Part shown: piece by piece, positions 1 through 64,000 of the stretch
How positions within the stretch are numbered: position 1 is the stretch's first letter
How the letters are laid out: each line of letters starts with the position of its first letter
Program-made: the position numbers and the translations under genes
Notes under the pieces: model-generated
Databases searched by the model: none
Told to the model about the DNA's origin: nothing
The model's input: only the letters and a program-made list of their open reading frames with translations
Assembly (NCBI GenBank): GCA_964036045.1
Contig: OZ038383.1
Location: forward strand, 92,326,086-92,390,085
Source of the DNA: Eutreptiella sp. 'Long Island Sound 2002'
Taxonomy: Eukaryota > Euglenozoa > Euglenophyceae > Eutreptiales > Eutreptiaceae
Length of the DNA stretch: 64,000 nt
Reading direction: 5' to 3'

Positions 1-767
1 CTGGCCTTTCGTGGTAATTTGAATGACCAAAACGCATTCGATAGATCCACGTGTGTCCCGTACAACTCTCTGGAAGGGTCTTGCTCTGCCATCCACCGCC
101 CTATCAACTCCCACGACGCCAAAGAGAACTTTGGGGGTTTCAGAGGCAAGCCTTCGTGTATACCCACACAACTCAGGATCAAAGAACACTTCACGGAATT
201 TTTGGGTATCACAAAGGGGAAGCACGTTGGGGTCATCGAAGGGTCCTCGTCGTGTAACACACCCGTCCTGCGAATCGCATCGGTCATACCCAGGACTGGC
301 TTCCTCACCCTACCGTTACCCTTGGGCATCTCACGCAGATCAAAAAATTCCATGAACCGCAGAAACCTCGGGTGCACAATCTCGTCCCACTCCCTCTCGG
401 TCATCTGGTAACACCCGACCTCCCCTATGCCTGCCGCCAAGATCTCAGGTGTAACCCTAGCCAGTTTGGGCTTGGGGGAGGTAGAAAGATGATTCAAGGA
501 TTCCCAAGCCTCCGGTGAAAGACAACGCACAGCCATGAGACATACAGCCATCGCCTCATCAAGCCTAAAATCCTCACATACACTGGTCAATCTAAGCAAA
601 AAAATCAAGAGCCTGTGCACTAGAAGGGCCTCTTCAGAAGCCAGCTTAATAGCCATCCAAACAAAATGCCGAGTTAGCTCGGCCATTATAGTGACAGAAA
701 CGCCTCCCTTATAATGTAGCCCCGGACCGAGGCCAACAACACTCTCCAGAACAACCGAAACCTTCAT
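1..767 (-). CDS. Reverse transcriptase of a tyrosine-recombinase retroelement, 3' truncated by window edge
   Basis: An open frame of about 255 codons runs off the left edge. The last part reads like reverse-transcriptase fingers and palm: a motif with PKNSVKCSLILS, then KPPKFSLASWELI, then YGTHVDLSNAFWSFKLP, whose Asp would be the first catalytic Asp of motif A. The motif carrying the second pair of Asp lies outside the window. ATG at 765-767 is the first clear start, but the frame stays open upstream and overlaps the end of the recombinase ORF in another frame, so frameshift expression is possible. It follows the recombinase ORF on the same strand and is most simply part of the same element. 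The domain call rests on motifs seen by eye. Confidence 0.75.
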   Translation of the reverse strand, partial: MKVSVVLESVVGLGPGLHYKGGVSVTIMAELTRHFVWMAIKLASEEALLVHRLLIFLLRLTSVCEDFRLDEAMAVCLMAVRCLSPEAWESLNHLSTSPKPKLARVTPEILAAGIGEVGCYQMTEREWDEIVHPRFLRFMEFFDLREMPKGNGRVRKPVLGMTDAIRRTGVLHDEDPSMTPTCFPFVIPKNSVKCSLILSCVGIHEGLPLKPPKFSLASWELIGRWMAEQDPSRELYGTHVDLSNAFWSFKLPRKA

Positions 768-813
768 CTCGGACCCCGCTCCCTCATCGCCCAAAACAAC
801 GCGTACTCCGCTG

Positions 814-2221
814 TCACTTGATGGGGCCACGGGGTAGAGTCCTGGATCGTTTTCGTTGGGGTCCCGATTCGCCATCGCTCGTCCGGTCTCGCCGTTGAGG
901 TCTCTCCACCCTTCGGGCACCGGCTCCCCGCGCAGAACTTTGCGCCACCTCCAACGCCTCGCCACGCGTCCTCCTTGGTGGCACTGATAAGGCTCGGCCA
1001 GCCAGCGGTCTCTTCGTGGCTCCTGGAACTCCCTGAACAGCGTGCGCAGAACGCCATGGATCCCGGATTTCCCCGGCCCTGGGCTTGGCCGAGGGCGGCG
1101 CTGTGAACTTGAACTCCGCACCATCTCTTGTCGGCTGTTTGCTTGACCCCGCACTTGACTGTTCCGCTTGTTGTCCTGCACGCCGGGGGTCTGGATCGGC
1201 AACCCGCTGGGCACCGTCACCCACACTTCTGGCCCGTGCACCGCCGCCTCGCCCGGAGCCTCTCTTTCCCGCTGCCGCTTGAACAACTCCCGGAGGTTGT
1301 CGGGCACCTGGACGCTGCACAACACCTTCGTCCGCCGAAACCCCAGAGTCGGAATCGTCCGACGAGCTGCCCAGATCCGCTGCATCAGACCGCGGTTCAC
1401 CGGCATACCTCTTGCCCTTGAACATGCTTGGTGCTGCCCTCCTTCGTTCGCCACGTCCCCAAACCGGCTTGTTTTTGTCGTGACGTTGACCCTCGTACAT
1501 GATATCACCCCACACTTTTTGGGGCTCCACAAACAGGGATCTCGGCTCCGTACTCCAAACCTGCGGCAAGCAAAGCGGGGCGACAACATCCTCATCCCTA
1601 TATCCCAGGGCGTAGGCCATTGCCGTGGCCGTGGCTGCCCACCGGCCCCACCACTTGAAATGCGGTAGTTCCGGACTTCTCTTCCAGCAAGCCGCTGCAC
1701 GGCCTCTGCGGAAGGAGTGCCACCTGTGATGAGTCCAAGTCGTTCCGCGCACCAGGTCCGCCAACGACCTTTCCAATTGAGCTGCCCCTGCAAGGAACAA
1801 GAGATCATCCCGGGCCAGCCCTCTGTACTCGGCCCATTCGAGAAGCCACTCCACATGAGGCCGCAGCCACTCCGGAACAGGTCTCCGCTGCCATGCTTCA
1901 TCCCCGGTCTTGCTATTCCAGAAAACCACGTAGCAACTGTCACGAACATCCCCAGCTCGAACACTAGCTGCCTCCGCCACTCGCAAAAAGCACACATACG
2001 AAACCAATGCCATAGCCACCACAGCCCTATCATCTGCTGACTTCGCTGCCTCAACCAAATGCCGTAGCATAACAGGACTAGCATACTCTTGGGCACCAGA
2101 CTGCGCTCCAGCTTTGGCCAATCTCCAATGGAGCGGCTGCACCACTCCTGCAATCCACTGTAAATCCTCGCACGCACGGACCGCTGATATAATGCCTCTG
2201 GCCGCACTCGCACTGCCTCCG
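814..2221 (-). pseudogene. Tyrosine recombinase, catalytic part (3' half of a gene split by element 0)
   Basis: This half carries the catalytic core of a DIRS/Crypton-type tyrosine recombinase: an Arg in FLRVAEAASVRAGDV, a His-x-x-Arg box in RWHSFRRGRAAACW and a later GRW followed by a Tyr in AMAYALGYRDEDV. A long Ser/Gly/Arg-rich tail follows. The 5' half lies at 42644..43000; removing element 0 and one TG copy joins them in frame as EILSHRLARHVQ then HGGSASAARGII, a helical core-binding region. The product would integrate a circular DNA copy of the retroelement. Reading upstream of 2221 enters the palindromic array of element 0 and is not native coding sequence. Confidence 0.85.
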
Positions 2222-2391
2222 TGTGTGGTGTCGCGCGACAGGCGCTGATGGAAAAGGGTCGTGAATTTGAAAGCGCATTTGGCGCCAGACCATAATTTAA
2301 TTTCTGCTAAATCTGGTGAATCTGTTATTTTAAATGTTGTTTTTAATAAGAAATCCAAGTGCCAGCAGCAGAAACCTATAATTCGCCTGTG

Positions 2392-2552
2392 CTGAACTAC
2401 CCTTGTCGCACCCTTGTTGCGCCCTTGTCGCGCCCCTTGTCGCGCCCCTTGTCGCGCGATAACACCCCTTATCGCGCCCTTATCGCGCACCCTTATCGCG
2501 CGATAACCCCCTTATCGCACCCCTTGTTGCACCCCCTTGTCGCGCCCCCTTT
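2392..2552. repeat. TTATCGCGCGATAA / TTGTCGCGCC array of element 0
   Basis: About 14 short units of the types CCTTGTCGCGCC, CCTTATCGCGC and TTATCGCGCGATAA, roughly 11-13 bp apart. They lie just upstream of the oxygenase gene at 2642. The same units in the opposite sense (GTGCAACAAGG, GCGCGATAAGG) occur at 19370..19391, 41769..41830 and 42346..42480, so the array marks both ends and the interior of element 0. Confidence 0.85.
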
Positions 2553-2559
2553 TGTGTTG

Positions 2560-2565
2560 TATAAG
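2560..2565 (+). promoter_or_regulatory. Likely TATA box of the element 0 oxygenase gene
   Basis: TATAAG lies directly after the palindromic array and about 77 bp before the ATG at 2642. The position suits a TATA box, but no transcript evidence is available. Confidence 0.45.
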
Positions 2566-2641
2566 TAGGTTTCCATTGCACTTTTCCCTCTTCCTTTGTT
2601 CTCAGACCTTCTCTTGTGTCCGTGGGGACTTGCCGGTGGTC

Positions 2642-4085
2642 ATGGAGGCTTTGGGTGCAGCCGGAGTGTGCATTGGGGATTGGGTGGAACAACATCGGCG
2701 GGTTTTGGGGACCCGAAGGGTGGTGGGACCGGGGCTGGTGTTGCAAGCTGCCACGGTAAGGGCATCGGATGAGCAGCTAACATTCGATGCAACCACCACT
2801 TTTGCCCACATCCGTGTGGCACGACAAGTTTTTGGAGAGGTCACTGGGTCGTGTCTCAGTGACATGATCTACCCCATTATGGATGCCAACCCCAACCTTT
2901 TGGGTTGCACCCTTGATTTGGTAAATGCCGACACCGATGCCCTGGTGTCTGTTTTTCGAAGCAAGGTGAGCGCGAAGGTTGGAACACGGGTCACCAACTT
3001 CATCACCCCCCTTTTCCAGGACCTCGATGAAGGTGGGAAAAGAAAAGCCGGGTGCCAATTTTCTGCCCAAAGGGCAAAAAAGGAAGAGGTCCCCGTGATA
3101 CATCACGAGCGAGTTTTTGAGGTCAAGGACTGTGCCTCTGTTTTGCCAGTTTTTTGTCTTCCTTCAAATGGGTCCACGGCCTGGGCCGACCCATACTATG
3201 GTTTCACCACCCCGTTTTTTTATACTTCTGCCACTGTTGTTGCATGGCCATTGCATAGTGCAGATCCACTCATTGGTTGTGGTGACGAACCAATTGAGTC
3301 CCCTGAGTGGGTGGGATTCAACGAATCACTCCCAGACCTTGTTCGCTTGGAGCACTGTGTTTTGCGTGCAACTTTGAGTCCCTCATTGTACAAATTACAA
3401 ACTGAGGTGGCTACCCTCGATCCGCTCCAAGGCACACCAATTTTTAACGAAAAGTTTCCTTCTATTGGAAGGAAGTTTGATTCTTATGACAGGGTGCAGT
3501 TTTTTGGAAAGCATCATAGCATCCCTATCAATGAATGGGGTGAGGATTATCATGACTTTCCACACCTTGAGAATGTCACGACAGATTTGCACCATGACAT
3601 TCAGACCCGAACAGGCCTGCCCTTGAATATTGAGATTGTTGCCTATGTTGGTGCACTTGGTGCTGCTCAACATTGGCATGGGGATTTTCCCCGCAAGGTG
3701 ATCCCCGAGGGACATCATGCATTTGCTGTTTTTTCCCCTTTGAATTATCAACTTAATGGAAACCAGTGGATACATGGTTCATCGGTGGGCTTTCCTGTTC
3801 CTTGGGTTGTCAAGGAGATGGATGCTGGTTTGGGAGACGCATTTGTGTTGAATGTGTGTTCCATTCATCGTGGTGGTGGCTTGCCCGAGGGTGTGCCGCC
3901 GGTTAATGAGATCTCACAGATAAGGAATGTACGGTGGGTGGGTTTCATGCTTCTGTCTACCACTGCCCTGCCCAAAAATGTCACGGAAGGAATTAACCCA
4001 CCGTTTTGGGCAGAGGACCCTTCCATGACATTAGATGCTCCCGATGTTGCCCACTGTGGTGTCAAGTCATGCAGAAAACGCCCTA
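2642..4085 (+). pseudogene. 2OG-Fe(II) oxygenase of element 0, N-terminal part (split by element 1)
   Basis: Starts MEALGAAGVC. The first 150 residues match in pattern the N-termini of the element 1 and 2 oxygenases (a stretch like ANPNLLGCTLDLVNADTDAL). The jelly-roll core shows the metal triad as HWHGD (HxD) and a distal His in CSIHRGGGLPEG, with an Arg about 20 residues on. The frame runs up to the TA duplication at 4084-4085 and continues without shift at 18768 into CYGCKKKVLCPTHKTQMCASC, a Cys/His zinc motif. Known enzymes of this fold hydroxylate DNA, RNA, protein or small molecules; the substrate is unknown. The five copies here are more alike in architecture than in sequence. Confidence 0.85.
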
Positions 4086-4318
4086 TATGGTGAGCATAAC
4101 CTGGCATACCAAGAATACCCCCCCAAAACAGCCATTTTGGCACATGTACCTAGTCGTTCCGTGTGCCCATGGGATATAAAAAATGAGTTTAGCACCCTGA
4201 AAATAGGGGGGGGGGTCAAAAAACCGGAAAGCCAATTCCATACACCCACACCTGTGTGTGGCAATCTACACTTTTTGAGGTATTTGTCAGTATACTCGAA
4301 GTATTGGAGAAGTATTCT

Positions 4319-4386
4319 TGCCGTATACTTCGGAGTATACGGCCGTATACTCAGAAGTATACGGCCGTATACTTGGAGTATACGGG
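4319..4386. repeat. GTATACGGCCGTATAC array, left end of element 1
   Basis: Two full 16-bp palindromes (4335-4350 and 4357-4372), 22 bp apart, flanked by half sites. It lies downstream of the transposase stop, inside the subterminal region. Confidence 0.9.
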
Positions 4387-4732
4387 GACTTTCTACCTTC
4401 CACCCATGCCACCATTCTCATCACCTACCCCTCCCCCTTGCATTTACTCATGACCCTGCAACCCCCAAACACATTGTACACACAAAAGAGCACCATATGA
4501 GCAAAGCAGAAGACCACAAGAAGCAACCTTGTTTGATGTCCCATCCGAAATGTCAAATGTGATCCACTTCCCCATGTTATATATACCTAATATACAGACT
4601 TACGCATATTGCACATCACATGATATATACCTACATGTGCTTTGGTGCACGATGCTTCTTCCGCATGCGTTGCATGCCAAACTTGATCCCCTCTCTACCC
4701 AAACCCTTTCCCCCAAACCACAACCGGATGCC

Positions 4733-6089
4733 CTAATCAAGGGCATCCAGGTCCAGAGCATGCCTTAGTCCCCATCGGGTGACATAAGGCTTGCTCGGCT
4801 TCCACCCTTGAAAACAATGGCGGATGTCCATTTTAAAACTTTTGTTCCTCCATTCCGTGGGAATGGAGGAAAACTTAATAAAATTCCCCCACCTTTGGAG
4901 GTGTGCCCCACTGTGGCACACCACCCAATGCACCCAAACCGGAACACTCCACCCCAATGCCCCCCATGCCTTGGTGAATTGTGTAACCATGGATGCATAA
5001 CGTTGGCGTTGATCCATGGGAACAGGACCCACATGGCGCCAAATCTTTTGCATATAGTAACAGGCCTGCAACATGAGGTGCAGGACGGCACTGGTTTTGA
5101 GCCACCTGTTGCCCTCCCACTTCACAACATGGGTACAATACATTGCAACAATGCGCACCAACTCGGCGTGCAACTCAGGTGTTTCGAAAAAAAGACGGGG
5201 GGCGTTAATGTCGAGAGTGTGTTCCTCCTTTTTCGAGGGAGCACGCATCACTCTCTCAGCCACAGGGATGTGCTTTGCTTCTTGCCGGAGGTTAGAAATG
5301 AAATGGGACACGGCCCTTAGAGCTCCTGGTGAACCCCATGTGCGGGCGCTGTCCTTGAGACGTTTCCCAATGCCTGTCCCCACCCTTGCACAACAATGTG
5401 CCACATCTCCAACATTGCGGACAGGAGGGATGCAAGACATAAGGGACCCAATGCGAGGAAGCCGTGGAAAATCTGCAATTGCAAACAAATGGGCTTGAAA
5501 TTGGTCATACTTGAGATTGCAATTCCAACATTTCCCACACAAACCCGACATCATGACTTTCCCATCCCCACTTTTAAAACACAATAATTTTTTGGGAGTA
5601 CCCCCAATTTCTATGCCGCCCTCGGCTTCAAGTTTCTTGACTTGGTCATTCAATTTCCCCACGGCATCCATCCTTTGCAGATGGGCCATATCGTCCCCCC
5701 CATCAAAAATCCACCATGAGGCCCATGCCTGACCATCATGGTGTGCCCCCCTATCCTCCCATAGGTCCACAAACACGTCACAACGTGTGGCACTGGCATT
5801 GTGAAAAACAGTGGCATCAGAACAGATTACAACAGCCAAATATATATTCTCCTCATACTTCCGAATGCTGTCTTCGGCATGGGCACATGCAACCATGGTG
5901 GTGACAATATCATGCAATTCCACCACCCCACATGTCCGGGTACCCCCTTTAGTGGCCACCTCCAGAACCCTCCCCTTGGACAGGTAAGGTGTGAGGGTCT
6001 TACGTTTTGCCATCACATGGTCCCAAGTGCATGTGGTCCTCATGCAACCCTTCAATGCCCGGATGGAAAGGTGGTGCCGCCGCATCCAT
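4733..6089 (-). pseudogene. DDE-type transposase of element 1, C-terminal part (clade I)
   Basis: Conserved blocks shared with the transposases of elements 0 and 2: CSDATVFHNASATRCDVFVD (first Asp candidate), GDGKVMMSGLCGKCWNC (second Asp candidate plus a Cys knuckle), and WVHWVVCHSGAHLQRWGNF followed by FSSIPTEWRNKSFKMD (Glu candidate). It ends LDLDALD. The 5' part lies at 12621..13090; removing element 5 and one TCCAT copy gives an unbroken join through EAINLLRW then MRRHHLSIR. It should cut and join the ends of element 1. The family resembles large eukaryotic transposases such as KDZ or Plavaka in overall logic, but I cannot place it in a named family by eye. Confidence 0.8.
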
Positions 6090-6515
6090 CTTAGGCGTCA
6101 CAAGTTGCCCACCCCCCACCTGGCGCTATGGCCCAAGGAAGTCCATGTTGTAATGAGGGGGAAAGTATGTGAAAAGGGGTGTTATTTTTTGGGTACCCAA
6201 ACCCCCCTGGTGGCAACATGCAAAAACAAGGTGTGTATTTCAAATATATGCCATTATTTGCATTTCTGGAAACACACAGATTTTCAAAATAAAGACATTC
6301 AATCACCAAAATATAGTGTTGTTTTACATTTAGACCACTGCATTCCAGTGTGTGTGGGGGGGGGGGGGGCTGCCTATTTTTCTCTCCCCTTTGTTCGAGG
6401 TTGATCACAGAACCCCCCTATACACCACAGATGAGGGAACCCCAAACATACCTTTCATTGAAGCACACAAAAAACTATCCCAAAGCATGTACTTGTATTT
6501 CCTATTTTAACCAAC

Positions 6516-6838
6516 CTGGCCGAAATTTCGGCCAGCTCTTCGAAAAAGTCCAAACACATGGTCCTATTTGACAGACAAGCCTAAGCTGGCCGAAATTTCG
6601 GCCAGGTCCATCGAAACTCCGAATATGATCACTGAAATGGGTACCTAAGACAGTAGACATGAGCAAGGAACACAGGAGCAGTGACATTTGAACAGGGTGT
6701 GCAACATAATATACTCAATTACAAGCAAATACTTGCCACCTGACGAATCAAAGCAGACTTTTGCGGTGCCTATGGGGAAACACAATAATAAAAAGCTGAA
6801 GAGGCTGAGGACTGCATGCTGGCCGAAATTTCGGCCAG
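6516..6838. repeat. Three CTGGCCGAAATTTCGGCCAG palindromes, left end of element 5
   Basis: Perfect 20-bp palindromes at 6516-6535, 6586-6605 and 6819-6838; the first two start 70 bp apart. The stretch 6115..6877 has no coding frame I can support. It also contains a G-run at 6356-6369. Confidence 0.9.
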
Positions 6839-6877
6839 ACTTCATGCTGACAGGCAATATAAGCAGCAGGACTCGCA

Positions 6878-9465
6878 TTAGCGCTTGTGCAGACCAGATG
6901 CACGGGGCTTCTTAGCACCTGTGTTAGCAGGCTGCTTGGCAGGGGCTGCAGCACCAGGCTTGGCAGTGCCAGAGTTCTGTGACCGTGTGTTTCCACCCTG
7001 GGATGGTGAAAAATGATTCACAAAAGTATTCATACCTTTGCCAGTAGGGGCAACAGTGCCTGAGGAGGAAGCTGGGGTGGCCTGAGCGCACTGCGTGCCA
7101 CTGGGTGAGGGGGCAGGGGCAGTTTTGGGTTTCTTCTTTGGAGTCTGTGTCTCTGGTTGCGACTCTGCCTCCCCATCTTGCTCCTCAGGATCCTCATCTA
7201 CATACCTAACCCCAGAACAATCCACAGGAAAACGTGCCCCCAAGTCGCGGTACACATCCTCCCATGACTTGGGGGGGCACGTGTCGGCGTTGGTGATACC
7301 TGCTCTGATGAGCTGAACAAAGTCATCGGGCACAACAGTCTCCTCACCCAAAAGGGCACACACAACATTACAGTCCTTGGAAAACCTGGTAGACATCATG
7401 CTTGCAAAATACACAGACAGAGTCCCCAGCAAAAACGAGTTGCCTGCCCGTTCTGGGACCGGAACCAGGCTCAAAAGAAATGAGAATATTTCAACAGGCA
7501 TCACAGACGACATGGGTCCTGCAGTAAAAGCCACGTAACGGGGAAGCCTTTTATCAAAGGCAGTGGCAGAACAAATGGAAACCAGATGGGACGTAGAAGT
7601 GTACAGCGGGGTCTTGCTTGACAAATTGTAAAGTGCAACATCACACTGATACATATCCTCAGCCACAGTGGCCTTCAAAGCAGCAACAGTGACTTTCACA
7701 TCAGCAGACTCACCCGCAATGAACACAGGCACACCGGACAAAAGCAACTGCGCAACCAGGTTATGCAAACCAGCTGTATAGAGGCGGGGCACCTTAATGA
7801 CACAAGCAGCAAAGGGCAGTGAACTAATGATACTGGGAACAGGGACTCCACAACGCATTGCCATCAGTTCCACACGGCCTGACTCTGCAATGAGTTTGCC
7901 TGTGCTTGACTCAACGAGGGACTCCCTAGCACACTGGATACTGACCAGACCAGTATCAGATTTTTCACAAACAGGCTTAGCAACAGGCTTCTGCAACAAT
8001 CCCCGCAACCCCTCATATTTGGGTTCCTTCCAAAGAGGGGCCTTAATTACTGCTGACCACGGGGGCCAGGGGTTTTCTTCAGTCCAGGTCCAACTGCCAT
8101 AGGCTACCTTCAGGTGTGATGCAATAGCGCACTGCCTTTTGGCCATCTCGATAGTACCAAGTGTAGCTGCAGACAGGTGGTAGCACAGGGTGGGCTCCTA
8201 TTGTGCATTAATTGAACGACACACAAGCTGGCCGAAATTTCGGCCACGTCGGTCGATTTATTCGAATACAAACCCCTGTTTGACCAAAACATACCTCTGG
8301 TGTTGTTCACAAGCACATTGGTAGCCGCCTCGGGATGAAGAATGTGCCAGGACCACATCTGGGCCTTTTTAACATCTTTTATAATTTTTTTGAGACCAGG
8401 TAGGGTACCTTCTGTCCCATCCATGTAACCTACGATCTCGCGAAGTCGGTCAGGCGTGATGCCTTCCACTTCCTTGAACGTACCCAGTGCGGGATGTAGT
8501 CCACGCTTTTCCATGGCTGCCATGGCGTCTACTGAAGGAAGACCCACAAATTTCACCAAACGCCCAACGCCACCCCACCGTTTGGCAACAGCACTCTGCA
8601 CAGGAGAACATGTGGAACACAGAAGCTGGCCGAAATTTCGGCCAGGTCGATGGACAAAACCGAATTAATAAATGAAACACACCACAGTGCCTTCCTCGGC
8701 AGTAACACCACACTCTTCAAGCATAACAGTAATGTGATGGTACAGGGTGTACTCATTGGCATCCTCATCCTCAAGCCTATCCAGGAGTAGGGACATTCGC
8801 TCCGATGTGGTGGATGCTGAGCCAGCAGTGGTGTGGATTTGATGTAAGCCTGCAAGCCGGCGCCTAGTCCGCAGGGGGCAGTCCTGTTTGACTTCATAAC
8901 CACCAAATACCAGGGTCCAATCCGGAGTCTCCATATTTTTCATCTCAAATTCAGTCTTGTGTTTTTGGGCAGCAGTGTAAACATGCTGACCCCCCAACAG
9001 AACCCAGCGAGTGGCTGTGCAACAGGAATATTCGTAACAGCAGGGTCGAAAATTCGGACGCGAAAGCGGTACTATCGAGAATAATACCACAACACACATA
9101 CGAGTGACTTTATAAAAAAGAAGATCCTGGATGTAATCCACAGGCGGGGCTGCCTTCAGATCGTCGTAGCGGCGTTGCACGCGATCATCCGAAATCCTAC
9201 GGACCTGCCCAAATTTTCGGTCGTGGTCGATAATAATGTGATCCCACCGAACCTTTATTTTCGTCGTTGACGTAACCCAGTCGGATAACTTGATGGAGGA
9301 TGATGAATTTTTCTTTGGTGCGGCCTTAGGGTTCTTTTGAAGTCCCTCTGTGCTCGCCTGGTCCTCTTGAGACTGGGATTGCACTTGAGATTGCCCATTG
9401 TCTGCTGCAGGCTCACCATCTGGCGAAACAGCCATGTCCTGCGATACCCCTCCAGGCTCAGTCAT
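6878..9465 (-). CDS. Spliced gene B of element 5, unknown function
   Basis: ATG at 9463-9465 starts MTEPGGVSQD. At least four exons: the intron at 9015..9101 has a GTATGT donor and an ACAG acceptor and joins in frame (through KVTPTRWVLLGGQH); the intron at 8596..8682 has GTGTGT and GTGCAG borders in phase 0; the intron near 8210..8294 has a GTATGT donor and an ATAG acceptor, but its phase does not fit cleanly, so its borders are uncertain. Each intron holds the element palindrome or a worn copy (8228, 8626, about 9044). The segment around RWVLLGGQHVYTAAQ weakly recalls ParB/sulfiredoxin-like folds. The last exon ends in a Ser/Pro/Lys-rich tail. Function unknown. Confidence 0.7.
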
Positions 9466-9584
9466 AAACTAAAGGGCTACAAGGCAACATTTCATGAAGG
9501 GGAGAGTTCCCAGATGGCAAATAACAAGCACAGATCAACCAAAAAAGGACCAAAACGGACTGCCTGACAGGAAATTCGGATAAC

Positions 9585-9743
9585 CTGGCCGAAATTTCGG
9601 CCAGCACTGCTCTGCATGCCAAACCACTGTGTACAAATACCATTCTGAGAGGCTGGCCGAAATTTCGGCCAGAACCTTAAGTCATTTGTGTTCTGGGGGT
9701 AGCCATATGACAAAACAACAAGTCTGGCCGAAATTTCGGCCAG
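9585..9743. repeat. Three CTGGCCGAAATTTCGGCCAG palindromes between genes A and B
   Basis: Copies at 9585-9604, 9653-9672 and 9724-9743, with starts 68 and 71 bp apart. They lie upstream of gene B (start 9465) and downstream of gene A (stop 9836). Confidence 0.92.
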
Positions 9744-9835
9744 AAAAACATGAAACAGCAAATAGACACACCAAAATCACTGGCAATGCGTGGCAGAACC
9801 CATACCACAGTGACAAACACAGCTGCAAACAGAAA

Positions 9836-12043
9836 TCAGTCCCAATCCTGGGTATCCACACCGATGTGTTCCGCCTCATCTAGGGCTTCAAAGGAGGCAA
9901 CGCTGTCTGCATCACAATCAATATCCTGGTCACTATCACAAGAGTCGACAGCAATGGAATCAAGGGCGGGGGGGGGTACTGGGCGGGGGGGGTCCGGGGG
10001 GGGTACTGGGGGGCCTCTGGCTCGGGGCTTGGGGGGTGGCTTTGGGGGCAAGGCAATTCCACCAGGAGCAGCAGCAGCAGCAGCAGGCGGTGCACGGTTG
10101 GCAGCGCGAATAGAAGCATGTGCAGTACGCAACACCCCTTGCTCGGCAGCAGTGCGGGCAGGTGCATTTGTCTGTAAAAAATCCTCAACACCCTCGGGAA
10201 CCCTGGTACGCGCAACCAGATTTTGCATTGCATGCAACAGAACCACTTTTAAACGGTCTGTGGTGATTCGTGTCCTAGACATGGTACCGGGGAACGTCAA
10301 ATCCTCAACTGCATCCAGTCTTCTCACCTCAATTTTATAGTCCGGAACGGGAACACAAATGGGCAGGCTCTGTGTATGGGCTGTCAAGATGAATTGTTTA
10401 AGATTGGCAGAGAACATTGCCACGGATCTCTCAGTCAGCACACCACGCAAAACTTTCTCTCCGGGTTGGACAGGGGGAAGTGTCAGAAATAAACCAGACG
10501 ACTGTTGGACACTAGTACAGGCAGTGTTGCGGCGACAGTGGGCTGAGAACCGACTCAGAAGTGCCTCACCCAGCTCCTCAAAGTGGATACACCCTAGGGA
10601 GGCGGAATGCCGCTGACTCCAAAACAAAAGAGCAACAGCGGTGGTTTTCACATACTCCGTGGTTAACTGTTCCTCGGGCTTTAGGATGTTCAGCATGAGC
10701 AGTAGGGACATCTCAAGTGCCTGCTTAGCTCCAATACCGGAGCCTGCCCCCCGTCCCTCCCAGTTGCACTCACGAACCAAAGTCCCAATGCTGAAAGCAG
10801 CTGGACAGTATGTGTACAGCAAAGCCTTAAGGGCTAATAACATACGCAAACCCTTGCGCTGAATGGGTGTCAAGTCCCGCTGGCTATTGAGCAGGGAAGT
10901 GACGCGCTCATCTAGTCTGCCTCTATTGGACGATGTGGCTAGCATGAGTCCAAGCAACGTCTTCTCCATATGGATGACCTTGACCTTGCGAGGGAGGATA
11001 GACCCAACCTGAAGGCTGTTCCCCTGCTCCAAAAACTTAATGAACGGCAGGAACGCCCTGTAGATCAATTCAACGCAATACTTATAGCTATGCCATACTC
11101 CGTACACCAAAGGAAAACCCAACAGTAATTGTGGTACATTCCAGGGAACATAAGCAGCACCATAACACAGCTTAAGTAGGGCAAAGTGTATTTTCATGTC
11201 CACAAGCAGCGGAACACAGTGTCTGGTGCGGTGTTCCACACATGACAAATCAACCACGAGTTGCAAAAGCTCTTTGTGTGTGCCGGAGCGGAGCTCAGAC
11301 AGGAAAAAGGGTCTCCAGTTGAGGGAACGAACATCTTTTCTGGCAATATCCAAAGGAGCACGAACCCAAACTCTCTGAATACCTTGGTTGGCAACATCAA
11401 TACGATCAAACAATGCTCTATGTGAGCGAAAGATGTCATCAGCAACCTTTGGTACCCTGGCCTCAATTTCGGCCAGCTCCGGCAGACCCCGGTATGCAGG
11501 TAGGGCAGTAGTGTGCAAAACAGCAACAGCTGTACAATTTAGGGTTAAGTCGGGTGAATGGGGATCAGCTCCCGACCTGTAACGCCTCAGGTTATCAAAC
11601 CATATACAAACTTGCCTACGTTGCATGGTGTTCCACAAGTTGTGTGCTGCTAGTCCAGCACGATGGTGAATGGACTCCTGCTTAGTGTTACATTGACCAA
11701 GGACTCCTACCTTACGGCGTTGGCGGCAGGACATAATACCCCAGTTGTAACCAGACCCACAGTTAGAGTATGGGAGGGCCATACGGCGCAGCAGGCAGTA
11801 TAGGGCATGGAACTGTGACAAAAATGTCATGTACCATCGTGGGGGCTTCTTCTCAGTGGCGGCGGCCTTCAACTGTGTCAGGGAGTGCCGGCTCTTGCGA
11901 TTCTTCCGCAACAAGAGGCAGAATTGCAAAAGCTTTTGCAGAGTCCCACCACGTACTGCATTTCGCAACAGCCCTTTGGCTTTAGTAGCAAAAGCACCAG
12001 TAACTGCAGCATGTACAACATTGACAGTAATAGCAGAAGACAT
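9836..12043 (-). CDS. Gene A of element 5, large protein, candidate transposase
   Basis: An unbroken 735-codon frame from ATG at 12041-12043. Blocks that could carry acidic catalytic residues are VCIWFDNLRRYR and CVPLLVDMKIHFALLKLCYG, followed by YGVWHSYKYCVELIYRAFLP. This layout resembles large DDE-type transposases, but I cannot assign a family. The C-terminus has a Pro-rich segment (PPKPPPKPRARGPP) and an acidic tail. It is the only ORF in element 5 long enough to be its transposase, which is an inference from context. A worn palindrome copy lies within the coding sequence near 11459. Confidence 0.7.
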   Translation of the reverse strand: MSSAITVNVVHAAVTGAFATKAKGLLRNAVRGGTLQKLLQFCLLLRKNRKSRHSLTQLKAAATEKKPPRWYMTFLSQFHALYCLLRRMALPYSNCGSGYNWGIMSCRQRRKVGVLGQCNTKQESIHHRAGLAAHNLWNTMQRRQVCIWFDNLRRYRSGADPHSPDLTLNCTAVAVLHTTALPAYRGLPELAEIEARVPKVADDIFRSHRALFDRIDVANQGIQRVWVRAPLDIARKDVRSLNWRPFFLSELRSGTHKELLQLVVDLSCVEHRTRHCVPLLVDMKIHFALLKLCYGAAYVPWNVPQLLLGFPLVYGVWHSYKYCVELIYRAFLPFIKFLEQGNSLQVGSILPRKVKVIHMEKTLLGLMLATSSNRGRLDERVTSLLNSQRDLTPIQRKGLRMLLALKALLYTYCPAAFSIGTLVRECNWEGRGAGSGIGAKQALEMSLLLMLNILKPEEQLTTEYVKTTAVALLFWSQRHSASLGCIHFEELGEALLSRFSAHCRRNTACTSVQQSSGLFLTLPPVQPGEKVLRGVLTERSVAMFSANLKQFILTAHTQSLPICVPVPDYKIEVRRLDAVEDLTFPGTMSRTRITTDRLKVVLLHAMQNLVARTRVPEGVEDFLQTNAPARTAAEQGVLRTAHASIRAANRAPPAAAAAAPGGIALPPKPPPKPRARGPPVPPPDPPRPVPPPALDSIAVDSCDSDQDIDCDADSVASFEALDEAEHIGVDTQDWD

Positions 12044-12114
12044 TAATGCTGAGACAAGAAAACAGTTATGTAGGAGTGTATGGTGTAATACTCATGAACA
12101 ACGACAATTGCAAG

Positions 12115-12415
12115 CTGGCCGAAATTTCGGCCAGGTGTGTTCAAAGGGGAAATAATTGCTTACATGTTGAAAAATAGGAAAAGCTGGCCGAAATTTCGGC
12201 CAACCCACCCAAAAACCAGAGTATAAGTGCTTGAATAGTGAACAGACCAAAAAGCTGGCCGAAATTTCGGCCAGCCCTAAGAAAAATGAAAATAATCATG
12301 CCTATTCACCAAGACACCAAAAAGCTGGCCGAAATTTCGGCCAGAAGGGTCAAAAACTGCATATACACATAGTTGTTTGCAATGTTACCCAAAACCTGGC
12401 CGAAATTTCGGCCAG
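12115..12415. repeat. Five CTGGCCGAAATTTCGGCCAG palindromes at about 70-bp intervals
   Basis: Starts at 12115, 12184, 12255, 12325 and 12396, that is intervals of 69, 71, 70 and 71 bp, directly upstream of gene A. The second copy ends CCAA instead of CCAG. The intervening sequence is not conserved, so the spacing itself appears to be maintained. Confidence 0.93.
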
Positions 12416-12620
12416 CTTCAGAAAAACGTCAAATACAACACACTAGAAGACGGGGATACACAAGGCTAACACATCAACACGTATTTCAACGGGTGTCACA
12501 CAGCTCTGCCAACAACTTTGGTCACATACGTCAAATAACATACTCAAAGTAGAAATGTAGAATATTGTCAAATCGCGCGTATACGGGGTCCTAGAGGGTG
12601 GGCAACTTGTGACGCCTAAG

Positions 12621-13090
12621 TCCATCGGAGTAGGTTAATTGCCTCCTTGTCGGCCACATCCACCTCACCATCTTTTAAAATAATCATGAGGCCTTGGGCA
12701 TGGGGTCGCAAAAGTACATCGTCACCAAGCAATGCTGATGCTACCGATTGCATCCACAAACGTCTTTGCCGTTGCCCTCTTTCCCCGCAATCCTATTGTA
12801 AAAAAAACAGGGTGGGCCATAACATGTGAAACAAAATAGGGTGCTGGCGTTGACGTTTGTGGATGCAGAGCACATACTGCATAGGGGGTCAAATGCCGGC
12901 GTTTGATTCCCTCACAAAAATCTTGAATGCTCTCCAAACAAAGCCCCTTCTCCTTCTGATGGGCATTTGCAAACATATTGCTTACAATAATTGCTGTGGA
13001 GAGATGTGCCAGGCATATGTGGGCCAGTTGCCCGGTGAAACCGTGCGCACAGGCGCATGCAACAGGCGCACAGCATGTACGATTCAGCAC
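12621..13090 (-). pseudogene. DDE transposase of element 1, N-terminal part
   Basis: The frame upstream of the element 5 insertion reads GDDVLLRPHAQGLMIILKDG, then DKEAINLLRW, and joins the 4733..6089 part. An A8 run at 12800-12807 shifts the frame; beyond it the ORF continues upstream as KGLCLESIQDFCEGIKRR. The pattern LLGDD then EAINLLRWMRRHHLSIRALK matches LLGDPDVV then EHEALSMLRMACSMHLSQRAL of the element 2 transposase, so the assignment is firm. A likely start is in MFANAHQKEKG. Confidence 0.72.
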
Positions 13091-13098
13091 AAATCTTT

Positions 13099-13186
13099 CG
13101 CCGTATACTTCGAGTATACGGCCGTATACTTCCAGGTATACGGCCGTATACTCGGAGGTATACGGCCGTATACTGGTAGTATACGG
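13099..13186. repeat. GTATACGGCCGTATAC array upstream of the element 1 transposase
   Basis: Three full palindromes and flanking half sites about 22 bp apart, directly upstream of the transposase N-terminus and just downstream of the stop of the Tet/JBP-like frame. Confidence 0.92.
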
Positions 13187-13192
13187 TGCTCA

Positions 13193-13807
13193 CTAGTGGC
13201 CCGAAGGACGAAAGCCATACGCCAATAACTCATCAACAGACTCATCGGGGAGGTAATCTGTGTTGCACCCATTGTAGAAAACAATGGCATAGCGCTCCCC
13301 CCTCCATGGGGCAGGCCCGTGGTGGGCTTTGGAGTTGAAAACCACACCCGGCCAGCCCTTGTAGGCCTTCGCATCCACAACACCACCTCCATGTACATCC
13401 AACCGCATCGGGGTCCCTTGCATGGGACTATGGAGCACTCCACCTGTTTCAACACAGACCTCCCCACCACTATGCGCCCCGACAACGCAGATGGCGGAAA
13501 GCGGAGAAGGATCCCTCATATGGCAATGGCCCGGCATTCTTTGTGAAGTATCGCATTGTACCACTTGAATGGTGGTCCAATGGAACCACCTTGGAAAATT
13601 CGCATGCGCATGTGCATTTGAAAGGCAAATAAGCTCCCTTTGCCTTTCATTGCCGCTGCACAAGCGCGCACGGCGCCAATCCTTCCCCTGCCTGCGTGTC
13701 CCTGTAGCCCCAAACTGCACATTGTGCAGTTGTACACCCAAGATGTGCACCTTGCGGTACACCAACTCTCGGCATAAAGCTGCAAGGGCGGGGTTGGATG
13801 GGGGTAG
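13193..13807 (-). CDS. Tet/JBP-like oxygenase domain of element 1, likely made by stop readthrough
   Basis: In the same frame as the coiled-coil exon after its TGA (13808-13810), starting CTA CCC. Core motifs: GHCHMRDPSPLSAICVVGAH, GGEVCVETGG, and FNSKAHHGPAPWRGERYAIV. The last resembles the HxxxPxxGxRxSxVxY end of Tet/JBP oxygenases, which oxidise 5-methylcytosine or thymine in DNA. The usual HxD appears here as H-M-R-D, one residue longer. No in-frame ATG occurs before the core (the first is just before GHCHMRD), so an independent start is unlikely. It ends LLAYGFRPSGH. The family call is by motif only. Confidence 0.68.
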   Translation of the reverse strand, partial: LPPSNPALAALCRELVYRKVHILGVQLHNVQFGATGTRRQGKDWRRARLCSGNERQRELICLSNAHAHANFPRWFHWTTIQVVQCDTSQRMPGHCHMRDPSPLSAICVVGAHSGGEVCVETGGVLHSPMQGTPMRLDVHGGGVVDAKAYKGWPGVVFNSKAHHGPAPWRGERYAIVFYNGCNTDYLPDESVDELLAYGFRPSGH

Positions 13808-14931
13808 TCATTGCGGCTTTGGGGGGAGGCCACGTGCTGGGGAGGCGGCCTGACTGCCCTGACTCCCACTGCCCTGACTCCCAGACCCTTGGGGTGGGGG
13901 TGCACTCCGTGTGACACTATGGGCCACAATGGACCTCGCCCACTCCTCGTTGGCCTTGGCCGCTTGGAGTTGCGTCTCCAATTCCTTGGTCTTGAGGTGC
14001 CAGTCATGGGCACTTGTGGTGGCATCGGCCAACCTGGTCTCCAGGTCCGCAATCCTCTTGTCCTTGGCGTCACCCTCAGCATGGGCAACCTTCAGCTCCT
14101 CCTTGAGGGAGGCATTGGCCTCCCTCAAGGAGGTCAGGGAAGTCCGGCTGAACTCCCCGATCTCTCGGGAGATGTTCAGCCGGGACTTCCCCAAGCCCGC
14201 CGCAACACCGCTGACAATGCCCGCGGTGCTGGGCACATCGAGGTCCCCCAGGGCCTCGCATGTGCCACGGCGGGCAGCTGGTTCAATCCCCCCCACCCCC
14301 CCAAACCCCTCAAGCCCCCCCGAGACAACAGCAACAGCAGCAGCAGCAGACCCGGAAGGCTTGGGGGCCTTCCGGGTGGGGGTGGGTGCAGGGGTGGCCC
14401 TTGGCTCAGCGGGCTCATCATGAGCCCGCTTCAGCCCCCTCCCCCCAAGCTGTTTCCCCGCCCTCGAGGCCAACTCGGCCTGGAGGGCGAGGGAGTGCTC
14501 CCCGGGGACAGGCTCCCCCCCAAAACTTTGGAGCACCATAATGGAGTCCGAAATGCTCCATTTACCCCCCGTGGTGCTCAAAAAAACCCGCACCTTCCCG
14601 GAGCTCTTGCTCCACACCGCAGCCCCCCAAATGGCCTCCACAACCCCCCCCCCTTTGCGCCATTCGCCACAACCCTAATGGGCAGGCGAATGTCGTACAG
14701 TGCACCACTGGCACGGACATTTAAACGGGAATAGTATCCCGTGTCCTTGCCACTGGTGCACGCCAGGTCGGAGGGCGCACTGGCAACATCCCCCCGACCC
14801 ACAGGAATGGGGTCCACGTACTCCCGACCGGAGATCACTTGTCCTGCGGCAGCCTTTGGCGCCACCAACTCCGACACCTTGGGCTCGGCCACCTCGTAAT
14901 CGGTGATGCTCCGCAGTGGCCAGGGATCATA
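13808..14931 (-). CDS. Coiled-coil protein exon of element 1
   Basis: The exon begins after a CAG acceptor at 14932 (YDPWPLRSITDYEV), in frame with the oxygenase exon upstream. The N-terminal about 150 residues look beta-rich (GYYSRLNVRASGALYDIRLP, VRVFLSTTGGKWSISDSI), broken by a frameshift at the C-run near 14645. An Ala/Gly/Pro linker follows, then a coiled coil (SLREANASLKEELKVAHAEG) and a Ser/Gln/Gly tail ending GLPPKPQ before TGA. The coiled coil suggests a dimer, which would suit binding a palindrome, but no DNA-binding motif is visible. The same plan occurs in elements 2 and 3. Confidence 0.72.
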
Positions 14932-15484
14932 CTGGACCCGAATGGGAAGAAGGGGTGGAATTCTAACAAAGAACTAGGCAAAATAGATTGAAATTGGCAA
15001 CAAATACTATGAGTATACGGCCGTATACCTCCGAGTATACGGCCGTATACCTCGGAGTATACGGCCGTATACTCAAAATGGGTGGGCAGGTATACGGCCG
15101 TATACTCGCGGTATACGGCCGTATACTTGGGGTATACGGCCGTATACCGTGGGTATACGGCCGTATACACAAGGTATACGGCCGTATTCCAAGACTATGG
15201 CACTGCTTGGGTGAGAGGTATGCATGCTACACTTGCAAACGAAACGTTCCTGGTTCAAACCCCACTGCCCTCAAACATGCAAAAACATGTGTAGGCCATT
15301 GAAGAATCCTGGGAAGAAGTTGAAGAGGTTGATGATCAATTCAATTCAAGAACTGCAACCATATAGGGAGGCGCTGAAGACAGGCCAAACAAAAAAACCC
15401 ACCATTGACCCTACCTTTTGAGATAAACGGGACTTAATGAATAACAACAACACAGTTCAACCCATGCCCGGATCCCACAAATAC
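14932..15484 (-). other. Intron of element 1 joining oxygenase and coiled-coil exons
   Basis: Donor CAG|GTATTTG and acceptor GGTCCAG|T preceded by a pyrimidine-rich stretch. Both exons are in phase 0 and remain in frame when joined. It encloses the eight-copy palindrome array at 15013..15189. Elements 2 and 3 have an intron at the same place. Confidence 0.8.
15013..15189. repeat. Eight GTATACGGCCGTATAC palindromes inside the element 1 intron
   Basis: Starts at 15013, 15035, 15057, 15090, 15111, 15132, 15153 and 15174. Except for the 33-bp gap after the third, spacing is 21 or 22 bp, two turns of B-DNA, with unconserved 5-6 bp spacers. The last copy has one mismatch (GTATTC). Confidence 0.95.
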
Positions 15485-17422
15485 CTGATTGCAGATGCAC
15501 CACAGCTCTTGCTTCTCCTCTTCCTCCTCCTCCACGTCCTCATCTTCTTCTCCGGCCTTCTCCTTGCCCTTCCTTGACTTCGGCTTGGGCTTCGGCTTCG
15601 ACTTCTTCTTCCTCGAAACCGTCTTGAATGGCCACCACTTCACCCAGCCATAGCTCTCCGCCAGTGCAACATCCATGAGGTGGTGCTTGTGCCCAAGTGC
15701 AAACCAATGCAAAACCCCGCCAATTGTGGTATCGGTGGAAGCCAAAGCAACACCACCAATCAAACCCCGCGAAACCACCAATGAACCGGGGGGACAAGCA
15801 AGGAAAGTGCCATCCGAGCCCACAGAAGGCAAGGGGTTAGCATGCATTTTCCGCAATGGGCACTCCTCATATGAAGGGTGACCCTCAACCCCAACTCGAA
15901 GGGGGCTAGGGGACAAATGTTCATGAATTGCAAAAAAAGTAGCCCCATCAACGGGCATGTAGAACTGAAGTGGGGCCGGACAACGACCCCATGCAACACC
16001 AATGTGTTGCGTCATTGTCTCACCCTGATTCCAAGCGCCCTCCTCACAGGCACCACACTGCCCCTCCAGGGCGTGGGTGGCACACAATGGCACGTTACCA
16101 CATGTAACACAAAAAACTGTGGTAGCATCACTCACATCCAACAACAACTCACAACCAACTGCACCACAAGTGGCACGAGGGCCTTGAGACCCTTCGGGGG
16201 ATGCAGCCGCTTTGCCGGCCCAAGGGGGAACAACAACAGGGCAAGTGTTGTTGTAGTCGAACCTGGAGGTACCAACCGAAATGAAACCAAAAACACGGGG
16301 CCGATGGGGGTTTGTGGTAGGGCAAATACCTCCGCGATGCACAGTCAGTGCATTGCCCAACCACACATCCCCAATGTCCAATGGGGCCATTGGGGCCACC
16401 ACCCAAGGGTCCGGAAGTCCCGTGTGGGATGCAACCACAAAATCCCCAGCACAACCATCATCGGGTGTGGGGGAGAACATCGGAAACAAGCAAATAACAT
16501 GGTGTTGGTCCGGGCCGGCAACATAGCCGAGGTTAATGTCACGGTGCCAACACTGTTTTTTTTCCACATCCACTGTACCGGCCTTCACCACAATAAAGGT
16601 GGTAACATTCACGACCGGACACTTCCAACCCAAATGAGTCTCCAAGTGGGGTATGAGGACCTCCCTTGCGAAACTGTAGAATTGCACCCCCCTCCGGTGG
16701 AGTCATTGTGCGGCGGGTGTCACTGTCCCCTGCACGAGTCTCGGCGAGCCAATCCTCATTAAAAATATTGAGCCCCGCATCTGCCCTAAGTTCCCCATAC
16801 TCATCCTGAAGCTTGTCCATCCAACTCACAGAAATGAAGCCAGATTGGAAAGCATGGCCCCATTGCTGGAAATCCTTGAGGTCGTCGACATGACGATGAT
16901 CGACGACGTCAACGGGGATGGAGACACGATGGTGTTCAACACCAAAAAGGGGGGTGGTGGTGAGGGGGAAGAAAAGGGAGGGGTGCATCCGAGTACCCTT
17001 GTACCAGGTGGGGAGGGTGTGGCCCTCCAAATCGGCACGCCAGGACCATGGCGATTGGGAGTGGAGGGAGTAGAGGGGGGCGGTGTCCTCCCAATGCCCC
17101 CGCTGCACTTGCTGGGCCTTGCACTCCCATTTGCGCCAGCTAGCGGCCAAGTCCCCCGAGACATGAATCCCCGGAGAGCCATCCTGCATCTCCCATTCCC
17201 TCAAATACAAACTCATCCCCCTATTGGGCCCCCCACAGCTTTTTTTAACATGCTCCACGACAGCGCGGGCATCCGAATCATGGAGTTGCAACACAATAGC
17301 TTGCAGATTAGGGTTGTTGTCAAACAACGACAACAAAGGGTCAGTGAGGCTGTGGGGTTGGGCAACGCCGGGGTGCGTTAGCTTTACCAGGGCCACAGGG
17401 GTGTCCAAGGTGGACCAAGCAC
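15485..17422 (-). pseudogene. 2OG-Fe(II) oxygenase of element 1, main part
   Basis: The order matches the element 0 and 2 enzymes: DNNPNLQAIVLQLHDSDARA near the start, IFNEDWLAETRAG, the HxD as QCWHRDINLGY, the distal His in LTVHRGGICPTT, then a zinc motif CVTCGNVPLCATHALEGQCGAC and a final WCIC at the splice donor. A Lys/Glu-rich stretch (KPKPKPKSRKGKEKAG) precedes the end. A frameshift at the T-run near 16553-16561 separates two ORFs. The N-terminal about 45 codons lie beyond the inserted fragment, at 18091..18228. Substrate unknown. Confidence 0.82.
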
Positions 17423-18090
17423 TGTAACTACGAAGCCAAGAGACATTCGCCAACTTGCTTCGGAATGCAGCCCAATCATGGCGGGTGTCTATTATGTTGT
17501 TACACTGGCTACCTAGGGATTTTTTCCTCCTTTTTGGTGTAAATGGAAACTTCTTACCCTGAAAAAACCCGGGTTTCATGCCCCTCTCGTGCTGAAAACA
17601 CTCCTGCACGGTACACAAGTCCCAAAGTTGGCTTCCCGGGCCTGGGCTCGCGCAAATTCACAAGTTGGCGCGCCAACTTGCGACTTGGCGCGCGCCAAAT
17701 GTCCCCCCACCGATCAAACCATCGACTTGCATACCATTGTTGTCACTGGAAATTCCGTCCCTCACCTGCCCTTGCACACTTGGCACGAAGAAAGCATTGT
17801 TCCATCTTTTTTTGATTAATGTGCAAAAGACTGCGAATGTGCAAGAAGCTGTCAAATCAATCATATAAATCATATATAGAGGTCACATGCCTTGTTCAGC
17901 CTGGACGAAGACCCCCTTATTCTCTATGTACCCCCTTTGCTTCGTCCACGACGACTCCCAAACCGAAAAATTTTTATTATATAACCCCCAGTCCAGGTTA
18001 TCTGAGCGGATCACTTCCCCCCACCCCTTCCGCGTGCGATCCCCCTTGCCCCCCTTCACCCGCACTCTGGCCCCCCGCAGTCTGGACACC
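17423..18090. mobile_element. Clade II (TTGGCGCGCGCCAA) element fragment inside the element 1 oxygenase
   Basis: Starts with TGTAACTACGAAGCCAAG, the terminus of element 4-type elements, and is nearly identical to 19394..20140 and to the complement of 51710..52381. It includes a palindrome at 17664-17700 and the 3' end of a clade II transposase (minus strand, ending QAEQGM). No second terminus is visible; it stops in a GCAGTCTG microhomology near 18090, so it is a truncated copy. Confidence 0.8.
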
Positions 18091-18228
18091 GCAGTCTGTA
18101 CAATTCTCAATAGAAGGCCAAGACACGGTGCGTGTGCTGTCGGGGCTGTAAACACCTCTGTGCACTGTGCGGAGAGCTACGGCATCGGCCCACTTCTTCA
18201 ACAAGGCATGAGTGCCCGCATCAGTCAT
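18091..18228 (-). pseudogene. N-terminus of the element 1 oxygenase
   Basis: ATG at 18226-18228 gives MTDAGTHALLKKWADAVALR, which matches in position and style the starts of the element 0 and 2 enzymes (MEALGAAGVCIGDWVEQHRR; MALAATHAWCEHHQKLLGVR). It is cut from the rest of the gene by the 17423..18090 fragment. Confidence 0.7.
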
Positions 18229-18456
18229 GGAGGCAGAAAAAGAGGGCCTAGGAGAGCAAGAAGCAACATAATATGGATTGGAATGGACACATATGGAGAC
18301 ATACATTGCAATCTTGAGTGAAGTATGAGCCTAGATTGGTTTCAAGTGGTGTGCAATTGTTGGGCAAAGGCAAAGCATGCAACAAGATGGGCACAAAAGG
18401 CACAACAATGGAATTTTTCAAGTTGAAACAACCACATGGTGCAAACAAATACCCCC

Positions 18457-18553
18457 AGTATACGGCCGTGTACTCCAAGTATACGGCCGTATACTCCAGA
18501 GTATACGGCCGTATACTGAGGTATTGGAGCCTTGAGTATACGGCCGTATACCC
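18457..18553. repeat. GTATACGGCCGTATAC array, right end of element 1
   Basis: Four palindromes (one with a G/A change) upstream of the oxygenase start and inside the right subterminal region. The stretch 18229..18456 holds no gene. Confidence 0.92.
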
Positions 18554-18767
18554 CAAGAGCCCAAAATGGGGTAGTTTCAAACACAACATTGACCATCACA
18601 ATTGGCAAACTAGAGGTATTCCCCAACCCACCTATTAATATGCATGCATTGTGCATTAAACATTCGTACCCAACTGTACATGCCACATACCCCTTGCTCC
18701 CAAAACCCCCTTTTTTACCCGTATACTCCCAGGTATTCCTGGTATGCCAGGTTATGCTCACCATATA

Positions 18768-19393
18768 CCTCCATTTGTTATGGGTGTAAAAAAAAGGTTT
18801 TGTGCCCCACACACAAGACCCAGATGTGTGCATCATGTGATGCTCCTGTGACTGTCCAGGATGTACCGTCCTCCTCTGGGGATGTCGCGATGCCAGACAG
18901 TAATGGCTCTGTTTCTGTGGATTTCCCATACACATGCTTTTTCGCCGTGGGCACTACAAGTGTTCATCTCATGTGGCACCCTCAGAAGCCCAGGGTGCAC
19001 AAGGCACGTGATGAGTTGGACTGTCCTTGTTGGGAAGCGATGCATAAAGGTGGTGAAATTGGCACCCCCACCCCCGAGGATTCTCACCTGATCCGTGCTG
19101 ATGCTAGAACGGTGTTGGTGTTGCGACATGGGAGGTGGGGGGGGTTTGCAATGGGTGGTGACAAGGAGGGTGGTGGCAAAGAGAAAGCGGAGGTGTTTGG
19201 TTGGTACATGGTCCCCACGGAACACAAAATGGTCGATATGTCAATCCTGCTGCGCGCCGGTGCAACGGTTGAAGCGGTGGACAAGTCGGGGAAGATGGTT
19301 GAGGACACGTACTGGTGCACATGCCATCAGGTTTGTGCTATGGGGCTTGCAATGTGGTGTTCTTCAATGTGCAACAAGGGGTGCAACAAGGTA
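18768..19393 (+). pseudogene. 2OG-Fe(II) oxygenase of element 0, C-terminal part
   Basis: Continues the frame of 2642..4085 after removal of element 1. It completes the zinc motif (CGVKSC at the end of the first part; CYGCKKKVLCPTHKTQMCASC here), then a domain also present in elements 1 and 2, ending in YWCTCHQ followed by GTTTGTG. That position is the splice donor in elements 1, 2 and 3, so the exon probably ends at QV and the downstream GTGCAACAAGG units are intronic. Element 4 then interrupts at 19394. Confidence 0.82.
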
Positions 19394-19635
19394 TGTAGCT
19401 ACGAAGCCAAGAGACATTCGCCAACTTGCTTCGGAATGCAGCCAAATCATGGCGGGTGTCTATTATGTTGTTACACTGGCTACCTAGGGATTTTTTCCTC
19501 CTTTTTGGTGTAAATGGAAACTTCTTACCCTGAAAAAACCCGGGTTTCATGCCCCTCTCGTGCTGAAAACACTCCTACACGGTACACAAGTCCCAAAGTT
19601 GGCTTCCCGGGCCTGGGCTCGCGCAAATTCACAAG

Positions 19636-19755
19636 TTGGCGCGCCAAGTCGCAAGTTGGCGCGCCAAGTCCGGACTTGGCGCGCGCCAACTGGGAAGTTG
19701 GCGCGCGCCAAGTCCGGACTTGGCGCGCCACCTTGCGACTTGGCGCGCGCCAAAT
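19636..19755. repeat. TTGGCGCGCGCCAA array, left end of element 4
   Basis: Six GGCGCG-centred palindromes of 12 to 14 bp spaced about 20-22 bp, between the terminus and the transposase 3' end. Confidence 0.92.
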
Positions 19756-19937
19756 GTCCCCCCACCGATCAAACCATCGACTTGCATACCATTGTTGTCA
19801 CTGGAAATTCCGTCCCTCACCTGCCCTTGCACACTTGGCACGAAGAAAGCATTGTTCCATCTTTTTTTGATTAATGTGCAAAAGACTGCGAATGTGCAAG
19901 AAGCTGTCAAATCAATCATATAAATCATATATAGAGG

Positions 19938-20250
19938 TCACATGCCTTGTTCAGCCTGGACGAAGACCCCCTTATTCTCTATGTACCCCCTTTGCTTCGT
20001 CCACGACGACTCCCAAACCGAAAATTTTTTATTATATAACCCCCAGTCCAGATTATCTGAGCGGATCACTTCCCCCCGGCCCTTCCGCGTGCGATCCCCC
20101 TTGCCCCCCTTTTTCGCACTCTGGCCCCCCGCAGTCTGGACACCCGGCCGCCTTTACTTCCACCTCGAAAGCTGCGCTTTGAGATCTCACATTTCAGGGC
20201 TTTGTGCCGCCCCTCTCCTTTGAAGGCGGCAAAAACGTGGTGCACGTGCT
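19938..20250 (-). pseudogene. Clade II transposase of element 4, C-terminal remnant
   Basis: Reads FKGEGRHKALKCEISKRSF then GGSKGGRVSRL and ends QAEQGM, as in the fuller copy at 51370..51914. An internal deletion leaves a shorter basic segment (GARVRKRGARG). The Glu of GEGRH is the likely third catalytic acid. Only the 3' end of the gene survives. Confidence 0.72.
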
Positions 20251-20259
20251 TTTGCAGTA

Positions 20260-21400
20260 AACAGTACATTACGTGAAGATGATGTAACCCACTTGATGGC
20301 GTCGGGACATGCAACTGTGCAACTGATGCACAAGACGCCTTCCTTGTGGAGAAGGGCTAAAATGCCGTGGATTTTTGGAAATGCCAAACAAATACAGAAG
20401 CAGCATCCCTCCCTGTGTGCACCTCAAGATATTTGAAACGAGCAAAACTTGAGCATGAAATTATGGGCAAAATTGTGCACCCACTGAGTAGTGGTTGAAA
20501 ACAAGCTCTATGAGGCAATGCCACTCGGCTTTGTGCGCCGAATAATGCCTCTAAACAAAGTTTGAGCAAGCAATCTGAACGTCGGGACTGACTGGGCAGA
20601 CAACAAAGGCTGCAAAAAATGAGCATATAATGCAGGAACGGATGTGTTGAATGCAGGGTTCTCAGGAGTTGATCACTATGGCTGGCAGACACTGCAGCAC
20701 AGGCACGTGGGTGGCACAATGCACTGCAGAAGAAATGCGCAAAAAAAAACTGTGAAAAAACCTCCCTGTAAACAAAATCTGAGCAAGGAATCTGGAACTG
20801 AGGACTGACTGGGCAGACTGCCAAAGCTCCAGAAAGTGGGCATACAATGCACGAACGGATGTGTTGGGATGCAAATGTCCCAGGAGTTGACGACTATGGC
20901 TGTTGGACACTGCAGCAATGTACAGGAAGGTGGGTGGCACTTTGCAGTGCAGAAGAAATGTGTGGACAGGCAAACAGTGGGGATCACTGTCATTCTTCTT
21001 CCATGTACTGACCACACACAATCTGCGTTGCAAAGCTCCCAGAAGTTGATCACTATGGCTGTCCAATGCTGCAGCAAAGCAGGGGCAGCTGGGTGGCACA
21101 ATGCACTCCAGAAGAAGTGAGCAGAAACAACCTGGCTGGATGTAGTCCCTTCCTCAAACCCGAGACCTTGGTTCCCCGGAAACATGCAATTGTGCACATT
21201 GGGGGGGGGGGCGTTGTTGTCCTGCACACCTAAATAGCTGTCCTACATCCACCAGAACCATCAAAAACCCATTACCCTGGAAAAAGAAGGTGATGTGGAA
21301 ATGACCCCAGGCCTGCATGGTGCACAAACAAAGACCTGCGGTACGTGAGGACGTGGCAGGCGGGTTGGATCATGCAACGGAACGTTGTTGCACGTTCGCA
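20260..21400. repeat. Non-coding stretch of element 4 with three degenerate 210-240 bp repeats
   Basis: Units starting near 20585, 20800 and 21010 share the words GGATGTGTTG, AGTTGATCACTATGGCTG, ACTGCAGCA and GGGTGGCAC. ORFs here run through the repeats on the minus strand and show no known motif. It occupies the place where the body of the transposase would be expected, so it probably replaced it. Confidence 0.55.
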
Positions 21401-21424
21401 CACAGATGGCACACAGTTGGCAGG

Positions 21425-21615
21425 CAGTTGGCGCGCGCCAATTCAGGATTTGGCGCGCGCCAACTCGTCAGTTGGCGCGCGCCAAGTCCTGAGTTGGCGC
21501 GCGCCAAGTGGCAAGTTGGCGCGCCAACTTCCCATTTGGCGCGCGCCAACTCCCCTGTTGGCGCACGCCAAATCAGGATTTGGCGTGCCAACTTACCACT
21601 TGGCGCGCGCCAAAA
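21425..21615. repeat. TTGGCGCGCGCCAA array downstream of the element 4 coiled-coil gene
   Basis: Nine palindromes of the 12- to 14-bp core at about 21-bp spacing, two with GGCGCACGCC or GGCGTGCC changes. Confidence 0.92.
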
Positions 21616-21636
21616 CCATGCCCAGCCAGTGCCTGC

Positions 21637-21986
21637 TCATTTCTTCGACCGCTTGCTGCCCTGACTCTGACTCCCCTCGCTCTCTTCCGCCCGCCTGCGC
21701 TTGGGGTCAAGGAAGTGCGCAACCGGGTGCTTGTCCAGCAGGCCCTTCAGCTCCGTGAGGGTGGCCTCTTTGACCCCCATGTTGATGGCCACATGGCGTT
21801 GGGCGCTGAGTGCAGAGTGCAACTCCACCGCCGCCGCCTGCAGGTACAGCACATGCTGCCCATGGTCGGGGTCGGCACTACCCTCTGCCCCCCCCCCCAA
21901 CTGCACGCACCTGCGCCGTGGCGGTCACCTGCTGCTGCAACTCCCCCCTCTGCTTTTCCCACCCCTTCTCCCGCCGCTCCCACAAA
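21637..21986 (-). pseudogene. Coiled-coil protein of element 4, C-terminal part
   Basis: Joins the N-terminal part at 35809..36013 after removal of element 2: GERAL then WERREKGWEKQRGELQQQ. It continues as coiled coil, has a frameshift at the C-run near 21892-21899 and ends with a Ser/Gln tail SQSQGSKRSKK and a plain TGA GCA stop, with no open frame beyond. Confidence 0.72.
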
Positions 21987-22194
21987 TGGGATGCAGCGTT
22001 CTAGGGCGTGGTGCGGAACCCCTAGTTAGAACGCAATTTCTGGAACACCCACCTACCCTTAATTTTGGGGCAAACCACCTAAAAAAATGGATTCAGCACC
22101 CTCAAAAACCCCCCATCCCCTTTCTTTCCCCACATAACCCTCATTGTAGGGGTGGTTTTTGGGGGGGGGGTCAAAGAGTTAGAGCACAGTTAGA

Positions 22195-22300
22195 ACAGAG
22201 TTAGAACGCAGTTAGAGCACCCTGCTCTAACTAGTTATCGCGCTAGTTATCGCGCGATAACTCAGTTATCGCGTAGTTATCGCGAGTAGTTATCGCGCAC
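22195..22300. repeat. GTTAGAGCA and TTATCGCGCGATAA repeats, left end of element 2
   Basis: Tandem GTTAGAGCAC/GTTAGAACGC words followed by TTATCGCGCGATAA and half sites GTTATCGCG. The mirrored arrangement is at 47455..47570. The stretch 22010..22194 is non-coding. Confidence 0.88.
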
Positions 22301-22367
22301 CCCTCCTCCATCCCTCACTAGGACAAACAACAGAAAACACTTGGCACAAAGCATGCATGGTCTTTTT

Positions 22368-24089
22368 TCATACAAAGTCATCAATGTCTGAGGCCTTGGC
22401 TGCCTCCAGCCCCAAAAGCCCTTGCTCCAGGGCGATCATGGACATGCAATGGTGCATGTGGCGGAGGGACATACTTGGCCTCACCAAGGACCAACCCTTA
22501 AAACAATTTTTGAGCCTCCTCTTGTAAGGCCCATGCCGATACTCCGTTGGGATGGAGGAAAACTGAAAAATGTTCCTCCATTTCTCGGCAAAAAAGGTGG
22601 AATGTGCCAAGCACCAATGGATCCACCTGGTGGGGGACCAACCTGAGTCTCCCCACGCTTTTGAAAATTTTGTCGTCAACGCACGGTGGCGTTCCACTTG
22701 GGTTAGAGTGTACAACTCCCTCACCCTCCAAAGCTCATACAAACCCTCAATGCATTTCACCATGACATGCACAACAACCCATAACATAGGTCCCCCAGGG
22801 GTCCTCACTGTGGGGACATGCTCTTTGAGGCATTCCACAAATTGCCTTCGGAAGGGGGGGAGGTTAGGAAAACTTTGGTGCTGGTTAGATCGAAATCTTT
22901 TTCTGTGGCCCTCGAGGCCGAAGGGAGGCGTTCCCTAAGAGGGATGCCTGAGGTCTCATCCTTGAGGGCTTGTTTGAAGGCCTGCAAAGCTGCAAGAGCT
23001 TGGGCCTTACCAGGGGTACCAGGGGGGAGGGCCTGAAGGGTGGTCTCAATGCGCTTTGCAATGCCGTTTAGGATGCGGCATGCTGCATGTTGGTAGTCCC
23101 CCGGCCGCCTATCAGGGGTCACACTTCTCAAGAATGACCCCCATCTTGAGGTGGACTCCACCCCCCTTTGCTCAACAATCCCATTGGGGTCTTTGCACAA
23201 CCAACACTTAGACCCAGCCCCCCCCATTGCTTGCATCCCCTTCCCATTCCCTGTCAAAATGACAGTGCAAGTCAAAAATTGGTTTTGAAAGAGGACAACG
23301 CCCTCTTCCACATCCCTCACCTCTTGGTTGAGGTTGGCGGAGATGTCCAGGCTTCTCAAAAAAGCCTGTTCATCCCCGCCATCCATGCAAAACCATGAGG
23401 CCCATAGCTTCACCTTCGAAGCATATTTTGCCCCCCCCCCATACATTAACCCATACATCCGCACGGGTAGAGGATGCCTTCCACAAGGAAGTCGCATCAA
23501 CTGAAATAACAATAATGGCAACGCCACTAGGGGGGGGTTTCCCAATAACTCGGGCCATAGATATTGCATTTTGCACAATTGATTGCAAAGGCACATGGGC
23601 AGCTGCCCTATTGCGGCCTGTGGTAGACTTTACAATGGTGGTTTGGGGAAAGTAGGGCATGATCCGTTGCCGAACGGTCCTTAGGTCCCGTTGTGTGCAA
23701 CGGCGGGGCATTCGCAAAAGGGCCCGTTGGGAGAGATGCATGCTGCATGCCATGCGTAGCATGCTCAGGGCCTCATGCTCCTGAGCTGTTAATGCAAGAT
23801 GGCCGCCAAGTGGGCCAGACAGGGCAGTGCACGCCCCACCACTTAAACAAACTTCGCCTTTGGTGTTGGTGCCACACACGACGTCTGGGTCACCCAATAG
23901 AACTCGCACCAGCCGCTGAACCGCCTTCAAACGCCGCCGCCGGGCCTTGGGGCACTGCAGATCGGTGTACCGCCGCAGGTTGGCTGTGTTGAGAGCCCGC
24001 AGGGCCTCATTGACAGCATTGTCCATGAAGAATAAGAGGACCTGGGCGCGAAATGAGGGAGGGTTTTGAAGCAAGGGCCCAAAAAACAC
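22368..24089 (-). CDS. DDE-type transposase of element 2 (clade I)
   Basis: Reads in three frames separated at a C10 run (23431-23440) and a G8 run (22854-22861). Blocks: SVDATSLWKASSTRADVWVN (first acid), ILTGNGKGMQAMGG and SKCWLC (second region and Cys knuckle), WIHWCLAHSTFFAEKWRNIF then FSSIPTEYRHGPYKRRLKNC (third acid). A plausible start is MDNAVNEALRAL near 24024. The element 1 and element 0 copies share all blocks. If the homopolymer shifts are sequencing artefacts, this gene is intact, about 560 codons. Confidence 0.8.
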
Positions 24090-24090
24090 A

Positions 24091-24275
24091 CGCGATAACC
24101 CACGCGATAACCCCCGCGATAACTAGGTTATCGCGCGATAACCCCCGCGATAACCCCCCGCGATAACTAGTTAGAGCGCGATAACCCCCCGCGATAACTA
24201 GTTAGAGCACCCAGTTAGAGCGCGATAACCCCCGCGATAACTAGTTAGAGCAGGGGTTAGTGCGCACTAACTGGT
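24091..24275. repeat. TTATCGCGCGATAA array upstream of the element 2 transposase
   Basis: About twelve GCGATAAC half sites, 11-13 bp apart, with two full palindromes and interspersed GTTAGAGC words. 24276..24496 has no supported gene. Confidence 0.9.
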
Positions 24276-24496
24276 GGTGTTAGAGCAAGCGTTGGGCACC
24301 CTAAAACCTTCACAAACGTTGATTTTGCACCCAGGAAACCTTGGAGATGTCAACAATGTGCAGGCACGGGGTACATGGCGCCACAATCACAAATTCAAAT
24401 CAGTCAAATGGACATGTTCCGGGCTAGTTGCCCCTCCTCAGAGTCCACAGAGTACAGCAATAGAAATAGTGAACAATAATCGAATCACAAATAACA

Positions 24497-25132
24497 CTAG
24501 CGGGAGGGGTTAGAGGAAGCATTGGGCACCCTAAAACCCATGGACAGCAGCTGCTGCCGCCACACAGGCGTGCAGTGCAGAACCCCCCCTGCACTATAAA
24601 AAATCACGCTCCATCGCTCGCCCTCCCATGGCAATGGAGCGTGTAGTGCCCTGGTGTTGAACAACACCGGGGCTTGGGGGGTGGCCGTGCATGCCCAACC
24701 CTCCACCGCCCTACCCTTGCACACACGGGTGTGCCGCTTTTTTTCCCTCAAGGAGGTATTCAGCAGGCCACCACTCTCCACCCAAAACTCACCCCCCGTG
24801 AAAGACCCCACACACACAATAAGCGCCATGGGCGCCCCATCCCGCAAATGGGAGTGGAGGCCCATGGTGTCCGTCCCTTGGGGGCGAACAATTTGGATGC
24901 TACACCATGTGAACCATGGTGGAGCATTGGAGGTGCAATACCCATTGAGGTCTGCTACCAAGGGGGTGAGGGCAGGCCTGAGGGTAGCAGCGGCCACGTG
25001 GGTCGCCCTAAAATTAGAGGGGTTGGGGTTTCCACTTCCCACGAGGCCAAAGTGGCACATGTCCACTTGGGCCCCATATCGCTCCTCCCCACGAAAAATG
25101 CCCTTGGGCAACCCCTTGAGCAAATCCACTAG
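24497..25132 (-). CDS. Tet/JBP-like oxygenase domain of element 2, likely made by stop readthrough
   Basis: Open from the TGA at 25133-25135 onward: CTA GTG GAT TTG. Motifs: MGLHSHLRDGAPMALIVCVG, GGEFWVESGG, and VLFNTRALHAPLPWEGERWS followed by VIFY, the typical end of Tet/JBP-type DNA base oxygenases. The metal motif is H-L-R-D rather than HxD. The frame before the core (FRGEERYGAQVDMCHFGLVG) has its first ATG 24 codons in. It ends MGFRVPNASSNPSR, similar to the YGFRPSGH end in element 1. Confidence 0.7.
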   Translation of the reverse strand, partial: LVDLLKGLPKGIFRGEERYGAQVDMCHFGLVGSGNPNPSNFRATHVAAATLRPALTPLVADLNGYCTSNAPPWFTWCSIQIVRPQGTDTMGLHSHLRDGAPMALIVCVGSFTGGEFWVESGGLLNTSLREKKRHTRVCKGRAVEGWACTATPQAPVLFNTRALHAPLPWEGERWSVIFYSAGGVLHCTPVWRQQLLSMGFRVPNASSNPSR

Positions 25133-26343
25133 TCATTGGCTCCCACTCCTACTCCCGCTACCCTGACTCTGCAACCCTTGCGGCGCCAGCCCCTGCTGGG
25201 CCTGCTGTGCCCCGAAGGAGGCACAGAGGGTGGAGGTGAGGCTGCGCACCTGCGCCTCAGCCACCCCCAAGCGCTGCCCAAGGTCATCCCCCCTCCTCCG
25301 CTGCCCCTCCACCTCCACCCTAAGCTGGGCCACCTCCACCTCCGCCTTCCGCCTCCCCTCCTGGGCCTCCCTCAGGGCCTCCCTCATCGCCTCCACCTCC
25401 TCCCCCCTCTTGGCGGCCAGGTTGAGGGCCTGGTCCAGGGCACGCTGGGTGTTGCCCTGGGCCTTTTCGGCCTTTGCCAAGGCCGACTTGTGGTCGGCCG
25501 ACCGACCCTTGGCCAGTGCGGCCTCGACCCCCGTGGCGGCCGCCTGCTCCACCAAAACCTGGCAAGCGTCCGTCACGTGGGTGGCCACACTGGCCCCCAA
25601 GGCCTCCACGTCCAGGGCCTCATGGGGGGGCTGGGCTGCCGCCACCTTTGCCACCTTCGATGGCTTGGGGGAGGGCTTGGGGGCGGGGGTTTGGCCCTTA
25701 CCCCTAAGGGGGGGGGGGGGGCATCCGGCTCAACCACCACCACGTCTGGTCCCCGCTTCGTCTGGCCTTTTCCCGGCCTTCCCCCCTTGGGTGCATACTG
25801 CCGAACCCAATCGGCAGTGGCGTCCACCACAGAAGGGGAGGGGTCATACCCACCAACCTGGTGGATGCCCCCCCCCCTGTGCAGCTTCTGCCACACTTCC
25901 CTCCCCGTATACTCCCCCTCCCACAAAAAACACACCCTCAAAAGGAAATAAGATTTCCTTTGGGGGGGGTCGCTCATCCCAAACAAACACAAAAAAGCCG
26001 CAACCGTTTCCCCCTTTGCGGCTTGCGGCCACTTGGCCGTTTCCCCCCCAACCCACACATAGGAGGGGAGGGTGAGGTTGGTCTTCCTCTCCACCCCCCC
26101 CTCCTTCTCTGTGATGGTGACCTGCCGGTACCATCCCGTCCCCCCCATCCTGCAGGCCTCATCCCCAGGCTCCCCAAACCGCCACGACGCCCCCTCCGGC
26201 AGCCTCTTCTCCCCCTCCAGCTCCAACCGGGCCGCCACCGGCTTGGCGGGCCGTGCCCCCGCTGCTTCTGCCGCTCCGCCTGCTGCGTCGGCTGCCTGCG
26301 CGTCGTCCTTGACGAAGATGCGGGGCAACTGCAAGATGGTAGC
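25133..26343 (-). CDS. Coiled-coil protein exon of element 2
   Basis: Begins after TTTTTTTCAG at 26344 with ATILQLPRIFVKDD. The N-terminal domain of about 150 residues (GWYRQVTITEKEGGVERKTN, LTLPSYVWVGGETAKW) is followed by a Pro/Arg linker, a frameshift at the G-run near 25709-25721, and a long coiled coil (LNLAAKRGEEVEAMREALRE, AQLRVEVEGQRRRGDDLGQR). The tail SQGSGSRSGSQ ends in CAA TGA CTA. The upstream frame is continuous with the oxygenase exon through the intron 26344..26585. Confidence 0.75.
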
Positions 26344-26585
26344 CTGAAAAAAACAAAAGAAACAAAAAAAAAACACGCGATAACCCGCGCGATAACCCCC
26401 GCGATAACTAGGTTATCGCGCGATAACCCCCGCGATAACCCCCCGCGATAACCCCGCGATAACTAGTTAGAACGCGATAACCTAGCGCGATAACTAGTTA
26501 GAGCACCTAGTTAGAACGCGATAACCTAGCGCGATAACTAGTTAGAGCAGGGGTTAGAGCAGGGTGTTGCGGGAAGTTTTCACAC
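26344..26585 (-). other. Intron of element 2 joining oxygenase and coiled-coil exons, holding a palindrome array
   Basis: Donor CACCAG|GTGTGAAAA at 26585, acceptor TTGTTTTTTTCAG at 26344 with an excellent pyrimidine tract. Phase 0 on both sides and the exons remain in frame. From 26375 to 26545 it is filled with GCGATAAC and TTATCGCGCGATAA units. Confidence 0.83.
26375..26545. repeat. TTATCGCGCGATAA array inside the element 2 intron
   Basis: About eleven GCGATAAC half sites with one complete 15-bp palindrome and GTTAGAACGC/GTTAGAGCA words, 11-13 bp apart. Confidence 0.92.
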
Positions 26586-28694
26586 CTGGTGACATGGACA
26601 CATGCCTTGGCCCTCCTTCTTGGCGTCGTCCAGCACCAGGCCCAGCCTCCGCAGCCAGACGAAGTCCGTGACGGCCGCATACTCCCCCACCTGCCGCCAC
26701 TCCACCACCTGGGCCACCCCCTCCTGCTCAGGGGCCACCCTTGCCACTCCCCCATACAACCCCCTCCTCACCACCAAAATGGTGCCCGCCGGCACCTTCA
26801 TCCCAACATGCCCTTGCAAGGTGGGCCAGGGCAGTGCCTCCCCATGGCACACCTTGGCCAAGGGGCACTGATCGGGGTGGCCTGCGACCGCCCCCGCCTC
26901 CTCATTAGTGAGGGGGGCAATCACCTCCCTCCCAATCCCCCACCCCGACAACAAAAAATGCCCGGTGGTTGTTCCCACCGGGAGCAAGCACTGAGCAGAT
27001 TGCTCAATGCTGACCCCATTGGGGTCCACCACCACCTCCTCCACCTCCTCCCCCTCCTGGCATGGCACACAAAGGCCATCTTTGTGGGCGGTGCACAAAA
27101 TCAGCCGATTGCATCCGTAGCAATTGGCTACCACCTTCCCCCTACACCTAACCGCCCCATCACACTGGACTGTCCTGGCCACCCGGCCAGCAGGTGCCCC
27201 CAGCTGGGGCCTCTTAATGGACCGGGTCACGTGCAGGTTGGGGAATCGAAGATTCCCCCCTTGGGTAAGCTCAATGGCAAAAAATGCCATGAGGCGGGGG
27301 TGGGACACCCCCGTGGGGGAGGCCTTGGGAATCCCCGACCCCCGGTGTACATCAAGGGCATTAAAGAAAAAGGCACTGCCCCTCTTGAATGGCACAGCCC
27401 TCTCCACCCAAGGGTCAGGGAGCCCCGAACTGCTGGAGGGCACAAAAAGAAAATGTGACCCATCCTCCTCCTCATGATTATGGGTTAGCATAATAAGGCA
27501 ATTGACAATCAATGTGCCTTCAGGAATGGTGTAAGGGGGGGCGTCGCGATGGAGGTGCTGGGGGGTGTGGTCATAGCTCGAAATTTCGGCCATGTCAAGG
27601 ATGGTGCAGCTCCATCCAACCCCCCCCACCACAGTCTTCTTCGCCGTCTCAAGCACACGATCTGCCACCCTTTTGAGGACTGGCAGATCATGGAGCTTGT
27701 GGGGGTTGTGCCTGTGGTGGTTGGCACCCACATAGTTGCCATACAATGTACGGCGGGTCCCAGAATCTTGGGGCCTGCCGACAATGGGGGGGTTCTCATT
27801 GAAAATGGGTGCCTTCTCCGAGAGAGGCACCCTATCCAAATCATCCAAAAGACTTTGGAGCTGCACATCACTCAAAAAATCGTGCTCCAGGAGGTGGTTG
27901 ACCACCAGCTTCCCCCCCACGGTGAGCACAAGGTCATTGGGGTCCCTATTAAAGGCCCCCAAGGGCTCGGCGGCAACCACCTCCTCCGCCTCCCCAATAA
28001 GGGGGGGTGTTGCCCCAAATGGAAAAAGAATCACCCCCTGCCCCGAAACAATGTCGGGAGTGGTGACCCCATACCACTCACGCTCCCACTCCCTTGTGGG
28101 GCAAAGGGAGTGCATGGGGAGCTTGTTTTCGGGGTCGTCAGTGCAGACCCGGCGGGTGTTGTGGGTGAGGGGTTGGGGGAACCAACCATCCGCCTGCCCC
28201 TTCCCCTTACCCGGTCGGATCCTTACCTTCTGGACACTAATCATGAGGGGGTTGTGGGGCTTCTCCTTCCTCCCCCCAGCCCCCACCCCCCCCGCATCCT
28301 CCTCCTCCTCCTCCACTTCCTCCACTTCCTCCTCCTCCTGACCCACATAGAGGGTCGTCTTCGTCCCCGCACCCTTCTCGGCATGGGCGGTGACGGACTC
28401 CACCACCGCGTCCACATCGTCCGGATGAAGCTGGATCAAAAATCCAGCAACCCCTGGATTTACCTCTAGCAACTCGAAGATGTAGTTGCTGAGAACCAGG
28501 GGGTCTCGCTTGTCCGCCATGAAGGGGGACTTATGGACAAGGAGTCCAAAGTCCACACCATGTTCAAAGCGGGTCGCCACAGGGCGCCTCACATTGGCAT
28601 CACCCATCGTAAACCCCTCAGGACCGCCAAGGCGACGGACCCCAAGGAGCTTTTGATGGTGCTCGCACCAAGCGTGGGTAGCAGCAAGGGCCAT
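26586..28694 (-). CDS. 2OG-Fe(II) oxygenase of element 2, intact 703-codon exon
   Basis: ATG at 28692-28694 (MALAATHAWCEHH). N-terminal domain with EVNPGVAGFLIQLHPDDVDA, a Glu-rich loop, IFNENPPIVG, and the oxygenase core with HLHRDAPPY (HxD) and LDVHRGSGIPKAS (distal His), then HPRLMAFFAIE. The zinc motif is CYGCNRLILCTAHKDGLCVPC and the exon ends MCPCHQ at the splice donor. It is the best preserved member with this layout. Known relatives of this fold hydroxylate nucleic acids or proteins; which applies is unknown. Confidence 0.87.
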
Positions 28695-28752
28695 TATCAA
28701 AGAATATGAAAGCTTTGAGAGCTAAAGCGAAAAGGGGAAACATAAAATGAAG

Positions 28753-28780
28753 CGCGATAACCCACGCGATAACTAGGTAA
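28753..28780. repeat. Short GCGATAAC array upstream of the element 2 oxygenase
   Basis: Two GCGATAAC units remain before the sequence changes to element 3 at about 28783, so the right array of element 2 is probably truncated here. Confidence 0.7.
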
Positions 28781-28920
28781 CTAAGTAAGATGCAACAAAT
28801 AGGTGCAATTTAGAGGTTTAAAGTCCCCGCATGGTTTAACAGATTTGGTGAGATTCACGTGAATGTGAGATTCACGCACCTAAATTCACGCAAAAATTCA
28901 CGCTAGATTCACAGATTCAC

Positions 28921-28990
28921 AGTATGTGAAATTCGTACGAAATTCGTACGAAATTCGTACGAATTTCGTACGAATTTCGTACGAATTTAC
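28921..28990. repeat. AAATTCGTACGAATTT array, left end of element 3
   Basis: An 11-bp tandem unit, GAAATTCGTAC three times and then GAATTTCGTAC, so the whole 65-bp block is one large inverted repeat built of smaller palindromes. It lies about 60 bp upstream of the oxygenase ATG. Confidence 0.93.
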
Positions 28991-29049
28991 CCTCATTTCC
29001 ACTGTTTCGCTTTCCCACAGCTCAAGCTTTCTTCGCATTCTCTTTGACA

Positions 29050-30969
29050 ATGTCGCAGCAGACTATGTCTCAGCTTGCCAGCCTGGCCTCGCGCCCCGAC
29101 CCCGCAGCCGACACCCTCGCCCACTACCAAGCCCTCCCCGTTGCCCACCATCAATTGGAGGAGGCAACGTACGAGTCGGAGGCACTGGGGGTGGATGCCA
29201 TCGTGGGCTGGGCAGCCTCCCTCGACCCCTCCCCCGATGTCATCCACATCGACATGCGCAGCCCCACCCGCAACAGCTACCTCGGGGGGAGGGGATGGGC
29301 CACAACCCTGTGGAGGGAACTGCGCCACCAACTCCCCACCCTCAAATTTCTCCATCTGACCCCTCTCCCCTCCAGTGTTGACCAGCTCCTCAACTCGATG
29401 AGGAATAACCCTGTGGGGAAGCCTAAGGACGCCCACGTCCAGGTGTACCCCACCGCTAACCTCGTCCACACCCCCCCCCACTGCGATATGGTGTGCCTGC
29501 ACGATCTTGCTGCAGGTGCACCAGCAGGCCACTCTTTTTTCCCCTTTTCTTGGCATCTTGCCAACCCCCGGTGGTGGGATGATTTGGGCATCGCCCCTTT
29601 CCATCCCACCATCCCCCCCCAGGTGCACGTCCCCGAGGTCACCCACCCCACCTTCTACAGCACAACTTCTTTGCAATGGTACCGTGGTGCCTCATGCGCC
29701 CCCCCCTTCATTTCGAGTGAACCCCCCCTCCGCACCGAACCCCTTCCCGACCCCCCTCATGGGGTGACGGGCAGCCCTGACCCCGCCCCCGACAGGGTTG
29801 GCCCCTCTCAGCCGCCCCTCAACTTTGTTGATGGGAACGGCTACATTGTGCTTCGGGGGCTTGTGGAGGAACGGGATTGTGAGGTGGGGTGGAACAAGGT
29901 GATGAAGGCGTGGGGCAGCGGCGACGAAAAAGTCGTCGCAAAAAATTTTGAGCTCCTTTTCAACGCCGCGCGGAGTGAGGAGCAGGCCAAGGATCCCGAG
30001 CTCCCCCGCCGGTGGCAAAGCAAGAGCGCCTTGGGGTCGGGGGTGGGGGGGCCTCTCTTCAAGAAGTTCCACCCCCACCTCACCGAAAGTGTCCCTGGGG
30101 TTGAGGACCTCCACCCAGTGACGCCGGGCAGCGTCATTGTGGCCAGTGTGGGGAGTGGGCCGCAGCTCCCCCACACCGACGTGACCACCCACCCCGAAGT
30201 CCTCCCCCCCAGCGACAAGGCGGTGGGGGACTGCCACCTGAGTAGCTTCCTCTGCTTGTCAGAGGACTACCAGGTGGCGGTGCAGGCGGGGACGGCCCTG
30301 GGGGAGGCGGCGGAGGCGCGCTGGGACACCGTTCAGCTGCATCGGGGGGACATGCTGCTGATGGTGGCCACCAGCCGCCATCATGGATTGCCTGCCCACC
30401 CTGACTCCAAGGATGGGCTGCAGGGGGCTCTTTTTAACTTGTGGACCCCCGACCCCCGACACAAACACCATCAGGCCAACACCACACACTTGGACGCCAT
30501 CCCCCCCAAGGAGGCCCTGGACGTTGCTGGGGATTTGTCCAGCTGGGACCTCCCCAGCGTGGACCAGGTGTTGTGGGTGGGGAAGGGGGCGGTTGCGAGG
30601 GTGGGGTTGTGGGAGGGGGAGGCTGCCCAGGCCCTGTTCGCCGACCCCCCGCAGACGCTCCCGGCAGGCCCCCCCACCTGCCCCTTCCACCCCACCTTCA
30701 TCTCCCGGTCGGCCCCGGCCGCCGACCTCGCCGTCATCGAGGTCGGCCCCCAGTGCATGCTGTTCTTCCTGGGCAGCGTGCACCAGCTGGAGGTCGTGAA
30801 GGGGGGCGATGTCGACGCGGAGTCGGAGATCCACTTCGCCTTGTCCGGCATTGCCCCCCCGGGTCGGCCGACCACGCTGTGGCACCTGGTGAACACGGTC
30901 CCAGCGTGGCGGTCGCCCAAGTGCGCGAGGACCGGGGCATGGAGCATCACCTGCCCATGCGACTGCAAG
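29050..30969 (+). CDS. 2OG-Fe(II) oxygenase of element 3, intact 640-codon exon
   Basis: ATG at 29050 (MSQQTMSQLASLASRP). HxD in GPQLPHTDVTTH and distal His in ATSRHHGLPAHP. An N-terminal stretch THPTFYSTTSLQWYRG matches THPTLYSTDAP of element 4. The C-terminal part has Cys/His pairs (TCPFHPTF) and the exon ends WSITCPCDCK at the donor. It diverges from the element 0, 1 and 2 enzymes and groups with element 4, in agreement with the transposase clades. The frame is unbroken, so the element may have been recently active. Confidence 0.85.
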
Positions 30970-31265
30970 GTGTGCCTGCTTGTGTGTTTGCTTTGTGTAT
31001 TCGCAACAATTGGACGAAATTCACGTGAAATTCGTACGAAATTCGTATGAAATTCGTACGAATTTCGTACGAATTTCACGTGAATAAATTTATGTGAATT
31101 TTCTCGAGATGTGAAATTCGTACGAAATTCGTACGAATTTCGTACGAATTTCGTACGAATTTCTGTGAATTTCGTCCAATTTGCTCCTATTGCTCTTGCA
31201 TTGCCCCGTCTCCACTCCCCCTTTCTCAATTTTTGCCTTGCACACCTCCCCACATCTGCATGCAG
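30970..31265 (+). other. Intron of element 3 joining oxygenase and coiled-coil exons, holding a palindrome array
   Basis: Donor AAG|GTGTGCC at 30970, acceptor CATCTGCATGCAG at 31265 after a long pyrimidine tract. 640 codons before and the open frame after remain in register. Two AAATTCGTACGAATTT blocks lie at 31015..31080 and 31112..31165. Confidence 0.83.
31015..31165. repeat. AAATTCGTACGAATTT arrays inside the element 3 intron
   Basis: Two dyad-symmetric blocks of 11-bp units, separated by ACGTGAATAAATTTATGTG, itself an imperfect inverted repeat. Confidence 0.92.
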
Positions 31266-32729
31266 GTCCCGTTCACCGCTTGGTCGCCGGATATTCGGCA
31301 CCACACCAGGCGCCAGTACAGGCCCCGGCCCCGATTGCCTGAGGAGCACGCCGAGCCCGCCGAAGGCCCCGGTGGCGCCCAGCCCGCAGGCACCGGCGGT
31401 GGACGGGCACCAAGCGAGGCCGGCAGCGTGCGCAGTGTGGGGTCGCAGCGCTCTCGGCGTTCGGGAGGCAGCGAGGCCAGCACCGCCAGGGGGCATATGG
31501 CGCGCGAGGTGGTGGTGCCCCAGCCGTCCCGCGACGAGCTGGGCGAGGCCCACACCGACCCCCCCCTGGACCGGGTCACCCTGGCCGCCAGGCAGCCGGA
31601 TCCGGCCTGGACCCAGCAGGTGCCGCCCGGGCCGGATGGGCGGCAGCGGCACCTCAGTGCCGTGTGGGACATGGAGTTGGAGTCGCGGGGGGTGCAGGGC
31701 ACCCTCCGCATCTCCTTCCCCTGCCCCATTGTGCTCCGGGGGGGGTCCAACCTGCCTGCGGGGCAGGAGCTGGTGGGCATGTTTGCCTACCGGCTTGTGA
31801 GTGGGCACTGGCGGGTGCAGACGGGGGTGTCGGGGATCGGGGAGGGGGGGATGGTGACGACGGCAGGGATTTGTGGGCTGAATGTGCTCACGGGTTGGGA
31901 GCAGCGGAGGAGGCCGGAGTGGGTGGACGTGTCATGGGTTGCCATGCGCGTCCATGTGGGGAGGCAGCGGAAGATGGGGGTGGTGGCTGACGTCATTGAC
32001 GTCGAGGAGGACGAACCCCCCCCCACGCGCAAGCGGAAAGGGCGCCCCGAAGGGGACACGGGCCCCACCCCCCCCCCCAAAGCCCCGCGTACGGCCACCC
32101 CGGGGGAGCGAGCAGGGCGGGCGGAGCAGGCGGAGCCGTCGGGGGGGCGGGGGCAGAGGGGGGTGGTGCAGGAGTGGGTGGACCAGCAGCGGGCGGGGGC
32201 GTGGGAGGCACGCGCCATCAGCGCGGAGGCCGCCAACCGCGACCTCGAGGCCCGTCTGCGGGACTGCGAGTCGCGGTTGGCGGACGTCACCAGGGAGCGT
32301 GACCGGCTGGCCACCAAGGTGAAGACCCTGGAGCGTGACGTGGCGACGTTGCGCAAGGCAAAGCCAGCGGCACAGCCAGCAGAGGCAGTGGAGAGGGCTG
32401 AGGGTGCCGAGGCCCCCGCCCCCCCGGGTGACAGGGGGGGGGCCAGTGCTGCCGGTGTCCGGTACCTCCTGGCCGGCGCACAGGCCTGGCATGCCCAGGC
32501 CGAGGCATGCGCCGGCCAGGTGTCCGCAGTGTCCACCGGCCTGCGGATGGCCATGATGGCCAGTGGCCAGCAGGTCAATGTGGACAACGTGGCCCCGGAC
32601 GCCCCCAAGGTGACTGCCGCAATGGAGGATGTGCGCCGGCAGTACCCCCCCCCACCGCCTCACGTCGGCGGCCATGGACCCCTCCTTTGTGGAGGCGGTG
32701 GCGGAGCAGAGCTCCCAGGGCTCCGCTAG
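31266..32729 (+). CDS. Coiled-coil protein exon of element 3
   Basis: Starts VPFTAWSPDIRHHTRRQYRP. The N-terminal domain includes MELESRGVQGTLRISFPCPI and VDVSWVAMRVHVGRQRKMGV. A basic Pro-rich linker (KRKGRPEGDTG) leads to a coiled coil (NRDLEARLRDCESRLADVTR, ERDRLATKVKTLERDVATLR). Near 32645-32655 a C-run shifts the frame; in the alternative frame the end reads QSSQGSASRSSAPGG, like the Ser/Gln tails of the other elements. No open frame into a second oxygenase follows. Confidence 0.75.
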   Translation, partial: VPFTAWSPDIRHHTRRQYRPRPRLPEEHAEPAEGPGGAQPAGTGGGRAPSEAGSVRSVGSQRSRRSGGSEASTARGHMAREVVVPQPSRDELGEAHTDPPLDRVTLAARQPDPAWTQQVPPGPDGRQRHLSAVWDMELESRGVQGTLRISFPCPIVLRGGSNLPAGQELVGMFAYRLVSGHWRVQTGVSGIGEGGMVTTAGICGLNVLTGWEQRRRPEWVDVSWVAMRVHVGRQRKMGVVADVIDVEEDEPPPTRKRKGRPEGDTGPTPPPKAPRTATPGERAGRAEQAEPSGGRGQRGVVQEWVDQQRAGAWEARAISAEAANRDLEARLRDCESRLADVTRERDRLATKVKTLERDVATLRKAKPAAQPAEAVERAEGAEAPAPPGDRGGASAAGVRYLLAGAQAWHAQAEACAGQVSAVSTGLRMAMMASGQQVNVDNVAPDAPKVTAAMEDVRRQYPPPPPHVGGHGPLLCGGGGGAELPGLR

Positions 32730-33182
32730 CCGGAGCTCTGCTCCCGGGGGGGGGGGGTGTGTAGGTACCCTCCGGAGCACCTGTCCTTTCTAACCACGCC
32801 TTTCTAACCACGACGAATGTTATCCTGCCCCCCCCCCCCCTCAAGCATGGGCAGTTTGACCGATATGTGGGGTACTCCCCCCCCACTGTGCGAAATTTTC
32901 TGCAGCACTGTTTGTACATTACCCCCTGACCTGATGTGCCCCCTGACCTGTTAACCTGTTAACCTGTTAATTTGCGATTCCTTTCTGCGGAACTGTTTGT
33001 ATATTTGGGGCCACTTCAATTTCATTACTGTTTGTATATTACACTGCTGGCTGAGTGACAGCCGGAATGACAGCATGAGACAATGACAATGACAATGACA
33101 GTATGAGCACCATCCTGAGCTTGCTTTGTGAGGGTCAACGAGGGCACAAGGATGAGGCTTTGGCAGAAATTCTGTGACAGTC

Positions 33183-33337
33183 ATGTGAAATTCGCACGAA
33201 ATTCGTACGAAATTCGTACGAATTTCGTACGAATTTCGTACGAATTTCACATTTTCAGAATATTCACACATTTCTATTCATGTGAAATTCGTACGAATTT
33301 CGTACGAAATTCGTACGAATTTCGTGCGAATCTATGT
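33183..33337. repeat. AAATTCGTACGAATTT arrays upstream of the element 3 transposase
   Basis: Two dyad-symmetric blocks of 11-bp units at 33183..33252 and 33280..33337. The preceding 32730..33180 has no supported gene; it contains G- and C-runs and ACAATG repeats near 33080. Confidence 0.92.
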
Positions 33338-33450
33338 GAATTTCTTTTAATTGCATGCGAATCACAGTAGAGAGAGTGGTCTGCGGCAGGGGGATGGTAG
33401 AAACTTTGCGATGACTGCCTGCCCATTCAACAGGACCTGTATCTCACATC

Positions 33451-35172
33451 ATGCCACGGCCCAAGGAGCCATTCCATCTGGTAGCGGATCGTACACGACG
33501 GCGGCGCGTACAAGAGCTCCAGGAGGTTGTTTCCAAGGAGCTTGCAGCACCCTACACCGTCAAGTACCTGCCCGACACGGGGCAAATAGTGCTCACCCCC
33601 GAAACAAGAATTGTAGCCACCGTCCAGCCCGAGCCCACCCAGGAGGAGAGGTTGATTATGGCCGTGTGGAGGATCCGGTCATTGCACCTCTCTAGGACAG
33701 AGTCCCGGTACCTGGTGGGGAGCATGACGTACGGTGTGGTATGGGACCAGGTGTACGGCATGCTCCGGCAGCTAGCGTTGCCGGAGTCCCGGGCGTTTAC
33801 TGCCTATACGGGTGACGACACGGCCATCAATGGTGCGGCCTGCTACCTACCTGACCGCATCGCCCACCTATTCAAGTGTCGACCACCACCACCCTCGGCC
33901 ATCATGCAGCCCGGGGACCGACGGCTGCATTGGTTGCCTATTGCGGTGGACGGTACATCGAGGCATGAGGCCTCGTACGTCCATTGCACGCTTGGTGGCA
34001 CCGCCAGCCCCAACCAACTATCTAGTTGGTGGCTACTAGGGGGCAGTGAAAAGAGGGACACCCTCTACGCGGCCTCCCAGGAAATTGATTTTGATGATGA
34101 GTTGCGCAAGGCCGCAACCATAAGTTTTAAGGATACCGCAGGGACCGATAGGCAGTCCCTTTTTTTTCTGTGTGCAGATGGTAAGGCACAGGTGCTCATG
34201 GCGGGCTGCCAAAACTGGAAGGCAGAATCCCCTGGTGCCACTGTGTGTTGGGTCTGCATGCGTAACCGTGCTCTGTGCCTTGCTACCTTTGGCACAGCAA
34301 GTGCGATAGACGGCAACTGGGAACCAGCCGTTGCCATAAGTGCTATATATAGGACCATTATGAGTGATAGGCGAGTGCCTGATTATGGCCTCCATGGGGT
34401 CCTTCGTGTCCTGTTGTGTGCAGTCAACGGGACCCGGGACCTAGTTGTACAATTGACAGGGAAGGCACCGGCCACTGTGGCACGCACCATGCTGCAACCG
34501 GTTTTAGATGAGGCACGGCTTGCTGCACGAACTTGCACCCGTGCCTCATTAAATAATGACAAGGCAAACAGCAAGGGGAAGGTGAGGATGGAGTGTGCTG
34601 CTGCCATCCATTTCATGCGCAATAAGGGTTGGGAGAAGATAATAGATGCTTGCCTAGAGCAGCCTAGTGTCAGGCAGCATCAAGTAGGGGGAAAAAGTTG
34701 GGAGTCGGTGTGCAAAACGTGGTGGGAGAATTTTGCAAGCATGTGTGTATACGCGTGGCGTTCCGCATGGTTCTCCGGGGCCGACTTGGGGCGGCTCCGG
34801 AACCATAGCATAGCCATGGGCGCTGCCCACAATGAGCTCCAGTGGGGCAAACTTCTGTGGACGCATCTTTGGATCGACCACATGTATTATTTTGCAAAGA
34901 AGTGGAGAATCTTGTCAAAGTTCTCCTGCTTTGCCATGGAGGGAAGTCACCGGAGGCTGAAGCGCATGTTGCGCAACAGCGGGGGCCTAAGCCTCCTCCG
35001 GGGGAGACTAGGGGTGCAAGTGGTTGTGGACAACCACACCATTGACGATAGCCTTTGGTTGCATGGGTGGGATGCGACCAAAAGGGCTCAACGTGGGCAA
35101 GGGCCCATAAGTGTACAAACGTATGCAAGCCGCACAAGAAGACGGCTTCTAACCGACATGCAGCACCTTTAG
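33451..35172 (+). CDS. DDE-type transposase of element 3, intact (clade II)
   Basis: An unbroken 573-codon frame from ATG at 33451 (MPRPKEPFHLVADRTRRRRV). Candidate catalytic blocks: LPIAVDGTSRHEASYVHCTL, FLCADGKAQVLMAGCQNW followed by CWVCMRNRAL (Cys knuckle), and LWTHLWIDHMYYFAKKWRIL then FSCFAMEGSHRRLKRM. The last block separates clade II (also LWAHLWIDH copies in element 4 relatives) from clade I (WIHWCLAHS type). It should act on element 3 ends; family name not determinable by eye. Confidence 0.83.
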   Translation: MPRPKEPFHLVADRTRRRRVQELQEVVSKELAAPYTVKYLPDTGQIVLTPETRIVATVQPEPTQEERLIMAVWRIRSLHLSRTESRYLVGSMTYGVVWDQVYGMLRQLALPESRAFTAYTGDDTAINGAACYLPDRIAHLFKCRPPPPSAIMQPGDRRLHWLPIAVDGTSRHEASYVHCTLGGTASPNQLSSWWLLGGSEKRDTLYAASQEIDFDDELRKAATISFKDTAGTDRQSLFFLCADGKAQVLMAGCQNWKAESPGATVCWVCMRNRALCLATFGTASAIDGNWEPAVAISAIYRTIMSDRRVPDYGLHGVLRVLLCAVNGTRDLVVQLTGKAPATVARTMLQPVLDEARLAARTCTRASLNNDKANSKGKVRMECAAAIHFMRNKGWEKIIDACLEQPSVRQHQVGGKSWESVCKTWWENFASMCVYAWRSAWFSGADLGRLRNHSIAMGAAHNELQWGKLLWTHLWIDHMYYFAKKWRILSKFSCFAMEGSHRRLKRMLRNSGGLSLLRGRLGVQVVVDNHTIDDSLWLHGWDATKRAQRGQGPISVQTYASRTRRRLLTDMQHL

Positions 35173-35317
35173 ACTCTACAGCGGCGGTTCCGGTGCCGCA
35201 AGAGACGGACATGAGATGACCTTACGAACCCAGACCATTGTTGCCTGTGACCGGGGTGCATGCTGGGAGGCTTACTAGGGGTGTGAGGACAAATCAGGGG
35301 GTGCACACGGGTAACAT

Positions 35318-35405
35318 TTGTGTAAATTCACGTGAATTCACGTGAAATTCGTACGAAATTCGTACGAAATTCGTACGAATTTCACGTGAATTCACGTGAA
35401 TTCAC
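35318..35405. repeat. AAATTCGTACGAATTT and CACGTG array, right end of element 3
   Basis: One block of 11-bp units flanked on both sides by AATTCACGTGAATTCACG words. 35406..35808 is subterminal DNA without a gene. Confidence 0.9.
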
Positions 35406-35808
35406 GGCTGTGAATCGGCTACAGGCTTGCCGGGTTCCGGCACCTCTCGTTTTGGGCACGGTGCGGTCATGATGCATGCTTTTGGGGCGGGACTTTCATT
35501 GGATGATGCGTAACAAAGCTAGGGGAGGAATTTTGGCCCCTCAAAGCCCTTGAAATGAACCAAGAATATGGCATTTTCCCCCAAAAACCTCAAATTTTGG
35601 GTAAATTCACGTGAAATTCACGCAATTATTCAAACGGCCACTTAACGGCCGTTCACGAAGGGTACAAATATCGAGCAAACGAAACATGGAAGGCACATTG
35701 TTGCATCATAGTGCACCCATGTAACATGTGAAATTCCGGGTTCCAACCACATTAACAACACCCAAAATTGGGGGGGTTCCGCACCACGCCCTAGAACGGT
35801 GCATCCCA

Positions 35809-36013
35809 AGGCGCGCTCACCGGTGAGCGCGTCCTGTGCCGTCTTGCGGGCGGCCTCCGCCGCCTTCAGCTGCTCGCGCAGCAGCTTGTTCTCCGCATCC
35901 AGTTGAAAATTGGCGTAGTGGATGGGGACTTGCAAATGCGCAACAACACAAGCATAAAACAATGCACACAACGACACCACTGCAACAGCGAAGACAACTC
36001 GAAAACCAGCCAC
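35809..36013 (-). pseudogene. Coiled-coil protein of element 4, N-terminal part
   Basis: Contains FQLDAENKLLREQLKAAEAA, a coiled coil, and joins 21986 after removal of element 2. The start is uncertain: a hydrophobic stretch VVFAVAVVSLCALFYACVVA precedes it, which could be a membrane segment or simply intronic sequence read through (a TTGCAG acceptor candidate lies within it). Confidence 0.6.
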
Positions 36014-36068
36014 AGAACAACGTTTCCGATAAAACCCAACGAACTAAATTCAGGCGCCAAAACGGCAC

Positions 36069-36275
36069 TTGGCGCGCGCCAACTAGCTATTTGGCGCGCC
36101 AAAACTTGACTTGGCGCGCGCCAAAACTTGACTTGGCGCGCGCCAAAACTGGATTTGGCGCACGCCAACCGAACACTTGGCGCGCCAACCGGTGGCTTGG
36201 CGCGCGCCAAGATGGAAGTTGGCGCGCGCCAACTGCGAAGTTGGCGCGCCAATCTGCTATTTGGCGCGCGCCAAA
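36069..36275. repeat. TTGGCGCGCGCCAA array between element 4 oxygenase and coiled-coil parts
   Basis: Ten palindromes starting at 36069, 36091, 36111, 36133, 36155, 36177, 36197, 36219, 36241 and 36261: intervals of 20 or 22 bp. The position corresponds to the array-bearing intron in elements 1, 2 and 3. Confidence 0.95.
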
Positions 36276-36328
36276 TTCGTGTCACGTGTGACCACATCGC
36301 ATGCATGCAAGGCACCGCGCGGGCACAC

Positions 36329-37044
36329 CTTCTCGCTGCAGGAGCAGATGGTGCGGCGGGCCTTGTCCACGCGGACGAGGTCCAACATCTCGGCGTCCTG
36401 GGAGCTCAGGGGCGGGGTGAAGTGGGCCATGGCCATCGAGGCCATGCGGCCGGCCCCTGGCTCCCGCACGAACGCAGCGCCCAGTGCGGCGAACGAGTAC
36501 ACCATCGTCCCGGCCGTGCAGCGCACGCGGCAGAAGTCGGTGGCCTCGCAGGGGGGGAGCCACCACCGGTGGATGTGCGGAGTGAGGCAGGCATCCGCTC
36601 TGGCCGCCTCGGCGGTGGGCCCCACGTGCGCGTGGTCGGTGGGGGTCAGAAACAGACCCGCAGACACCCCCTCTTGCAGGAGGAGGACGTCCCCCATGTA
36701 GGGCACCGGGGGGTCCAACGGCTGCTCAGCCTGCGACACGAAGCAGACTGGCTGGGGGATCGCGTCGGGAGTGAGGAAGTCCTCCTCTGCCGGGGGGGGG
36801 GGCGGCCGGCCTCTCCTCCGCTTCCGCCGGCGCCTCCGCATCCGCCGGCGCCTCCGCATCCGCCGGCGCCTCCGCATCCGCTGGCGCCGCCGGCATCTCC
36901 TCCTCCTCCTGTGCCGCACTCTGTGGGGGGGGGGGGGCGGCATCCGCGTCAGCCGGCGCGGCCGGCCTCTCCTCCGCATCCGCCGGCGCCTCCGGCATGT
37001 CCACCTCGTGGGGGGCAGGCACGGGATCCTGGGGCCGGTACCTG
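36329..37044 (-). pseudogene. 2OG oxygenase of element 4, C-terminal part
   Basis: Reads RYRPQDPVPAPHEVDMPEAP, then five APADAE repeats (18-bp repeats at about 36823-36890), then a frameshift at the G-run near 36788-36796, and LTPDAIPQPVCFVSQAEQPL to ICSCSEK followed by GTGTGCC at 36328, the same donor position as in element 3. This part is on the minus strand, while the core of the enzyme lies inverted at 37045..40424. Confidence 0.7.
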
Positions 37045-37360
37045 GGGCGCTATCAGACGACGGTCTCCAGCGTCCCCCACTGGCTCCCGGACGACCTCTG
37101 GCAGGCTGTTCTGGCCCTGCTGGGGTTCTCCCTCCCACCGCTGCAGGGACTTGAGGCCTTGTGCCCCAAGATCATCGAGCGGTGGGAGGCAGAACCCTGG
37201 AAGGGTTTCCAGATCCCCCACCGCGATTTTGCACTGTCAGTGAAACAGTCACTGCAGTGCATGGTCGTGTTCATCCCCCTCACCACCTCTCCCCCGTCCA
37301 AGTCCCTCCAGGTGTGCCCGGGCACGCAGGGGGGCTATCACGCTGCGCATCGGTGGGATA
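37045..37360 (+). pseudogene. 2OG oxygenase core of element 4, first half, in inverted orientation
   Basis: Plus-strand frame with HWLPDDLWQAVLALLGFSLP, the HxD in GFQIPHRDFAL and AHRWDI at the element 6 junction. Removing element 6 with one TA copy continues it in frame at 40178 (WDIVIQPLRSVTLLRGTVIH). Both ends of the gene lie on the minus strand, so an inversion of about 37045..40424 must have occurred. Confidence 0.68.
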
Positions 37361-37755
37361 TTCCTTTGTCTACGGAGGGGACGTTATTGTCCGGAAGCGG
37401 TCTGCGCGGCACAATACGTGCTGCGCGTGTTGCTTCAAAACGCGCAGCACGCGCAGCACGTGCAGAACGCAAACAACACACGCATCACGCGCAGAACGCG
37501 CAGAACGCGCAGCACGGAGTTCTAGAGGCAGACTTAGAAGCAGACTTCCGGCACGCGCAAAACGCGTAGCACGCGTAGCACGTCACTATTGCACACGCGC
37601 GCACTTTTGGGGGGCCGCGTCCTCACAGTTTGGGTATCCAGCCTACGCGGTTGTCCCCCAGGGTTCGCACTGGTCCCATGGGTAGGGATGGCAGAGGCTT
37701 GGCGGCCATGAAGTTCACGATTCCACCACGTCCGCCCTCCACCACCTTCTCCTTC

Positions 37756-38203
37756 CTAATCTTCGTCAACCTCCATGTCCTCGTCCTCTTCCCCGTCACT
37801 CTCCTCCTCCTCCTCACTCTCTTCCTCCTCATCCTCCTCCCCCTCCTCCTCACTCTCCTCCTCCGTGTCATCCTCACTCTCCTCCCTCTCGCTGCCATCC
37901 ACCTCGGCCTCGTCGCCCTCCTCCTCCACATCTGCCTCTACCACCCCGGTCACCCCATGCGCCACGGCAAAGCACCCCACATGGTACCACTTGCCGCACC
38001 CACAACAAACGTAGTGGGTCTTGCCCCGGTTGCAATGGGCGCACACCCGGCGGCCCGGCATCCGCACCGGCACGTGGATGGGCTTGGCCACCGCCACTGT
38101 ACAAAAGCGGCGCCGGATAAGGTCCAACTGCCAGTCAAACATGGTACCCGTTCGGACCCCCCCGAGGGACCGGCAGGTCGCGTATGCGTTGACCACGGCA
38201 CTC
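37756..38203 (-). pseudogene. piggyBac-like transposase C-terminus in element 6
   Basis: Reads RSAVVNAYATCRSLGG, then VCAHCNRGKTHYVCCGCGKW and YHVGCF, a Cys/His finger of the kind that closes piggyBac transposases, and an acidic tail of about 60 residues to the stop at 37756. It matches 49476..50060 in element 7. Upstream it joins directly to the 5' half of a gene X intron, which marks an internal deletion. Confidence 0.72.
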
Positions 38204-38330
38204 CTCCAGAAGCGTGCAAGGAATCATGCGTGTAACACGCGTAGAACGCGCATCACGCTACCATGGGCCTCCAGAGGCGGCGCGGAGGCACCAGCGCGCA
38301 CACCACCGAGACCACAAAGCACACAGATAC

Positions 38331-39840
38331 CCGCGGTTTCTTCGCCGCCAGCTCTCGGGTGCGCACCAACGACCATGCTCCAGACGCCGGAAGTTCGAGT
38401 TGCCGTTCCTCTTCCAATTCGTACGCCATCAGGCCGGCCATCCGGACAAACCGGACAAACTTCTCCTGCAGAACGCGGAAAACACGATCGGTCCTCCAGA
38501 GGCACAGTAGAAGCAAACACGCAGAACGCGCAGAACGCGCATGACGCGCGGAGCGACTACGTAGAAACACAACAGAGGACGCGCGCAACACCTGCAAAAC
38601 ATCCGTGTCCATGTCAACGATGTCTTCGATGCCCATTGCGCTCACCCGATCGCTGACCCCACCTCCACGACCACCTCGCAGGCCCTCCATTTTCAGCTTG
38701 CCCAAACTCAGGCCCTCTGCCGGCGGGCTGAGGTCCACCGGCCATTGCGGCGCGGCGGCGCAACCCGTACAAACCGAAAGGCCCTTCAAAATCCCCTCCG
38801 CCACTTGTCTCGGGCTGCTCGATGGGTAGCGCTTCTCGAAGTGCTCACGGGCTGCTGCAGCCGACTGGGCGTTCTTGGTCCCGCATCTCAGCACGCTTTG
38901 CACGCTCAGGGCCCGCACACTGGTGTGCAGCAGCAGGGCCAACCCGAGCTCTTGCTTGGACCTGGGTTCCTCCGACAGGCACTCCTTGTAGTGCATCACC
39001 AGGCGACCCACGGTCGCATTGAAGTCCGTCTCCAAGATTCTCTGCATTGTGTCCAGATCACGGTCGTACCCGCCTTCATGCTGGAACTTCTCTGCTCTTG
39101 TCGGTGCGGCGCTGATGCTCTTCTGCGGGCCCTTCCCGCTAATCGCAAAGGACACGTTCCCACGGGCCGGCTTGTCCTTGTCCTTCTTTTTCTTGGGCAT
39201 CTCGGCCTCGGACTTCTTCGGTGGCACCTTGGGCGGGCTCCGCTCCTCTGCCTTCCGCTTCTTCTTCTCTGCCATTGTCTGCGGCTCCTGCTTGACCTCC
39301 AGCATGGTGGACCGTGCTGCCTTTCCAGAAGCCTTTGCAGCAGAAGAGGAGTGTTTCTCCGGCACATCATCTGGCTCGTCCTCTGAATGCTCCCTCTTCA
39401 CTGTGCCTCGGGCCTGCTTCTTGCCATGGGGTGTCAATGGCACGTCGTCGTCTTCCTCCTCTTCCTCCTCTTCCTCCTCCTCGTCTCCATCGTCCGCTGC
39501 CTCCTCCTCCTCCTCCTCCTCCTCCTCACTCTCTTCTGCCTCGCCCTCCAACCAGGTCCACAACCGGTTCGCTTGGATCTGCAGAACGCGCAGCACGCGT
39601 AACACGGTGGTGGTGCCCCCAGAGGCGGAGCGAGAGGCACACCGGCGGAACGTGCAGAACGCGCAACACGCGCAACACACGTAGAACAGGGGGCAGAATC
39701 ACATACAGATGCAACACGCAGCACGCCCAGAACAACCTTTGTGTACTCGAACCATCCATCCGGCTTAGCGCGGCAATCTTGGACTTTTGCGGGATCCCGG
39801 GGCTTGCTTGGCTTCGTCTTGATCTGCAGGCAGTTGGTGG
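38331..39840 (-). CDS. Gene X, copy in element 6 (partial)
   Basis: Exons at about 39737..39840, 38592..39578 and 38331..38465. Order: IKTKPSKPRDPAKVQDCRAK, a Glu-rich stretch, Lys-rich SPPKVPPKKSEAEMPKKKKD, then a conserved folded part (YDRDLDTMQRILETDFNATV, LGLALLLHTSVRALSVQSVL, EKRYPSSSPRQVAEGILKGL, CTGCAAAPQWP) and EKFVRFVRMAGLMAYELEEE. The same gene lies in element 7. No family recognised; it is likely an accessory gene of the piggyBac-like elements. The final exon is lost. Confidence 0.65.
38466..38591 (-). other. Introner-like intron in gene X (element 6)
   Basis: Phase 0, CAG|GTGTTGCG to TTCTGCAG|GAG, 126 bp. Contains GCGCGTTCTGCGTGT and GTGCCTCTGGAGG, the words shared by the other introns of this type. 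Same position as 55015..55174. Confidence 0.82.
39579..39736 (-). other. Introner-like intron in gene X (element 6)
   Basis: Phase 0, AAAG|GTTGTTCT to GCGTTCTGCAG|ATC, 158 bp, with the shared words TGCGCGTT and GTGCCTCT...GCCTCTGG. Exon join reads FEYTK then IQANRLW. Confidence 0.82.
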
Positions 39841-40177
39841 GGTAAGCAGCTTATCGAAAATGTCGGTTACGTGCGGAACGCGGAACACGCCTTGCACGGA
39901 TATGCGACACGAGTTATTCGAGTTCCAGAGGCACACCTAGAAGCGAACGCTTAGAACACGTAACACGCGTAACACGCGCGGCACACGGAGCACGAAAGCC
40001 AAGGTAGAGGCAACGGCACGATACGCTTCTCACATGGAAAACGGTGGAAATGAACAAAACGGATGCTTCCATGACGTCCGGCACGTTCGAAAACCCCCCG
40101 GAACAACAAAACTTTATGGATTCATTTTTGACGAACAAAAAACGTTGATTCCGTTCTGCGCGTGGTAGACAAAGGAA

Positions 40178-40424
40178 TATTGTTATCCAACCGCTTCGCA
40201 GCGTGACGCTCCTCCGCGGGACGGTGATCCACCGCGGTGCGGGCGGGCCTGGCCGGGCACTGTTCATCCCGTTTGCACCCGTCGGCTACCGGTCGCGCAT
40301 GCTGACCGTAGAGCCGGAGAGTGTAACGGAGCTGATGAACAGTGTTCCGGTGATGCCCTCCGAGCTTCTGGCCGAGGGGGCTGCAGTCGGGTCCCCTCTG
40401 TGCCTCCCGTATGGGTCCGACCCG
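40178..40424 (+). pseudogene. 2OG oxygenase core of element 4, second half, in inverted orientation
   Basis: Contains the distal His as GTVIHRGAGGPGRALFIPFA and continues to PLCLPYGSDP. That end would adjoin RYRPQDPVPAPH on the minus strand at 37044; the combined order PYGSDPYRYRPQD is present intact at 54560 in element 7, though in another gene. Confidence 0.65.
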
Positions 40425-41388
40425 TCCCACCTTCCCCGGGGGCCTGGAGGTCCACCTCCTCGAGCATTGACGGGTTGAGTTCCACCGTGGCGAGCTCCGC
40501 CAGTCTGGCCCACAGATCCTCGGGGATGATGCGGTCATACTGGCGGTAGCCCGCCGCGGCAAAACCCTCCTCCGTGACGATGGGGGGGTTGGGGATGTCG
40601 TGGTTGGCGACGGGGTAGGAGTTGTGGAAGGAGGGGTGGGGGCAACCCATGCCAGGCATGGTGAAGGGGGCGTCGGTGCTGTAGAGGGTGGGGTGGGTGA
40701 TGTCGGGGATGTGGGTGCGCAGGCGACGGTTGGTGGAGAACTCCGTGGGAGCTACTGCATCCCACGCGTGCACCTTCGGCGTCTGGTACCGCACGACGGC
40801 GTCAGTGGCCGTGCGGTGCGTCCAGCCACTTTTTTTGACTGGATCCACCCACAGCCACTGCTCCTCGGGGTCGAGACCCTGAGGCGGCATCTCCTGCAGG
40901 TCGAGAACGTTAAGTAACTCTTTTGACGCTGCAGCAGTGCACAGCGTCAGGGTCTTGTTGAAGGCCTCAAGGGTGACTTGAGAAAGCTTCAACTCGACCG
41001 CGAGCGTCGTGGGGTACCGGCCCATCACGGCACAGCAGAACCTGCTAAGAACCCCCCTGGTCAGGGCGAAGTTAACACGGGTGGCATCAATTCACCAGAC
41101 CAAGTGGGGATTGCCCGGCTGGTCCCACTTGCCGAAGAGGGCGGCCTCCAGGGGTTCGCGGAGGGGGGGGAGCTGGGGGAAGGATTCGGCGTCCGGGGAG
41201 GTGAGGGTGTAGGGGATGGGAAAATAGCCCCCGGGGAAGTGCTCGGAGCCCACGTTGGCGATGTGGGCATCGACCACCGGCTGCACCTCGGGGTTAGGTG
41301 GTGCAGCGGGGGCTGGGGCTGGGGCAGACGTGGGGTCAGTGACTGTCACCTTCTTCCCCTTGCCCTTCTTGGGTTGCTTTGGAGGCAT
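40425..41388 (-). pseudogene. 2OG oxygenase of element 4, N-terminal part
   Basis: ATG at 41386-41388: MPPKQPKKGKGKKVTVTDPT. An in-frame TGA at 41092-41094 (LVW stop IDATRVNF) breaks an otherwise continuous frame. Further on THPTLYSTDAPFTMPG, as in element 3, and IIPEDLWARLAEL up to the inversion border near 40425. The TGA context is TGA ATT, not a known readthrough context, so a nonsense mutation is the simplest reading. Confidence 0.72.
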
Positions 41389-41456
41389 GATAACGTGAAA
41401 TGCCTAGAAGGGAAAGGGAATGCATAAAGGGTGCAAAAGAAGAGGAAGAATGGGGC

Positions 41457-41545
41457 ACTTGGCGCGCGCCAAAACCGGAGTTGGCGCGCGCCAACTCTTG
41501 AGTTGGCGCGCGCCAACTGCCAAGTTGGCGCGCCAACTTTGACTT
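41457..41545. repeat. TTGGCGCGCGCCAA array, right end of element 4
   Basis: Four palindromes 20-22 bp apart, upstream of the oxygenase ATG at 41388. 41546..41766 is the subterminal region, nearly identical to the complement of 51128..51370 and to 59947..60057 over its outer part. Confidence 0.93.
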
Positions 41546-41835
41546 GGCTTCCAAAAAGTTGGCTTCGACCCAAAAAACCCACATATTGCATCATAACAAC
41601 AAAGCAACGCAACCAAAAGCTGTAAAATATCAATAGTTCCTCACGTTTCATGCACAAGGCGTAGCAACAACACAGTGCACAAGTACAAGCAAGTTGAATG
41701 CTCTCGACATGGAGTTGACCAGGAGTTGGCGAATGTACAGTATCTGGGGTTGGCTTCGTAGTTACATACCTTATCGCGCACCTTATCGCGCGATAAGGGG
41801 GCGCGACAAGGTACCTTATCGCGCACCACGCGAAT

Positions 41836-42306
41836 GTGGAGACCCCTGCTGGGCCTTTGGTATGGGTGGTCCTTCGTACCCTCTTGCACCAGTTTGCACA
41901 TATCCATAGGTTTTGGAGGCAAAAAGAATTTTTTACCAATAGTGATGTTGCCATGTCACTAATGTACACTAATGCGGTGGACCGCGAGGCATGGGGGGAC
42001 TTAGGGTGGAAGGTGAGCACGTGGGTCCATTGGACATGTGCTCACTCACCTCATTTTGCACAGGCATATAGGAATATATATATATTTTCAAGCATTCCAA
42101 GTGAAAAAAGGAATAGCCCTTTCAAGAGGGACCTACACAACAGTTGTAAGGGATGGGCTCTCTTAAAGCCAAGGTTATCTAGGCTCTCCATGGGCCATGT
42201 TGCAAATATGAATAACCTGGACATGGGGTTGCTTGCACGGAAGGTACAGGAGGCAGAGGAGAGAGACAAAGCAGAAATCCTACTAGGACGTCGCAGGTTG
42301 CAGTAG
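41836..42306 (+). pseudogene. DDE transposase of element 0, C-terminal remnant (clade I)
   Basis: Block WVHWTCAHSPHFAQAYRNIY then FSSIPSEKRNSPFKRDLHNS, matching the element 1 and 2 transposases, ending LLGRRRLQ. The 5' part of the gene is missing; an array of GCGCGATAAGG units (41769..41830) precedes it directly. Confidence 0.78.
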
Positions 42307-42345
42307 ACAAGAGATGTCACAAAGTGGTTGTCTTGTGCATGCTTC

Positions 42346-42480
42346 ATAGGGTGCAACAAGGAGTGCAACAAGGGGTGCAACAAGGGGGGTTATCGCGCGA
42401 TAAGGGGGTGCAACAAGGGGTGCAACAAGGGGGGGTTGTTGCGCAACAAAGGGTTCAACAAGGGTGCAACAAGGGGTTGT
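42346..42480. repeat. GTGCAACAAGG / TTATCGCGCGATAA array, right end of element 0
   Basis: About ten GTGCAACAAGG units and one TTATCGCGCGATAA, 11-13 bp apart, mirror image of the left array at 2392..2552. Confidence 0.9.
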
Positions 42481-42643
42481 ACAAGGTTGGGAAGCAGAGT
42501 CCCTATAGGTCATTTGGGCCCCCTTAGGACACATGACCCCTTAAAACCCCCCATGGGTACTACAAGACACCTTTTAGGTGTTTACAAGTTTGGGTGCAAC
42601 AAGGTACCCTTTTCCATCAGGTCCCAGTGCACCACACCACATG

Positions 42644-43000
42644 TTGCACATGCCTCGCAAGCCGGTGCGACAAAATTTCGGGCAACCACCCTTCTTCTCC
42701 CAATTCATCCTCGACATCCGCCAATCCCCGAAGATGAGTTGCATACCCTGCCGTTGTGGATGCCTTCCAGCTCCGAATTGCAATACCCACCGGTGTAGTG
42801 GGTTCTTCCTCGCGTCGGAGCGAGTCAAACTCCATCGCCAACCACCGGAACGTCGGCCTCTCTTCTCCTGGCGCTGGTATTCCCGTGACGGCGTCCCGTC
42901 GCGGTACCGCCACGGGTTGTTCTTTCATGACCAAAGTGGGCACTTGAAACACCAATGGCGCAAGTTTTCCGTTTTCCCGGCAGTAGCACACCTCTGGCAA
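42644..43000 (-). pseudogene. Tyrosine recombinase, N-terminal part (5' half of the gene split by element 0)
   Basis: Contains RSWKASTTAGYATHLRGLAD and LGEEGWLPEILSHRLARHVQ, typical of the helical core-binding domain. Overlaps the gag-like ORF by about 75 bp in another frame. A likely start is within LVMKEQPVAVPRRD. Confidence 0.78.
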
Positions 43001-43470
43001 TCCTCACTCGGCGACGCGTCTACGGGAATCCAATCTCCAGCCTTCGATAACCAATAGGCCACGCCATCCTTGCGCTTGAATTGAATGCTCTTGTAACGCC
43101 ACGCATCTCCGCCCGCCGCCATAGCCTGCTCAAAGGTCTCCGATGCCCCTTTCGGTCCTGACTTCTCACCATGAGAATACCTTTTGACATAAGCAGAATG
43201 CGCAACGTTCAAAACCTTCCAAACCCTGTAAGCCAACGCATCGCCCAAACTCAATTGCTGTCCCTGTCTGCCACCCACGTCGGTAGGTCTACATGGATTC
43301 GGCACCGCAGCAACATAATTTTTTAAGACCTCAGACATATCTTTCATCCAAACCATCACGCGCTCCTTTTTCAGAAATCGCTCAATTTCTTCCAAACTCA
43401 AATCCGGGATCATTTCCTCTTTGCGCTTCTCAATTTCCGTCGCCGCCAATTGTGATCGCAATTTCTCCAT
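42925..43470 (-). CDS. Gag-like ORF of the tyrosine-recombinase retroelement
   Basis: Helical N-terminus (MEKLRSQLAATEIEKRKEEM) and a C-terminal Cys/His motif CQRCATAGKTENLRHWCFKC. Located upstream of and overlapping the recombinase, as gag usually precedes the enzymes. A frameshifted extension MSGLNGSSGMQEDIVVVSDD lies upstream at about 43490-43568, so the true start may be earlier. Function inferred from place and motif only. Confidence 0.55.
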   Translation of the reverse strand: MEKLRSQLAATEIEKRKEEMIPDLSLEEIERFLKKERVMVWMKDMSEVLKNYVAAVPNPCRPTDVGGRQGQQLSLGDALAYRVWKVLNVAHSAYVKRYSHGEKSGPKGASETFEQAMAAGGDAWRYKSIQFKRKDGVAYWLSKAGDWIPVDASPSEDCQRCATAGKTENLRHWCFKCPLWS

Positions 43471-43812
43471 CTCGGCATCTCCTTTGCCGTGTCGGAACCC
43501 ACCGCCGAATCATCCGAAACCACAACGATATCCTCTTGCATACCACTGCTTCCATTGAGACCGGACATGGCAAATGAGAAACAAACGGACAAATGCCTAA
43601 TGTAGCTGTATTAAGTTAAACTAGCGTTTTGAGCAAGCTCAAAACACGAGTTTTGAAACATTTTCAGGTTTTGAAAAACGGGACAATATAGCGCGGTGGA
43701 GCGCGCGCAATAGGCGCGCTACAAAGGTCATATTTTTCAAATTTTGCGCGCACTATGGAAAAAATGCACCATTGCGCGCACACAGGGTACCGGCTTTTTC
43801 AAATTTGTATTG

Positions 43813-43820
43813 TATAAATA
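43813..43820 (+). promoter_or_regulatory. Possible TATA box
   Basis: TATAAATA on the plus strand, followed after about 30 bp by CACAATACACCACAAAAAG. It points into the retroelement region 43866..46905; no ORF follows closely. Confidence 0.35.
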
Positions 43821-43865
43821 CATACCGCTGCATACATACACAATACACCACAAAAAGACTTTTTC

Positions 43866-43938
43866 GCCGTTTGCTGGCTGCTTGCTGCTGCTTGCTGCTT
43901 GCTTGCTTGCTGCTAAAATGTGTTGCTCACCCTGAGAC
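43866..43938 (+). repeat. Inverted repeat, left copy (GCTTGCTGCTTGC-rich)
   Basis: The complement of this stretch, including GAGCAACACATTTTAGCAGC, recurs at 46846..46905. Together they bracket the reverse-transcriptase region of about 3 kb. Confidence 0.8.
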
Positions 43939-44089
43939 CCTAAGTAGGGTTGTAAAACCTAGACAGGGTAAACCCAGCTCCGTAATCAAGACTGTTTCTA
44001 GGACCGTGCTGGGCCCTAGTATTGTTGATTGCAAAGGCAAAATGATTCAGCCTTTTGACTCTTTTGTTGACATGGTGTCTCGAAACCGG

Positions 44090-44430
44090 CATGCAAGTAG
44101 CTCAAAACGACCGCACAAGAAATGCGCATCTACGGAGACAGGTTTTGTGCTATTTCGAGCCGTCTAGCCTGTTCTAATATGGCCGATTTAGTGGTCGAAA
44201 ATGGCCATTTTTAGCCTTTTTTGAGGCGGTTTTCAGAGCGATCATGAGTGTGACTCAAAGAAGGCATCCAAGTGAGTCAAAATGACCGGGGAGCAATGCC
44301 AATCACCGTAAACAAGTTTTGTGCCATTTGCAGCCACCTAGTCCGTTCTATGGCCGATTTAGTGGTAAAACATGGCCATTTTCGGGGCCTTTTGGAGGCA
44401 GTTTTCAGGACGATCGTGCTGAAAATTGAG
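44090..44430. repeat. Two degenerate 170-180 bp tandem repeats
   Basis: Shared words GGCCGATTTAGTGGT, ATGGCCATTTT, GTTTTGTGC and GAGGC(A/G)GTTTTCAG. Related words reappear near 46915. No coding frame seen from 43921 to 44460. Confidence 0.65.
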
Positions 44431-44587
44431 GACGATCACCAGTGTTGCTAAGCTAGTGTCTCAAATGCAGCAATGATATCTTCTACCCAGCTCGGTCCCA
44501 GTAGAAGTCTTGATTACCGAGCTGGGTTGACCTTCTCGATGGCGAGCAAATTCGAAAGACGGCGCACGCCAACAGGCAAAGAAAGTC

Positions 44588-44589
<2 letters not shown>

Positions 44590-44643
<54 letters not shown>
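44590..44643. repeat. (TA)n microsatellite
   Basis: About 26 TA dinucleotides in a row, able to form a cruciform hairpin. Confidence 0.98.
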
Positions 44644-44647
<4 letters not shown>

Positions 44648-44958
44648 GCAAGCTGAAACAAACAACACATGATGTGCCCACCACTACACAACCACAGGTA
44701 AAGCACGACAGAGAACTCGTCAGTGGATTATGCAAGCGAAGCAAAAACACATGGAAATGGCTTGCACCCAAAGCTGCAGAAAATGTGATGGGTATTTTGT
44801 CTATAGCACTCGCCTCTTTACACCCAAGTGTCCATTGAGGCCCCACACACACGTGGGGCCCCGGTATCTTCGGTTGCCTTGCTATACAACTCCCCACCAC
44901 TCTGCCTCCCCTATACTTTCGTCTCTGTGTGCATTCATACCTGTGTACATGGGCCTAT

Positions 44959-46341
44959 TTAGTCAGACCTGGACAATGGGGCCGCCATAGCAGCCAAAAG
45001 ACACGGTAAGAAACCATGGTTCTCCGTGATGGCCCAACTCGGGGCCCTCAGGGATATTCGCTGTACCCGCAGCGCCGCTTTCGCAGCGCCAAGCCACCAG
45101 CTCAGGGGATAGCCCTTGGCCGCCAAATCCCTGCCCACCGCCCTGAGATTCTGTCTGGCTTGGTGTGCAGTGAACGCATACTGCAGGCTTTTATAAATAA
45201 GCCCTGGTACCAGTGATCTGAGCACAAGGCGTGCATTCGGTGACAGCACATCTGGGTATCGGCGGACTACACGCATGGGGTCACAGTCCGTCGCTCTGTC
45301 CTTCAGCCCAAGGTCAAGTCCCTGTCCCTCAGGGTGCTGTGGTTACAAAGTGATTTACAGTATAATAACGTAGACGAAAAACGAAAATGTAAAATGTAAA
45401 TGTTAAAAAAGAATAATGTGGCCGAAAAATGGATAATGTAAAATGTTATTTTTTAATGGACGGGGGTCTCGGATAATGTAATTGGATGTTTTTCTCAATT
45501 TTTGCTTCGGCGCCTTCGGCGCCCCATGTGGACTCCAAATACCATTCCCAATGTAATAATAGTCCAAAACACGAAATTCGCAAATTGAAGTCTGTTGCTG
45601 CTCAGAACTGTGCTCAGCGATCACTCCGATCCCCGCAGGCCGGTGCGCCGATCGCTGCTGAAAATGGGCTCCGATCGGCCATCGCTGCTGAAAATGGCAA
45701 AAAAAAGTGCATAACAACTCTACTTACCGTGCAAGTACCAGGAATCGGACCAATGTTTGCTAAGTCGTACCCCAGCGCGCTAGCCGTCATGGCGGAGCGC
45801 GCGCACGTCATCTGTATAATGCAAATGTAAAGTAAATAATAATGCTCAGCACCGCATACTGTAAATGTAAATTTAAAAAATAATAATGCAGCCGGAATCG
45901 GGCGCTGTTACTGTAAATCACTTTGTAACCACAGTGGAGCATTAGTTTAGCTTCTAACGAGGTCCATACCTGGCCTTCACCTTCGATCTGTAACTGAAGG
46001 CTCAGAATTTTCTCGAAACGTTTTTTCAGGGTCTCCAGGGACACTTTACACTGGCGCACGCCCACAATATTAATGCGGATTCAGAAACGAAAGGGCTGTG
46101 CGAGCAGCCCCGGGATCTGGGCCCAGGCCCCCGATCCCCCATGTGTACGCAACCACTGGAACTCCTTGTACATACTATACAGTGACGCACACTGCGCAGA
46201 CAACACCCCTCCAATGGCAACTCCCCTCCTCTGCCTGAACACCCTGGTCCCCAACAGAAACAGGTCATTCTGAAAGAGGTCAAAATGTAAATATTCCGAT
46301 ACATGCGCCCATGACAGGTTGGTGACCGTGATTGTTCTCAC
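44959..46341 (-). pseudogene. Reverse transcriptase, 3' part, broken by a small inverted-repeat element
   Basis: Reads SWAHVSEYLHFDLFQNDLFL, then VFRQRRGVAIGGVLSAQCAS and LYSMYKEFQWL, which fits the RT block after the first Asp motif (compare QxxGxPMGxxxSP). After a TGA in QPFRF comes NIVGVRQCKVSLETLKKRFE, then the 45337..45934 insert, then RRYPDVLSPNARLVLRSLVP and GYPLSWWLGAAKAAL as a thumb. The Asp pair region is read as FRF-stop-IRIN, so it is not catalytic as it stands. Same style as the RT starting at 62643. Possibly Penelope-like, but not certain. Confidence 0.62.
45337..45934. mobile_element. 598-bp inverted-repeat element inside the reverse transcriptase
   Basis: Termini CTGTGGTTACAAAGTGATTT and complement, 26 bp; flanking TG on both sides (45335-45336 and 45935-45936) is the likely duplication. 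Internal GATCGCTGCTGAAAATGG repeats; no coding capacity. Confidence 0.83.
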
Positions 46342-46845
46342 GTCTCGTGTTATGCACGCAATGCTTTCTATGCTTGTCGAGGTTTTACAACCCTAAGCCG
46401 GCAATCTTGTGCAACCTGCCCCCTTAATTCATTATTGGAGGGGGCGGGGCATGCGAGCGGGTAAAAATAATTCATGGTGGTAGGGGGGGATGGGTAGGCG
46501 GGTACTAAGCGAAATATATAATTATTTCAATTTTTGCGAACCTCCTTGTTTTGTCCAAAAAATTCTGCAACAGGTCTGGGCTTTGGTCGTGCGATTGATT
46601 GAAGCATTAGAAGCTAAAATTCAGAAAGGGATTTAAAAAATTGATATCAAATTCATACCTTCTGCTCTTTTCCGAGAGCGCCCAAACCGACCCGCTGCCG
46701 CAGTTTCCGCCACTGAGCACGTGCAAAAATAATTCTGCACCTCACAGAGCAGGTAGGCAGATAAAGTAATTAGATCATTCTCAGAGGGGGGGTGCAGGTA
46801 AAAAGGGGGCAGGTAGTACAAGAGTGCCGGAGTACAGAGGGTCTC

Positions 46846-46905
46846 AGGGTGAGCAACACATTTTAGCAGCAAGCAAGCAAGCAGGCAGCAAGCAACAGCT
46901 AAAAA
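46846..46905 (-). repeat. Inverted repeat, right copy
   Basis: Complement of 43866..43938. The stretch 46342..47046 has no gene that I can support. Confidence 0.8.
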
Positions 46906-47046
46906 GCAGCTAAAGATGGCTATTTTGAGGCAGTTTTGAGGACAATCGTCCAAAAGAATTCATGACGATCACCACATCCCACACCTACATCCCCCAAAAA
47001 ACCCGTCGTTTCATGCCGCTGGCTTCCCCGAAAACCTATTTCACCA

Positions 47047-47768
47047 TGGGATGCAGCGTTCTAGGGCGTGGTGCGTTGACCACAAAATTTTCAAAAGCGT
47101 GGGGAGACTCAGGTTGGTCCCCCACCAGGTGGATCCATTGGTGCTTGGCACATTCCACCTTTTTTGCCGAGAAATGGAGGAACATTTTTCAGTTTTCCTC
47201 CATCCCAACGGAGTATCGGCATGGGCCTTACAAGAGGAGGCTCAAAAATTGTTTTAAGGGTTGGTCTTTGGTGAGGCCAAGTATGTCCCTCCGCCACATG
47301 CACCATTGCATGTCCATGAACGCCCTGGAGCAAGGGCTTTTGGGACTGGAGGCAGCCAAGGCCTCAGACATTGATGACTTTGTATGAAAAACGACCATGC
47401 ATGCTTTGTGCCAAGTGTTTTGTGTTGTTTGTCCTAGGGAGGGAGGGAGGAGGGGTGCGCGATAACTACCCGCGATAACTGCGCGATAACTGAGTTATCG
47501 CGCGATAACTAGCGCGATAACTAGTTAGAGCAAGGTGCTCTAACTGCGTTCTAACTCTGTTCTAACTGTGCTCTAACTCTTTGACCCCCCCCCCAAAAAC
47601 CACCCCCATGATGCGGGTTATGTGGGGAAAGAAAGGGGATGGGGGGTTTTTGAGGGTGCTGAATCCATTTTTTTAGGTGGTTTGCCCCAAAATTGAGGGT
47701 AGGTGGGTGTTCCAGAAATTGCGTTCTAACTAGGGGTTCCGCACCACGCCCTAGAACGCTGCATCCCA
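47047..47768. mobile_element. 722-bp non-autonomous derivative of element 2
   Basis: Termini TGGGATGCAGCGTTCTAGGG and complement, duplication CA (47045-47046, 47769-47770). It keeps the transposase 3' end (47090..47387, plus strand, near identical to the complement of 22368..22660) and the TTATCGCGCGATAA array at 47455..47530, then the terminal region with GTTCTAACT words. Confidence 0.88.
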
Positions 47769-48485
47769 CATACGCCGGTGAAAAAGATGGCTTCGTAGCC
47801 CTAGGAACGCCATTCGGTGCCAAAACCAGACTTGGCGCACGCCAAGTTTTGTTTTGGCGCGCGCCAAGTCTGGACTTGGCGCGTCTAACCCGCTACTTCT
47901 CAAATACCAATCTACCATCCCGGTATACACCTCATGTGATGCCCCAGTACCCTTACCTTCCCAGGCACACTTTGCCCAAACAAACGCTTTTTGCCATTGG
48001 TTTTTTCTCTGCATCAAGTCAGTTCCCTTGTTCATCAGCATGATTTCTCATGAAGTCTGTACACATTCGCAAACAAATCATTGCCATGCTGGGGGCCCAA
48101 GGTCTTGGCTATTACACATCCCAGTCATCTTCCCAAAGCAAGGAAGGAAGGAGGTACAATCAAATGAGAGCCGTGCTGGGAGGCTAGGCTCTTGGTTACC
48201 TACACATCTCAGGGGTCATTCGTCAACTCATTTGAAGACCTCCCTATTTTCAAGGAAACCCTTCTGCTTTGTCCATGACTGGTCCCACATAGAAAAGTTT
48301 TTGCTGTACAAGGCCCAATCCACGTTATCCGAGCGGATGATCTCCCCCCACCCCCTCCGCTTGCGTTCACCTTTGCTAGCCCTTGCCCTTCTTGCCCCCC
48401 GTAGATTGGGAACCCGGCCGCCTTTAGCTCCACCTCGAAAACTTCGCTTTGAAATCTCAATCGTTTAAGCCTTGTGGGTCTTATA
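47769..48485. mobile_element. Clade II element fragment
   Basis: Palindromes TTGGCGCACGCCAA and TTGGCGCGCGCCAA at 47826-47885 and, on the minus strand (48480 to 48230), a transposase end reading FEISKRSFRGGAKGGRVPNL then DNVDWALYSKNFSMWDQSWT. It differs from element 4 copies by many substitutions, so it is an older or separate lineage. No complete terminus is visible. Confidence 0.65.
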
Positions 48486-48691
48486 CAGTGGTCTTTTTGA
48501 AGTGTCAATGGGTCTAATACTTCTTGGATCCGGAGCACACTGTGACCTGTGTGTGATACTCTCGTCTCGCAAGCATTTGAGGCCAACTTGGCAACTCACA
48601 TGACAGCATCATTGTCATTTATTTGGGTTGGGGTGAGGTTGAGGACAATTTTGTTTCATTTCCTGGTGCTCAAGGGCTGGGTCTGATTGTG

Positions 48692-49093
48692 GTGAGCATA
48701 ACTTGTCATACTAAGAATACCCCCCCAAAACAGCCATTTTGTCACATGTCGTTCCGTGTGTCCATGGGATATGAAAAAATGAGTTTAGCACCCTGAAAAT
48801 AGGGGGGGGGGGTCAAAAAACCACAAAGCCAATTCCATACACCCACACCGGTGTGTGGCAATCGACACTTTGTGAGGTATTTGTCAGTATACTCGAAGTA
48901 TTGGAGAAGTATTCTTGCCGTATACTTCGGAGTATACGGCCGTATACTCGGAAGTATACGGCCGTATACTCGGAGTATACGGGGACTTTCTGCCTCCCAC
49001 CCATGCCACCATTCTCATCAACTACCCCCCCCCTTGCAAGTACTCATGACTCTCCAACCCCCAAACACATTGTACACACAAAAGAGCACCATA
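48692..49093. mobile_element. Copy of the left end of element 1, disrupted by element 7
   Basis: About 90 percent similar by eye to 4086..4495, including the GTATACGGCCGTATAC array at 48917..48985. It stops exactly at the TA target site of element 7; its continuation (matching 4496..4735) is found inverted at 62410..62669. Confidence 0.85.
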
Positions 49094-50562
49094 TTCCTTT
49101 GGCTACCATCTGTACGTTTCTGGCCGGAGGCGCGCTTTTGTGGCCCACGGTGTTGCATGTAAGGTTTTGAAAACGCGTAGAGCGCGCACAACGCGTACAA
49201 CACGTACAGACCAAGTAACACGCACAGAACGCGTAGCACGCCGAACACGTGCCTCCAGAGGCACGTGCAGAATTGGAATACCGGACCGCGCAGAACGCGC
49301 AGAACGCGCAGCACGTCGCCTTGCACACGGGCGCACATCGAGGAGGGGCCGCGTCCTCACAGTTGGGTATCCAGCCTACGCGGTTGTCCCCCAGGGTTCG
49401 CACTGGTCCCATGGGTAGGGATAGCAGAGGCTCCGCCTCCATGATCGTCTCGTTCAAGCCCCCCATTCCACCACACTACTCCTCATCCTCCTCATCCTCC
49501 TCATCCTCCTCGTCCTCCTCATCCTCCTCGTCCTCCTCGCCTTCCTCGTCCTCCTCGTCCTCCTCGTCCTCCTCGTCCTCCTCGTCCTCCTCGTCCTCCT
49601 CGTCCTCCCCGTCCTCTTCGTCCTCCTCATGGTCCTCCTCCCACACCTCCTCGTCCTCCTCGTCTACCTCCATGTCCCGTGCGCCTTGCACACCTCCATA
49701 GCCATGTCCCGGTGCAAAGCACAACACGTGGAATGCCTTTCCACAACCGGTACATTCATAGCCGGTTCTTCCCCTCTTGCAAAAGTGGCACACACGCCGC
49801 CGTTGTGTCGCCACCGGCACGTGTACCTCTTGTCGTAGGGGGTGGGCAAAGTACCGCCGCCGCAACACTTGCCATTGCCATTCCCACATACTAGTGGTCT
49901 CCTTGCAAAGTCCCAATTGCCGACAAGTTGCGAACACATTCACAACTGCGTACCGGAGCACGAACGCACGCACCGCGTGGGCCCATGTCATCTGGCGGCC
50001 AACCTGCCTCATCTGCAGGGCCATCTGGTTCACACCATCGACACCGCGCGACAGTGTGCGGTACGCCGCCACCACGGGGTGCACTTCCCGCCCGCTTCGC
50101 CGTTGAGGTGGTCCCTTTCGGGCAAACCACACATTCGTCAACATCGGCACAACGCGGGGGGGTTCGTGCCCGACCTTCGGATTCTTGTACGTGCACAGAC
50201 TGTACTTGAAATCCGCCACAGTGCACACCGCCGTCTACCCCTCCTGCACCTGCTCCCCGGCCCATGTCACGCCGTACGTGGACCGCTTCGTCATCATGAG
50301 GAATGCCCGCTTGTTGGCGGCCAATTCCTTTGCAAGGCCGTGGGACCCGAAAAAGGAGTCGGCACATAGCACCGTCCCCTCGGGCAGCAATGATGCCCAC
50401 AACTTCATGATGTTTTTGGCATCGAAGTTTCCCGCCGCAGTGCCGTAGCGGCGTAGCCGGCCACGTACACCGGTGTACAAATACATGTCCACCACGTACC
50501 CCCATGTTGCATCGGCCAGGCAATACAACTTTATCCCGGTTGGGTGCGGTTTCCGGGCTATG

Positions 50563-51114
50563 TATGGTGAGCATAACCTGGCATACCAGGAATACCTGGG
50601 AGTATACGGGTAAAAAAGGGGGTTTTGGGAGAAAGGGGTATGTGGCATGTACAGTTGGGTACGAATGTATAATGCACAATGCATGCATAGGTGGGTTGAG
50701 GAATACCTCTAGTTTGCCAATTGTGATGGTCAATGTTGTGTTTGAAACTACCCCATTTTGGGCTCTTGGGGTATACGGCCGTATACTCAAGGCTCCAATA
50801 CCTCAGTATACGGCCGTATACTCTGGAGTATACGGCCGTATACTTGGAGTATACGGCCGTATACTCCGAAGTATACGGCAAGAATACTTCTCCAATACTT
50901 CGAGTATACTGACAAATACCTCAAAAAGTGTAGATTGCCACACACAGGTGTGGGTGTATGGAATTGGCTTTCCGGTTTTTTGACCCCCCCCCCTATTTTT
51001 GGGGTGCTAAACTCATTTTTTTATATCCCATGGGCACACGGAACGACTAGGTACATGTGCCAAAATGGCTGTTTTGGGGGGATATTCTTGGTATGCCAGG
51101 TTATGCTCACCATA
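50563..51114. mobile_element. 552-bp non-autonomous derivative of element 1
   Basis: Same termini as element 1, duplication TG (50561-50562, 51115-51116). In reverse orientation it consists of the left about 240 bp and the right about 310 bp of element 1 joined near 50870, with GTATACGGCCGTATAC palindromes at 50768..50880. No coding capacity. Confidence 0.9.
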
Positions 51115-51127
51115 TGAACATTTTCAA

Positions 51128-52381
51128 TGTAACTACGAAGCCAACCCCAGATACTGTACATTCGCCAACTCCTGGTCAACTCCATGTCGAGAGCATTCAA
51201 CTTGCTTGTACTTGTGCACTGTGTTGTTGCTACGCCTTGTGCATGAAACGTGAGGAACTATTGATATTTTACAGCTTTTGGTTGCGTTGCTTTGTTGTTA
51301 TGATGCAATATGTGGGTTTTTTGGGTCGAAGCCAACTTTTTGGAAGCCAAGTCAAAGTTGGCGCGCCTCTTGACATGGGGGGGGTCCAGGTGTCCTGGAC
51401 GGACGCCTTCCGGCAATGGGGAAAATCCCTGTTGGCAACAATCGATGTCGTCTGGAAATCCGGACCATTGCAGTTGCCCGACATGAAAATTCTGCGAACT
51501 GAATTGAAAAAAATGGGGGAGGCCCATAAGGCCTGTGAAATGAACGTCACCCTGTGGGCCCATCTGTGGATTGACCACCTGTTGGGATGGGCCCGCAGGT
51601 GGGGGCACATTGCCATTTTTGCCGCCTTCAAAGGAGAGGGGCGGCACAAAGCCCTGAAATGTGAAATCTCAAAGCGCAGCTTTCGAGGTGGAAGTAAAGG
51701 CGGCCGGGTGTCCAGACTGCAGGGGGCCAGAGTGCGGGTGAAGGGGGGCAAGGGGGATCGCACGCGGAAGGGGTGGGGGGAAGTGATCCGCTCAGATAAT
51801 CTGGACTGGGGGTTATATAATAAAAAATTTTCGGTTTGGGAGTCGTCGTGGACGAAGCAAAGGGGGTACATAGAGAATAAGGGGGTCTTCGTCCAGGCTG
51901 AACAAGGCATGTGACCTCTATATATGATTTATATGATTGATTTGACAGCTTCTTTAAGATTGCACATTCGCAGTCTTTTGCACATTAATCAAAAAAAGAT
52001 GGAACAATGCTTTCTTCGTGCCAAGTGTGCAAGGGCAGGTGAGGGACGGAATTTCCAGTGACAACAATGGTATGCAAGTCGATGGTTTGATCGGTGGGGG
52101 GACATTTGGCGCGCGCCAAGTCGCAAGTTGGCGCGCCAACTTGTGAATTTGCGCGAGCCCAGGCCCGGGAAGCCAACTTTGGGACTTTTGTACCGTGTAG
52201 GAGTGTTTTCAGCACGAGAGGGGCATGAAACCCGGGTTTTTTCAGGGTAAGAAGTTTCCATTTACACCAAAAAGGAGGAAAAAATCCCTAGGTAGCCAGT
52301 GTAACAACATAATAGACACCCGCCATGATTTGGCTGCATTCCGAAGCAAGTTGGCGAATGTCTCTTGGCTTCGTAGTTACA
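51128..52381. mobile_element. 1.25-kb non-autonomous derivative of element 4
   Basis: Termini TGTAACTACGAAGCC and complement, duplication AA (51126-51127, 52382-52383). Its left 240 bp equal the right end of element 4 and its right 700 bp equal the left end; a transposase 3' end lies between. Palindromes at 51357 (partial) and 52110..52140. Confidence 0.87.
51370..51914 (+). pseudogene. Clade II transposase, C-terminal half
   Basis: Reads MGGVQVSWTDAFRQWGKSLL, MNVTLWAHLWIDHLLGWARR, FAAFKGEGRHKALKCEISKR and ends QAEQGM. The blocks LWAHLWIDH and EGRHKALK correspond to LWTHLWIDH and EGSHRRLK of element 3. The N-terminal half with the first two catalytic acids is missing. Confidence 0.78.
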
Positions 52382-52729
52382 AAGGGGCCCGCTAGCATCC
52401 CCTTGTGGGGCACCACGGACTCATCGCCGCAGGCCCCACCCCCCATGCACCACGCTCGCGCCCATTGGCCATTGCAGTCTTCCAGTAGCGAGACCACATT
52501 GGTACGTAGCAACCGTTGCAGCAAGTAGTATTGGCGACGCGTCAGCATGTTTGCCATATAGGGATTGTATAATAGGCCCTTGCGGTCCCAAACCCCGTCC
52601 ACATGCATTGGTCGCACCATCCCCAATAGAATTAGAAATGCATTGTACCTAGGTACTAAAGGTAGCAGGTCTGGCCTTCCGTGGTCCCGTAGGGCTTGGC
52701 ATTGTAGATTCTCTATGGGGGCCATGATA

Positions 52730-53278
52730 TTCCTTTGTCTACAGAAGCTCCATTTTTGGGCCTCCGCTCCCGCCTCCGCTCCGTACGTTATCCCCGTAAG
52801 CTAGGAGAACGCGCACAACGACAATAACACTCCGTAACGCTCCGGAACGCGGATAACGCGGAAAATGCACAAAACGCTTCCAGAAGCACGACCAGAAGCA
52901 GAAAACCGGAACGCGGATAACGCGGATAACGCGGAAAACGCTTCCAGAAGCACAACCAGAAGCAAAAAACCGGAACGCGGATAACGCGGATAACGCGGAT
53001 CACGCGGAAAACGAGGGACTCGCTTCCAGAAGCACCACCGGAAGCACAAAAGCGGAACGTAGAAAACGCGGCTAACAGACGACCCCTATACGACGCTAAG
53101 AACGGTGGAAGCAAAGCTGGAGGCAACATGCAAAGTGCTTTTCTCCTTGAAAGTGGCTGAACCGCATAAAAACTCACGCGCGAGTGCGTCGGGCTACCTC
53201 AAAGCGTTGTAAAAACAAGGGTGTTTTTCCCGACCCCTAGAAGCGCCCATTTCGTCATCTACGTCGTAGACAAAGGAA
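52730..53278. mobile_element. 549-bp non-autonomous element of the TTCCTTTGTCTAC family
   Basis: Termini TTCCTTTGTCTAC and complement, duplication TA; removal joins GTG TGG GAC TAT ATC ATG in frame. Interior packed with CGCGGATAACGCGGATAACG and CTTCCAGAAGCACNACCAGA repeats, similar in style to the introner-like introns. No gene. Confidence 0.87.
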
Positions 53279-53444
53279 TATAGTCCCACACCTCGTCCTC
53301 AGTATAGCCGATGAGCCAGGATTCCCCGGGCCGGATACCGTATTGGATATCGGCCGCACAGTCCTCCCGTGGGAGCCTATGGTCGTACAGCGGTGGTTGA
53401 AATTTTGGCGGCATCACAAACAAAGATTGTTGAGAAATGAGACT

Positions 53445-53604
53445 CTGTAGAACACGCAACACACCAGTGGCAGTTCCAGAGGCAACAGCAGAGGCAGCAA
53501 AAGCGGAACGTGCAGAACGCGCAGCACACGCAGAACGTGTAACACGACCTCCAGAGGCAGACACAGAAGCAAGACACGTAGAGCGCGTATTACACGAAAC
53601 ACAC
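53445..53604 (-). other. Introner-like intron upstream of the piggyBac-like coding start
   Basis: Donor GC|GTGTGTTTCG, acceptor TGTTCTACAG, 160 bp, with GTCTGCCTCTGGAGG and GTTCTGCGTGT words. Likely in the 5' untranslated part or first exon. Confidence 0.65.
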
Positions 53605-53983
53605 GCAGGACAGGGGATGGGGCAATGGGGGCGGCAACACGAACAAGTCAATTGTTGCTTTCTTAAAACGGTGTCCGTGCACCCTACATGGTCCACGCAG
53701 AGCAGCGGCCGCAGCCGCCACCATTCATCCGAACGTCGAAAAAGTATTCACAACGCAATAAATACCGGCGTCGGTGCCCCGATGGAAGCGCCGCCTACCG
53801 ATGCCACCACTGTGGGGTTGGCTGTGAATGTGCTTGCTGGGCCAACGGCACTGGCTTGGAAAAGAAGAGGGGTTTGTCTGCCGCGGACCTCATCGGGGTC
53901 GGGCCACTCATCCCCCTCCTGTGTGTTTGAAAAAATGCTGCCTGGGCTGCTCCAACTTAGGTCGGCCCGATTTATTATGTATA

Positions 53984-56900
53984 CTAAATCTGCACTATCT
54001 CGTCCTTCTCCTCCATCTCCTCTCCCGCCGCTGCGGCTTCCTCCGGGGGCTCCTCTCCCATTTCCGCATCGCTCTTCGGCGCCCCAGCGCTCTCTTCCTT
54101 GGCTGCCTCCGGCTCCTGCGGTGGATCCATTGGCGCGGTCGACTCCTCCTCCGGCTCCGTTTTGATTGGGTGCTGCAGAACACGGAACACGCGTGAAACA
54201 TGCAACCCACCTCTAGAGGCAATCCGAGAGGCACCAAAAAGAAAACGTGTGGAACGCGCAGAACGCAGAGAACACGGGGCTCGCATCCAGAGGCACACCC
54301 GGAGGCTACACGCAAATCCCCTATTAGAACGCATAGTACTAATGTGCAACGCGCACCTGTGCACCTTCCGTGTGCGGGGGTCCCGTCTCCGGCCCCATCT
54401 CCGGCCTGCCTTGCTGCTCCCCGGACGGTGGCGGTGGTGGCGGAGGTCCTTGCGGCAGTGGCTGGGGTGGTGGATCCATTGGCGCTGGTGGCTGCAGCAT
54501 TGCTTGCGGTGGAGGATACGTGGGTGGCGGCGGATAATCCTGGGGCCGGTACCTGTACGGGTCGGACCCATACGGGAGGCTCCCGGAGCTCGAAGGCATT
54601 TCCCGATCCGTCTTCATCGGCTGGTACTCGTACCGCGGCTCATACTCGTATCGCGGCTCATACGGATACCCATGCTGCTGCGGATACCCATACTCCTCCC
54701 AGGTTTTCTGCGGAACATGCAGAGCGCGCAAAACAGGTAAGACATGGGAAGGCAAATCCAGAGGCAGTCACAGAATCGAACGTGCAGACCGCGTAGAACG
54801 CGTAGGACGCCCAAAGCAGACAGGAGGCAACTCCAGAGGCAAGTGAAAAGACCCGTGCCACGACGCCCAGCACAGGAATGCACACCCGCTGCCTCTTTGC
54901 ATCCTTTGTTCTCACGAGTGTCCATGCCCCTGTGTCGGGGAGGTCGACACCTCTGTCCTCCGTTAAGGTGTAGGCCATGAGGCCAGCCATGCGGACCGTG
55001 CGCGACAGCTTCTCCTGTACAGACCACGCAAAGCGCGTGCAACACCGGAAGGCACCCCCAGATGCAACGAAGAGGCGCAACGTCGGGAACACGTAGCACG
55101 CGCAGAACGCCGAAGACGCGCTACACGCTGCACTGGAGGCGTTACAGAGGGAACACGCAACACATGCAGTACACCTGCAAAGTGTCAGTGGGCATGTCGA
55201 CAATGTCCTCCGCACCAAACGCACTCAGCTGGTCCATGCTGCGCCGTGGTCGGTATCCTGACGACAGGGGCTCCCCCTTCAATTTCGCCAACGGCAGGCG
55301 TGCAGCTGCGGGGTCACCAAATTCTGTAGGCCAGTCCGGGGCTCCGACACAGTTCGTGCACACCGACACCCCCTTGATCCACCCGGTTGCGACTTGGCGG
55401 GGTGAGCTGCTGGGGTATCGCTCCTCAAACAGTTCTGTGGCAGCGGCTGTGCTTTGTGCATTCTTCGTGCCACAGCGGAGGACCATCTGCACACTGTACG
55501 CCCGCACGTCCGTCACCAGAAGCAGCGCCAGGCCCCATTCGCGGCGCGCTTGTGTTTCCTCGGCCAAACACACTTTGTAGTGTTGGCATACTCGTCCGAG
55601 TGACACTTCATATTCCGACTCCAGGGTGCGTTGCATGACCTGCACATCGTTGTCAAAGGCGGCCCCGGCTTGGTACTTCTCCCCTCGGGTTGCACCTGTG
55701 GGCATCGTCCTGTGCGGTTCGCCTTCCACTGCGTAACGCACATGCTTGGGCCTCTCCTCCACCTTCTTGCCCTTGCTGCTCTTCTTCTTGGGTGGACTCT
55801 TCGTCTTTTCCTTCTTCTTCTTGGACAGCTCCTCCGGCTCTGGCCTTGCCTCTGGCTTCGCCTTCACAGGGGTCCCCTTTGCGGCCATGTGGGCAACCAC
55901 CTCGAGGTGGGTGCTTCGGGGTGCGCGTTGGGCGAGGGAGGGCTCGTCCTCGTCCTTCACACTGGCAGCATCACTCCCCTCCTCCTCCTCCTCCTCCTTT
56001 GCCTCCTCTGCCTCCTCCGGCTCCTCTTCCGAATCCTCTTCCGACTCGTCCTCATCCGAACTCTCCGTGGTTCCCTCATCTTGGATGCACGTCGACAGCC
56101 GGTCGCGCGGAATCTGTAGAACATGCAGAACATGCAAGACACATGGAGGCAACCCCAGAGGCAATACCAGATGATGTGGATGTGGATGACATCGGGGGAG
56201 GGGTCGAGGGAGGCTGCCCAGCCCACGATGTCATCCACCCCCAGTGCCTCCGACTCGTACGTTTCCTCCTCCAATTGATGGTGGGCAACGGGGAGGGCTT
56301 GGTAGTGGGCGAGGGTGTCGGCTGAGGGGTCGGGGCGCGAGGCGAGGCTTGCGAGTTGAGACATAGTCTGCTGCGACATTGTTAAAAGAGAAGAACGCGA
56401 GGGCTTTGAGAGCTGTAACAAAGCGAAAGAGTGGAAAGGAGGGTAAATTCGTACGAAATTCGTACGAAATTCGTACGAAATTCGTGCGAATTCGTACGAA
56501 ATTAGTGCGAATTTCACATTCTCGTGAATCTGTGAATCTAGCGTGAATTTCTGCGTGAATTTAGGTGCGTGAATTTCACATTCACGCGAATCTCACCAAA
56601 TGTGTTAAACCATGCGGGGACTTTAAACCTCTAAATTGCACCTATTTGTTGCATCTTACTTTTGGGCGAAGGTAGCACGACAAAAGCACACGATAGCACC
56701 AAGTTACGAGCAAAACACAGCAAAATTGGGTGAAATTCACGGTACCGTGAATCTCGGATTCAAACGGCCGGTTCAGGAAGGGTACAAGGAAGCACGCAGA
56801 GCGCCAAGAACGCGCAAAACGCATAACACACAACAAGAGGCAGATCCAGAGGCAACGGAAAAGGGAACGGATAAAACGCGCAGAACACATAAAACACTTT

Positions 56901-57640
56901 TTTGTGTTTCAAGTAGCCATCCTTCTTGTTGCGGACGTCCTGCACCACATGCGGTGCATGTGGCTTGCCCTTCGGGGCCTTGACCTGTGAACGGGTGCAA
57001 GAGGCGGTAGGGGACAACAGGCAGCGCAAAATAGTGGTCACATGAACCGCAAACCCGTGAACGTGGTACACCTGATACGTTGTGAGGTTCGTCAACCAAA
57101 GTTCTTTCTCCTGCTTGTCCTTGGCCCCTTTCTTCTTCCCATTGACCCATCCGGCATGCCACCCCGCTGCGACACAAGGGGGTGAGGAGGACAGCGGTGC
57201 AAGGCGAGAAGCGAGATGAAAACGAAGACACACACACACATACTCGTGACTTGTTTAATTTGAAAGACAACGAAGGCGTCGTGCTTCAGTTTCTCCGGAT
57301 GCTTCCACTCTCCCAGCTTCCCACCCTTCTGCAACCATTGCGAATGTGTGGCGGGGTACAGGGGTGCAGGCATGGCTCCTGCACCGTAAAAGCAGAGCGG
57401 CCTATGAATGTTGGGACAAAAACATGCTGCAGAGCACGTAGCACGCGTAGAACGGCTCCAGAGGCAACGTCAGAAGCGAAAAACGACAACACACAAAACA
57501 CCCAACACACGTGGGCAATGTAGCACCAAGGCAAACGCATAGGCAGAAGGCAATTGTCGTTGGAATACGCACGTTTCAGTTCCATTGGGAACCAGTGCAG
57601 GTGTGTGGCAGAGTACACGGGTGAAAGCATGGCAAAAAAA
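53984..57640 (-). CDS. Gene X of element 7, multi-exon, unknown function
   Basis: Exons by splice sites and comparison with element 6: about 57569..57640 (MLSPVYSATHLHWFP), a 57247..57426 region (APLYPATHSQWLQKGGKLGE, a repeat of the former), about 56898..57168 (VVQDVRNKKDGYLKHKK), 55175..56113, 54886..55014, 54357..54707 and 53984..54172. Domains: Glu-rich, Lys-rich KKKSSKGKKVEERPKHVRYA, a folded core (NDVQVMQRTLESEYEVSLGR, LALLLVTDVRAYSVQMVLRC), a Tyr/Pro-rich segment (YEPRYEYEPRYEYQP) and an acidic end to DEIVQI. I recognise no family. The link with piggyBac-like elements in two copies suggests an accessory role. Confidence 0.65.
54173..54356 (-). other. Introner-like intron of gene X
   Basis: Phase 0, CACAG|GTGCGCGTTG to GTGTTCTGCAG|CAC, 184 bp. 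Shared words GTGCCTCTGGATG and TGCGTTCTGCGCGTTCC. Confidence 0.82.
54708..54885 (-). other. Introner-like intron of gene X
   Basis: Phase 0, CAGCGG|GTGTGCATTC to GTTCCGCAG|AAA, 178 bp. Words TTGCCTCTGGAGTTGCC and TACGCGTTCTACGCGG. Element 6 has a donor at the matching place (38330). Confidence 0.82.
55015..55174 (-). other. Introner-like intron of gene X
   Basis: Phase 0, GCAG|GTGTACTGC to GGTCTGTACAG|GAG, 160 bp. Same position as 38466..38591 in element 6, though the sequences have diverged. Confidence 0.82.
56114..56897 (-). other. Introner-like intron of gene X, split by an element 3 fragment
   Basis: Donor AAAAAA|GTGTTTTATG at 56897 and acceptor TGTTCTACAG at 56114, phase 0, joining YLKHKK to IPRDRLS as in element 6 (EYTK to IQANRLW). 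The stretch 56165..56790 inside it belongs to element 3. Confidence 0.75.
56165..56790 (-). mobile_element. Element 3 left-end fragment within an intron
   Basis: Complement of 28783..29250: the start of the oxygenase (MSQQTMSQLASLASRPDPSA), the AAATTCGTACGAATTT array at 56445..56520 and subterminal DNA. Beyond 56655 it continues with sequence missing at 28783, ending near CGGTTCAGGAAGGGTACAA, which resembles the right end at 35650-35670 and so may be the true terminus. Confidence 0.8.
57427..57568 (-). other. Introner-like intron of gene X
   Basis: Donor GTGC|GTATTCCAAC, acceptor GTGCTCTGCAG|CAT, 142 bp, with GACGTTGCCTCTGGAGCC and TACGCGTGCTACGTGC words. A similar word block at 57681..57790 ends CGTTCTGCAG and may be the first intron of the gene. 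Confidence 0.75.
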
Positions 57641-57958
57641 AAAATCGGGGGTGGTATGATAGGTGTGAAGCACTTAGCCCCTGCAGAACGCGTAGGAAGA
57701 CTTCCAGAGGCAGACTCAGAGGCACCGGACCGAAACACGCAGGACGCGCAACGCACGCAGCACGCGTAGCACCAAGACAGAGGCAGAGGCAGGAGGCAAT
57801 TGTGCTTCTCTCCTCGAAAATGGTTGAATTGAGCTAAACGGATAGTTCCATTGCGTTGGGCACCCTCGAAAACCCCCCGGAAGCACAAAACAATCATAAA
57901 AGCAAAAACGCGACAAAATTTCGTGCTATGCGTTCTACGCGTGGTAGCCAAAGGAATA

Positions 57959-58425
57959 TATATCCACATACCCTCTTGGAACACGGATACCCTGGGTGTG
58001 ACTTTGCGCATATGGTGAATCTTGCGCACCCATGAGTGAGGTGACAAATGCAGATTACGGTTCACCTCGTCCCATGATTTACCCACGGTGGTCCATTGTT
58101 TGTGTGGTTGTGACGACCATTTTGGACGCTTTTTCGCTTGCAACTTGCACTCCGGGTTGAGTGCCTCATGTAGTGCACGGGCCTGGTTTGCTGCGAAAGC
58201 TACAAACGCCTGGCCTTGTGGTGGGGATGGGGTGGTAACTGATGACAGGTCCTGCCTGTGGACGTGTGCTCCAACTTGTTTAAGTTGTTGTCGGAGCGTG
58301 GCTACCACGCACGATGCGTCAATGGGACGTGTTTGTCGCATCAGTTCGCTTTCGTATATCCACACCCGAACTCTGGAGTCATCGTCAGGCAAACGGATAC
58401 GTGCAGCAGGGTGCAGGGCTGTCAC
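57959..58425 (-). pseudogene. Retroelement-like ORF, cut by the right end of element 7
   Basis: Starts MTALHPAARIRLPDDDSRVR, contains VATLRQQLKQVGAHVHRQDL and KQWTTVGKSWDEVNRNLHLS. No family recognised. The frame ends inside element 7 DNA at WIYI. It follows two other minus-strand ORFs and is probably part of one retroelement with them. Confidence 0.45.
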
Positions 58426-58476
58426 TTGAAATTCGGAACTCGCTGTGTGTAGTCGTGCGTTTCGCGCATGCGCTGT

Positions 58477-59382
58477 TTAAGTGAGCAGATGTACAGCCTC
58501 GTGTGCAGAGGTGGGGAGAATGAACACTCCTCGTATCGCATCAGTTTTTCTGGCCAAGCCACAAAATTCGTGTATGTTTGTTACAGTAGAGGCATTGTGC
58601 CTTTGTGCGACATTGGTCTCATGTGTGGCGGACAGGATCTGACTGAGGACCAGGTCACACATCGTTGGGGTGACAACCCAGGACGTTCCTTCTTGGTTTG
58701 CATGTAACAGGCTAGTGTGTGTGATTGCACCAGTCCACTGTTGTGCATTGTCACCAGATAGCGCAGTGAAAAAAATGCAGTCTGTGGACATTGCATCTGT
58801 TCCAATGTGGCCTGATGTTCTAAACAGGGTGAGTGTGTCGAACCAGGACTGTGTGAGAGGGAAGGGGAAAGATGTGCAGTGTAATTTTGCAGATAGGGAG
58901 CACAGTACACTCTCAAGGAATTTTTGTATGTCATCTACGGCCACTTCTGTCCAAGTGAGTATGGACTCCATCTGTGCCCAATGTTCCCACATTCGAAGTA
59001 GCATTGAACACTGTTGCAGTCCATCATGCAGTCGGACATACGCAGGCTTGTTGTTATCGGCTAACGGCAATTTTCTGTGCACCTGCCATGATGGGTAGAC
59101 TGGGAACAAAGGAAAGCAGTCCTTCTCAGCCCGCAGTGTCTGTGCTCGTTGCAATGCTTCTGCAATTTCTTGTCGTTCGACCAGTGCAATTTGGTATCTC
59201 TTCATCAGCTTTGTTCGGAACCACTGTTGAATAACAGGTTCACCGTCCTGTGGCAGTCCGAGTGCCGGCGCAATCAGCACACAGTGTTTCGCTGCCTCGG
59301 CCTGGTAGTCCCACAAGCGTAATTGCGTCAGCTGTGCGTTGGAAACACAAATACGTCGCAGTTCCCAGAATTTCAGCTCCAA
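58477..59382 (-). CDS. Unknown ORF of a probable retroelement
   Basis: 301 codons, MELKFWELRRICVSNAQLTQ. Segments such as ILTWTEVAVDDIQKFLESVL and DCIFFTALSGDNAQQWTGAI show protein-like composition, but no known domain is visible. Only 3 bp separate it from the next ORF upstream, suggesting co-expression or a frameshift. Confidence 0.5.
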   Translation of the reverse strand: MELKFWELRRICVSNAQLTQLRLWDYQAEAAKHCVLIAPALGLPQDGEPVIQQWFRTKLMKRYQIALVERQEIAEALQRAQTLRAEKDCFPLFPVYPSWQVHRKLPLADNNKPAYVRLHDGLQQCSMLLRMWEHWAQMESILTWTEVAVDDIQKFLESVLCSLSAKLHCTSFPFPLTQSWFDTLTLFRTSGHIGTDAMSTDCIFFTALSGDNAQQWTGAITHTSLLHANQEGTSWVVTPTMCDLVLSQILSATHETNVAQRHNASTVTNIHEFCGLARKTDAIRGVFILPTSAHEAVHLLT

Positions 59383-59385
59383 CTG

Positions 59386-59946
59386 CTATTGGCGTCCTTG
59401 GCCGTTCTTCGTAAAAGCTTCATGTAGGTCCGCTGCAATACGGGCCGCATTCTTCTCCGTCTGGTAGATCCGGTTGTGTGCTGTCCAGCCAGTAACTGTA
59501 TTTTGGGTATACCGCGTGAAGTACAGGTTGCATCGGCCCATATCTCGTTTTTTCGTCTTCGTCACTTTCGCTGGCGCTGTGGACCAATGACCCCTGTTTC
59601 CTGTCACCACATAGTAGACAACCTCTTTCTGCGGCTTTTCCACCCAGTTCGTGAGGACTGCTTTCTCTGGTGGGCTCAGCGCATCGTCGATCATGTGTGT
59701 ACCAGTGTATTCCTCCAACAAGTCCTCTTCATCCTCTTCCATTGTACCCTCGGTCTCCCGGGATGCCTCCTCTGCTGGCTTACGTTTGCGGTCTTTGGAC
59801 TGTTGACTTGGCTTGCTAATAAGCTGGGCCAGGATCTGGTCCAGTTTCGAGTCCTGATTGTCCAAACGTCCTGACAGTTTATCAATCCGCTTGTTTGTTT
59901 CCTCAATATCCTTCTTCCAGGGTGTGTCTGATGTAGTTGGTGTAGC
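59386..59946 (-). pseudogene. Coiled-coil ORF of a probable retroelement, 5' truncated
   Basis: Reads KDIEETNKRIDKLSGRLDNQ then DSKLDQILAQL (coiled coil), basic KDRKRKPAEEAS, acidic MEEDEEDLLEEYTG and a C-terminal part VYYVVTGNRGHWSTAPAKVT. The layout suits a retroelement ORF1 RNA-binding protein. Its 5' end is lost at the inserted fragment 59947..60057; upstream codons belong to that fragment. Confidence 0.5.
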
Positions 59947-60057
59947 AAGGCGTAGCAACAACACAGTGCACAAGTACAAGCAAGTTGAATGCTCTCGACA
60001 TGGAGTTGACCAGGAGTTGGCGAATGTACAGTATCTGGGGTTGGCTTCGTAGTTACA
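59947..60057. mobile_element. Solo right-end fragment of element 4
   Basis: Nearly identical to 41657..41766, ending GGCTTCGTAGTTACA. It separates two retroelement fragments. Confidence 0.88.
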
Positions 60058-60553
60058 TTCGTGAGTTCCAATAACGGACAGCGGATAACAAGTCCTTGGT
60101 TTGAGGCATTTCTAGGGATGGGAGGTAGACAGGGCAAAGGTTGACCAGGATCGTCAAACAACGTCCGATGAGACGTCCATACCATCGGAGCGGGTGTCTA
60201 TAGTAGCTAAAGAGGATGCGCCACTTGAGGACATTGCAAAATTCATCAGACTTATTTTGGGGCAGGATAAAGGACACAGGGGCACCTTTGGATTTACCAC
60301 CTTTCCAGAATTTATCGAGACCATATTGTACAGCCAGGTCCCAGAGTTTGACAAGGGCCGCTTGCTGGGCATGCTTAACCGAAGGAAATTGTTCAATGAC
60401 CGCAAACTGAGTGGGGCTGGAGTACAACTCGGCCAGTGATTTGTGAAACAGCACAGGGCACATAACCATCAGTTTCCCGGTATTTTTGTCACAGGGGCAA
60501 AACAACCAGCGATCAGTCTGGCGTTTAAAATTCTGTAAGGGTCCAGACCGCAA
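60058..60553 (-). pseudogene. Reverse transcriptase fragment (finger region)
   Basis: Reads FCPCDKNTGKLMVMCPVLFH, VSFILPQNKSDEFCNVLKWR, ILFSYYRHPLRWYGRLIGRC. Such a block (fixed Lys/Arg and a shared xSY..HPL motif) fits the start of an RT domain. Cut at 60057 by the element 4 end and upstream by a GTGCGACAAGG array. Confidence 0.55.
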
Positions 60554-60577
60554 ATACCAGGGTGAGTGGCGGCGCGG

Positions 60578-60625
60578 TGCGACAAGGGGTGCGACAAGGG
60601 TGCAACAAGGTGCTTATCGCGCCAA
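60578..60625. repeat. GTGCGACAAGG array
   Basis: Four units as in element 0. 60630..60985 is non-coding and contains GCCTGTCGCGCGACACC, similar to the left terminus of element 0 at 2224..2250. Confidence 0.75.
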
Positions 60626-60987
60626 AACAGACATTCAAAAAAAAAGTTCTGCAATGACTAACTGGAAATCCCTTGAAATTATATTAAACTATCAACAGAT
60701 TCATTGATTTCAACATGATTTATCAATGCGTCTGTGAGAAATCGACAGGTCAAAATCACTACCCTTTTCCAGGCGCGCCTGTCGCGCGACACCCCAGGTG
60801 CGGAATTAAAACAATTGTCGGCCCGACCCGTGATGGAGGTTCTATTTCAATCTTATGCGGACAATGAAATTTTTGGGGCAGCATGGAACCTTTGGTAAAA
60901 ATTGCAGGTATGGCGAACAACTGCATGCAAAACGTTCATCCGCGAAAATCGTACTGACACAATTTTATTTTCGGTACTTCACATAGG

Positions 60988-61925
60988 CTACTCAATCCCC
61001 CCCGACGGTACACCCGGGTCATATAATTTTTTCCCCCTGAGGCAGGTCGGGTGCAGCCCTTCCCCTTTGAAAGCTAACAAAATTGCAATGTGTCCACATG
61101 TACGTGCCCACCCCAACATGTGGTCTATCCACAAATGGGCCCACAAGGTAATGGACATTCCACATGCCTTGTTGGCATCCCCCATTGTTTTCAATTCTCT
61201 GGATAAAAAAGTAAAATCCTCCACCTGCAGGGGACCTGACTTCCAAGCAACATCGCTTGTTGCCAATAGAAGATTTTCCCATTGACCGAAACTGTCCGTC
61301 CATAAACCTTGGGCTCTCCCCATGTCAACGACGTGCTACCATGGACCATCTTGCTCAAGATGGTCCGCAATGCAATCCCAACCGTCACTCTTCACCCACT
61401 CTGTACCAGCAGTGTGCTCCAGCCGCAACCCCTTTTTCTTATCTCCCGTCTCGTCCTCCAATTGGACGCCCGTGGCCAAGCGTGCCTGGATCTGTATGGG
61501 ATCCAAGAAGCATTGCACCGACTTTACTGCTTTCCCCCTTGGCCACCGATGAACTCTCTGCATGTTGGTTAACAAGGGCACCCAGCCCATTGTGCACTTG
61601 CCGATGTCACCCTGTACATGGTTGGACACCATGTCGCCCGTCGTCCGGGTCGTTGGGAAGGCAGAATTGCAATCGCAATCATGCCAACCCACAGCCACTC
61701 AATCACCCCTTTTTTGCATTGAATTCACGGAGGATTGTGGCACGGTTTTTGCCACAAAGGCAGCACACCACCGCAGCTGGGTTCTTCGCAGTAAAATTTG
61801 AACACCTCCCAAGAAGAACCTGTGCTTTGGTTTCGGCAATAAAGAACGCCACGATGTGGCTTGGGTGTCCTCCACTATTCTCAACCCGTTGCTCACAGAC
61901 CTCTGTGATGTCCGCGTTGACATCG
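60988..61925 (-). pseudogene. Degenerate clade II transposase
   Basis: Several frames on the minus strand give FFIAETKAQVLLGRCSNF and VCCLCGKNRATI (compare FLCADGKAQVLMAGCQNW and CWVCMRNRAL of element 3), then WKSGPLQVEDFTFLSRELKT, MSITLWAHLWIDHMLGWART and LLAFKGEGLHP. Frame breaks and stops show that it is decayed. Confidence 0.75.
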
Positions 61926-61978
61926 TACGTCTACACTAGGTGACTAACAATGGACTTGTTCTCCGATCCACGGCAGTG

Positions 61979-62221
61979 GGGTGTCCGACAGTAAGGGGGT
62001 CAGACACCAGCTTGATCATAATGGTTCTGCCCAACTTTTGCCCCCCCTTTTTGTTTTGGTACGATGTGACATGGGTCAAAATGCATTTGACACACCCAAG
62101 ATGAGGGGTTATATAGCGACCGAGACAACATCTCCTACAAAAAGTGCTGCATAGTAAGGGGGGCTAACATATGAACATAATAAGGATACCTTACTATGCA
62201 CCCCCTTACTGTGGGACACCC
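61979..62221. mobile_element. 243-bp inverted-repeat element
   Basis: Termini GGGTGTCCGACAGTAAGGGG and complement with one mismatch; internal TTACTATGCA/TGCATAGTAAGG also pair, so it could fold into a long hairpin. The target duplication is not clear. Confidence 0.72.
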
Positions 62222-62409
62222 TAGAAGAGCCCACGACCCCAATGGCACGGCGCTACCTAGGTCCGCAACGGCAAAATGAACGAAAGAGGCATTCCATAGT
62301 TTCGTGCCGTCGAATGCTACTCCCAGCCATACATTGCGACATAGGAATGTTGGTCCATCTCAATGCCACATACTCAAACCCCCCCGACTGTAGACCCAGC
62401 TGGAAACCC

Positions 62410-62669
62410 CCATTTATTAGGCATCTGGTTGTGTTTTGGGGAAAAGGGCTTGGGTAGAGAGGGGATCAGGTTTGGCATGCAACGCATGCGGAAAAAGCAT
62501 CGTGCACCAAAGCACATTTAGGTATATATCATGTGATATGATATGGTGTGCAATATGCATAAGTATGTATATTAGGTATATATAACATGCGGAAGTGGAT
62601 CACATTTGACATTTCAGATGGGACATCACACAAGGATGCTTCTTGTGGTCTTCTGCTTTGCTCATATGT
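62410..62669 (-). mobile_element. Inverted piece of an element 1 left end
   Basis: Complement of 4496..4735. The junction base is the TA site at which element 7 inserted in the copy at 48692..49093. Confidence 0.82.
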
Positions 62670-64000
62670 AATACGGTCATCCCGGCACTCACAGTACCCG
62701 ACCCACTGTGTGTGTACTTGCAGTCGGCCGTATCGGTTGTATCACAGAAAACAAGCACAGTGGGACAGCTGTTGTGCAACCAGCAGTACCACTGTGGAAC
62801 GGCTCATGTAATAGCGATGGCGGGGGCCGAGTGCCAATGTTCACAGCGTGACCCCTCACTCCCTAGATCTAGAGGCCATGTGTATATTCGTGATTTTACG
62901 GTGAAGTATCCTGGTTTGACTGATGTGATACCAAATATGTCAGTCTGGCATCAAAATATGAAGAATGCAAGTCTGCCTGATTGGCGGACCACATCATCAT
63001 CAATTTTTGCTGGTTTGTACAATGCTGTAAAACCACTGACATCGTTTGACATACCAAGATCAGTGTTGTCTGAGTTTGCTGGTACACTGACAGACACCTG
63101 TGTAGACCAATTGGTCGACAGGTCGCGCAACGCGGACCACCGTGTACAAGAGAACCCACTGAAGCATGCTGCACGCGCGCTCAAAAAACACGGTTTCAGG
63201 GCAGGGGTGTATGACAAAGCGAGCCACTGTCCGTGGATCGCATGCAATGCATTGGCAGCGTCCCTGTGGGTTGAGTGCTTCCTCAGTGACCCACGGAAGA
63301 ATGAAGTTTTTTCAGAGCATCCACACAACTAGCGGCCCAGTTCGTCCTGTACACGCACCTCATGCACAGCGCAGCACACGCGTTCACAACACACAGCAAA
63401 CAACGAACACTGCAGTGGAAAACCAACCCCCTGTACCGGTCTGACACTGTGCAGCGACTCACTGAGCTACAGGAGAAGTACTCAGACATGTCACGTGATT
63501 TCAGAAGCCTGTGGGATAAATGCCTGAACCCCCAGCGGCCACTGTTGTCTTTGTCCCCGTCGTCATTTGCTGAAAAATACCAAAAATTTGATACACCTGC
63601 TGATGAACCGTCTCCCACTGAAGCGAAGCATTTCCCCGTGGCAGGGTGCTATGACCTGCAGAAGTTCAAGTCCGAGGTATATCAAGATCAGTTCAAGCTC
63701 CGTGAGGTAGTTACACATGCCAAACACCCTTTCCGAGGTGCAAACAAGCGTATGGGTAGGGTCCTAAGTGTGGTGTGGTCCCAGGCAGCGACGGCACTAC
63801 GGAGCATGGAAATAATTTCAATGAATGATTTTTTGCCGTGGGTCCGCACAATCAAAGGTAAACCCCAGGGCTATTGGTTGGAGTTGGACCTAAAAGAAAT
63901 GTTTATGTCCATACCGCGAGACGCCATTGCAACTGCACTAGAGTACTGTTTGGAGGCGATTGCTTCGAAGGGCCAGCGTCGGAACGGTCTGCTTTTTTCA
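62643..64000 (+). pseudogene. Reverse transcriptase ORF, 3' truncated by window edge
   Basis: Reads HVYIRDFTVKYPGLTDVIPN, MSVWHQNMKNASLPDWRTTS, YDKASHCPWIACNALA, a frameshift at the T6 run near 63308-63313, then HAKHPFRGANKRMGRVLSVV and GYWLELDLKEMFMSIPRDAI. The last block fits RT motif A with Asp in ELDLKEMF, comparable to Penelope-like SLFTNIP motifs, but the family is open. The start is not defined; codons before about 62690 overlap an element 1 fragment. Confidence 0.62.

Follow-up and report, generated by a model that had tools for sequence, protein, structure and literature searches.

Which kind of transposon carries two different oxygenase-like proteins, and how might these proteins serve it? 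This question is raised by 64,000 nucleotides of DNA from Eutreptiella sp. 'Long Island Sound 2002' (GCA_964036045.1, contig OZ038383.1, positions 92,326,086 to 92,390,085), referred to below as the window, which contains five DNA transposons, E0 to E4, one nested within another. A first-pass annotation had proposed DNA transposons that keep a fixed gene order and of which one element encodes two different oxygenase-like proteins. This view is supported, and the units and their order proved to be real. The order oxygenase, coiled coil, (Tet-like unit), transposase, proposed with all four units for E1 and E2 and without the Tet-like unit for E3 and E4, was found in E1, E2, and E3, but E4 is decayed. 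Oxygenase, coiled coil, and Tet-like unit, the three units covered by this comparison, are also arranged in this order in E5, a third Tet-positive family located in the flank outside the window.

The outermost element, E0 (2246..42619, + strand), has candidate 14-bp terminal repeats TGATGGAAAAGGGT at positions 2246-2259 and 42606-42619, inside the span of 2224..42641 first assigned to the group; an exact target duplication was not found at these candidate ends. E1 and E4 interrupt E0, which lacks both the coiled coil and the start of the transposase. E1 (4086..18765, − strand) is located within the E0 oxygenase gene, and both its ends are present, with perfect 26-bp terminal repeats TATGGTGAGCATAACCTGGCATACCA and a target site duplication (TSD) of TA. 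When E1 and one TA were removed, the E0 oxygenase frame was open across the insertion site. The old element E4 (19394..41766, − strand), with the terminal inverted repeat TGTA[AG]CTACGAAGCCA and the TSD TA, also sits in E0, is split by E2 and other insertions, and is badly decayed, its oxygenase and its coiled coil both being broken by insertions. E2 (21987..35808, − strand) was inserted into the coiled coil of E4 and has 34-bp terminal repeats that are identical at 33 of 34 positions; its flanks AA and AG are a 2-bp duplication with one mismatch. Inside the 5' leader of E2 is E3 (28783..35711, + strand), which has its left end in common with a copy at 56661 and an uncertain right end with a 10-bp inverted match. 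Three shortened derivatives on the + strand belong to the families of E2 (47047..47768, TSD CA), E1 (50563..51114, perfect 26-bp repeats, TSD TG), and E4 (51128..52381, TSD AA). Exact 2-bp TSDs were thus present for E1, E4, and these three derivatives.

Kinship to the KDZ transposons, some of which are known to carry Tet/JBP genes, had been suggested for these elements. Evaluation of this assignment needs to consider the transposases. The main part of the E1 transposase (4733..6097, − strand) contains DAT, GDGK, CWNC, HWVVCH, and the final E, and that of E3 (33451..35172, + strand) is a single open reading frame (ORF) with D167, D243, C266/C269, H472/H477, and E497. These two are readable throughout and possess D, D, and CxxC, with CxxC after the second D and C-to-H gaps of 197 and 203 residues. 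The E2 transposase (22368..24032, − strand) runs through several frames and contains CxxC; its second D is N in the window copy and D in three relatives. The three acid blocks and the Cys knuckle ascribed to all transposases were hence complete in E1 and E3, with the N in E2 as an exception, and the pieces from E0 and E4 are partial and do not reach the D, D, CxxC region. E0, which had been described as the first and last units of the order, indeed retains a split oxygenase and a transposase tail (41797..42306, + strand; HWTCAH, E at +20), but the transposase at 6097-4733 is that of E1. The tail of E4 was deduced from the 97% copy contained in the derivative at 51 kb, and with this copy all five transposases have H-x4-H followed by E exactly 20 residues on. 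The E1 transposase is related to those of E2 (E value of 6e-21) and E3 (7e-8).

The CMCT clade comprises CACTA, Transib, Plavaka, and ESTA as well as RAG1. It is marked by C(2)C and H(3-4)H between the second D and the last E, by target duplications of 2 to 5 bp, and, in most but not all members, by CA..TG termini, which do not occur here (E1, TATGG; E4, TGTAAC; E2, TGGGAT; E0, TGATGG). Because of their C(2)C/H(4)H/E+20 signature and 2-bp TSDs, the elements fit the CMCT clade of cut-and-paste DNA transposons and not KDZ, which generates duplications of 7 to 8 bp. Despite the Tet/JBP genes known in KDZ, we regard a KDZ origin as highly improbable; the KDZ Pfam family (PF18758) was not matched by the transposases scanned either. 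A search of the genome with the PF18758 profile gave zero matches, and the controls likewise gave zero, so that this search is uninformative. A PDB sequence search with the transposase returned no relevant match, including RAG1/Transib, and the structure model (pLDDT of 47.8) was too poor for fold comparison. H-x4-H and E at +20 correspond to RAG1 positions 937, 942, and 962.

The large ORFs upstream are probably 2OG-oxygenase-like, as judged from motifs and sub-threshold Pfam matches. That of E0 is divided by E1 into a first part (2507..4085, + strand), with HGD for the HxD motif and a distal HRG, and a last part (18768..19330, + strand), which is in a continuous frame with position 4085 and ends with CTCHQ at GTTTGT. 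The E1 exon (15485..18228, − strand; HRD, HRG) is interrupted by an E4-family fragment at about 17424-18090 and ends with CICNQ at GTATTT, and the E2 exon (26586..28694, − strand; HRD, HRG) ends with CPCHQ at GTGTGA. E3 (29050..30969, + strand; HTD, RHHG) ends with CPCDCK at GTGTGC, and the decayed and interrupted gene of E4 (36329..41386, − strand) ends with CSCSEK at GTGTGC. A CxC-type C-terminal end at a possible donor GT was therefore correctly recognized in all five ORFs. The common HxD and distal His hold in part: the ORFs of E0, E1, and E2 share H-x-D and HRG and are homologous (E0 versus E2, 26% identity, E value of 2e-29; E1 versus E2, 29%, 3e-17), the E3 protein has the motif (HTD...RHHG) yet could not be aligned to them (BLASTP E value of 1.2; hhalign probability of 0.2%), and no HxD was seen by eye on the own strand of the E4 gene. 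In Pfam, the large ORFs matched PhyH (E values of 0.011, the best match, for the E2 exon, and 0.017) and 2OG-FeII_Oxy_3 (0.08 and 0.068), all below the cut-off, and a scan of four other relatives gave no match. No family in Pfam or NCBIfam reached the cut-off for any unit scanned.

The oxygenase and the coiled coil, initially taken as separate units, appear to be exons of a single gene whose intron contains a repeat array; the exon borders were read by eye from the DNA. Exon 2 of E2 (25136..26343, − strand) follows an acceptor after a T-rich tract and comprises an N-terminal stretch and the coiled coil, with a frame change at a C run near 25720. The coiled-coil ORF of E1 (13811..14674, − strand) shifts to another frame near 14660, in a run of G. 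Owing to these G and C runs, which precede the coiled coil, exon 2 of E1 and E2 is not open throughout as sequenced. Exon 2 of E3 (31266..32729, + strand) contains the coiled coil and no Tet-like unit.

Behind the coiled coil of E1 and E2 lies the second oxygenase-like unit, which appears to be Tet/JBP-like, although a Tet/JBP identity is unproven. It had been regarded as a separate gene, but it continues in frame after the coiled coil behind a single UGA. The unit of E1 (13193..13807, − strand; HCHMRD ... H ... GERY) is preceded by a TGA at 13808..13810 in the context CAA-TGA-CTA and that of E2 (24497..25132, − strand; HSHLRD ... ALH ... GERW) by a TGA at 25133..25135 in the context CAA-TGA-CTA-G. 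Both units are 31% identical (E value of 8e-31). In all three Tet-positive families, E2, E1, and E5, which are about 30% alike, the coiled-coil and Tet-like ORFs directly follow each other in the same frame, separated by a single TGA, with 198+211, 288+204, and 242+232 open codons before and after it. All six junctions found in 294 kb contain the TGA, followed by CTA (three), CTC (two, both E2-like copies), or AGG (one). UGA-CU is thus the context in five of six copies and UGA-CUA in three, and GAG-TGA-AGG of E5 is not the readthrough motif. The first in-frame ATG past the stop is codon 25 in E2 and codon 91 in E1, at the catalytic motif, leaving E1 without a usable ATG. This suggests that the Tet-like unit is no ordinary gene and is perhaps produced only by stop codon readthrough. 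Elsewhere in six oxygenase, coiled-coil, and Tet-like ORFs, CTA is rare (3 of 2,026 other codons), and it is not rare in the two transposases counted (15 of 1,027). In Ustilago, UGA-CUA was reported to suffice for readthrough, and UGA CU was effective in human cells (PMC4207609); UGA CUA G was termed the high-readthrough motif (PMC12233894). In the literature searched, a description of readthrough was not found for any DNA transposon.

Alternatively, the UGA may be removed as part of a short intron, and ordinary splicing would then join oxygenase, coiled coil, and Tet-like domain in a single protein. E1 offers such an intron, GTGGCC...TTGCAG, which spans the UGA in 54 nt (counted by hand), has a pyrimidine-rich acceptor, and keeps the frame. 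Near the UGA of E2, however, neither a pyrimidine-rich acceptor nor a donor like CAG|GTGTGA was visible by eye, and the same frame in three families would demand three introns divisible by 3, which makes splicing an unlikely solution. Decay of an ancestral CGA into UGA, with the Tet-like unit being lost in young copies, is rated a little lower still. An Arg at this site in two database copies, a Gly in one E1-type copy, and the CpG depletion and TpG excess of the window (TpG+CpA of 1.26) agree with such a decay. On the other side, the UGA is at the same site in three such divergent families and in all six copies found, the downstream frame is open for more than 200 codons in all three, and 30 of 36 junction-reaching database clusters of the E2-type unit (clusters judged without DNA) start at the codon after CTA, just past the UGA site.

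Another reading is that the accessory proteins are not DNA oxygenases and have proteins, RNA, or small molecules as their substrates, or that the Tet-like unit is an inactive leftover. We give this reading a chance well below even. The Tet-like motif in the three families is HxHxxD, with HxH replacing HxD, the distal His is present in two of the three and missing in E5, and the Tet_JBP Pfam profile matched neither 25 members of A2 nor E5. For the large oxygenase, the best match, itself below threshold, was to PhyH, a family of small-molecule enzymes. Nevertheless, the Arg of the GERW/GERY type is retained in all three families together with the GG...R spacing, and the Tet/JBP enzymes in fungal transposons include a divergent HxE type. 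The structure model of the Tet-like unit (pLDDT of 32.1) was too poor to show a fold.

The third component is a set of repeat arrays. E1 to E4 have four arrays each at the same four places, before the oxygenase, in its intron, and before and after the transposase. In E1 (− strand, 4336..18550), arrays of TATACGGCCGTATA start at 18480, 15014, 13115, and 4336; in E2 (− strand, 22235..28772), arrays of TTATCGCG in both orientations start at 28753, 26376, 24091, and 22235; in E3 (+ strand, 28932..35379), arrays of TTCGTACGAA start at 28932, 31031, 33202, and 35348; and in E4 (− strand, 19636..41536), arrays of TTGGCGCGC start at 41459, 36069, 21428, and 19636. The E0 repeat unit GCAACAAGG is not a palindrome. 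Of 49 copies of TTATCGCG in the window, 31 are in E2 and 11 in E0, and the arrays are not strictly private because both elements have this unit in common. The arrays are CpG-rich in four of the five elements and the coding parts CpG-poor, with observed/expected CpG ratios of 1.31 to 4.01 in the arrays of E1 to E4 versus 0.43 to 0.73 in eleven coding stretches; the two measured arrays of E0 are not CpG-rich (0.92). This richness may reflect only the sequence of the units, since young copies had little time to lose CpG.

These features can now be combined into a model, which we hold with slightly better than even confidence and which is built on sequence features. Each element would be a CMCT transposon with a gene for the DDE transposase and a single accessory gene, in which the 2OG-oxygenase-like exon would be spliced over the array-holding intron to the coiled-coil exon. 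In Tet-positive families, most translation would stop at the coiled coil, and a minority of ribosomes may read through the UGA and add the Tet/JBP-like domain. The coiled coil would form a dimer that binds the CpG-bearing array sites of its own element, and the oxygenase domains would take away or alter the methyl marks at these sites. In this way the element may escape silencing, leaving the transposase free to act. A further reading is more tentative and in our estimate doubtful: one gene may provide two grades of a "silencing-breaker," a common oxygenase-coiled-coil form and a rare readthrough form with the Tet/JBP-like domain, both directed by the coiled coil to CpG-bearing, largely family-private arrays. 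Because the arrays are largely private to each family, each element would unsilence mainly itself. Stop codon readthrough may set the ratio of the two oxygenase-like domains, whose possible role is the removal of silencing marks from DNA. If this is true, the locus would make it possible to test directly how the copies of a transposon are kept active by the transposon itself when the genome is methylated.

CACTA/En-Spm with TnpA likewise combines an accessory protein with binding sites that are repeated close to its ends and with relief from methylation; TnpA is not an oxygenase. The likeness is one of outline, and the sites of the window elements are also located in the intron and between the genes. 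RAG1/Transib resembles the window transposases in H-x4-H and E at +20, but the TSD of Transib is 5 bp instead of 2 bp. PlavakaA, a CMCT member, resembles E4 in its 2-bp TSD and its TGT..ACA termini, whereas the termini of E1, E2, and E0 differ; the reported TET-positive Plavaka is PlavakaB. Fungal DNA transposons with Tet/JBP genes are already known, and work on transposons that carry enzymes acting against DNA methylation began only recently. Kojima 2025 (PMC12730594) deals with fungi and places ESTA and other TET-positive CMCT transposons in rust fungi and mushrooms. As described there, ESTA shares with the window elements a DDE transposase with C(2)C and H(3-4)H, 2-bp (TA) TSDs, and an internal Tet/JBP-like gene. 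Compared with this description, the window elements differ by repeat arrays in four places and by two oxygenase-like proteins, the second being joined to the coiled coil behind an in-frame UGA. The elements represent a separate, highly multiplied lineage in which two oxygenase-like domains occur together with CpG-bearing arrays. The readthrough genes MDH1, LDHB, and Ustilago tpi1 likewise have UGA followed by CUA, with UGA CUA G in E2, but the extension in the window elements is a domain of 200 residues and is encoded within a transposon.

The window lies at 92.33 Mb of its contig in a genome of 2.28 Gb on 2205 contigs, whose size and intron-like gene structure point to a eukaryote, and its five DNA transposons, E0 to E4, are inserted into one another: E1 (4086-18765) and E4 (19394-41766) inside E0, E2 (21987-35808) inside E4, and E3 in the leader of E2. 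This nesting was worked out by matching the ends of the elements and of their shortened derivatives within the window. E1 is bounded by perfect terminal repeats of 26 bp with TA on both flanks, and excision of E1 together with one TA left the oxygenase frame of E0 open across the site (...CRKRPTSICYGCKKK...). The ends of E4 read TGTA[AG]CTACGAAGCCA and are also flanked by TA on both sides. The terminal repeats of E2 are identical at 33 of 34 bp and have the flanks AA and AG; when E2 was removed along with 0, 1, 2, or 3 bp, removal with 2 bp brought two coiled-coil-like stretches of E4 into one frame, and removal with 1 bp likewise gave an open frame but without coiled-coil character. Shortened derivatives carry the target duplications (TSDs) CA (E2 family, 47047-47768), TG (E1 family, 50563-51114), and AA (E4 family, 51128-52381). 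E0 has candidate terminal repeats of 14 bp without an exact target duplication. A single composite of 13.8 kb, suggested by the 34-bp repeats of E2 around both E2 and E3, was set aside; E3 was read as an insertion into the E2 leader because it has arrays of its own and a separate left end, which recurs in a copy at 56661; its right end is uncertain and its TSD unproven. The anatomy is firm for E1 to E3 and partial for E0 and E4.

All five transposases contain H-x4-H and, exactly 20 residues beyond it, E; the E4 sequence was taken from the derivative at 51 kb. The motif residues in E3 are D167, D243, C266, C269, H472, H477, and E497; the gaps between them are 84, 12, 3, 197, 5, and 20 in E1 and 108, 19, 3, 207, 5, and 20 in RAG1. 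In a poor AlphaFold model (pLDDT 47.8), strands precede both D167 and D243, and a helix comes directly past E497. The order of these elements, all in parts of low confidence, is what we take to be that of the RNase H fold. The Pfam scan gave no fitting family for the transposases; PDB searches by sequence gave no relevant match. The E2 transposase of the window has N at the second D, where relatives in the flanking pieces L015, L006, and L002 have D, so that this copy is probably dead. Kojima 2025 (PMC12730594) describes the CMCT clade (CACTA/Transib/Plavaka/ESTA, including RAG1) by motifs of this kind, C(2)C and H(3-4)H, and by duplications of 2 to 5 bp. Filing the elements as CMCT-like is well supported at the level of motif and TSD, and the same features reject the kinship to KDZ transposons that the first-pass annotation had put forward as one possibility.

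The oxygenase-like ORF of each of the five elements, and likewise that of E5, a third Tet-positive family in the flanking DNA, ends in a CxC-type motif right at a potential GT donor, and an acceptor before the coiled-coil exon was judged by eye in E1, E2, and E3; the two ORFs are read as exons of one gene, to which the transposase may add a late exon unless it is a gene by itself. Long runs of C or G coincide with a frame shift of the second exon at 25710-25730 (-) in E2 and 14650-14665 (-) in E1, and probably at 32640-32660 (+) in E3, which may reflect sequencing error, slippage, or decay. The large oxygenase of E0 to E2 contains HxD and a distal HRG; Pfam gave a PhyH match below threshold for E2 and one relative and nothing for four other relatives. 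The ORF of E3 reads HTD...RHHG, could not be aligned to the oxygenases of the other elements, and had no Pfam match. Enzyme function of these proteins is putative. A fragment at 37000-37500 (+), on the strand opposite to E4, reads ...KGFQIPHRDFALSV... and looks by eye like an inverted oxygenase-like piece.

Repeat arrays occupy four places in E1 to E4: one ahead of the oxygenase, one within its intron, and one on either side of the transposase. The array unit is palindromic and the element's own in each of E1, E3, and E4; that of E2 is TTATCGCG, in both orientations, and E0 mixes GCAACAAGG with TTATCGCG at the surviving corresponding places, 11 and 31 of the 49 window copies of TTATCGCG being in E0 and E2, respectively. 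The CpG observed/expected ratio of the arrays was 1.64 (E1), 1.92 (E2), 4.01 (E3), 1.31 (E4), and 0.92 (two arrays of E0), and that of eleven coding stretches 0.43 to 0.73; TpG plus CpA reached 1.26 in the window. We infer that the host genome may be methylated and that the arrays are putative binding sites for a protein of the element itself.

The unit that follows the coiled coil contains H-x-H-x-x-D and a GER(W/Y)-type Arg in all three Tet-positive families and a distal His in two of them. Since these motifs, presumably those of Tet/JBP proteins, stand beside no relevant Pfam family among 25 Tet-like members or E5 and a useless structure model (pLDDT 32.1), "Tet/JBP-like" is a label at the motif level.

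One frame in E1 and E2 runs from the coiled coil through a single TGA, within nine identical bases (CAATGACTA), into the Tet/JBP-like ORF. CAATGACTA also occurs at 60652, outside every listed ORF, and was taken there as a chance match. The window and 230 kb of flanking DNA were used as the sample; the flanks contain four further Tet-like units, an 84% copy (CAA-TGA-CTA), a 92% and a 62% copy (both CAA-TGA-CTC), and that of E5 (GAG-TGA-AGG), which is 27-33% like the others by tblastn. TGA was present at six of six junctions, and the three families have 198 + 211, 288 + 204, and 242 + 232 open codons before and after it. An additional stop lies 19 to 20 codons upstream in the copies of 84% and 92%, and that of 62% has decayed before as well as after the junction. 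CTA accounts for 20 of 3055 codons in eight ORFs, with 15 in two transposases and two at junctions. The first ATG of the E1 unit is codon 91, within the catalytic motif.

Readthrough of the UGA is the simplest reading and a likely one. Termination followed by reinitiation at an AUG overlapping the UGA was set aside because this AUG is out of frame in E1 and E2. Among the 120 of 142 matching database proteins that were listed, 36 E2-type clusters reach the junction: 30 start directly past it, three start at the overlapping ATG, two read through with Arg, and one is different. One E1-type protein reads through with Gly. The UGA may also be a CpG decay product of an ancestral CGA, and that of E1 may be removed by a short intron. 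The E5 junction is without a leaky context, and RNA structure past the UGA, with z between -1.4 and -2.6, gave no clear signal.

With the E3 transposase as query, 53 proteins were listed. Two, at 45% and 35% identity, come from contigs of 2-3 kb; all others come from contigs of at least 36 kb, which presumably belong to the same host. A single cluster holds as many as 248 sequences for this transposase, and for the E2 oxygenase as many as 491. Because of the matches listed, these large clusters, and the long contigs taken as host, the lineage would be abundant and partly young, with relatives elsewhere rare. The E3 transposase had no relatives in genome_contigs or plasmids, nor the transposase alignment and the E2 oxygenase in viral_contigs, collections that may leave out the host. 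The combination of features had no counterpart in the open-access literature searched, which does not prove its absence from print.

The 200 kb that flank the window (L001-L020) are densely populated by these families, with parts of E2, E3, and E4 as close copies (80% or more) and of E0 and E1 as more distant relatives. E5 (L002 1-1421 and L001 7269-10000, -) has an oxygenase exon ending in CTCNQ at GTGTGC, the array unit TATCGCGCGATA in three copies, and a coiled coil, TGA, and Tet-like unit, with coiled coil and Tet-like unit in one frame. At 49476-52800 (-), derivatives of the E1 and E4 families split what we take, by eye, to be a PiggyBac-like transposase gene. At 3-2511 (-) and 58477-59385 (-) are an ORF that by eye resembles a reverse transcriptase and ORFs resembling tyrosine recombinases, whose matches to Phage_integrase (E 0.026) and Phage_int_SAM_1 (E 0.16) both fell under the cut-off; perhaps these are DIRS-type retroelements.
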